Shown here one piece after another: positions 1 through 33,129 of a DNA stretch of 33,129 bases (within the stretch, counting starts at the first letter, position 1; each line of letters starts with the position of its first letter). The position numbers and the translations under genes were made by a program. Below the pieces are notes generated by a model that worked only from the letters and a program-made list of their open reading frames with translations, was not told where the DNA came from and did not search any database. The stretch is from Bacteroidaceae bacterium (lineage in GTDB: Bacteria > Bacteroidota > Bacteroidia > Bacteroidales > Bacteroidaceae). The DNA is taken from NCBI GenBank assembly GCA_017628845.1, contig JAGBYI010000182.1:1-33129 (forward strand), given 5' to 3'.

Positions 1-320
1 AGGATGTGTACGTTCTCCTTCTTGATGTTGATGTGGCTGAAGAAGTTGTTCCACATGAAGCTGTGGTAGCTCTCGGGATGCTCCTCGGGCAGACCAACGT
101 ACTCGTCCATGTTGAAGGTAACGACGTTCTCGAAGCTTACCTTGCCAGCCTTGTACATCTCAATCAGGTTCTTGTACAGACCCAGAGGAGAACCACCGGT
201 GGGGCAGCCCAGCTTGAAGGGCTTCTCGGGGGTGGGGTTAGCAGCGTTGATGCGTGCAGCAACATACTCGGCAGCCCAACGGCTCAACTCAGTGTAATTA
301 GGTTCAATAATTACTCGCAT
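1..320 (-). CDS. nagB: Glucosamine-6-phosphate deaminase (N-terminal part; runs off the left edge)
   Basis: Only the first 106 codons are in the window. The ATG is at 318-320 on the minus strand and the product begins MRVIIEPNYTELSRWAA. The visible part carries the family's phosphate-binding segment (GCPTGGSPLGLY, about residues 38-49) and the NMDEYVGL motif (about residues 70-77), whose aspartate is the catalytic acid/base in NagB. The enzyme converts glucosamine-6-phosphate to fructose-6-phosphate plus ammonia in the cytoplasm, feeding amino sugars into glycolysis. There is no Shine-Dalgarno before the start, only an A-rich leader, as is usual in Bacteroidota. I found no TAnnTTTG box upstream. 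The upstream gap is full of repeats, so the promoter must lie within or between them. Confidence 0.95.
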   Translation of the reverse strand, partial: MRVIIEPNYTELSRWAAEYVAARINAANPTPEKPFKLGCPTGGSPLGLYKNLIEMYKAGKVSFENVVTFNMDEYVGLPEEHPESYHSFMWNNFFSHINIKKENVHI

Positions 321-402
321 AGTTGTAATTGTTTATAGGGTTAGTATTTTGGGTTATTTGTTTTTCGTTTTTGTTTTCACCTTTTCGCTTTCCGTTTACT
401 TT

Positions 403-523
403 GTCCCCTGTCTCTGGGGGACAGTCAGTTGCTATTGGCTAACGTTATCACCCAACTTTCTCCCCCTGAGACAGGGGTGAGTACCCCGCAGGGGGGGAGG
501 GGGTGGATTATATACCGTTCTCA
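403..523 (-). repeat. Full palindromic intergenic element, copy 1
   Basis: The element contains two nested hairpins, GTCCCCTG.../...GGGGGACAG and CCCCTGAGACAGGGG, around a unique centre that reads GGCTAACGTTATCACCC. It ends in GGAGGGGGTGGAT on the plus strand. It is nearly identical to copy 2, with one substitution (CTCTGG for CTCAGG) and one extra G in the G run. The outer left arm present in copy 3 is missing here. Strand is given relative to the upstream minus-strand gene. Confidence 0.9.
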
Positions 524-641
524 CCTTTCCGTTTTCCGTTTTCACTTGACTTATCGTCAACCTTTGTTTCGTCGAGCCTGCTCTCGCTTACTCACAGCTT
601 TTACTTTCCTGTTCGTTAGGTGTGGATAGTTTTCCTATCTC

Positions 642-704
642 ATCCACCCCCTCCGCTTCGCTCGTCCCCCTGTCTCAGGGGGACAGTTTGCTGGCGCGGT
701 GGAT
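642..704 (-). repeat. Half palindromic element, copy A
   Basis: The outer arm ATCCACCCCCTCC and the inner hairpin GTCCCCCTGTCTCAGGGG are shared with the full element. After them the sequence closes with TTGCTGGCGCGGTGGAT instead of the full element's centre. The ends ATCCACC and GGTGGAT are themselves inverted repeats. The 2922-2984 copy is nearly identical, in the same orientation. Confidence 0.88.
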
Positions 705-829
705 TGTTCTTAGTTTTCCGTTTTCACCTACCCTCCGCTTCGCTCCCTTCGGGTCCAGCGTCGCACTGGGCAGTGCTCTCCTCAGTGGGCACAGAATGAC
801 ATTTGGTCATTCTTCTAAAGCCCCTCTTC

Positions 830-949
830 GTCCCCTGTCTCAGGGGGACAGTCAGTTGCTATTGGCTAACGTTATCACCCAACTTTCTCCCCCTGAGACA
901 GGGGTGAGTACCCCGCAGGGGGGAGGGGGTGGATTATATACCGTTCTCA
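830..949 (-). repeat. Full palindromic intergenic element, copy 2
   Basis: This matches copy 1 over its whole length, including the downstream flank TATATACCGTTCTCA. It lies just beyond the 3' end of the haem lipoprotein gene, separated from it only by a GGAAAAC-type tract. Its inverted arms could fold into a strong RNA hairpin in the transcript of that gene. Confidence 0.9.
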
Positions 950-950
950 G

Positions 951-992
951 CTCTCACCTTTCCGCTTTCCGTTTTCACATTTCCGTTTTCTT
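951..992 (-). repeat. Purine-rich GAAAACGGAAA tract overlapping a stop codon
   Basis: Read on the minus strand this is a degenerate seven-base repeat (GAAAACG-like). It supplies the last few codons (K-K-T-E-M) and the TGA stop (975-977) of the haem lipoprotein gene, and continues into its 3' untranslated region. Comparable tracts in the same sense orientation follow the stop codons at 3016 and 15820. Confidence 0.8.
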
Positions 993-2531
993 CGTTGCTC
1001 CCGTCAGGGCATCAGTCCTCGGTTCTCCCACATAGGTGGCAGTGTCGCCGTCGGTGTGGTATATTATATCGCGCAGTGTCTGCTCGGACACCTGTACGGC
1101 ATTCTTGCTCAGTTCAGGCACATTGTAACTCTTCAGAAGCAGGATGTTGTGCTCCGGGTCGCGCTGTGGCAGGCAGAAAGCCTTGTGTGCCTTGCCCTGC
1201 TTGTCAAAATAGGCAAAGAAGGGACGTGTGTAGTTGCCATCCATGCGTCGGGTAGAGAACACTATCCAGCGGCCGTTGCTGCTCCAAGTGTGATACGAAT
1301 CCACATCGTTGCTGTTTGCTTCGGTCAGAGCATAGCAAGTGTCGTTCTGCAGGTCCTTAACCCACAGGTCGCTGCTCTTGTGCCAGATATGGAACTGTCC
1401 ATAGTCACCCTCGGCATATAGCACATATCGGCCGTCGGGACTGACACGGGGGAAGGTCACACTCTTACCTGCAGAAGCGGCATCCACCACTACCTCAGGG
1501 GTACTGAAACTGTCGCGTTCGGCATCATAGCTCATGCGCATCAGGTTGTAGTGTATCTTCTCGTAATTGGCTGTTATGCCCACCGCACGCAGGCTGTCGG
1601 GGATGCCTATTACCTGTGGTATGTAGGCGGCACAGAAATACAGGGCGTCTCCTTCTGGTGTCCAGCAGGGGAAGGTCTCAAAGTATTCTGTGCTCAGCAA
1701 GTTCTTCACCTCGTTCTTGTCTGCATAGTAGAGAAGCAGGTCGCTGTCCGTATCCACCACCTCTATCTTCTCTGCATGATACATGTGGAAGGTCTGTCCG
1801 GTCTTGTTTGTAGAGAAGCACACCATATTCTTTTTCGGGTGCCAGGAAGGATACACTCCGGCGGCCAGGATGTTTGGGTTCTTTATCTGTATCTTCCTTG
1901 CCTTGTCTCCCTCTATCATTATTGTGCCGCCATGGTTGGCACGCACATGGAACAGCATGCGGTCGGTGCTGTAGTTCTGGAAGTTGTGGCAGTTGATGCA
2001 GTGGTTGTTCCCCTCTTCGTACAGTCTGTTGTTCTCGTAGATGGGCTTTTGTGTGAAGTTCTCCATACAGCGCTGGTAGATACCCAACTGACGGTAGAGT
2101 TCGTAACCAGGTTCTATCAGACGGTAGGACAGGTACGGGTCTATGGGTTCTGCCACAGTAATGGTATGCGGAGCATGGCGGAACCACTTTTCTCCCTCCA
2201 TGGTGTATACCGTCACCTTTAACTCTCCGCCGGCATTTTCATTTAGCAAGGCACGCCACTCCGTGGTGTCCACATCTATGCGGTCTATTCCGGAGGCAGT
2301 CAGCGTCGTACCTTTGCCTTCAAAGGTAACCACCATGGCCTGTGCTCCTTCTGTCATGAAGTTCAGCGGCGCAATGTTTTCTGGTATGACTATGTCCTTG
2401 TAGTCGGGATATATGTTGGCCTGTTCCGTTTTTTCCTCGTAGGTGGCAGGCACATCAAAGGTCTTCTGCTTGCAGGCGGTAAGTATGGCAGCAGTCAGTA
2501 CTATATATAATATATAAGGTATATGCTTCAT
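975..2531 (-). CDS. TolB/PD40-like beta-propeller lipoprotein with a c-type haem motif
   Basis: The product has 518 residues. The N-terminus is a lipoprotein signal ending LTAC, with the lipidated cysteine at C20, so the protein should be membrane-anchored outside the cytoplasm. A CxxCH motif (C178-I-N-C181-H182) followed by a conserved-looking NFQNY stretch indicates one covalently bound c-type haem. The second half has repeated propeller-like blades (for example FPCWTPEGDALYF, FPRVSPDGRYVLYAEG and HTWSSNGRWIVFSTRR), as in TolB/PD40 proteins. The start ATG directly precedes the signal peptide. The gene lies 484 bases downstream of a DUF6057-like gene on the same strand, and the gap is packed with repeats. 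Its last codons and stop are formed by a purine-rich repeat tract. The substrate and role are unknown; a redox or sensing function is only inference. Confidence 0.85.
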   Translation of the reverse strand: MKHIPYILYIVLTAAILTACKQKTFDVPATYEEKTEQANIYPDYKDIVIPENIAPLNFMTEGAQAMVVTFEGKGTTLTASGIDRIDVDTTEWRALLNENAGGELKVTVYTMEGEKWFRHAPHTITVAEPIDPYLSYRLIEPGYELYRQLGIYQRCMENFTQKPIYENNRLYEEGNNHCINCHNFQNYSTDRMLFHVRANHGGTIMIEGDKARKIQIKNPNILAAGVYPSWHPKKNMVCFSTNKTGQTFHMYHAEKIEVVDTDSDLLLYYADKNEVKNLLSTEYFETFPCWTPEGDALYFCAAYIPQVIGIPDSLRAVGITANYEKIHYNLMRMSYDAERDSFSTPEVVVDAASAGKSVTFPRVSPDGRYVLYAEGDYGQFHIWHKSSDLWVKDLQNDTCYALTEANSNDVDSYHTWSSNGRWIVFSTRRMDGNYTRPFFAYFDKQGKAHKAFCLPQRDPEHNILLLKSYNVPELSKNAVQVSEQTLRDIIYHTDGDTATYVGEPRTDALTGATKKTEM

Positions 2532-2622
2532 GTATGGCTTTATGTTTGTAGAATATCTAGGTTTCTCTTTGCTCCTCTGGCGGACAAAGCACTATGTCAT
2601 TGTTGCTTTGCTTGCTGTTATC

Positions 2623-2646
2623 GGACGCTGCACGCAGCGTCCCTAC
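2623..2646. repeat. GGACGCTGC/GCAGCGTCC palindrome
   Basis: A palindrome of 9-bp arms around AC reads GGACGCTGCACGCAGCGTCC, followed by CTAC. The same sequence recurs at 13462-13485, where it forms the right arm of a larger inverted repeat. It lies in the leader region of the haem lipoprotein gene. Confidence 0.85.
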
Positions 2647-2730
2647 TGTTGTTCAACCTTTGACTCTCACCTTTGACCTCAGCCTCTCTATGGACGTCAA
2701 CCTTCGGTTTCATTTTTGTTTTATGTTCTA

Positions 2731-2858
2731 ATCCACCCCCTCCGCTTCGCTCGTCCCCCTGTCTCAGGGGGACAGTCAGTTACTGCTGGCTAACGTTATC
2801 GCCCAACTTTCTCCCCCTGAGACAGGGGCGAGTACCCCGCAGGGGGGAGGGGGTGGAT
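2731..2858 (-). repeat. Full palindromic intergenic element, copy 3 (most complete)
   Basis: This copy has both outer arms: ATCCACCCCCTCC at the left and GGAGGGGGTGGAT at the right. Nested inside are GTCCCCCTGTCTCAGGGG and CCCCTGAGACAGGGG. Only about 40 central bases are unpaired. It has one small asymmetry: the right arm carries an extra CCCCGCAGGGG mini-hairpin where the left arm has GCTTCG. The centre differs from copies 1 and 2 at a few bases. Confidence 0.9.
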
Positions 2859-2921
2859 TATATTCAGCTCTCAGTTTTCCGTTCTCCGTTTTCCGTTCTC
2901 CGTTCTTCGTTCTTCGTTCTC

Positions 2922-2984
2922 ATCCACCCCCTCCGCTTCGCTCGTCCCCCTGTCTCAAGGGGACAGTTTGCTGGCGCGGTGGAT
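2922..2984 (-). repeat. Half palindromic element, copy B
   Basis: Same structure and orientation as the half element at 642-704, with a single visible substitution (CTCAAGG for CTCAGGG). It is flanked on both sides by TTCCGTTTTC-type tracts (GAAAACGGAA on the minus strand). Confidence 0.88.
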
Positions 2985-3018
2985 AGCTTTCCGTTTTCCG
3001 TTTTCACCTTTCCGTTTA
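2985..3018 (-). repeat. Purine-rich GGAAAAC tract beginning at a stop codon
   Basis: On the minus strand, the TAA stop of the DUF6057-like gene (3016-3018) runs straight into ACGGAAAGGTGAAAACGG and further GAAAACG-like units. The half element at 2922-2984 follows directly. Confidence 0.8.
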
Positions 3019-4605
3019 ATTCACTCCCGCTGTACTTGAACCTTCATTCTTCGGAGTTTTGCGTGTTGCCTTCAGATTGCCGAAGAAGTAGTAGTAGGGA
3101 TAGTATCCTTTGTATCTGGGGAACAGTTCTCTTGCGTACTTGGGACGGTCCTTCATATAGGGCTTCATCTCTGAAATCTTGGATGCCAATTTCTGCTGTC
3201 TGAATTCCATAGAGGGGAATCTATGCACTATTCCTTCGTCCTTGGATATCATCAGGCACAGGGCATCTGCTACATTCTCTGGGGGGAGAGTGCCCTCCAA
3301 GGGGCGAGTTCGCATCATAAATGCAGGCATTGACTTGGAATACATGCACACCGCCAGCGAGTTGAGCAGGGCATTCTTGCTTCGTCCTTCGGTCAGCGCA
3401 GCATTATAACCCAGGAAGGTGGGTTGCTGGTATTCGTTCTCGAACGAGTCGTTGACAGGTTCAAGTTGTCGTATGAACGCCATCTCCTTGTCGGCATTCA
3501 CCACTTCTGGCTTGCCCACGTAGGCGCTGTACTTCTCCACAAACTCCTTTTCAAAGGGCACGTCGCTGAGTATGCGCAGGTATTTCCTTGCCACCTCCCA
3601 TTCGCCCGTCATGAGAGCGCATTTTGCCAACAGTTCCATGGAATGGATATTCGGGCCTACCATAGTGATGCGTTCCATGGCATGGTGGATGCATGTCTGC
3701 ATAAAGCCGGCATGATAGTCGCAGTCCTCCTGATATAGGTTCAGGGTCATGGCATGCTTGTCCTGGTTTCTGCCGTGCAGGTACAGAGAGTCATAGTCAA
3801 GACGTATGTCATAGAGGCGTTCGCATATCTGGTTTGTCTTCACTAATGCTATGGCATAATTGGCGGCTATAGGACGATAGGAGAGTTCTGCATTCTTGCG
3901 TGCAGTCTCCATGATTGTCTGCCAGTCGTTGTCCAGCAGACTCACGTTCATGTCTGCTATGACACGTGTATAAGGGCGCTGTATCTCGGTGAAAGCCCCC
4001 TGCGCAGAGAAGACGGCCACTACGGCCAGCAGTTGTGCCCTGTTCTGCCATGGTGTCTCGTCCTTTGGTATGCTGACGATGGAGGGCGATTTCTTGCGTG
4101 AGAAGCTTGCAATCATTATTGCCCATATAGTCAGTATTATGGTGGCACAGAAAGGTATGCCCAGTATGGCGCCTGCCTCGTTCTCGTAGAACAGGTTCGC
4201 ACCCTCGTATGCTATCCACATAAAATATATTCCTGCAGGGATATACTGCAGCCAGCGCCAGCGTGCGGTCAGTCTCATGCCGTAGCCTATGCACCATGTG
4301 CACCATGTTACCATCGTGGCAGGAATCAGTGCGCCTATCCATGGGTAGCGGAACATCATCATCATCATGCGGCCGATGTACCACAGACTGCCATATTCCT
4401 GACTGAGCAGGAAGTCCATCTGTTCGGCACTTGCCACCCAGAAGCTTCGTTCGCGTGCCATGCGCAGGACATCGCCGTAGTACCATGCCGCCCACAGGTA
4501 TGTTGCAGCGAACAGTATGGGCAAAACAGGCAGCAGCAGGTTTTTTCGTTTTTTCTCTGCCGTTTGTGCCGTCTTGTTTATCTTTGGTGTCTCTTTTTGC
4601 TTCAT
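3016..4605 (-). CDS. DUF6057-like multi-pass membrane protein
   Basis: The product has 529 residues from the ATG at 4603-4605. A GTG two codons upstream is possible, but it sits only about three bases from the promoter -7 box. A basic N-terminus (K/R-rich to about residue 22) is followed by several hydrophobic segments in the first 180 residues, at about 23-42, 75-100, 110-130 and 145-165. The remaining 340 or so residues look soluble and helical, with TPR-like spacing (for example the MELLAKCALMTGEWEVARKYL stretch without its last residue). I recognise the general type as the Bacteroidales DUF6057 family, which has no established function. A TAnnTTTG box lies eight bases upstream of the ATG, so the message is almost leaderless. 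The haem lipoprotein downstream on the same strand is a likely partner, by neighbourhood only. Confidence 0.75.
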   Translation of the reverse strand: MKQKETPKINKTAQTAEKKRKNLLLPVLPILFAATYLWAAWYYGDVLRMARERSFWVASAEQMDFLLSQEYGSLWYIGRMMMMMFRYPWIGALIPATMVTWCTWCIGYGMRLTARWRWLQYIPAGIYFMWIAYEGANLFYENEAGAILGIPFCATIILTIWAIMIASFSRKKSPSIVSIPKDETPWQNRAQLLAVVAVFSAQGAFTEIQRPYTRVIADMNVSLLDNDWQTIMETARKNAELSYRPIAANYAIALVKTNQICERLYDIRLDYDSLYLHGRNQDKHAMTLNLYQEDCDYHAGFMQTCIHHAMERITMVGPNIHSMELLAKCALMTGEWEVARKYLRILSDVPFEKEFVEKYSAYVGKPEVVNADKEMAFIRQLEPVNDSFENEYQQPTFLGYNAALTEGRSKNALLNSLAVCMYSKSMPAFMMRTRPLEGTLPPENVADALCLMISKDEGIVHRFPSMEFRQQKLASKISEMKPYMKDRPKYARELFPRYKGYYPYYYFFGNLKATRKTPKNEGSSTAGVN

Positions 4606-4613
4606 AATCACGG

Positions 4614-4621
4614 CAAAGATA
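4614..4621 (-). promoter_or_regulatory. -7 promoter box TATCTTTG for the DUF6057-like gene
   Basis: This is an exact match to the Bacteroidota consensus TAnnTTTG on the minus strand, eight bases before the ATG at 4605. The transcript would start within a few bases of the ATG. Confidence 0.7.
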
Positions 4622-4654
4622 GTAAAAATAAATGAGAAGTGGAAAGGAAAGTGT

Positions 4655-4692
4655 GAAAAATAGGGCGGTGCACCCTTTCAAGTGCACCGCCC
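4655..4692 (-). terminator. Hairpin terminator of the M60 peptidase gene
   Basis: On the minus strand an 11-bp perfect stem (GGGCGGTGCAC/GTGCACCGCCC, arms 4682-4692 and 4663-4673, eight-base loop) is followed by TATTTTT. This is a classical intrinsic terminator about 45 bases after the stop. Confidence 0.88.
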
Positions 4693-4736
4693 AGTTATGA
4701 TTGTTTGCCTGTGTTCTCCTCAGGCAGTGGCAAGTC

Positions 4737-7700
4737 TTACTTCACAACCACCTTGCCGCCTACAATGAATACACCCTTTGCGTTGGCGTTGTTCACCTTG
4801 CGTCCGGACAGGTCATAGATTACCTTGTCGGTATTCTCCTCTGTGCCCTGGATGTCGTTGATGTCCACGGTGGGGTCTATTTCGATAGCTTTATCATACA
4901 AGTTTTTGTAGAAGGTGTTCAGGTTGGTCCATACCACGAATGTTCCTAATGTAGTCCTGAGGTCCTTTTCCAGTTCCTTAACAGCAATGTTCTTGTATGT
5001 AATGACATTGTTGGTTCTGCTAAGTTGGCCTTCAAAACCAGCCTTCATTACTACGCTTCCGGGGGTCGCGTCTTCTGTTATGTCGGCAATGAGGTCCTCT
5101 GCCAGTGTTATTGCATTCTCAACAGTTTCATCGGTGATTGTTTCGTCAAACTCCTGACTGAAGTCTATTATCCACTGCGAACCTTCGTCGGCACCATGCC
5201 ATATTGTTACATTACCAGAGTTGTCGCCATCCAGATTTATGTAGGTGTTGTCCTTTGGTCTGATGCCAAACTTACCGCCTCCCAATGATTGTATCTTGCA
5301 CACTACGATTCCGCTGTCGGGATAGGCTTCTGCCCTTTTAATAGCTGTCACTCCGCCCTTTTCGTTGAGTTCTGCACCTACCATGCTGATGTCCTGTCTG
5401 TTTTGCAGATAGTATTCATCCTCATTACCGGTGGCGACGAAAGCCCAGCGAGAGCGGTTGTTTGCGCTGGTCTGTGTGGTCAGTATGTTTTTGCTGTCTA
5501 TGGCAAGATATCGTGTCTGTGAGTTTATTGTGCGTACGCCTCCAATCAAGTACAGACCGTTTGACACAATCCTGTTATCGCGCTTCTCTATCTGGATTTT
5601 CAGTATCTCGTTGTTGATCTTGTCTGCCAGTGTCATGTATACGTCCACATTGCCGGCTTTGATTGCTGTATTGGCATCTGCAACAAGGGCTTTGAGAACG
5701 GCCAAATCCTCAGTGCTGTAGTAGCCGATTTTGGTGTCTTTCGGGTCTTCCAGACTTGTATATGCCTTCGTGGTCTCTATAGCTTTTTGCAGGATGACCA
5801 GTTTTTCTTCGTCTGTAGCTGTTTCGGATGCGTTCTTTACCTCAGAACTTGTTCCGTCGGCATTGATGCACTTGATGGTAAAGTCGTCTGCTGCCACCTT
5901 GGCGGGAATCTCAAAACTATATCTGTTGCTCATATACACATTGTTTCCAGCCTTGTCGTAAACGATGAAGCCTACACCGCCCTGTCCCTTTAAGGTAAGT
6001 TTGGTACCGCTAAGGATGTATGTGTACTCGCTGGTGTTAGCGCTGCCGTCTATGTAGGTCAGGATGTCACCCACATCGCCATACTCGGCCTTGAGCTGTT
6101 CCTCGTTCCACCATGCTTCCCAGTTTGTAGGCTTGAATCTGCGGTCGCCTGTTGCATCCTTTGCCCAGATGTCGGTACGCTCGCGGGGAATCTGACGGTC
6201 TTCCACGAACATGATCTGCAGGTTCTCGGGATAGCCCTTTGACTTTACCTCAGCGATTGCATCGTCAATTTCTTTTTGTGTCAGTGAAACTGCATAGCTG
6301 GTATAGTCGCCCAGATAATACTTGTCGCAAGGTACGAAGAAACCCCACAGACGGAAGTATTCAGTCAAGTCCTCCTGAGCGGCCTCACAAGCCTTCTTAT
6401 AGAACTTAATCCAAGTCTTTGTAGCACTGTGGTGACCACCACTGGGTGCGCCCCATTCTGGATGTGAGTACTGGACACCATCTCTGGAGAAGTCCATGGG
6501 ATCCTCGCGCAGGCTCTTTACAAAGGTGGGATAGAAGTCCTTCTTCTTGCCACCGATGTGGTAGTAGAGGAACAAGTTGTAGTACATGCGCATGGTGATG
6601 CTGATATCACGAGCACCAAACACTACGTTGTTAGCAGCATAATCATAGTTCTCTCTGAAAGTCATACCACGACCCAGACGGAAACCGCTCAGATAGGTAA
6701 TGATGTTTGAGGGCAGGTTTACAGATGACTCGGAGCAAGACTCCAAGTTGTATGCTCCCTGCATTTGGTGACCATGCTCGTGGCCTGCACACCAGTTGTC
6801 GAAGTTCTCGCGCTCTGCATTGAACGAACTCTCAACACTGCCAGGACCGGGATAGCTGGTATAGAATGTAGTAGCATGGGGATTCTGGCCATCAGGACCT
6901 TCCATTGCCATAGACGGGTTATTGCAATATGTGGGATAGAAAGCATCACCGCCCTTGATATTTAGGGGATATGCAGATTTTGAGTACTCTGTGCCGTTCT
7001 CGCACAGGCCGTTAGCCACATCGTCCATAACACCGATTACGGCAAACTCCCAGAACTGCAGACGGTCGAACCAGTTGATACTGTTCCAGATGGTCTTGGG
7101 GAAGTGTTGGGTGTAGGTGTACTTCTTGAAGTAGAAGAGAGAAGTAGCGCCCTTTACCATGAAGTACATGTCGTTATTGGCATTCTTTGTCAGGTACTGG
7201 TACTTGGCATCCTCCTCGGCACTATTTTCGGCTGGTTTCTGGTAGTAGCCTACGCACTGACCGCCTTCGATGTGGATGTCCATATTGGGGAAGTCGCTGA
7301 TTTTGGCGATGGTCTTAGTGTGTGCGTTTACATTTGATGTAGGAATGGTGTTTACTACATAGTTGATGAAGTACACTACGCTATCGCGTGAACCTACGAC
7401 TGCATTGTAACCCTTCTTCAGTTCTATACCTTCGTAGCGTCCACCGATGCGTCCGTGATTGCGTATGGGTGTCAGGTATAGTGTAGCACCTTCGGGGATG
7501 TCGTTGCCCACGAATACGTGGATAATTTCCTTGCTCTTTGTTGCATAGATACCGGTGGGGTTACCCATGAAGCTGGGAGCGTATGTATTCATCTTTTCGC
7601 GCCAGTTGTTAGCATCGGAATAGGGCTTGTATGTAGCCACACGGAAATCCTTGGCATACTTGTTCGCATCGGCATAAGCAGAGCTTGCAGTGTTTGTCCA

Positions 7701-8378
7701 CCAGTCGTTCTTTACCTTTACTGCGATGTCCTGCAACATTTCGGGAAGGCCGGCGTCTGCCATAGCAGTCTTCAGAGCATTGTCATCCATGGAGGTATAT
7801 TCCGCTTTCAACTCTGTGCAGAGTGCATTCGTGAAGAAAGTCTGTAAAGCTTCATTATAGGCGGAAGCATTGTTCTGGAGATCAGACAGTCGCTGATACT
7901 CTTTTCTTATTTCCAATACCTCTGCAGTGGTAAGTGCTACTTCTTCAATGGTCCAGTGACTGCCTTCGGTGTTGGCATCCCACCAGTTTACCACACTGCT
8001 TCCTGCATCGCAGTGCAGGTAATGGTTGTTCGTGGCTATTGTAAGGTGACCATCGCTTTTCGCTTGGAAGATTGCTTTTACACCATTGGTTGCACCGGTA
8101 GATGTCTTGTATTGATTAGACTGTGCCGGTTGGTCCAGCAGGTATTTGCCTGTGTATACATTCTGCAGTTTGCCGCCAGTTGCATAGCGCCATACCTGAT
8201 TCCATTCGGATCTGTTCTCCGTAACGCAAGATACTGTACCTTCCATCCAATTTTCGGACATTATAGTACCGTAGTTTGTATTCTTGATTCGGTAGTACTT
8301 GCCTTCTTGTGGCAGTTGTGCCCATGTGGTGGCACATAGGATAAGTCCCATAAGGGAGAGTAGGATTCTCTTTTTCAT
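4737..8378 (-). CDS. Secreted M60-family (enhancin-like) metallopeptidase with lectin-like regions and a T9SS-type tail
   Basis: The product has 1213 residues. A signal peptide (residues 1-20, ending TTWAQ) is followed by a ricin/carbohydrate-binding-like region (about 25-150). The M60 domain follows, with the zinc motif H533-E-H-G-H537 and downstream glutamates E546 and E550, one of which should be the third ligand (family pattern HExxH then E 8-28 residues later). A helical region comes next (about 860-930), then a second lectin-like region (about 930-1075). The C-terminus (about 1181-1213, IYDLSGRKV...KVVVK) resembles a type A T9SS sorting tail. M60 enzymes cleave O-glycosylated proteins such as mucins, so host or dietary glycoprotein degradation outside the cell is likely. 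The gene appears to be a single transcription unit with its own promoter and terminator. Confidence 0.92.
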   Translation of the reverse strand: MKKRILLSLMGLILCATTWAQLPQEGKYYRIKNTNYGTIMSENWMEGTVSCVTENRSEWNQVWRYATGGKLQNVYTGKYLLDQPAQSNQYKTSTGATNGVKAIFQAKSDGHLTIATNNHYLHCDAGSSVVNWWDANTEGSHWTIEEVALTTAEVLEIRKEYQRLSDLQNNASAYNEALQTFFTNALCTELKAEYTSMDDNALKTAMADAGLPEMLQDIAVKVKNDWWTNTASSAYADANKYAKDFRVATYKPYSDANNWREKMNTYAPSFMGNPTGIYATKSKEIIHVFVGNDIPEGATLYLTPIRNHGRIGGRYEGIELKKGYNAVVGSRDSVVYFINYVVNTIPTSNVNAHTKTIAKISDFPNMDIHIEGGQCVGYYQKPAENSAEEDAKYQYLTKNANNDMYFMVKGATSLFYFKKYTYTQHFPKTIWNSINWFDRLQFWEFAVIGVMDDVANGLCENGTEYSKSAYPLNIKGGDAFYPTYCNNPSMAMEGPDGQNPHATTFYTSYPGPGSVESSFNAERENFDNWCAGHEHGHQMQGAYNLESCSESSVNLPSNIITYLSGFRLGRGMTFRENYDYAANNVVFGARDISITMRMYYNLFLYYHIGGKKKDFYPTFVKSLREDPMDFSRDGVQYSHPEWGAPSGGHHSATKTWIKFYKKACEAAQEDLTEYFRLWGFFVPCDKYYLGDYTSYAVSLTQKEIDDAIAEVKSKGYPENLQIMFVEDRQIPRERTDIWAKDATGDRRFKPTNWEAWWNEEQLKAEYGDVGDILTYIDGSANTSEYTYILSGTKLTLKGQGGVGFIVYDKAGNNVYMSNRYSFEIPAKVAADDFTIKCINADGTSSEVKNASETATDEEKLVILQKAIETTKAYTSLEDPKDTKIGYYSTEDLAVLKALVADANTAIKAGNVDVYMTLADKINNEILKIQIEKRDNRIVSNGLYLIGGVRTINSQTRYLAIDSKNILTTQTSANNRSRWAFVATGNEDEYYLQNRQDISMVGAELNEKGGVTAIKRAEAYPDSGIVVCKIQSLGGGKFGIRPKDNTYINLDGDNSGNVTIWHGADEGSQWIIDFSQEFDETITDETVENAITLAEDLIADITEDATPGSVVMKAGFEGQLSRTNNVITYKNIAVKELEKDLRTTLGTFVVWTNLNTFYKNLYDKAIEIDPTVDINDIQGTEENTDKVIYDLSGRKVNNANAKGVFIVGGKVVVK

Positions 8379-8417
8379 AGGCTGAGTTTGTATTAGTGGT
8401 TAGTATATAATTCGGTA

Positions 8418-8440
8418 CAAAGGTACATTTTTTTTTTTTT
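8418..8440 (-). promoter_or_regulatory. Promoter of the M60 gene: TACCTTTG with an upstream A tract
   Basis: On the minus strand TACCTTTG (8425-8418) matches TAnnTTTG and would give a leader of about 35 bases. Directly upstream is a run of 13 A residues (T on the plus strand, 8428-8440), which could act as an UP-like element. There is no clear TTTG box at the usual distance. Confidence 0.7.
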
Positions 8441-8559
8441 CTGTAAGCAGAATTTGTTGTTTTTAACATTTATTACTCATGTGTCCGTATTCTTGAGAGT
8501 GTTCATTGCTGTTTGTCGATGCTACAATAATCTAAGAGGTGATGTAGGTGAATATAATA

Positions 8560-8589
8560 AGGATGCCCTGCCGGTGGGCAGGGCATCCT
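8560..8589 (-). terminator. Strong hairpin terminator of the 1294-residue surface protein gene
   Basis: A 13-bp perfect stem (AGGATGCCCTGCC/GGCAGGGCATCCT, arms 8560-8572 and 8577-8589) has a four-base loop. On the minus strand it is followed by TATTATATT. It lies about 45 bases after the stop codon, just beyond an ACACCTTAT motif. Confidence 0.85.
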
Positions 8590-8590
8590 A

Positions 8591-8607
8591 TATTATAAAT
8601 AAGGTGT
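8591..8607 (-). repeat. AT-rich ACACCTTAT motif, copy 1
   Basis: On the minus strand this reads ACACCTTATTTATAATA and continues into TAGG, between the stop codon of the surface protein gene and its terminator hairpin. Closely matching copies lie at 17387 and 31052. Confidence 0.6.
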
Positions 8608-8633
8608 AAACCTTATTCTTGGGCTTTATTGTT

Positions 8634-11600
8634 TTAGCGCTTTGTAACCTTCACACCGTTTACAATGTAAACACCTGCGGGCAGCTTGTTCACAGTGTTG
8701 AGGTTACCCTTGCCTACCAACTGGCCAGCAGCGTTGTAGATATTACCAGTCTTGGCTACCTTGTTCAGAACATCAGCGATGCCAGTGTCAACGATAGGCT
8801 CGCCCTCGAGGTCGATGATGAGACCACCTTCGGTTTCAGCAGTGAAGTTAGCGTCGATGTAAGCAGAGAATGCTTCGATATCAGCGGTTTCCTTCACGAA
8901 TTCGAACTTGTTGTCAACAGCAACGAAGCCCTTGCCTGCAGAGATGGTGTCTGCCTCCATGGTACCTCTGAGACTGCCGATCCAACGAGCCTCAGTGTTA
9001 ACGTCCATGCCGTGATCCATCATTGCTACGTAGTAATCCAGTGTCAGCTTGCCGTTAAGGGCATTGTTGTTCCAGTATTTCCAAGTCTCTTCTTCATTTT
9101 CAGAACCGGGAACATACTTTGGATCAATTTCCTGCTTGTAGCGCTCGGTTGCCTCATCAATACTCTCGTATTCTGTAGAATCTTCAGCAATCCATGTGGG
9201 TTCTGCAAGCAGCAAGAAGGGATGTCCGGCCTTGATGGTCTTGTCTTCGATGGGGTTAAGAACCAGAGTGGTGTCAGTTTCTGTAACCTTGAGAGAAGCA
9301 CCGTATGCGGTGGGAGTGTCATAAAATTTGTCATCAACGATTGTGATATCCACGGGCATTGTCATAGCATAGATGGTGCCGGGCCACATTTCCATCTGGT
9401 ACTCGGTTGCGGGTTCCTCTGTTACGGCTTCAACCTCCTCGATGAGCATCATTGAACGTGAACCGATTTCGTCAGTCTCCCAGCATACCAGTCTGCGGTC
9501 TGAGTTCTGACCGTGCAGGTGTCTGAGGTTGCTTACGGTATTGCCCAGTACGTCAGTGTAGGTAACCAGGTTACCGCCGGCGCCCAGAGCCTTGGTGCTC
9601 CAGTATGTGGGGATGGGGCTCAGAGTACAGGGGTGACCGCCGCGCAGGAAGAGACCTGTAGCCTTGTTCTGGATCATGTATGAGCTATCGGTAGCCTCGA
9701 TGAAGCGGAACAGGTTCTCGCCAAGTTCGAAGTTCTCGATTTCATCCTCGGTGTAGAAGAACATGTTCTGACCAGCATAGAAGTCCTGATCTGCATCAGC
9801 AACCTTGTAGATGGTTACAGTGTCGATTAAGCCGTTCTTCTCGTAGAAGTATTCTGTAGCGTCCTCACCGGCAGCAACAATCTTGCCGAAGATACCTTCG
9901 CAACGTACGATGTCCTCGCCGGTATGTGTGTCGGCAGCAGCCTTGATGGTCTTTGCACCGGCAACCTTGTCCCAACCGAACTCGTCGAACATTGCCTCAG
10001 AGGGGAATGCGAACTGATACCATACACCGGTCTTAACACCGTTAGCGCTTGCCAATGTTACAGAGTCGGCATTGTTGATGGCCTTGATCCAGTTGGCAGA
10101 TGTAACCTTGTTGTATGCACCGCTTTCATTATATGCCTTTGCATCATTTACAACACCAATTACAGAAACCTTAGAGGCGTCTGACCATTCACCAGGATTC
10201 TTGCCGATGGGGAACATCTTTGCGTCGTAGTTGTGTGCCTCAATGGTTGAGCGCAATTCTGTGGGATTTACGTAAACCTCGCCCCATGCCTTGCCAGTAG
10301 CAACGATGTTGTTGTAGGCATCAATGAAGGTCTGGTCGGTAAGGAGTGCCACGCTGTCGTCGGCAAATGCCTTCTCGTTCCACAGGTCAACAGCGGCCTT
10401 CAGTGCATCAGCCTCAGCCTGGCGGACGCTGTATTGTGTGGTTGCGTAGCGAGTAATCTTGGTAGGAATTGTGGGATCGGGGCTGATAAAGTTCAACTCT
10501 GCAGCATGCCAGTAACCACGATTACTTGTTGTCTCAGTGGGATACAGACGTATGTACTTGTAACCAGTCAAGTCATAGGGACCAGTGATGAGTGTGTCGC
10601 CATTGGTTGCGTATGGTTCCTCGTATGTTACAACGGCAATCTCTGTTCCGTCGTTAAATGTTGTTGCACTGGTAGGTTCTGTTGTATAGCCCTTGATGGT
10701 GAACACCTTTATTTGGTCGGCCCCTGCTTTACGACGAACATAGCGAAGCAAGAATTCTCCCTGAATCTCAGCAGGTGAGTTGATCTGGAGATAATGTACA
10801 TTTGCATCTACGTTGCCACCTGACCAACTTGAGTGCCAGTAAGTGTTGTCCTTGTCGTCAAGAAGGAAGTCATATACAGACTTGCCGGATGGTACAGCCT
10901 GACCGTCGTTAGTAGAATAGGGACTGTAGAAATAACTTCCGTCTGCTGCAACTTGTGCGGCGGGATTAGAAATGCTGTCCTGAGCAATTTCCAACTGTGC
11001 AGGGAATGCAGCGGCAATGCTGTCACCCTCCTTGATCTTGGCGCGCAGTTCCAGAACAGGCTTCATTGAATCCATCCATTCGGCGGCTTCCTCATCGCTT
11101 ATGGGAGTGAGGAACCACTGAGATGCCTCTGCACCGGGTGCCCAACCTACGATGTTGCCGTTTGTGCCAGTGCCATTGCTGTGACCATTGCAATGGATAT
11201 GACGGTATGACGCGGGGCCGTCAACAATGTTGCGGATAGCGATAAGGTCTACAATGCGGTTGTCAGCCAGAGTGTCCAGACCCCACCATGTGATGAAGTA
11301 TTCGGATGTGTCGTTCTTCTCCATGTTCACGCCCTGAGACTGGTTGATGCGTGCAAAGGTCATCTTCTGGTTCATGTTGATGATCTTGTAGGCCTTTGCA
11401 GTGTCGCCCTTCTCTACTTTCCACAGGAAGTCTGCAGTTTCCTTTCTGGTGCCCCAGTATGCCTTGCCATTGTACTCGTAGAGAGCCTTGGGGTCCTGTG
11501 CTACAGTTTTTGGGATTCTTTCCTTGACGGTAACACCAGCTTCAATATAATCAGGACTGCCGGGCTCTGCACCGTTCAGCATGTTTTCTTCCTCTGCCTC

Positions 11601-12518
11601 TTCTTCAGTGTAATATACATACACAGTATCAACTTTGGTGAAGGTAAGACCGCTGCTGATGGTGTAGTAACCAGGAGCGATGTCGGGTATTTCGCGAGGA
11701 ACAGTGTTTTCTACTACAGAATCCTTGGCCTCAACGTATCTTGCAGTGAATGCGTCCATGTCCTTTGGCTCAGTGAACATAGTCTTGAGGGGATCCAAGC
11801 CTGCGCCCTGAACTGCATCTACTATGTTAGAAGCAGAGTCCTGCTTTGCAAGGAAGTATTCTACGATCTCGGGTTTGTAGTTGCCATAATATGCACCTAC
11901 GTTCTTGCCAGCTTTCAAGTCAGCGATATTCAAGGCTTGACCAACAGATGTCATTGCATCTGTAAGTCTGTTGAAAGCAAACTCGTATGGGTCAATGCTG
12001 CTGAGGTCAATTGCTGTAATGGCAAATGAGTTACCTTCGTCGACTGTAACCCAGCTGTTGATTACCATACCAGTCTGGTACTGACCCTTAATCTGTGTGT
12101 TTATACCATTGCCTGCCAACTTGAGCAACCAGGGATACTGGCTGTTTCCGGTTTCGGAAATTCCGAGTTCAGAGGCTTCGGCGATAGTTTCCACATATAC
12201 ACTCTGCTCGCCAGAATGCTTTACATACTTTTGAGCACCAATGCTATAAAGGTAGTACTTGCCTTCATTCTGCTTGATGTTGAAATGCTGGTTAGTGTCC
12301 ATAGGGTCGATCATAACATTCAACCCTGTAGCATTTGTTGTGTTCAACTTGTCAGCCTGTGCGGGATTATAAATCAGCGCACATCTGGCCGAAGCGATGG
12401 TGTAGATAGTCTCGTCGTTCAGTTGCTCCAAGGAAGTAACTGGAGTCATGCCTGCTTGAGCAAAAGCACTGACACAACACAACACCATCATGGTAAGAAA
12501 AGATGTAATCTTTTTCAT
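8634..12518 (-). CDS. Large secreted surface protein with a discoidin-like region and a T9SS-type tail
   Basis: The product has 1294 residues from the ATG at 12516-12518. The frame stays open for another 318 codons upstream, but that part is antisense to another gene and precedes a clear signal peptide (MKKITSFLTMMVLCCVSAFAQ without its last residue), so I reject the longer form. After the signal there is a lectin-like N-terminal region (about 25-165) and a long middle part. An F5/8C-discoidin-like region (about 545-675) contains LLDDKDNTYWHSSWSGG and a C-terminal KYIRLYPTETT...WHAAELNF stretch. The C-terminal tail (about 1245-1294, IYNAAGQLVGKG...VNGVKVTKR) resembles a T9SS sorting domain. 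I see no catalytic motif. A glycan- or matrix-binding surface protein is likely; the exact function is unknown. Confidence 0.85.
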   Translation of the reverse strand: MKKITSFLTMMVLCCVSAFAQAGMTPVTSLEQLNDETIYTIASARCALIYNPAQADKLNTTNATGLNVMIDPMDTNQHFNIKQNEGKYYLYSIGAQKYVKHSGEQSVYVETIAEASELGISETGNSQYPWLLKLAGNGINTQIKGQYQTGMVINSWVTVDEGNSFAITAIDLSSIDPYEFAFNRLTDAMTSVGQALNIADLKAGKNVGAYYGNYKPEIVEYFLAKQDSASNIVDAVQGAGLDPLKTMFTEPKDMDAFTARYVEAKDSVVENTVPREIPDIAPGYYTISSGLTFTKVDTVYVYYTEEEAEEENMLNGAEPGSPDYIEAGVTVKERIPKTVAQDPKALYEYNGKAYWGTRKETADFLWKVEKGDTAKAYKIINMNQKMTFARINQSQGVNMEKNDTSEYFITWWGLDTLADNRIVDLIAIRNIVDGPASYRHIHCNGHSNGTGTNGNIVGWAPGAEASQWFLTPISDEEAAEWMDSMKPVLELRAKIKEGDSIAAAFPAQLEIAQDSISNPAAQVAADGSYFYSPYSTNDGQAVPSGKSVYDFLLDDKDNTYWHSSWSGGNVDANVHYLQINSPAEIQGEFLLRYVRRKAGADQIKVFTIKGYTTEPTSATTFNDGTEIAVVTYEEPYATNGDTLITGPYDLTGYKYIRLYPTETTSNRGYWHAAELNFISPDPTIPTKITRYATTQYSVRQAEADALKAAVDLWNEKAFADDSVALLTDQTFIDAYNNIVATGKAWGEVYVNPTELRSTIEAHNYDAKMFPIGKNPGEWSDASKVSVIGVVNDAKAYNESGAYNKVTSANWIKAINNADSVTLASANGVKTGVWYQFAFPSEAMFDEFGWDKVAGAKTIKAAADTHTGEDIVRCEGIFGKIVAAGEDATEYFYEKNGLIDTVTIYKVADADQDFYAGQNMFFYTEDEIENFELGENLFRFIEATDSSYMIQNKATGLFLRGGHPCTLSPIPTYWSTKALGAGGNLVTYTDVLGNTVSNLRHLHGQNSDRRLVCWETDEIGSRSMMLIEEVEAVTEEPATEYQMEMWPGTIYAMTMPVDITIVDDKFYDTPTAYGASLKVTETDTTLVLNPIEDKTIKAGHPFLLLAEPTWIAEDSTEYESIDEATERYKQEIDPKYVPGSENEEETWKYWNNNALNGKLTLDYYVAMMDHGMDVNTEARWIGSLRGTMEADTISAGKGFVAVDNKFEFVKETADIEAFSAYIDANFTAETEGGLIIDLEGEPIVDTGIADVLNKVAKTGNIYNAAGQLVGKGNLNTVNKLPAGVYIVNGVKVTKR

Positions 12519-12581
12519 AAATGTTTGTTGTTTGGTTAATAAATTGGTTAATTGATAAAAGAGTTTCTTTTTGGTTAGATT

Positions 12582-12599
12582 AATAATAAATAAGGTGTA
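12582..12599 (-). repeat. AT-rich ACACCTTAT motif, leader copy
   Basis: On the minus strand ACACCTTATTTATTATTA lies in the leader of the surface protein gene, about 65 bases before the ATG. It matches the motifs found after other genes over its first 15 bases but lacks the closing ATAGG. Confidence 0.5.
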
Positions 12600-12674
12600 A
12601 TTCTCTGAACTCGGGCCGCTGCCCTCGTTTTTGTGGTGGAAAGCGCAGTGTATGCGTATTGCACCTTTTCGTGG

Positions 12675-12682
12675 CAAAGGTA
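12675..12682 (-). promoter_or_regulatory. -7 promoter box TACCTTTG for the surface protein gene
   Basis: An exact TAnnTTTG match on the minus strand predicts a leader of about 150 bases before the ATG at 12518. I found no TTTG at the usual upstream distance. Confidence 0.55.
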
Positions 12683-12799
12683 GGGAAAAATTCATTCTCG
12701 TGCGTATGCGTGCACAGGTTATCTGCAGGATGTTAACAATTTTTAACCATAGTGGATGTAAATGTTGCCCGAAAAGTTCGTTCTGTTGTCTAATTTGTG

Positions 12800-12807
12800 T
12801 ATCTTTG
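12800..12807 (+). promoter_or_regulatory. -7 promoter box TATCTTTG for the methyltransferase-like gene
   Basis: An exact TAnnTTTG match ends eight bases before the ATG at 12816, which implies a leaderless or ultra-short leader message. The same eight-base spacing occurs at the DUF6057-like gene. Confidence 0.6.
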
Positions 12808-12815
12808 TGGTAGTT

Positions 12816-13355
12816 ATGCGCTTGTTTCGTAACCCCATAGTATGGTTTTTGCGTTTCCGTTGCCGCAAGGGCTACGGCATACATTCCCCGTTTGCCTTTT
12901 CCTTTGTTACAGACGTACTTTACTGCGATGAAGAATACTATGCCTATGAGCAGTTGGACCGTGGACTCTGCTGGTGGCAGAAGGGCAGGGAGAGGGATGT
13001 TCGCCATCTGGCCTTTCGCCTTGCCAACTACAGGCGGCCGCGGACACTGTACTGCCCGGGCCTGGATGCACCGCTTTCCGAGGCTTGCCAATGCGGAAGC
13101 AGGGAGGCGAGGCTGATAGATGCCGGTGAGGCAGGAGTGGCAGACATGATATTTGTGCCTGGAACCGATGAAACGGTGTTTTCCTGCATTGGCGAGGGCA
13201 CCATGGTGGTGGTTGACGGCATACGTTCCTGTCGTGCCTTCTGGGAACGCATAAAGGCAGACGGGCGAATAACCGTGACTTTCGACCTCTACGACATTGG
13301 CATAGCCTTTGCCAGGAGAGACCTGAATAGACAGCACTACAAGATAAACTGGTAG
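12816..13355 (+). CDS. Methyltransferase-like hypothetical protein (YGIHSPFAF family)
   Basis: The product has 179 residues from the ATG at 12816. An in-frame ATG at 12762 would place the start upstream of the promoter -7 box, so I prefer the later one. The N-terminus has the KGYGIHSPFAFSFVTDVL segment seen in a Bacteroidota family often labelled SAM-dependent methyltransferase. The C-terminus FDLYDIGIAF...QHYKINW is also typical of that family. As I remember the family, members are often longer (200-250 residues), and I cannot see a convincing glycine-rich SAM-binding loop here. The protein could therefore be a reduced member or something that only shares the ends. It is divergent from the surface protein gene. 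Its 3' region carries the repeat modules. Confidence 0.6.
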   Translation: MRLFRNPIVWFLRFRCRKGYGIHSPFAFSFVTDVLYCDEEYYAYEQLDRGLCWWQKGRERDVRHLAFRLANYRRPRTLYCPGLDAPLSEACQCGSREARLIDAGEAGVADMIFVPGTDETVFSCIGEGTMVVVDGIRSCRAFWERIKADGRITVTFDLYDIGIAFARRDLNRQHYKINW

Positions 13356-13417
13356 GATAGAATGGCGAGTGGATGAGTGAACGGGAAACGGAAAGCTACA
13401 TCCAATCCGCTTAACCA

Positions 13418-13485
13418 GTAGGGGCGCTGCAGCGTCCGCATGATGTTCTGTTGGCCCTTTCGGACGCTGCACGCAGCGTCCCTAC
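13418..13485. repeat. Inverted repeat built from the GGACGCTGC palindrome
   Basis: The left arm GTAGGGGCGCTGCAGCGTCC (13418-13437) pairs with the right arm (13461-13485, reverse complement begins GTAGGGACGCTGC), with a loop of about 22 bases. The right arm is identical to the palindrome at 2623-2646. Confidence 0.85.
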
Positions 13486-13501
13486 AAGAGAGAACAACCC
13501 T

Positions 13502-13570
13502 ATCACCGCGCCATCAGACTGTCCCCCTGAGACAGGGGCGACGAGGAGCAAAGCGACGGAGGGGGTGGAT
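13502..13570 (+). repeat. Half palindromic element, copy C (opposite orientation)
   Basis: The reverse complement matches the half elements at 642 and 2922: ATCCACCCCCTCC, the hairpin CCCCTGTCTCAGGGGGAC, and a TGGCGCGGTGAT end. The flip in orientation matches the flip in direction of the upstream gene. Confidence 0.85.
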
Positions 13571-13604
13571 GAAAACGGGAAGGTTAAAACGGAAAACGGA
13601 AAAA
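13571..13604 (+). repeat. Purine-rich GGAAAAC tract
   Basis: Units such as AAAACGGAAAACGGAAAAAC follow the half element directly, in the same order as after the DUF6057-like gene. Confidence 0.75.
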
Positions 13605-13701
13605 CTGGGTGGCGCTATTGCCTGCTTTCTCGCCCTGGGGCAGGGGAGCCGAAGGTTGATGCCCGACGCCAGTAGGGATCTTAACTTAAAATTTAAATAC
13701 T

Positions 13702-14253
13702 ATGGCAAAGATATATACAAGAACAGGAGATGAGGGCGAGACCTCGTTGGTAGGGGGCAAGCGCGTGAGGAAGGATTGTGCAAGACTGGAGGCCTATGGT
13801 ACCGTGGATGAACTCAACAGCCACTTGGGGTTGTTGTGTGCCTCTCTTGACGATGAAATGGCAAGAAACAGTATCTGCGAGTGCCAGAATGTCCTCTTCG
13901 TAGTCGGTGCCCTGCTGGCTTCCGAGAATGGGGAGGCAGGGCATGCTATGCCGGAGGTGAGTCAGGATGATGTCCTTGCATTGGAAAGGCAGATGGACGA
14001 ATGGAATGCCGTCTTGCCAGGTTGGCGAGGTTTCGTTCTGCCCGGCGGTGTGGAACCGGCAGCAAGGGCGCAGGTGTGTCGTGCTGTGTGCCGCAGGGCA
14101 GAGAGACGTATACTGGCTTTGGCTTCCGAGGCCCATGTTCCCGCCGAGGTGCTTAGATATGTGAACCGCCTGAGCGATTTTCTCTTCGTTTTGGCTCTAC
14201 ATGAGAACTTTTTGGCAGGGAGGGACGAAATTCTTTGGCAAAAGCGTAGGTAG
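13702..14253 (+). CDS. PduO-type cob(I)alamin adenosyltransferase
   Basis: The product has 183 residues, the usual size for this family. It starts MAKIYTRTGDEGETSLVGGK, the characteristic N-terminal ATP-binding segment (TxTGDxGxTxL). The RLEAYGTVDELNSHLG segment (about residues 28-43) and a later ARAQVCRAVCRRAERR helix with conserved arginines follow. The C-terminus has the YVNRLSDFLFVLA motif (about residues 153-165). The enzyme transfers the adenosyl group of ATP to reduced corrinoid, making adenosylcobalamin in the cytoplasm. This suits Bacteroidales, which use B12-dependent methylmalonyl-CoA mutase. There is no SD before the ATG, and no promoter box was found. Confidence 0.93.
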   Translation: MAKIYTRTGDEGETSLVGGKRVRKDCARLEAYGTVDELNSHLGLLCASLDDEMARNSICECQNVLFVVGALLASENGEAGHAMPEVSQDDVLALERQMDEWNAVLPGWRGFVLPGGVEPAARAQVCRAVCRRAERRILALASEAHVPAEVLRYVNRLSDFLFVLALHENFLAGRDEILWQKRR

Positions 14254-14268
14254 TATGAATAATAGTGT

Positions 14269-14317
14269 TATCTTTGCCGACTGGAAAGGCAAAAAAGGCC
14301 TTGAAGTCCCTTAAGGG
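14269..14317 (+). promoter_or_regulatory. -7 box TATCTTTG and leader hairpins before the DUF2795 gene
   Basis: TATCTTTG (14269-14276) matches the consensus. The predicted start is near 14281, inside a hairpin at 14279-14308 (GACT...AAGGC/GCCTT...AGTC). A perfect ten-base palindrome, CCCTTAAGGG, follows at 14308-14317. The hairpin could cap the message, or end transcripts from upstream. Confidence 0.55.
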
Positions 14318-14346
14318 TTCTACGCAAAGATTAAAAAGAATAATAT

Positions 14347-14568
14347 ATGTACTGGACATTGGAACTGGCCTCCAAACTGGAGGATGCACCCTGGCCCGCT
14401 ACCAGGGAAGAGTTGATTGATTATGCCGTGAGAAGCGGTGCTCCCCTGGAGGTGATAGAGAATCTGGAGGAGATAGAGGACGAAGGCGATGTGTACGAGA
14501 CCATAGAGGACTTGTGGCCCGACTATCCCCAGAAGGAGGATTTCCTTTGGGATGAGGAGGAGTATTAG
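14347..14568 (+). CDS. DUF2795 small acidic protein
   Basis: The product has 73 residues, very acidic. The segment PWPATREELIDYAVRSGAP (about residues 17-35) is the core of the DUF2795 family, and the rest (LEEIEDEGDVYETIEDLWPD) is a Bacteroidetes-specific tail. It is the typical family size. The start has no SD; an A-rich leader precedes it. No biochemical function is established for the family. It sits as a single gene between a promoter and a hairpin terminator. Confidence 0.9.
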   Translation: MYWTLELASKLEDAPWPATREELIDYAVRSGAPLEVIENLEEIEDEGDVYETIEDLWPDYPQKEDFLWDEEEY

Positions 14569-14630
14569 GATGGGGCAAGGGCTCGGACTGCTTCCGTTTG
14601 CCCATAGATACCCCGTTTTACGGTATAAGG

Positions 14631-14673
14631 AAAAAAGGGATTGTGTCGGTTGTGGCTGGCGCAGTCCTTTTTT
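14631..14673. terminator. Probable two-way hairpin terminator after the DUF2795 gene
   Basis: AAAAAAGG (14631-14638) pairs with CCTTTTTT (14666-14673). The stem extends by about six further pairs (some G-T) after one bulged G. A-tract and T-tract flanks suit termination in either direction, and the hairpin insulates the T9SS operon. Confidence 0.65.
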
Positions 14674-14769
14674 GTGTTTCTATGTAGTTGCAGAGGTTCC
14701 CCATTTTCTTCAGAAGGTTCCGAGGCAAAGATTTTGGGAGAGACTGGAGGGTTATTCGTGAAAAATGTG

Positions 14770-14777
14770 TATTTTTG
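14770..14777 (+). promoter_or_regulatory. -7 promoter box TATTTTTG for the T9SS operon
   Basis: An exact TAnnTTTG match predicts a leader of about 78 bases before porP. There is no good TTTG at 19-20 bases upstream, so the -35-like part is weak or replaced by an activator. Confidence 0.6.
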
Positions 14778-14860
14778 CATGCCATATAATGAGTTGTTGC
14801 CTTTAGGGAATAATAAAATGCACCTCGAGGGCAATATATTAAGAGTATAGTACGTTATAG

Positions 14861-15820
14861 ATGATGATGAAGAGGCTGTTGTTGACACTGGCGATGATGC
14901 TACCCATGGTGTGGGTGGCGGCTCAGGACGATGTGGCCTTTACCAACTACTGGCAGTTCCAGAGTTTCTATAATCCTGCAGCGGCAGGACGTACGGGACT
15001 TCTGGACATAAATGCAGCCTACCGCATGGAGATGCTCGGATTTGAGGATGCGGGACAGACTATGCTGATACAGGGAGACCTGCCAATGTTCTTCGTGCCC
15101 AAGGCAGAGAGACATGGCATGGGTGCCGGATTTATGAACGATAAAATCGGTCTTTTCTCCATAAAGAGGATGTGGGTGCAGTATGCCTATCATCATCCCA
15201 TTGGCAGGAAGTATGTGCTGAGCGGCGGCTTGCGCCTGGCGCTTCTGGCCAATTCCTTCAAGGGCAGCGATGTGGACCTTGGGGAAGGTTCCTCAGATGA
15301 ATATGTGCCAACAACGGATGTAAACGGAACGGGTTTCGATATGGACTTCGGCCTGAGGTTTGAACGCAGGGGACTGTGGTATGTAGGACTCTCGGCAATG
15401 CACCTTCTTTCGCCCTCGGTATCCATGGGCGAGGACAAGCAGTACGAGATAAAGACCGCACCGGCGATATACGCCACTGGCGGCTATACGCTGAGGTTCC
15501 GCAGACCGGAATTCTCGTTGAAAACGGCAGCAATGTTCCGTACGGACATGCAGAACTGGCGTGCTGACATAAACGGCCGTCTGTGTTACGACGGGGAGAA
15601 AGGCAAGATGTATGCCGGTGTGAACTTCAGTCCTACGGTAAGCGTGGCACTGCTGTTGGGTTTCACCTTCCACGGTGTTAACATAGGGTACAGTTATGAA
15701 ATGTACACCGGAGGCATAGCGGTGCAGAATGGCACGCACGAGATACACATCGGCTACCAGATGGAGATGAACCTGACAAAGAAGGGCAAGAACAGACACC
15801 AGTCGGTAAGGTGGCTGTAG
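14861..15820 (+). CDS. porP: T9SS outer-membrane protein PorP/SprF family
   Basis: The product has 319 residues. The signal peptide spans about residues 1-22 (MMMKRLLLTLAMMLPMVWVA), and the mature part opens with the family hallmark FTNYWQFQSFYNPAAAGRTG (about residues 27-46). Alternating beta strands follow to the end, consistent with an outer-membrane barrel. In the T9SS, PorP/SprF works with the PorK/PorN ring. It is the first gene of the operon, 107 bases before gldK. Three in-frame ATGs make the exact start uncertain by two codons. A purine-rich repeat tract begins right at its TAG stop. Confidence 0.93.
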   Translation: MMMKRLLLTLAMMLPMVWVAAQDDVAFTNYWQFQSFYNPAAAGRTGLLDINAAYRMEMLGFEDAGQTMLIQGDLPMFFVPKAERHGMGAGFMNDKIGLFSIKRMWVQYAYHHPIGRKYVLSGGLRLALLANSFKGSDVDLGEGSSDEYVPTTDVNGTGFDMDFGLRFERRGLWYVGLSAMHLLSPSVSMGEDKQYEIKTAPAIYATGGYTLRFRRPEFSLKTAAMFRTDMQNWRADINGRLCYDGEKGKMYAGVNFSPTVSVALLLGFTFHGVNIGYSYEMYTGGIAVQNGTHEIHIGYQMEMNLTKKGKNRHQSVRWL

Positions 15821-15862
15821 GAAACGGAAAACGGAAAACTGGAAGGTGGAAACGGAAAACTC
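15818..15862 (+). repeat. Purine-rich GGAAAAC tract beginning at the porP stop codon
   Basis: The TAG stop continues directly into GAAACGGAAAACGGAAAACT and more such units. The orientation relative to the gene is the same as at the stops at 975 and 3016. Confidence 0.8.
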
Positions 15863-15927
15863 CGTTAGAACTTTAAAGCCTTAAAAGACCATATCCGCCT
15901 AATAAACGATAAGATTAAAACCAAGAT

Positions 15928-17379
15928 ATGACAAAGAACATGAAATCCTTGATGGCAGTGCTCGTGCTTGCTATGGCTGGCATGCTGCTTACTGCTTGTA
16001 TGGGAACCAAGAGCAATGCCATGGCCAATGGCGGAGAACTGGTTGGCGTGCGAGGCACATCGGTCGGTGAAAGCGCACCTTTTGGCATGGTGGCAGTGAA
16101 CAAGGGCAGCCTGAAGATAGGCCTTGAAGAGAACGATACTCTGTGGGGAGCCGCCTTTCCACGCAGGGACATCAGTGTGGACGGTTTCTGGATGGACCAG
16201 CACGAGGTGAGCAATGCCAAGTACAGGCAGTTTGTGATGTGGGTGCGCGACAGCATAATCCGCGAACGACTGGCAGACCCTGCCTATGGTGGCGATGAAA
16301 CCTACAAAATCGAGGAAGACCGATATGGCGAACCTGTAGCACCGCACCTGAACTGGAACAAGCCAATACCCTCGCTGCGCAAGGCCACAGAGGACGAGCT
16401 GCGAGCCATAGAGAGCGTGTATGTGACACACCCCATAGACGGTACCAAGATGCTGGATGCAAGCCAGATGAACTACCGCTACGAAATCTACGACTATGCC
16501 ATGGCGGCACAACGCAAGTATCGTCTGGACCCCAAGCAGAGAGACCTGAACACCGACAATGAGGTGGACGAGAGCGAAGTTGTGATGATCTCCAAGGACA
16601 CCGCCTGGATAGACGACGATGGCAAGATTGTCCGTCAGACCGTCACACGTCCCCTGAGCGGTCCATGGGATTTCCTGAATACATATATCGTGAACATATA
16701 TCCCGATACCACATGCTGGGTGAACGATTTTGACAATGCCGACAACGAAAGGTATATGAAGCTGTACTTCTCGCATTCCGCCTATGACGACTATCCCGTG
16801 GTGGGAGTGGACTGGGAACAGGCCAACGCCTTCTGCGCATGGCGCACAGAAATGATGAACGTGGGCATGGGAGAATATGCCAAGCACCTGCAGCGTTACC
16901 GCCTGCCGACAGAGGTGGAGTGGGAATATGCGGCGCGAGGCAAGGAAGGGCATGCCTTCCCCTGGGAGTCCAAGGAGGTGAAGAGCGACAAGGGGTGCTT
17001 CTATGCCAACTTCAAGCCCGACCGCGGAAACTATACCAAGGATGGCAGTCTGATAACATCGCGCTGCGGTATTTTCAGCGCCAACTCCAGCGGATTGTAT
17101 GACATGGCAGGCAATGTGGCCGAGTGGACGAGTACCGTATATACCGAAGCCGGTGTGGAGGCCATGAGCGACATGAACCCGGAACTGAAGTACAACGCTG
17201 CATTGGAGGACCCCTATCGCCTGAAGAAGAAATCGGTTCGTGGCGGTTCGTGGAAAGACCCTGAAAGCATGATACGTTCGGCATGGCGCAGTTACGAATA
17301 CCAGAACCAGCCACGTAGTTTCATAGGTTTCCGTTGTGTGAGAAGTATGGTGGCGGACAATGCAAGGCCTAAGAAATGA
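15928..17379 (+). CDS. gldK: T9SS ring lipoprotein GldK/PorK
   Basis: The product has 483 residues. The lipoprotein signal ends LLTAC with the lipidated cysteine at C24. The rest is a formylglycine-generating-enzyme-like fold: a DGFWMDQHEVSNAKYRQFV segment near residue 88, PVVGVDWEQANAFCAWR, YRLPTEVEWEYAARG, YDMAGNVAEWTS and the closing RSFIGFRCV. In the T9SS this fold is structural: PorK and PorN form the large periplasmic ring attached to the outer membrane. The size is normal. It lies 69 bases before gldL, a gap that holds an ACACCTTAT motif. There is no SD (leader AAAACCAAGAT). Confidence 0.96.
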   Translation: MTKNMKSLMAVLVLAMAGMLLTACMGTKSNAMANGGELVGVRGTSVGESAPFGMVAVNKGSLKIGLEENDTLWGAAFPRRDISVDGFWMDQHEVSNAKYRQFVMWVRDSIIRERLADPAYGGDETYKIEEDRYGEPVAPHLNWNKPIPSLRKATEDELRAIESVYVTHPIDGTKMLDASQMNYRYEIYDYAMAAQRKYRLDPKQRDLNTDNEVDESEVVMISKDTAWIDDDGKIVRQTVTRPLSGPWDFLNTYIVNIYPDTTCWVNDFDNADNERYMKLYFSHSAYDDYPVVGVDWEQANAFCAWRTEMMNVGMGEYAKHLQRYRLPTEVEWEYAARGKEGHAFPWESKEVKSDKGCFYANFKPDRGNYTKDGSLITSRCGIFSANSSGLYDMAGNVAEWTSTVYTEAGVEAMSDMNPELKYNAALEDPYRLKKKSVRGGSWKDPESMIRSAWRSYEYQNQPRSFIGFRCVRSMVADNARPKK

Positions 17380-17386
17380 CAGCACA

Positions 17387-17405
17387 CACCTTATTTATTA
17401 TATAG
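17387..17405 (+). repeat. AT-rich ACACCTTAT motif, copy 2
   Basis: ACACCTTATTTATTATATA followed by GGG starts eight bases after the gldK stop. CCT-(T)-AT can pair with ATAGG, leaving one bulged T. It is nearly identical to the motif after the surface protein gene. Confidence 0.6.
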
Positions 17406-17448
17406 GGAGACAAACAAGAACATTAACCTAAAACAAAATTAGAATATC

Positions 17449-18276
17449 ATGTTTATCATATACAAGATCCAGAAATGGATGGACACAATGGCAGGGCAGA
17501 CGTTCATGCAGTATGCATATAGTTGGGGTGCCGCAATCGTTATCCTCGGTACACTTTTCAAACTGACACACCTGCCCGGAGCCAATCTGATGCTTTTCAT
17601 AGGTATGGGAACCGAGGTGCTTGTATTCGTACTGTCAGGTTTCGAGCGTGTAACGGAAAGGTTGGATGAGTCTGGAACTGCAACCACCCAACAGGCAGTA
17701 GCCCCTCAGGGAAGTACTGTAATTGTTGGTGCCGGCACACCTGTGCCACCTGCTTCGGGTGTGGTGATAGGCAATCCCGTCGCAAACTTGGATCCCGAAG
17801 CCTTGGCCCACGGTGCCGCCCTCAGTGCAGCAGCTGCCAATTTGGCCAGTGCCGGCCAGGCTGCCGCAGAGGCACAGCTGGCATTGTCGCAGTTGAAGTC
17901 CGGAGGTTTGTCCGTAGATCCCGCCCAGATTAAGGCCACTGACCCGGCGGCAATAGAAGAGGCTGTGAAGAACTATGCCGAGGAACTGACCGAACTGACC
18001 GAGGTACTCTCCAGAGTGAAGGCCCAGGCAGCACGCATGAGTACCGACAGTGAGGAGATGGAGAACCTGAACCGCACACTGACAGGCATAGCTACAGTGT
18101 ATGAACTGCAGTTGCGCAACATCAGCAAGCAGGTGAGCACCATAGAGCAGATAGATGAGCAGACACGCAGGATGGCAGGTCAGATAGAGGAACTGAACAA
18201 GGTGTATGCACGCATGATACAGGCACTGACCGTGAACATGGGCGTGGCTCCTGCCCCCTCTGCCTCTGCCGAGTGA
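17449..18276 (+). CDS. gldL: T9SS inner-membrane motor protein GldL/PorL
   Basis: The product has 275 residues. Two transmembrane helices (about residues 23-39 and 46-64) flank a short KLTHLPG turn. E56 in the second helix lies where the conserved membrane glutamate implicated in proton-driven rotation is expected. The cytoplasmic part has an Ala/Pro/Gly-rich linker (about residues 85-165), then coiled-coil helices (about 165-265). With GldM it forms the proton-motive-force motor that powers the T9SS. The linker makes it longer than the roughly 215-residue Flavobacterium protein. It is followed by gldM after 33 bases. Confidence 0.95.
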   Translation: MFIIYKIQKWMDTMAGQTFMQYAYSWGAAIVILGTLFKLTHLPGANLMLFIGMGTEVLVFVLSGFERVTERLDESGTATTQQAVAPQGSTVIVGAGTPVPPASGVVIGNPVANLDPEALAHGAALSAAAANLASAGQAAAEAQLALSQLKSGGLSVDPAQIKATDPAAIEEAVKNYAEELTELTEVLSRVKAQAARMSTDSEEMENLNRTLTGIATVYELQLRNISKQVSTIEQIDEQTRRMAGQIEELNKVYARMIQALTVNMGVAPAPSASAE

Positions 18277-18309
18277 AAGAAGTTCCGGTGAAACCGAAGA
18301 AATGATATC

Positions 18310-19863
18310 ATGGGAAAGATAATAAAGAAGAAGATTTCGCCACGTCAGAAGATGATAAACCTGATGTACGTAGTGCTGATGGCCATGCTGGCCCTGAATG
18401 TCAGCAGCGATGTACTGAAGGGATTTGTGATGGTGGACGAGAAACTGACCCTGAGTACGGAGAACTCCGCCCGAGTGAACGAGGAAGTGTACAAGCGCTT
18501 TGAGCAGCAGTACAAGGCCAACCCTACGAAGGTGAAGGTGTGGTACGACAAGGCACAGACTGTACGTGGCATGACGGACTCCCTCTATGCGTTGCTGGAT
18601 GAACTGAAACTGAGTATAGTGAAGAAAAGCGACGGCAAGGATGCCGACGTACACAATATACGCAACAAGGAGGACCTGGAAGCAGCCACCCAGGTGATGC
18701 TGGCCCCCGTAACGGGCCGCGGCAAAGAACTGCATGGAGCGATAGAGGATTATCGCGGTCGCATAGTGGGAATGCTTACCGACGAGGCACAGCGCAATCT
18801 GGTGGCAAGCAACCTGAATACGGATGTGCCGAAGGAAGCACGCATTATGGGCAAGAACTGGCAGGAGTACATGTTCGAGTCCATGCCCACAGCAGCCGCC
18901 GTGACGCTGCTGACGAAACTGCAGAGCGACATACGCTATGCCGAGGGTCAGGTGCTGCACGACCTAGTGACAAACATAGACGTAAAGGACATAAGGGTGA
19001 ACAGGCTCAGCGCCTACGTTATTCCCAGCAGTCGTACTGTGGTACAGGGCGGAAAGTTCTCGGCACAGATAATAATGGCAGCCGTGGACACGACAAGACA
19101 CCCCGTTATCTACATAGGCGGAAAGGCCATAGACAATGAGGAGGGAATATATGAAACCATCTGTACGAGAACCGGCGACTTCACCCTGAGGGGATACATG
19201 GAAACGCAGGACGGCGAGGGAAGAACCGTGAAGCGCGACTTCGAGCAGCAGTACACGGTGGTGGCCCCCAGTGCCACGGTGAGTGCCGACATTATGAACG
19301 TGCTGTATGCAGGATATGACAACCCCATGAGCGTGAGCGTGCCAGGTGTACCCACCAGCCAGGTGAGCCTGAGCATGACGGGTGGAACACTGAAACAGAC
19401 AGCCCCCGGCAAGTATGTTGCCGTGCCCACAAATGTGGGCGGTGAGGCCGAGTTTACAGTATCGGCACGCCAGGAGGGACGTACTCAGGTGATGGGCAAG
19501 TTCACCTACAGGGTGCGCAAACTGCCCGATCCCACCGCCTACATACCAATGGGCGACAGCCACTTCATGGGAGGTAAGATAGGCAAGCAACAGTTGATGG
19601 CAGTCTCTGGAATAGGAGCAGCTATAGACGACGGGCTGCTGAACATACCTTTCAGCGTGAAAGGCTTTGAAACCGTGTTCTTCGACAACTTGGGCAATGC
19701 GGTTCCCGAAGTGAGCAACGGTGCCTCCTTTACCGACAGGCAGAAGAACATGATGCGCAGTCTGTCCAGGGGAAAGCGCTTCTTCATAACGAAGATACGT
19801 GCACAGGGCCCCGATGGACTGGAGCGAACCCTGAACGGAGCGCTGGAAGTGATAGTGAACTGA
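18310..19863 (+). CDS. gldM: T9SS motor/shaft protein GldM/PorM
   Basis: The product has 517 residues, the usual length. The basic N-terminus with SPRQKMINLMYVVLMAMLAL (about residues 10-29) is the single transmembrane helix and the family's signature. The periplasmic part is long, first helical (about 40-215) and then beta-rich Ig-like domains ending in LERTLNGALEVIVN. Dimeric GldM/PorM spans the periplasm and couples the GldL motor to the PorK/PorN ring. It sits 34 bases before gldN. Confidence 0.96.
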   Translation: MGKIIKKKISPRQKMINLMYVVLMAMLALNVSSDVLKGFVMVDEKLTLSTENSARVNEEVYKRFEQQYKANPTKVKVWYDKAQTVRGMTDSLYALLDELKLSIVKKSDGKDADVHNIRNKEDLEAATQVMLAPVTGRGKELHGAIEDYRGRIVGMLTDEAQRNLVASNLNTDVPKEARIMGKNWQEYMFESMPTAAAVTLLTKLQSDIRYAEGQVLHDLVTNIDVKDIRVNRLSAYVIPSSRTVVQGGKFSAQIIMAAVDTTRHPVIYIGGKAIDNEEGIYETICTRTGDFTLRGYMETQDGEGRTVKRDFEQQYTVVAPSATVSADIMNVLYAGYDNPMSVSVPGVPTSQVSLSMTGGTLKQTAPGKYVAVPTNVGGEAEFTVSARQEGRTQVMGKFTYRVRKLPDPTAYIPMGDSHFMGGKIGKQQLMAVSGIGAAIDDGLLNIPFSVKGFETVFFDNLGNAVPEVSNGASFTDRQKNMMRSLSRGKRFFITKIRAQGPDGLERTLNGALEVIVN

Positions 19864-19897
19864 TAATACGTAAACAAAGATATATATATAAGGATAT

Positions 19898-20962
19898 ATG
19901 AAACGACTGTTTCTGATACTGATGGTGGCAGGTCTCGCCGCAGGTCTGTACGCACAGCCTGCCAAGCGCAGAGTGACAAACAGCAATGCCGCCGCAAAAC
20001 GAGGTACTGCTGCCCGGAATACCAACACCGACCGTGCCGCACTGCTGTTTCCCGTGAAGCAGGCCATGCCCGAGGACGTGGTGTGGAAACGAGATGTTTA
20101 CCGCACGCTGGACCTGACCAAGGATGCCAACGCCCCACTGTACTATCCCGTGGAACCGCGAGGCAGGCAGGTGAACCTGTTTACCTATGTATTCCATCTG
20201 ATGCTCTCCGGCAGGGTGAATGCCTATACTTACAAACTGGATGGTGTGGAGAGTTTTGACAAGAAGGACAGAATGGAAGTACGCGATGTGCTGGACAGAT
20301 ACAGCATATACTATGAGGAGAAGGATGGCAAGTTCGTGGTTGAGAACAACGATGTGCCTTCGGCCGAGGTGACGCGCTACTATATAAAGGAAAGCGTGTA
20401 CCTGGACCAGAGGACCGGCACATTCTCCACCAAGGTGACGGCAATCTGCCCCGTGCTGATGCGCGGAGCCGACGAGTTCGGAAGCGAAGCCACGCCCTAT
20501 CCCCTGTTCTGGTTGAACTACGACGAGGTGGCACCATGGCTGAGCCGCCTGCCCATAATGGCAAGCAACCTGAACAACGTGACAAACATGACGGCCGACG
20601 ACTACTTTGCCATGAACCGTTATGACGGCAAGATATACAAGACCAACAACATGCAGGGAACGGCACTGGCAAACTACTGCAAGACCGACTCTGCCATGCT
20701 GAAGGAACAGAAGCGTATAGAGAAGGAGATATATGACTTTGAGGAAGGTGTGTGGGGACACATGAGCAAGGAGGACAGCATAAAGGCTGCACGTGAAGAC
20801 AGCATACGCATAGCCAAGGAAGGTCCCAAGGCCAAGAAGAGCACTTCCAGACGCTCCTCGGACGGTGGCACGCAGGCTAAGGTGAAGACACCCAAGCAGA
20901 AGAGCACTGGCGGCAGCGGTAGCAGTGCCCCACGTGTGAGTGTGCGCAGGCAGAGACGATAA
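19898..20962 (+). CDS. gldN: T9SS ring protein GldN/PorN
   Basis: The product has 354 residues. The signal peptide ends AAGLYAQ (about residue 21). The core has VVWKRDVYRTLDLTKDANAPLYYP without its last four residues, the DRYSIYYEE region and CPVLMRGADEFGSEATPYPL, as expected of GldN/PorN. The C-terminal tail (from about residue 305) is low-complexity, basic and Ser/Gly/Lys-rich, and is probably disordered. GldN binds GldK in the periplasmic ring. Only a weak AAGGA lies before the ATG. Confidence 0.95.
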   Translation: MKRLFLILMVAGLAAGLYAQPAKRRVTNSNAAAKRGTAARNTNTDRAALLFPVKQAMPEDVVWKRDVYRTLDLTKDANAPLYYPVEPRGRQVNLFTYVFHLMLSGRVNAYTYKLDGVESFDKKDRMEVRDVLDRYSIYYEEKDGKFVVENNDVPSAEVTRYYIKESVYLDQRTGTFSTKVTAICPVLMRGADEFGSEATPYPLFWLNYDEVAPWLSRLPIMASNLNNVTNMTADDYFAMNRYDGKIYKTNNMQGTALANYCKTDSAMLKEQKRIEKEIYDFEEGVWGHMSKEDSIKAAREDSIRIAKEGPKAKKSTSRRSSDGGTQAKVKTPKQKSTGGSGSSAPRVSVRRQRR

Positions 20963-20997
20963 AACCAGAAACACAAACCCTAAAAACGTAATAGAGT

Positions 20998-21597
20998 ATG
21001 AAGAGAATGTGCTTTGTGGCAGCGATGCTGCTTTCAGTGGTGTCCATGCACGCCCAGTTCAGATGGGGTGTGGAGGCAGGTGCGAATTTCAACAGCCTGA
21101 GTTTCAGCAGTGATATGTTCAAGAGCGGAAACCGTGCCGGTTTCTTTATCGGCCCTAAGGTGGATGTGAAGATTCCCCTGCTGGGATTCGGAGCCGACGC
21201 TTCGCTGCTGTATAGTCTGAACAGCGTGAATGTGCAGGCCGCCGGTGTGGACAAAAGCAAGAACCTCTCTTATCTGGAGATACCCATGAACGTGAGATAT
21301 GCCTTCAGTTTCAAGGTTATCTCCCTGTATCTGGCCACGGGTCCGCAGTTCAATTACTGCATGAGCACGGACGAGACAATCGCATCGCTGTACGGTGCTG
21401 CCGAGGGAGGCATAAACCGTTCTACATGGGGCTGGAATGTGGGAGCCGGTGTGGAAATACTGAAGCACCTGCAGGTGGGAGTTACCTATACCATCCCCAT
21501 CAGCGACAACGGTAATCTGGAACTCAGCGACGTTTCCAACGTGTTCTCTAACTACAAGCAGAAAACCGTGAAACTGCGTTTGGCATACATGTTCTGA
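20998..21597 (+). CDS. Small outer-membrane beta-barrel (porin-like) protein
   Basis: The product has 199 residues. The signal peptide ends SMHAQ (about residue 19). Alternating hydrophobic strands follow, with the FRWGVEAGANFNSLSFSS opening typical of the Bacteroidota outer-membrane beta-barrel family (PF13568-like) and an aromatic C-terminal end (LRLAYMF) typical of BAM substrates. It lies 35 bases after gldN and 20 before priA, so it is probably cotranscribed with the T9SS genes. It resembles PorT in general type, but I cannot distinguish PorT from a generic barrel. A T9SS accessory role is inference from position. Confidence 0.85.
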   Translation: MKRMCFVAAMLLSVVSMHAQFRWGVEAGANFNSLSFSSDMFKSGNRAGFFIGPKVDVKIPLLGFGADASLLYSLNSVNVQAAGVDKSKNLSYLEIPMNVRYAFSFKVISLYLATGPQFNYCMSTDETIASLYGAAEGGINRSTWGWNVGAGVEILKHLQVGVTYTIPISDNGNLELSDVSNVFSNYKQKTVKLRLAYMF

Positions 21598-21606
21598 CGA
21601 AGCGAC

Positions 21607-21612
21607 AGGAGG
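21607..21612 (+). promoter_or_regulatory. Canonical Shine-Dalgarno AGGAGG before priA
   Basis: AGGAGG lies five bases before the ATG at 21618. Most genes in this window lack such a site, and Bacteroidota generally do not depend on one. Confidence 0.7.
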
Positions 21613-21617
21613 CATAG

Positions 21618-23909
21618 ATGTTTGCAGACTGTGTAGTCCCCCTCCCCCTTGAGGGAGTTTTCACATACAAGGTACCTGCCCACTTGGACCGACTGGTCCA
21701 GGTGGGTTGTCGCGTGAATGTACCCTTCGGGCAGAAGAAACAGTATGCCGCCTTGGTGACAAGACTGCACGAGGAGAAACCCGAATACGAGACAAAGGAC
21801 ATACTGGCCGTTCTGGATGAGGAACGGATGCTCCTTCCTGGGCAGTACAGACTGTGGCAATGGGTGGCAGAGTACTATATGTGCACCGTGGGAGAGGTGT
21901 ACAAAGCCGCTATACCCTCTGGACTGAAGGAAAAGGACGGCAAGGTGTGCTACCGGCCGAGAACGGTGGACTGCGTGCGTCTGGCGGAAAAGTATTTTGA
22001 CGCTGCCGGACTGAACTCCGCCCTGGCATCGATGAGGGCAACTCCAAAGCAGCAGCTGCTGCTGATGCGCTACATAGAACTGGCAGGGGTGAATGCCGCA
22101 CTGACGGTGAACAACCCCTGTGTGCTGAAGGAGATAACGCGCGAGGAACTGCTTAAGGCAACGGGCTGTTCGCCCTCGGTGCTGAAGGCAGCGTGCGAAA
22201 GGGGATTGCTGGAAGAGTACGAAAAGACTGTGGACAGGATACCGACCTCCGGCATACCGGCTGAACTTGTACTGCAACCATTGTCCGATGCCCAGCAGAC
22301 GGCGATGAACAGTATCCGCGCGGCATGGGAGGAGAAAGACGTTTGTCTGCTGCATGGGGTAACCTCAAGCGGCAAGACGGAAATATACATACACCTGATA
22401 AACGAGGTGCTGGCGCAGGGGCGGCAGGTGCTGTATATGCTGCCCGAGATAGTGCTGACGAGCCAGTTGACGGACAGGCTGAGAAAGGTGTTCGGAGACA
22501 GGTTGGGAGTGTACCACAGCCGCTACACGGATGCCGAGAGGGTGGAGGTGTACCGCAAGCAGGTTTCTGGCAATCCGTATGACATTATCGTGGGTGTGAG
22601 GAGCAGCGTGCTGCTGCCGTTCCACAACCTGGGCATGGTGATAATAGACGAAGAGCACGAGACCAGTTTCAAACAGACTGAACCAGCCCCGAGGTACCAT
22701 GCACGCAACGTGGCGCTGGTGATGGCCAGGATGGCAGGTGCCAAGACCCTGCTGGGCACGGCAACCCCCTCGTTGGAATCATACGGCAATGCTGTGACAG
22801 GAAAATACGGCTATGTGCCCCTGACAACGAGATACGGCAATGTGTGCCTGCCCGAAGTGGAGGTGGTGGATATTGCCGAACTGAAGCGCAAGAAACTGAT
22901 GAACGGACCATTCTCGCCCCTACTGCTGAAGGAAATAAGGCAGGCACTGGAGAGGAGAGAACAGGTAATCCTGTTTCAGAACAGGCGAGGCTTTGCACCC
23001 GTGGTGGAATGCCATGTGTGCGGCTGGACTCCACAGTGTCCGCACTGCGACGTGAGCCTGACATTCCATAAGCGAACCAACCAATTGACATGCCACTACT
23101 GTGGTTTCTCCGCTCCGCTCCCCCAGCGCTGCCCACAATGTGATGCCGACCGCCTGAGCGGCAAAGGCTATGGTACGGAACGCATAGAGGATGTACTGGA
23201 AAACCTTTTCCCCGAGGCGCGGATGGCAAGGATGGACTTGGATACCACTCGCAGCCGCAGCGCCTACGAAAGTATAATAAAGGGATTCCAGCGAGGCGAC
23301 ACCGACATACTGATAGGAACGCAGATGGTGACAAAGGGACTGGACTTCAGAAAGGTTAGCGTGGTGGGCATACTGAATGCCAGCACCATGCTGAACCAGC
23401 CGGACTTCAGAAGTTACGAAAGAGCCTATCAGATGATGACGCAGGTGGCTGGACGTGCCGGACGCTCGGCAGGTCCGGCAGGTCAAGGCGTAAGGCCAGG
23501 CCGTGTGATACTGCAGGTGCATGATGCCAAACAGCCTACGGTGATGCAGGTGGTGAGGGGAGACTACGAAGCGATGTTCCGCACGCAGATGGAGGAAAGA
23601 CGCCTGTTTTCGTATCCTCCGGTGTGCCGTCTGATATATGTGTATATGAAGCACAGGGACGAAACAGTCCTGGAACATCTGGCAGAGGAGATGGCTGCTC
23701 TGCTGAGACAAGTGTTCGGACACCGCGTGCTGGGACCTGACATGCCGCCCATAGCCCGTGTGCAGGCCATGTATATAAGAAAGGTGTGCCTGAAACTGGA
23801 ACTTGCCGCCAATATGGCAGAGGCACGCCGTCGGCTGCAGGAAATACAGAAGTACATGACGGCTAAGACGGAGTACAAGTCGGCAGTGATGTACTACGAC
23901 GTGGACTGA
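21618..23909 (+). CDS. priA: Primosomal protein N' (replication restart helicase PriA)
   Basis: The product has 763 residues, near the usual length. The N-terminal DNA-binding part (FADCVVPLPLEGVFTYKVP) is followed by a superfamily 2 helicase core. Its Walker A is GVTSSGKT (G247-T254) and its Walker B/DEEH box is D344-E-E-H347. The zinc-binding module has eight cysteines (C465, C468, C474, C477, C492, C495, C505, C508). Later helicase motifs include GTQMVTKGLDF and QVAGRAGR. PriA reloads the replisome at stalled forks. It starts 20 bases after the barrel gene, with a strong SD, so it is probably transcribed with the T9SS operon but with its own translation signal. Confidence 0.97.
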   Translation: MFADCVVPLPLEGVFTYKVPAHLDRLVQVGCRVNVPFGQKKQYAALVTRLHEEKPEYETKDILAVLDEERMLLPGQYRLWQWVAEYYMCTVGEVYKAAIPSGLKEKDGKVCYRPRTVDCVRLAEKYFDAAGLNSALASMRATPKQQLLLMRYIELAGVNAALTVNNPCVLKEITREELLKATGCSPSVLKAACERGLLEEYEKTVDRIPTSGIPAELVLQPLSDAQQTAMNSIRAAWEEKDVCLLHGVTSSGKTEIYIHLINEVLAQGRQVLYMLPEIVLTSQLTDRLRKVFGDRLGVYHSRYTDAERVEVYRKQVSGNPYDIIVGVRSSVLLPFHNLGMVIIDEEHETSFKQTEPAPRYHARNVALVMARMAGAKTLLGTATPSLESYGNAVTGKYGYVPLTTRYGNVCLPEVEVVDIAELKRKKLMNGPFSPLLLKEIRQALERREQVILFQNRRGFAPVVECHVCGWTPQCPHCDVSLTFHKRTNQLTCHYCGFSAPLPQRCPQCDADRLSGKGYGTERIEDVLENLFPEARMARMDLDTTRSRSAYESIIKGFQRGDTDILIGTQMVTKGLDFRKVSVVGILNASTMLNQPDFRSYERAYQMMTQVAGRAGRSAGPAGQGVRPGRVILQVHDAKQPTVMQVVRGDYEAMFRTQMEERRLFSYPPVCRLIYVYMKHRDETVLEHLAEEMAALLRQVFGHRVLGPDMPPIARVQAMYIRKVCLKLELAANMAEARRRLQEIQKYMTAKTEYKSAVMYYDVD

Positions 23910-23943
23910 CACCGTTTTTGTGGCCTCGGGACGTCAAGCCTCG

Positions 23944-23989
23944 GTCCTCGGGAGGACCGAAGGCCGTCCTCCCGAGGGCTTATTTTTTC
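23944..23989. terminator. Two-way terminator between priA and the HD phosphohydrolase gene
   Basis: A 12-bp perfect stem, CCTCGGGAGGAC (23946-23957)/GTCCTCCCGAGG (23966-23977), has an eight-base loop and is followed on the plus strand by TTATTTTTT. It lies between convergent genes and abuts the TAA stop of the minus-strand gene, so it probably serves both. Confidence 0.88.
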
Positions 23990-26043
23990 AGTTCAGGGTA
24001 CTGTATGCGGGTATGGTATATGGTCTGTAGTTTGTTCTTGAGAACCTCCTTGGCGTTTTCTATGTCCTGAAAGGTAATGGGCGTGTGCATGAAGTGCCCC
24101 TCGGAGAGTTGTCCATCCACGATTTTGTCGACCAGCGATGAAATGGTCTCTTCTGTAATCTCCTTCAGGCTCCGGCTTGCGGCTTCCACAGCATCGCACA
24201 TCATGAGGATGGCCTGCTCCATGGTGGTAGGCTCAGGACCGGGATAGGTGAAGCTGGCAGGGTCCAGTTCTATGTCGGGGCACTTGTTCTGTGCCTGGAT
24301 GTAGAAGAAACGTGTGAGGCTCTTGCCGTGATGGGTGCTGATGAAATCGCGAATTATCTGTGGCAGTTTCTCTTTCTCGGCAAGTGCCAGTCCCTCTCGC
24401 ACGTGACTGATGATAATCTGCGCCGACTGCACGTCGGTGAATCGGTCGTGAGGATTGATGCCACGCTGGTTCTCCGTGAAGAAGGCCGCATGGCGTATCT
24501 TGCCTATGTCGTGGTAGAGAGCGCCGGTACGGACCAGTTGGCTGTTGGCTCCCAGACGTTCCGCCACGGCGGCGGCAAGGTTGGCAACCTGCATGCTGTG
24601 CTGGAAGGTGCCTGGAGCCTCCTCCGACATACGTCGCAGAAGAAGATTGTTGGCGTTGGAGAGTTCTATGAGCGTGACATTGCTCGTAAAGCCAAATACC
24701 TTTTCTATGGGTATGAGCAACAGGTAGGCAATCATGAGCAGCAGGCAACTGGTGGCAATGCTGATGAGGTCGGTGTAGTTGACATCCTCGATGAAGAGCA
24801 CACGCCTGTTGATGAGCTGTATGCTGATGTATGCCAATACCGAAACCGCAAGGACGATGAGCATGGCACGGAAGAGTTCCGACCTCTGGTTGAGTTGGCG
24901 CAGGCTGATGATGGCGGTAAGTCCGGCAAGAATCTGCACAGTGAAGAAATCTGCAGGCTGTGATACGACCGGCACGCACATGAGAATGGTCATAAGGTGC
25001 GAAATGAATGCCGTGCGGCTGTCCATGAAGATGCGTATGAAGACCGGTGTGATGCTGAACGGCAATAGGTAAGGGCTGATGTTGGTGTGCACCACAATGG
25101 CATAGGTGCTGAGAGGGAACAGCAGGAACAGGGTGCAGGTGAGCAGCATGGCACGGGGCATGGTGAGGTAGTCGTTGCGGAACTGCTGGAAATACAGGAA
25201 GAACAGTATTATGACGATGCAGGTGTAGACAATCTGTCCTGACAGGGTGAGCATGAGTTCGGATGTAGACTTCTCCTGGCCGTTGAGGTGATGATGCATG
25301 CTCTCGAGTATGCGGAATGTGGAGGCATCGATTATTTCTCCCCTGTCCACGATCTTCTGTCCTACGACAACCTGTCCAAGATATGGCGTGACAAGGCTTT
25401 CCACGTCCTGAAGCTGCTGGCTGCTCTTGTTGGCATCGTATAGGAGGTTGGGCGACAGGAACCTGTTCAGTTTGCACTTTGTGAGTTCTGAGCGCCTGAA
25501 TTTAGTGCTGTCGGCGGTGTTGATGATGGCTTCGTAAGCCGTTTTGGGCGAGAGGAGTCCTGAAATGGGACGTGTGGTGGATAGGTTGCCGGTGATGATG
25601 CGTATGGAACTGAGGCGCGGGTCGCTGACGATATCTGCCTCGTCGGCAGAGATGATGCCTTTGCCGTATAATTTCCGCAACTCTTCTGCGATGTAGTCCT
25701 CGTAGTATGCCGGTACAAAGTTCTTCAGCTCCTCTTGGAAGGTGCGGTGCCAGTTGCTGACGGCACTGTCGGCAACATGCGGTTGTGCCAGGAAGTACGG
25801 CTCGTAGTAGTGGGTGACGCTGTCTATCTCCCTTTGCAACTGTTCCCTGCTCTTCATGACGGGGAAACTGTCCTTGGCAATGAGGGTGGCGTAATCCCAA
25901 ATGCCACCTTCGTGATAGTGGTAGGTACGGACGCTTTCTCGTGGCATAAATGTAACGAGTACCGCAATTACAATAGTTATGGCCAGGCTGCGGATAATGT
26001 AATCTCGCTGTGTCCACTTGTGACGATGGTTGAATCTGCTCAT
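23980..26043 (-). CDS. 7TMR-HD family phosphohydrolase (PgpH-like)
   Basis: The product has 687 residues. One N-terminal transmembrane helix (about 17-34) is followed by a large extracytoplasmic 7TMR-HDED-type domain (about 35-270) and a block of hydrophobic helices (about 275-455). The cytoplasmic HD domain follows, with H482, H511-D512 in HDIGK, and HTPITFQDI near the end. In Listeria PgpH this architecture hydrolyses c-di-AMP, so c-di-AMP turnover at the inner membrane is the likely role. It is transcribed divergently from gltX, with 105 bases between them. The leader has only a weak AGGA and no perfect TAnnTTTG box. Confidence 0.9.
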   Translation of the reverse strand: MSRFNHRHKWTQRDYIIRSLAITIVIAVLVTFMPRESVRTYHYHEGGIWDYATLIAKDSFPVMKSREQLQREIDSVTHYYEPYFLAQPHVADSAVSNWHRTFQEELKNFVPAYYEDYIAEELRKLYGKGIISADEADIVSDPRLSSIRIITGNLSTTRPISGLLSPKTAYEAIINTADSTKFRRSELTKCKLNRFLSPNLLYDANKSSQQLQDVESLVTPYLGQVVVGQKIVDRGEIIDASTFRILESMHHHLNGQEKSTSELMLTLSGQIVYTCIVIILFFLYFQQFRNDYLTMPRAMLLTCTLFLLFPLSTYAIVVHTNISPYLLPFSITPVFIRIFMDSRTAFISHLMTILMCVPVVSQPADFFTVQILAGLTAIISLRQLNQRSELFRAMLIVLAVSVLAYISIQLINRRVLFIEDVNYTDLISIATSCLLLMIAYLLLIPIEKVFGFTSNVTLIELSNANNLLLRRMSEEAPGTFQHSMQVANLAAAVAERLGANSQLVRTGALYHDIGKIRHAAFFTENQRGINPHDRFTDVQSAQIIISHVREGLALAEKEKLPQIIRDFISTHHGKSLTRFFYIQAQNKCPDIELDPASFTYPGPEPTTMEQAILMMCDAVEAASRSLKEITEETISSLVDKIVDGQLSEGHFMHTPITFQDIENAKEVLKNKLQTIYHTRIQYPELKK

Positions 26044-26109
26044 GTCCTATAATTGTTTCTTTCGAGCGCTAAATTACGAAAAAAAGCCGTTTAATAGGAA
26101 AAAAAGTTG

Positions 26110-26117
26110 TATTTTTG
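26110..26117 (+). promoter_or_regulatory. -7 promoter box TATTTTTG for gltX
   Basis: An exact TAnnTTTG match gives a leader of about 25 bases. It would drive gltX and the two genes behind it. The -33 element is not obvious. Confidence 0.6.
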
Positions 26118-26148
26118 TGGCAATAATACCTACTAATATAATAATGTA

Positions 26149-27711
26149 ATGGCAGAAAGAAGAGTAAGGGTGCGTTTTGCCCCCAGTCCGACGGGACCTT
26201 TGCATATAGGAGGTGTGCGTACGGCGCTGTATAATTATCTGTTTGCGCGCCAGCATGGCGGCGATTTCATTTTCCGTATAGAGGATACGGATTCCGGACG
26301 TTTTGTGCCGGGAGCAGAGGAGTACATTGTGGAGTCTTTCAACTGGCTCGGTGTGAAGTTTGACGAGGGAGTGGGTTTCGGTGGCAACCATGGCCCCTAC
26401 CGCCAGAGTGAGCGCAGGGACATATACCGTGAATATGTGAAGGTGCTGCTGGATGCAGGAAAGGCTTACATTGCGTTTGATACTCCCGAAGAATTGGACG
26501 CCAAGCGTGCGGAGATAGAGAACTTCCAGTACGATGCCAAGACCCGTGGCATGATGCGCAATTCGCTGACAATGCCCAAGGAGGAGGTGGACGCACTGAT
26601 AGAGAGTGGCCATCCCTATGTGGTGCGTTTCCTGATAGAACCGGGAGAGGATGTACATGTGGACGACATTATCCGTGGCGATGTGGTCATAAACTCAAGC
26701 ATTCTGGACGACAAGGTCCTGTATAAGAGTGCCGATGACCTGCCTACGTATCATCTGGCAAACATTGTGGATGATCACCTGATGGAGGTGACACATGTGA
26801 TAAGGGGCGAGGAATGGCTGCCCAGTGCTCCTCTGCACGTGCTGCTGTATCGTGCTTTCGGCTGGCAGGACACAATGCCTCGTTTTGCACACTTGTCTCT
26901 GCTGCTGAAACCTGTTGGTAACGGCAAACTATCGAAGCGTGACGGTGACAAACTCGGCTTCCCTGTATTCCCCCTGGAGTGGCACGACCCCAAGAGCGGC
27001 GAGGTGAGCAGCGGTTATCGCGAGAAGGGCTATCTGCCCGAGGCTGTGCTGAACTTCCTGGCACTGCTTGGATGGAATCCTGGTGAGGAGGGTTCAGAGA
27101 TGCTCTCCCTGGACGAGATGGTGAAACTGTTCGACCTGAGCAAGTGCTCGAAGAACGGTGCCAAGTTCGACTTTGTGAAGGCAGCCTGGTTTAACCACCA
27201 GTATATGATACGCCGTGAAGACAGCGAATGGGTGCCCGAGTTCGGCAAGGTGCTGGCTGCAGAAGGCATAGAGGCTACAGCAGAGCAGATGACCGAGGTA
27301 GTGCGCATGATGAAGATGAAGGTAATAGAGTATGTGGACGCTCAGGGAAACAAGAAGAAACGCAATATCAGTTTCGCATCCGACCTGTGGCCTCTGACCA
27401 AGTTCTTTTTCGTTGCACCGAAGGAATTCAACAAGGAAGACAAGTTCGTAAAGAAGAACTGGAAGGAAACTACTGCCGAAGAGATGAAGCAGTTTGCCTC
27501 CGTGCTTGAGACCGTGAGCGACTGGACGGTAGATGGCATGAAGGCAGTATGCGACCCTTGGGTGGAAGAGAGCGGATTGAAACCCTGGAACGCATGGCGA
27601 GTGTGCCTGGTCGGTGAGGGGCAAGGTCCGGATATGTATGAACTGGCGGCATTCCTGGGTAAGGAGGAGACTCTGCGCAGAATGGCGTTTGCGGTGGAAA
27701 CACTGAACTGA
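26149..27711 (+). CDS. gltX: Glutamyl-tRNA synthetase
   Basis: The product has 520 residues, as in other Bacteroidales. The class I signature HIGH appears as H19-I-G-G22 in [20 protein letters not shown], followed by [11 protein letters not shown]. The KMSKS loop appears as K260-L-S-K-R264. The C-terminal anticodon-binding half is present. The enzyme charges tRNA-Glu in the cytoplasm. There is no SD; the leader is AT-rich. It is followed by the carbonic-anhydrase-like gene after 21 bases. Confidence 0.97.
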
Positions 27712-27732
27712 TAGATCCAAAGTCGGAGCATA

Positions 27733-28314
27733 ATGGCTATAATAAAAACTCTAAAAGGTATGCCTGCCCCCCGATTCGGCAAGCACTGCTACTTCTCGGA
27801 AGGAGCGGTGATAGCTGGAGATGTGGAGATGGGCGACGATTGCACCGTGTGGTTCAATGCGGTGGTGAGAGGCGATGTCCATTTCATAAAGATAGGTAAC
27901 AGAACGAACATTCAGGACAACTCGTGCCTGCATACCCTGAACGGCAAGGCTCCTTGCATATTGGGCGATGATGTTACCATAGGACATTCTGTTACCTTGC
28001 ACGGCTGCGAGATAAAGGATGGCGCTCTGGTGGGAATGGGCGCTACGGTGCTGGACCATGCGGTGGTGGGCCGTGGCGCTATCGTTGCCGCCGGTGCTCT
28101 GGTGCTGAGCAATACGATAATAGGAGATGGCGAACTGTGGGCTGGAGTTCCTGCCAAGTTCGTGAAAAAGGTGGACCCGGAACAGGCCCAGGCATTGAAC
28201 AAGACCTATGCCCGACACTATGTAGAATACAGCGACTGGTACAGGGAGGCTGACAGCAATCCCGAGAATACACAGAATGTAACAACAAGCGACGAATATG
28301 TCTATAGAGGATAA
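27733..28314 (+). CDS. Gamma carbonic anhydrase-like hexapeptide-repeat protein
   Basis: The product has 193 residues, a left-handed beta-helix protein with hexapeptide repeats through about residues 15-150. The three expected zinc ligands are present: H67 (SCLHT), H85 and H90 (IGHSVTLHGC), with the 5-residue spacing of the last pair as in the gamma-CA/YrdA group. The LWAGVPAKFVK end of the helix is typical. It may hydrate CO2 or be a related acyl-binding protein; activity cannot be read from sequence. Its 3' end overlaps the next gene by 17 bases, which points to translational coupling. Confidence 0.9.
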   Translation: MAIIKTLKGMPAPRFGKHCYFSEGAVIAGDVEMGDDCTVWFNAVVRGDVHFIKIGNRTNIQDNSCLHTLNGKAPCILGDDVTIGHSVTLHGCEIKDGALVGMGATVLDHAVVGRGAIVAAGALVLSNTIIGDGELWAGVPAKFVKKVDPEQAQALNKTYARHYVEYSDWYREADSNPENTQNVTTSDEYVYRG

Positions 28315-29908
28315 AATCCGTGCCGTCCGCGAGTGGCTTGCCCAGGAGAGACTGGATGCTCTGGTCGTTCCTACGGATGATCCGCATGGTTCCGAATATC
28401 TGGCAGAGCACTGGCAGTGCCGAAAGTGGCTGACAGGCTTTACCGGCAGTGCCGCAACTGCTGTGGTTACCATGGATGAGGCTTTGCTGTGGACAGACTC
28501 CCGCTATTGGCTCCAGGCCGAGGAGCAATTGGAAGGGACGGAGTTCCGGCTGATGAGAGATGGCGTGGACACGGATATACAGGATTGGCTCGCTGCGCAT
28601 TGCGAGGAGGTGCGTTGGAGTTACAACGAACCTTTCAACAAGATTTGGACGGACCGTCCCTCCTTGCCTTGCACCAAGGCATGGGTGATGGCGGATGATG
28701 TCGCAGGAGAGTCTGCGGAAAGCAAGTTACAGCGTTTGGTGGATTATCTTTTGGAGAACAATCTTACGGGTCTCTATATATCAGACCTTGCCGAAGTTGC
28801 ATGGATGCTGAACATACGTGGCAATGACATAGCGTACAATCCTTTCATAATATCATTCCTATATGTGTCGGCAGATGGGAACCATGTCCTGCATGTCAAC
28901 GAGGAACAGGTAAGTGGCATAAAGGATTATCTGAAAGGCTTGGGGGTAGGCGTGGCGCCATACAACGATGATTTGGCGCGTTTCAATACGGAAACACCAG
29001 TGGCAAAGTGGAAATCTGCCAAGAACGAAGCAGAGCAGGAAGGGTTCCGCAAGGCTCATGTCCGCGACGGTGTGGCAATGGTGCGCTTCCTCGCCAGGCT
29101 GGAGCAGGCTGTGAATGATGGCGAGAAAGTGACGGAACTTTGGGTGGACAGGGTGTTGACCTCTTTGCGTGCCGAGCAGGAGGGATTCCTGTCGCTGAGT
29201 TTTGAGACAATTGCCGGTTTTGCCGAACATGGCGCGATAGTACATTATGAGGCAACCGAGAAGACCGATGCAGAGATAGTGAAGAACGGTCTGCTCTTGT
29301 TGGACAGCGGTGCTCATTATGACTGCGGAACTACGGACATTACACGTACAATAGCCATAGGCGAACCTACGGAGGTGGAAAGGCGTGTCTATACTTTGGT
29401 TCTGAAGGGACATCTGCAATTACAGGCCATGCATTTCCCGCAGGGAACAACGGGCCTGCAGTTGGATACGGCAGCCAGAACCGCTATGTGGCGTGAAGGC
29501 TATGACTTCGGTCATGGTACAGGCCATGGGGTAGGGCATGTGCTTGGAGTGCATGAAGGACCGGCGCAGATTAGGAAGAACCACAGATCGGATACCGTGC
29601 TTCCTATTTGTCCTGGGCAGGTTCTGACGGATGAACCTGGAATCTATCTGCCAGGAAAATTTGGAGTACGTATAGAGAACTGCCTGTTATGCGTGCCTGC
29701 ACAGGAAAATGACTTCGGGCGTTTCCTTAAATTTGAACCATTTACCCTGTGCCCTTATGAAAGAAAACTGATAGTTGCGGAGATGCTTACATGCGATGAA
29801 CGCTGTTGGCTGAATGATTATCACAAGAGGGTGAGGGAAATGCTTTTGCCTCTTCTTGCTGCCGAGCAGGAAAAAGACTGGTTGAAGGACGCAACGCTCG
29901 CTATCTGA
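28298..29908 (+). CDS. Xaa-Pro aminopeptidase (aminopeptidase P, XPNPEP1-like)
   Basis: The product has 536 residues. It has two creatinase-like N-terminal domains, then the pita-bread catalytic domain with all five metal ligands: D336 and D347 (LDSGAHYDCGTTDITRT), H414 (HGVGHVLGVHEGP), E446 (LTDEPGIY) and E460 (GVRIENCLL). The HGVGH-HEGP form resembles the eukaryotic XPNPEP1 type rather than E. coli PepP. The enzyme removes the first residue from peptides with proline in position 2, probably in the cytoplasm, as there is no signal peptide. It overlaps the preceding gene by 17 bases and is the last gene of the gltX operon. Confidence 0.95.
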   Translation: MSIEDKIRAVREWLAQERLDALVVPTDDPHGSEYLAEHWQCRKWLTGFTGSAATAVVTMDEALLWTDSRYWLQAEEQLEGTEFRLMRDGVDTDIQDWLAAHCEEVRWSYNEPFNKIWTDRPSLPCTKAWVMADDVAGESAESKLQRLVDYLLENNLTGLYISDLAEVAWMLNIRGNDIAYNPFIISFLYVSADGNHVLHVNEEQVSGIKDYLKGLGVGVAPYNDDLARFNTETPVAKWKSAKNEAEQEGFRKAHVRDGVAMVRFLARLEQAVNDGEKVTELWVDRVLTSLRAEQEGFLSLSFETIAGFAEHGAIVHYEATEKTDAEIVKNGLLLLDSGAHYDCGTTDITRTIAIGEPTEVERRVYTLVLKGHLQLQAMHFPQGTTGLQLDTAARTAMWREGYDFGHGTGHGVGHVLGVHEGPAQIRKNHRSDTVLPICPGQVLTDEPGIYLPGKFGVRIENCLLCVPAQENDFGRFLKFEPFTLCPYERKLIVAEMLTCDERCWLNDYHKRVREMLLPLLAAEQEKDWLKDATLAI

Positions 29909-29969
29909 GTTGATTTGTAAAACATAGGTGTCAAAACATGGTGACATGATGTAAAAATAACACATTTGC

Positions 29970-30001
29970 TTTGTGTCTTATTGGAAAAAGCATTATCTTT
30001 G
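29970..30001 (+). promoter_or_regulatory. Promoter of mdh: TTTG-N20-TATCTTTG
   Basis: TTTG (29970-29973) and TATCTTTG (29994-30001) match both halves of the Bacteroidota consensus and predict a leader of about 36 bases. Confidence 0.82.
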
Positions 30002-30041
30002 TTCGGAATAAATATTGTTTAAACACTAAATATTAAGAATT

Positions 30042-31034
30042 ATGGCTTTTTTGACTGACGAAAAACTTCTTATTGTTGGTGCCGGTGGTATGATCGGTTC
30101 TAACATGGTACAGAGCGCTTTGATGCTGGGTCTGACTCCCAACATTTGTTTGTATGATATTTTCGAGCCTGGTGTTCATGGTGTAGCTGACGAGATGGCA
30201 CATTGCGGTTTCCCCGGTGCTAACATCACTTGGACTACTAACCCCGAGGAGGCTTTCACTGGTGCCAAGTATATCGTTTCTTCTGGTGGCGCTCCTCGTA
30301 AGGATGGTATGACCCGTGAGGATCTGCTGAAGGGCAACTGTCAGATTGCTGCTGAGTTCGGTGACTTCATCAAGAAGTACTGCCCCGATGTAAAGCACGT
30401 TGTGGTTATCTTCAACCCCGCTGACGTAACAGCTCTCACAGCTCTGATTCACTCTGGCTTGAAACCCAACCAGTTGACTTCTCTGGCTGCTCTGGACTCT
30501 ACACGTCTGCAGCAGGCTTTGGCTAAGGAGTTCGGTGTTCAGCAGGACAAGGTTACCGGTGCCAAGACCTATGGCGGTCATGGCGAGCAGATGGCTGTAT
30601 TCGCATCTCAGGTTAAGATTGATGGCAAGCCTTTGGCTGAAATGGGATTGTCTGAGGAGCGTTGGGCTGAGATTAAGCACAATACCATTCAGGGTGGTTC
30701 TAACATCATCAAGCTCCGTGGCCGCAGCTCATTCCAGAGCCCCTCTTACTGCGCAATCAAGATGATTGAGGCTGCTATGGGTGGCGCTCCCTACACTCTG
30801 CCCGCAGGTTGCTATGTTAACAGCGAGGAACTGGGTTACAAGAATGTAATGATGGCTATGCCTACAACAATCGATGCTGACGGTGTTCACTATGTTGCTC
30901 CCGAAGGTACTGCAGAGGAAATGGCAGCGTTGCAGTCTTCTGTTGAGCACTTGGGTAAGATGCGCGACGAGATTATCGCTTTGGGTATTATTCCTGCAGT
31001 TGAGGATTGGACAAAGGAGAATCCCAATCTGTAA
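30042..31034 (+). CDS. mdh: Malate dehydrogenase
   Basis: The product has 330 residues. The N-terminal Rossmann motif LLIVGAGGMIGSNM (about residues 8-21) is followed by an acidic NAD-selecting residue in LYDIF. The substrate-binding arginines lie in GGAPRKDGMTREDLLKGN, with asparagine in IFNPADV. The catalytic histidine is in TYGGHGEQM. Lactate and malate dehydrogenases share these motifs; the APRKDGMTR loop favours malate. It interconverts malate and oxaloacetate in the fumarate-respiration/succinate pathway typical of these fermenters. Codon choice is strongly biased toward GGT, GCT and CTG-type codons compared with its neighbours, suggesting high expression. It is a single gene with its own promoter and terminator. 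Confidence 0.94.
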   Translation: MAFLTDEKLLIVGAGGMIGSNMVQSALMLGLTPNICLYDIFEPGVHGVADEMAHCGFPGANITWTTNPEEAFTGAKYIVSSGGAPRKDGMTREDLLKGNCQIAAEFGDFIKKYCPDVKHVVVIFNPADVTALTALIHSGLKPNQLTSLAALDSTRLQQALAKEFGVQQDKVTGAKTYGGHGEQMAVFASQVKIDGKPLAEMGLSEERWAEIKHNTIQGGSNIIKLRGRSSFQSPSYCAIKMIEAAMGGAPYTLPAGCYVNSEELGYKNVMMAMPTTIDADGVHYVAPEGTAEEMAALQSSVEHLGKMRDEIIALGIIPAVEDWTKENPNL

Positions 31035-31051
31035 TCGATTTAGAGCAGAAT

Positions 31052-31076
31052 ACACCTTATATATATTATATATAGG
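31052..31076 (+). repeat. AT-rich ACACCTTAT motif, copy 3
   Basis: ACACCTTATATATATTATAT followed by ATAGG lies 17 bases after the mdh stop and just before its terminator. Here the AU stem can extend to about nine pairs with the bulged T. Confidence 0.6.
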
Positions 31077-31081
31077 TATGG

Positions 31082-31116
31082 AGGCTGTGCCGTGGTTATG
31101 GCACAGCCTTTCATTT
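31082..31116 (+). terminator. Hairpin terminator of mdh
   Basis: A ten-bp perfect stem, AGGCTGTGCC (31082-31091)/GGCACAGCCT (31100-31109), has an eight-base loop and is followed by TTCATTT. Confidence 0.85.
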
Positions 31117-31224
31117 GCTCCTTGCAGAGCGCATAGGGGGGGGCGTCGGGAAATGTTCAAACGTGTCTTTCGTTTGAGAACATGCTGTCCTGGTGTGCCT
31201 TTATGTAAATTTTCATTAAAATCC

Positions 31225-31255
31225 TTTGCTACTTCATAAAAAGGTCGTACCTTTG
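31225..31255 (+). promoter_or_regulatory. Promoter of rpsU: TTTG-N19-TACCTTTG
   Basis: TTTG (31225-31228) and TACCTTTG (31248-31255) match the full Bacteroidota consensus with 19-base spacing. The start is predicted near 31260. Confidence 0.88.
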
Positions 31256-31259
31256 CGCC

Positions 31260-31277
31260 GCAAAATGTACGTTTTGC
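31260..31277 (+). promoter_or_regulatory. Hairpin at the 5' end of the rpsU leader
   Basis: GCAAAA-TGTACG-TTTTGC is a perfect six-bp stem that coincides with the predicted transcription start. About 30 AT-rich bases without an SD separate it from the ATG at 31308. Confidence 0.55.
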
Positions 31278-31307
31278 ATAATATTAACTAATTCATAATT
31301 AAAAACA

Positions 31308-31499
31308 ATGATTGTAGTACCTGTAAAAGAAGGTGAGAACATTGAGCGCGCATTGAAGAAGTTCAAGCGTAAGTTTGAGAAGACTGGTGTTGTTAAGGAG
31401 CTTCGTGCCCGTCAGCAGTTTGACAAGCCCTCTGTTAAGAACCGTCTGAAGATGGAGCGTGCTATCTATGTTCAGCAGCTTCAGCGCGTAGAGGACTAA
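31308..31499 (+). CDS. rpsU: 30S ribosomal protein bS21
   Basis: The product has 63 residues, basic, starting MIVVPVKEGENIERALKKFK, an unmistakable bS21. In Bacteroidota, bS21 helps hide the anti-Shine-Dalgarno end of 16S rRNA, which explains why most genes here lack an SD. The leader has a hairpin at the likely +1 and no SD. It is followed by the tyrosine recombinase gene after 104 bases that hold a separate promoter. Confidence 0.97.
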   Translation: MIVVPVKEGENIERALKKFKRKFEKTGVVKELRARQQFDKPSVKNRLKMERAIYVQQLQRVED

Positions 31500-31544
31500 T
31501 CCTCCGTAAAGTATTAAAGAAGTTTAATTTTTGAGGCATCCCCT

Positions 31545-31574
31545 TTGAAGTTGCCGAAAAAATGTCTATCTTTA
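31545..31574 (+). promoter_or_regulatory. Probable promoter of the recombinase-hpf operon
   Basis: TTTG (31545-31548), 18 bases, then TATCTTTA (31567-31574), one base off TAnnTTTG. The predicted leader is about 25 bases. Confidence 0.6.
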
Positions 31575-31603
31575 TCCTCAGAAAAAGCATAAGAGGAATA
31601 TAA

Positions 31604-32500
31604 ATGGATGCTTGGTTCGAGGAATTTATTGCTTATCTGAGATACGAGCGTAACTATAGTGAACTTACGGTAGTGTCTTATAGCAGTAGCTTGAAAGCGT
31701 TTGAGCTATTTTGTAAATCCTTGGAAGAAGAGTTGACTTGGAAAACGGTTTCATCTGATGTCATACGCTCATGGGTAGTGGCGTTGCTGGACGGAGGGGT
31801 TGCTCCTGCCGGTGTATATCCAAAACTCAGTGCCGTGAAATCGTTCTATCGCTTTCTGCTGAAGCGAGGTCTGGTGACGGTGGATCCTGCCTATGGCGTA
31901 AGTGCTCCTAAGAAAAGCAAGCCTTTGCCCTGTTTCCTAAGAGAAAAAGACTTGGATTGCCTATTGGACGATTTGGGGTTTCCGGAAACGTATGAGGGCA
32001 GACTCAGCAAGACGCTTGTCACAATGCTTTATGCTACAGGCATGCGTGCCGCAGAATTGATAGGTTTGGATGTTGCTGATGTCGATTTGCAGAACTCTGT
32101 GGTAAGTGTCGTGGGTAAACGCAATAAGCATCGTCTTATCCCGATGATTCCAGAGTTGGTCGCCTCGCTTAAGGTCTATCTTGCAGAACGCGAGAAGGTT
32201 CTTGAAGGTAAAGCCGATACTCAGGCGCTTTTCGTTACAAAAAGGAGCGGTAGAAGAATTAACTATCCGAAACTTCGTCAGTTGGTTAGGGGCACTCTTG
32301 CCAACGTAACCATGCAGTCCAAGCGAAGCCCGCATGTCTTGAGACATAGTTTCGCAACCTCATTGCTGAATAACTCTGCAGATCTCCAGTCGGTAAAAGA
32401 GTTGTTGGGACATGAAAGTTTGGAAACAACGGCAATCTATACCCATACAACATTTGAAGAACTGAAGAGAATGTATAACCAGGCTCATCCCAGGGCCTAA
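31604..32500 (+). CDS. Tyrosine recombinase XerC/XerD family
   Basis: The product has 298 residues, the standard Xer length. The N-terminal SAM-like core-binding domain (about residues 1-85) is followed by the catalytic domain with R148 (ATGMRAAELIGLD), H244-x-x-R247 (HVLRHSFAT), H270 (LLGHESLETT) and nucleophile Y279 (AIYTHTT). Its place between rpsU and hpf/tRNAs, with no phage genes around, indicates the housekeeping chromosome-dimer resolvase (XerC or XerD, not distinguishable here) rather than an integrase. Confidence 0.93.
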   Translation: MDAWFEEFIAYLRYERNYSELTVVSYSSSLKAFELFCKSLEEELTWKTVSSDVIRSWVVALLDGGVAPAGVYPKLSAVKSFYRFLLKRGLVTVDPAYGVSAPKKSKPLPCFLREKDLDCLLDDLGFPETYEGRLSKTLVTMLYATGMRAAELIGLDVADVDLQNSVVSVVGKRNKHRLIPMIPELVASLKVYLAEREKVLEGKADTQALFVTKRSGRRINYPKLRQLVRGTLANVTMQSKRSPHVLRHSFATSLLNNSADLQSVKELLGHESLETTAIYTHTTFEELKRMYNQAHPRA

Positions 32501-32506
32501 AAAGAA

Positions 32507-32513
32507 AAGGAGG
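32507..32513 (+). promoter_or_regulatory. Strong Shine-Dalgarno AAGGAGG before hpf
   Basis: AAGGAGG lies four bases before the ATG at 32518. It is the strongest SD in the window. Confidence 0.75.
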
Positions 32514-32517
32514 ATTT

Positions 32518-32805
32518 ATGGACATTAGAATCAAGGCGATTCACTTTGATGTGAACGAGAGACTTCAAGACTTCATTGAGAAGAAAGTAGGTAAACTGGG
32601 ACGCTTCGAAAGCGAAATAGGAAAGGTAGAGGTGTCATTAAAGGTCGTGAAGCCTGAAACTGCAATGAACAAGCAGGTTGATATTAAGGCTGATGTTCCG
32701 GGTAAGAGCTTGTTTGCTTCCGAAACATGCGACACGTTTGAAGAAGCGATTGATAAAACGTGCGAAATACTGGGTCGCCAGATAGAAAAGCACAAAAATA
32801 AATAG
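32518..32805 (+). CDS. hpf: Ribosome hibernation promoting factor (HPF/RaiA family, short form)
   Basis: The product has 95 residues, the short form without the C-terminal dimerisation domain. It begins MDIRIKAIHFDVNERLQDFI and has the VEVSLKVVKPE strand and the helix with DTFEEAIDKTCEILGRQIEKHK. It binds the 30S decoding region and stops translation in stationary phase. It starts 17 bases after the recombinase stop, so it is very likely cotranscribed. Its perfect SD is unusual for this organism type. Confidence 0.94.
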   Translation: MDIRIKAIHFDVNERLQDFIEKKVGKLGRFESEIGKVEVSLKVVKPETAMNKQVDIKADVPGKSLFASETCDTFEEAIDKTCEILGRQIEKHKNK

Positions 32806-32831
32806 ATTAGACGCTAAAAACTCATAAAAGT

Positions 32832-32863
32832 TTTGGTCGTTTCAAAAAATATGCCTAATTTTG
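32832..32863 (+). promoter_or_regulatory. Promoter of the tRNA operon: TTTG-N20-TAATTTTG
   Basis: TTTG (32832-32835) and TAATTTTG (32856-32863) fit the consensus. An eight-base inverted repeat, TATGCCTA (32850-32857)/TAGGCATA (32874-32881), surrounds the -7 box and predicted start. Confidence 0.8.
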
Positions 32864-32882
32864 CATCCGCAAATAGGCATAC

Positions 32883-32965
32883 GGGTAGTTACCAGAGTGG
32901 CCAAATGGGGCAGACTGTAAATCTGCTGGCTTACGCCTTCGGTGGTTCGAATCCATCACTACCCA
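32883..32965 (+). tRNA. tRNA-Tyr (anticodon GTA)
   Basis: The acceptor arms GGGTAGT/ACTACCC pair perfectly. The anticodon stem-loop reads GCAGACTGTAAATCTGC with GTA as anticodon. There is a long variable arm, as expected for a class II tRNA-Tyr, and a T loop GGTTCGAATCC. The discriminator base is A and no CCA is encoded. Confidence 0.96.
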
Positions 32966-32998
32966 CCCTCTTTTGAGTCGTATATATAAATAAGGTAT

Positions 32999-33071
32999 GC
33001 GGAAGTAGCTCAGTCGATAGAGCACTAGCCTTCCAAGCTGGGGGTCGCGGGTTTGAGCCCCGTCTTCCGCT
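32999..33071 (+). tRNA. tRNA-Gly (anticodon TCC)
   Basis: The acceptor arms GCGGAAG/CTTCCGC pair. The anticodon loop CTTCCAA gives TCC. The T arm reads GCGGGTTTGAGCCCCGT and the discriminator is T. No CCA is encoded. It lies 33 bases after tRNA-Tyr. Confidence 0.94.
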
Positions 33072-33091
33072 CAAAGAGAAGAGGGAATGTT

Positions 33092-33129
<38 letters not shown>

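Follow-up and report, generated by a model that had tools for sequence, protein, structure and literature searches.

Many bacterial genomes contain heptameric repeats and small G+C-rich palindromes whose source is not known. Intervening sequences of 23S rRNA genes place a gene for a four-helix-bundle protein, IVP, between inverted repeats; in contrast, the arrangement described here lies outside rRNA genes, and its inverted repeats are heptad arrays. Polarity at gene ends has been published for the heptamers of Xanthomonas (GGGAATC) and Nostoc (GGGGA(C/T)T) (Rehm et al., PMC4692102). According to the sections of that paper used here, those heptamers resemble ours in forming tandem arrays, in lying on the coding strand 0-50 bp past stop codons and on the non-coding strand upstream of genes, and in forming convergent pairs close together. 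The same sections give no mechanism for the polarity, and the main text contains none of the terms 'four helix', 'intervening sequence' and '23S rRNA'. Compared with the words given there, ours are different and lack G-tracts of three, and in two species they border an IVP gene. Here, too, the arrays point away from the gene at either of its ends; G-quadruplex potential is absent, since GGAAAAC and GGTGAGC have, by inspection, G runs of two only. The TAACTGA repeats of Beggiatoaceae, also present in some Bacteroidetes, likewise form intergenic heptad arrays with an orientation bias (PMC4679880), but run mostly toward start codons, whereas the arrays here run away from genes.

Palindromes downstream of ORFs and within genes for replication and repair, among them uvrA and the DNA polymerase I gene, are known from REP sequences with RAYTs and from GTAG/CGTC repeats, and a partner enzyme gene has been proposed for the GTAG REPs (PMC3733652). 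Our case differs in that no Y1 transposase was found in most of the species, and in that the candidate partner is a DUF559 nuclease, which the main text of PMC3733652 does not mention. The Rickettsia palindromic elements (PMC10969869, PMC3733652), likened here by description, are in-frame palindromic repeats in many unrelated protein genes. They belong to another phylum, and differ from the present repeats, which have tract-module arrays and a candidate partner gene.

Here we describe repeat modules in a stretch of 33,129 nucleotides from a Bacteroidaceae bacterium (the window). We consider it probable that these modules are copies of two small types of gene-bearing insert, nested and in most cases without the gene. 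The type 1 insert would be a lone IVP-family gene between inward-facing tandem heptad arrays, with the GGAAAAC tract as its edge; the type 2 insert would be a lone DUF559 nuclease gene flanked by parts of a C/G-rich palindrome. Reading the modules as gene-less copies would give both repeat classes a likely source.

Layout of the repeats in the window

Three genes in the window are followed by tracts and palindromes in a fixed order, read in the sense direction, as the preliminary description had stated. Behind the minus-strand DUF6057 gene (stop at 3016) come a heptad tract directly 3' of the stop (2986..3006), a half element matching the right half of the palindrome (2922..2984), a second tract (2874..2901) and a full palindromic element, ATCCACC...GGTGGAT (2730..2858), all on the minus strand. 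Module P, a GTAGGGACGCTGC palindrome given without a strand, lies at 2621..2646. The 975-2531 gene, also on the minus strand, was earlier called a haem lipoprotein; it has a PD40 match and a CxxCH motif spotted by eye. A tract overlaps its stop at 975 (964..977), followed on the same strand by a palindromic element (828..934), a tract (713..726), a half element (642..704), a tract (524..544) and another palindromic element (405..508). The order is the one described, but the two elements taken for full ones lack the right end, matching query positions 1-108 and 1-103 of 129, respectively.

On the plus strand, the 12762-13355 gene, whose 'methyltransferase-like' protein has no Pfam match at 1e-3, is followed by a tract (13383..13396), module P as GGACGCTGC palindrome(s) (13460..13485, again without a strand), a divergent half element (84% identical; 13504..13570) and a second tract (13584..13604). 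The porP gene is followed by the tract alone, as reported, in the form of a double heptad tract directly 3' of its stop (15819..15860, plus strand). The names DUF6057 and PorP/SprF are Pfam matches. The modules do flip with the strand of the gene: each of the 8 tracts (up to 2 mismatches) and each of the 6 elements of the window is sense.

Chance does not account for the tract: exact matches to GGAAAACGGAAAAC number 29 in the genome, with overlapping ones included, and those to its reversed control 0. For the full element, blastn gives 66 matches, some of which are both strands of one palindrome, and a 127-nt stretch of it is predicted to fold as RNA with -79 kcal/mol. Two of the 22 listed elements overlap each other. 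Genes were called with a purpose-written codon-model script in place of a standard caller. An Rfam search of window positions 1-18000 gave four weak matches, none of which reached the gathering score.

Polarity of the heptad tracts

Polarity was counted for tracts with at most 1 mismatch, lying at most 30 nt from a stop codon where called near it, in 836 kb of the source genome (G000) and in related species. The stretches of G000 and G082 were picked for repeats, and those of G093 and G098 lie on contigs with earlier matches, a choice from which no orientation bias is expected; counts across sibling species are not independent because of common ancestry. In co-directional spacers of G000, all 18 tracts near stops are sense, with 6.0 copies expected under uniform placement. 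The sense:antisense ratio near stops is 15:1 in G082, 6:1 in G098 and 4:0 in G093, and near starts it is 1:4 in G000, 0:8 in G082, 0:1 in G098 and 1:0 in G093. Thus, the genome-wide sense excess near stops anticipated by the preliminary description holds for the tract; it fails for the palindromic element, whose right end is unoriented in G000 (12 sense, 15 antisense). As a rule, tracts point away from genes, which at either edge of an insert means inward. Inside called genes of G000, 16 of 17 tracts are sense.

Adjacent tract pairs at most 400 nt apart comprise 20 in the same direction, 10 convergent and 0 divergent in G000 (n=30); the respective numbers are 4, 10 and 1 in G082 and 4, 1 and 0 in G098. 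Divergent spacers contain no tract in G000, G082, G098 and G093; when 2 mismatches are allowed, they contain 4 copies, which counts against the explanation that we prefer. Antisense heptads near the start were found in 14 of 41 spacers with a stop tract versus 24 of 434 others (p=3e-7). A stop tract also goes with more frequent sense heptads near the start (6/41 spacers versus 16/434 others, p=0.0075), which inverted edges alone do not predict, and symmetric inserts do not account for all of the tract excess at stops over starts.

Period-7 arrays of any word, oriented by purine skew, display sense:antisense ratios of 16:1 (G000) and 6:0 (G093) near stops and of 1:5 (G000) and 0:1 (G093) near starts. 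Period 7 is special, with 62 arrays versus 0 in shuffles. Counting against our explanation, the tract counts by region reach only 4 sense and 2 antisense in G093, and 9 and 3 in G098 (p=0.15).

Under our explanation, inserts would persist in short spacers and in protein loops. If their edges face inward, the edge adjacent to a gene would point away from it, so that tracts would be sense after stops and antisense before starts. Palindromes and other modules would enter and leave at tract copies, which would produce ordered tract-module arrays. An element that inserts, one of the options raised at the outset, is the best fit, while its proposed targeting of transcript ends is unnecessary because short spacers and inverted insert edges account for most of the polarity.

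Genes between the repeats

The anatomy of both insert types can be read directly, that of type 1 in two members of the clade as well as on plasmids. In these two species, a four-helix-bundle gene of the 23S-rRNA-IVP family (PF05635, TIGR02436) lies between inward-facing tracts; both of the IVP genes found by tblastn in the DNA searched are flanked in this way. None was found in the 31% of G000 examined. On plasmids, mostly from other phyla, all 8 IVP loci have inverted flanks (score of at least 13, a threshold chosen after the scores were seen) versus 0 of 36 other CDS, some of these controls being shortened and one IVP locus having none. A period-7 array is present on at least one side in 7/8 loci versus 4/36 other CDS, and on both sides in just 3/8; the locus of Nostoc UHCC 0870 has no such array. 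The annotated neighbours of the plasmid loci are protein genes, so the site is not in a 23S rRNA gene.

Six species of the clade have a DUF559 nuclease (PF04480, Vsr-like) gene with palindrome pieces on either side. Here, one flanked in this manner lies outside the window, on contig C159 beyond a nagB-like gene (C159:1314-1793). The start of this gene, presumably nagB, lies at 3..320 on the minus strand of the window, and window positions 1-271 overlap the first 271 nt of contig C159 with 97.8% identity (6 mismatches). This contig is probably the neighbour of the window, or the same place in a close strain. Six of 7 group-B DUF559 genes are flanked on each side by palindrome cores at most 200 nt away, which random placement reproduced in 38 or fewer of 20,000 trials; of these six, four appear to go back to a single ancestral site near nagB. 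In G078 and G096, left half, DUF559 gene and right half follow the order of the gene-less element, while G094, G098, G000 and G093 have the halves in another arrangement or lack parts of them. The 127-nt full element lacks the gene but matches both flanking halves at 83-98% identity, and the half element matches the right one. Such sharing of ends between gene-less copies and a gene-bearing element, as in MITEs, is seen in G078 and G096; in the four others the flanking halves are partial or rearranged. The group-B gene on contig C20 of G098 has a variant palindrome and lacks the canonical one, and group-A genes have palindromes unlike those of group B. In G082 there are 106 exact tracts, yet only group-A DUF559 was found.

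On plasmids, mostly from other phyla, inverted flanks occur in 8 of 14 DUF559 loci versus 1 of 94 other small CDS at a score threshold of 14, chosen after the scores were seen; a cut-off of 12 gives 9/12 versus 5/94, and one of 18 gives 7/12 versus 1/94. The loci under the threshold are those of Photobacterium, A. brasilense, Sphingomonas, two Synechocystis and Picosynechococcus 7002 (score 13). For both plasmid tests, small control CDS away from the tested gene were hand-picked from annotation tables. In viral contigs, 12 stretches fit a pattern for group-B DUF559, and none was confirmed.

We infer that the inserts are mobile. The DUF559 nuclease may act on palindromic (hairpin) ends and spread type 2 sequences, and the IVP protein may act on heptad edges and spread those of type 1; gene-less copies could follow in trans, as is thought for REP sequences with RAYTs. 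More tentatively, it is possible that both repeat classes, which occur across bacterial phyla, have dedicated genes, with polarised heptad arrays as the edges of IVP inserts and C/G-rich palindromes as the ends of DUF559 inserts, each paralogue having a palindrome of its own. Both would then be mobile elements without a transposase, one moving via a mismatch-type nuclease and the other via a protein without a known catalytic site. One partner gene per repeat class turns the source of the repeats into a testable question, and would provide a function for two protein families that are named by fold or number only.

Alternative explanations and copies within protein genes

The repeats might be passive, produced by heptad slippage and tract recombination, with the DUF559 and IVP genes just trapped in repeat-rich spacers. 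The special status of period 7 fits this, and so do modules gained and lost between tract copies, a turnover that also supports our explanation. G082 and G098 differ in length by 14 nt or more at 22 places. Two of these differences are copies of a module Q (80 nt and 83 nt), each in one species only, between tract repeats of 17-18 nt; another is a stretch of palindrome and DUF559 that G098 has and G082 lacks. No insertion was seen with a target-site duplication; the two clean module events lie between tract copies, and no clean single insertion was found. However, in distantly related bacteria each gene goes with a repeat type of its own, unlike other small genes at the same loci, and we regard a passive origin as unlikely.

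Ordinary REP or MITE families mobilised by a Y1 transposase (RAYT) or another IS would resemble ours in palindromes, positions and intragenic copies, all of which are REP-like (PMC3733652). Nevertheless, such an origin appears improbable: the Y1 family (PF01797) was not found in G000 (84.6% complete) or in five of the six other element-bearing species, all assemblies being incomplete, and DUF559 sits between the element's own ends. Only G078 among the 7 element-bearing species has PF01797, in one copy, and G034, which has no elements, has two. Reverse transcriptase was rejected as a driver (RVT_1 was not found in G078, G082, G093 and G098), as was TAA microhomology at insertion, TAA being present at 12/24 tract-adjacent stops versus 325/624 for all called genes.

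Selection for 3'-UTR elements after stops, serving as binding sites or transcript-end signals as first suggested, would suit the tract excess and strict sense orientation beside stops and the strong predicted RNA hairpins, but is very improbable given the antisense tracts before starts, the unoriented palindromes, a tract within about 45 nt of just 24/624 stops, the right end of the element in only 6/138 other examined species of the genus, the lack of the proposed element at the orthologous stop in G078, G034 and G006, and the in-frame copies described below, which it leaves unexplained. Copies within genes and unoriented palindromes led us to reject transcript-end signals, and a consensus scan for terminators in window positions 300-16000 recovered 15 versus 16.3 expected, i.e. 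no excess.

Tracts lie in frame within uvrA-, polA-, mfd- and feoB-like genes, and in-frame insertions were found in 9 of the 426 genes that scored well and encode at least 150 aa. Partner genes for the repeats would explain the entry of repeats into linkers of UvrA, Mfd and PolA. In uvrA, the reading frame of the insert is open throughout in six species, and the filling of the linker differs among them.

Polarity of tracts and palindromes

The window is contig C198, one of 223 in a metagenome assembly (G000) of 2.67 Mb that is 84.6% complete. All the modules of the preliminary description were found in it, in the order and orientation reported; its three full copies of the 127-nt C/G-rich palindrome are present, but two of them lack the right end. 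Nucleotides 1-271 of contig C159 overlap window positions 1-271 at 97.8%, so C159 is probably the neighbouring contig or the same place in a close strain; given the 6 mismatches, the assembly may be a mixture of close strains. In a named collection, 36 of the 40 stretches matching the element end belong to 'Bacteroidaceae bacterium' assemblies, from ruminant hindgut according to their titles. A Tidjanibacter assembly (locus L194) carries the same palindromic element, which points to the element, or a contaminating contig, outside the genus. Three distant assemblies (L170, L175, L189) matched the element-end pattern without the surrounding repeats and were taken as chance.

Orientation was tested genome-wide on 836,335 bases of G000 (35 contigs, 642 called genes), which contain 67 copies of the tract, a GGAAAAC heptad array, at up to one mismatch. 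In co-directional spacers 31 copies are sense and 9 antisense; counted per spacer, 23 are sense, 4 antisense and 4 tied (p=3e-4). All 18 copies within 30 nt of a stop are sense, where uniform placement in the same spacers predicts 6.0 copies, and tract words lead the 6-mer counts for the 12 nt that follow each of 624 stops. The proposal that the modules follow stop codons in the sense direction therefore holds for the tract and fails for the palindrome, whose ends show no orientation bias (sense to antisense, 12:15 for the right end and 8:15 for the left). For the tract the rule widens to 'outward from genes', because four of five copies within 30 nt of starts are antisense, divergent spacers hold no copy at up to one mismatch (and four at two mismatches), and of the 17 copies inside genes all but one are sense.

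The tract behaves alike at stops and starts in two other species, G082 (of its whole spacers, 13 are sense, 4 antisense and 6 tied) and G098 (9, 3 and 1), although counts from these species are not independent because the species are related. Exact tract matches number 29 in G000, 25 in G078, 106 in G082, 13 in G093, 11 in G094, 31 in G096 and 131 in G098, and one each in G034 and G006, two species without the elements; elsewhere in the genus, 3 of 60 sampled species have one match each. Period-7 arrays, whatever their word, obey the outward rule in G000 and in its sibling G093, where GGTGAGC is the commonest word: the purine-rich strand is sense to antisense 16:1 and 6:0, respectively, near stops, 1:5 and 0:1 near starts, and 31:12 and 8:4 over all co-directional arrays. 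The 79 arrays fit one frame, N-W-D-A-R-C-G, in which position 4 is A without exception; the information is 7.2 bits, compared with 4.5 bits or less in 20 shuffles. Period-9 arrays are also in excess (24 in 836 kb of G000, none in shuffles). TAACTGA heptads are described in PMC4679880, reportedly by MacGregor, and the same outward rule is reported for heptamers of Xanthomonas and Nostoc by Rehm et al. (PMC4692102).

Copies inside genes, symmetry and turnover

A module word lies inside 9 of 426 well-scored genes of G000, five of which we take, from their sequence, to be uvrA, polA, mfd, feoB and a gluQ-like gene. The filling of the uvrA linker differs among six species including G000, with the frame open throughout, and the linker is short in G078, G034 and G006. 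An assembly artefact is disfavoured because this hotspot is common to separate assemblies, and a termination signal because copies sit inside housekeeping genes. REPs lie both downstream of ORFs and within uvrA and DNA polymerase I genes according to Di Nocera et al. (PMC3733652). In four G000 proteins (C147:18291, C190:25418, C50:39315, C93:687) an in-frame tract about 29 residues from the end directly precedes a YDLSGRRV-type C-terminal stretch.

Tract pairs no more than 400 nt apart are convergent in 10 cases, same-facing in 20 and divergent in none in G000; in G082 one of 15 is divergent. Insert symmetry is seen in one third of cases. Where a tract sits at the stop, antisense heptads occur near the next start in 14 of 41 spacers, versus 24 of 434 other spacers (about six-fold); for sense heptads the counts are 6 of 41 versus 16 of 434 (about four-fold). 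Of the 22 listed elements, 16 have a tract that leads into the palindrome from one side and 4 a tract that leads away from it; the ordered arrays are thus repeats of tract-then-module.

Three regions compared between G082 and G098 differ in length by 14 nt or more at 22 places; at two of these, one past the DUF6057 gene and one within uvrA, the difference is the presence or absence of the 80-/83-nt module Q between tract copies. The spacer past the DUF6057 stop is about 12 nt in G034 and G006 and about 55 nt, with no tract, in G078; it holds tract arrays in G000, G082, G098 and G093, and a different heptad word in G094. The pattern originally noted is real, and its cause is most likely nested inserts, mobile or once mobile, rather than the 3'-UTR signals suggested at the time.

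The short palindrome GTAGGGACGCTGC (module P) occurs at window positions 2621-2646 and 13460-13485 and at further G000 sites (61 matches). It shares a GTAG start with RAYT-linked REPs, but RAYT was not found in G000. The single reverse transcriptase match in G000 (PF00078) is at C9:4987-5628. Rickettsia elements are covered in a MITE review (PMC10969869).

DUF559 genes and palindromes

Two genes are each paired with their own repeat, DUF559 with the palindrome and IVP with heptads. In the G082/G098 comparison, a stretch present only in G098 has a small ORF between palindromes, which encodes DUF559 (PF04480). A Vsr-like protein is described by Matthey et al. (PMC12907096). Nine genomes were searched: 14 DUF559 genes occur in the seven species with elements, and none in G034 or G006, the two without. 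Six of the seven genes of group B, a grouping made by eye, are flanked on each side by palindrome cores no more than 200 nt away, in six species; random placements achieve this 38, 4 and 0 times per 20,000 in G000, G098 and G093. In G078 and G096 the arrangement left half, DUF559, right half follows the order of the gene-less 127-nt element, at 83-98% identity, and the group-B gene of G000, on C159, has a reading frame that stops within the right half. The protein matches the solved structure 3hrl, an endonuclease-like protein (E=4e-13). Inverted flanks scoring at least 14 accompany all 14 clade genes, 2 of 600 random gaps from four of the species, and 6 of 288 called genes of 240-600 nt, two of these six being DUF559 and two IVP; the group-B locus of G000 reaches only 12 when the entire called gene is used, because that gene extends into the palindrome.

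Among plasmids, 39 records matched DUF559; 15 loci were fetched with 8 kb flanks and 14 scored, the Pseudanabaena galeata locus, with the domain inside a long ORF, being left out. Eight of the 14 score at least 14 (four Deinococcus, Qipengyuania, Pseudanabaena, A. lipoferum and Picosynechococcus 7003), while 95% of random gaps in the same loci score at most 11, with a maximum of 16 among 168. With two unannotated loci, both negative, left out, inverted flanks are found at 8 of 12 DUF559 genes versus 1 of 94 other small annotated genes (p=1.4e-8), at a threshold of 14 fixed only after the scores were known; the counts are 9/12 versus 5/94 at 12 and 7/12 versus 1/94 at 18. At five loci (L305, L308, L311, L313, L315) a lone DUF559 gene lies inside a paa, suf or hpa cluster. 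Of two Pseudanabaena plasmids (the pair L309, L317), one has a DUF559 gene flanked by large palindromes and the other has the domain in a 1,621-aa ORF of a BREX locus. The literature searched contained nothing relevant by title on DUF559 with palindromes or inverted repeats, and the novelty of the link is limited to that literature; the IVP-heptad link may already be in print.

IVP genes and heptads

Two lone clade genes, in G093 and G098, have inverted flanks composed of tracts. Both are 23S_rRNA_IVP by Pfam (PF05635), and NCBIfam, run on one of the two proteins, gives 'four helix bundle protein'; tblastn recovered no further relatives in the DNA searched. From 25 plasmid records, 11 of them Nostoc, eight loci were fetched, one (Bernardetia) from the same phylum. 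All eight have inverted flanks scoring at least 13, the lowest of the eight, compared with none of 36 other genes from these loci. A period-7 array, with words including GAAGTCG, GTAATTC and TTAGTGA, stands on at least one side in seven and on both sides in three; arrays accompany 4 of the 36 other genes and, in random gaps of these loci, 18 of 160 on either side and 3 of 160 on both. Judged by eye, the plasmid arrays face inward. We infer that the repeats are moved by the DUF559 and IVP genes. In Anabaena cylindrica, cas2 and cas1 flank the IVP gene (L325, 4001-4348).
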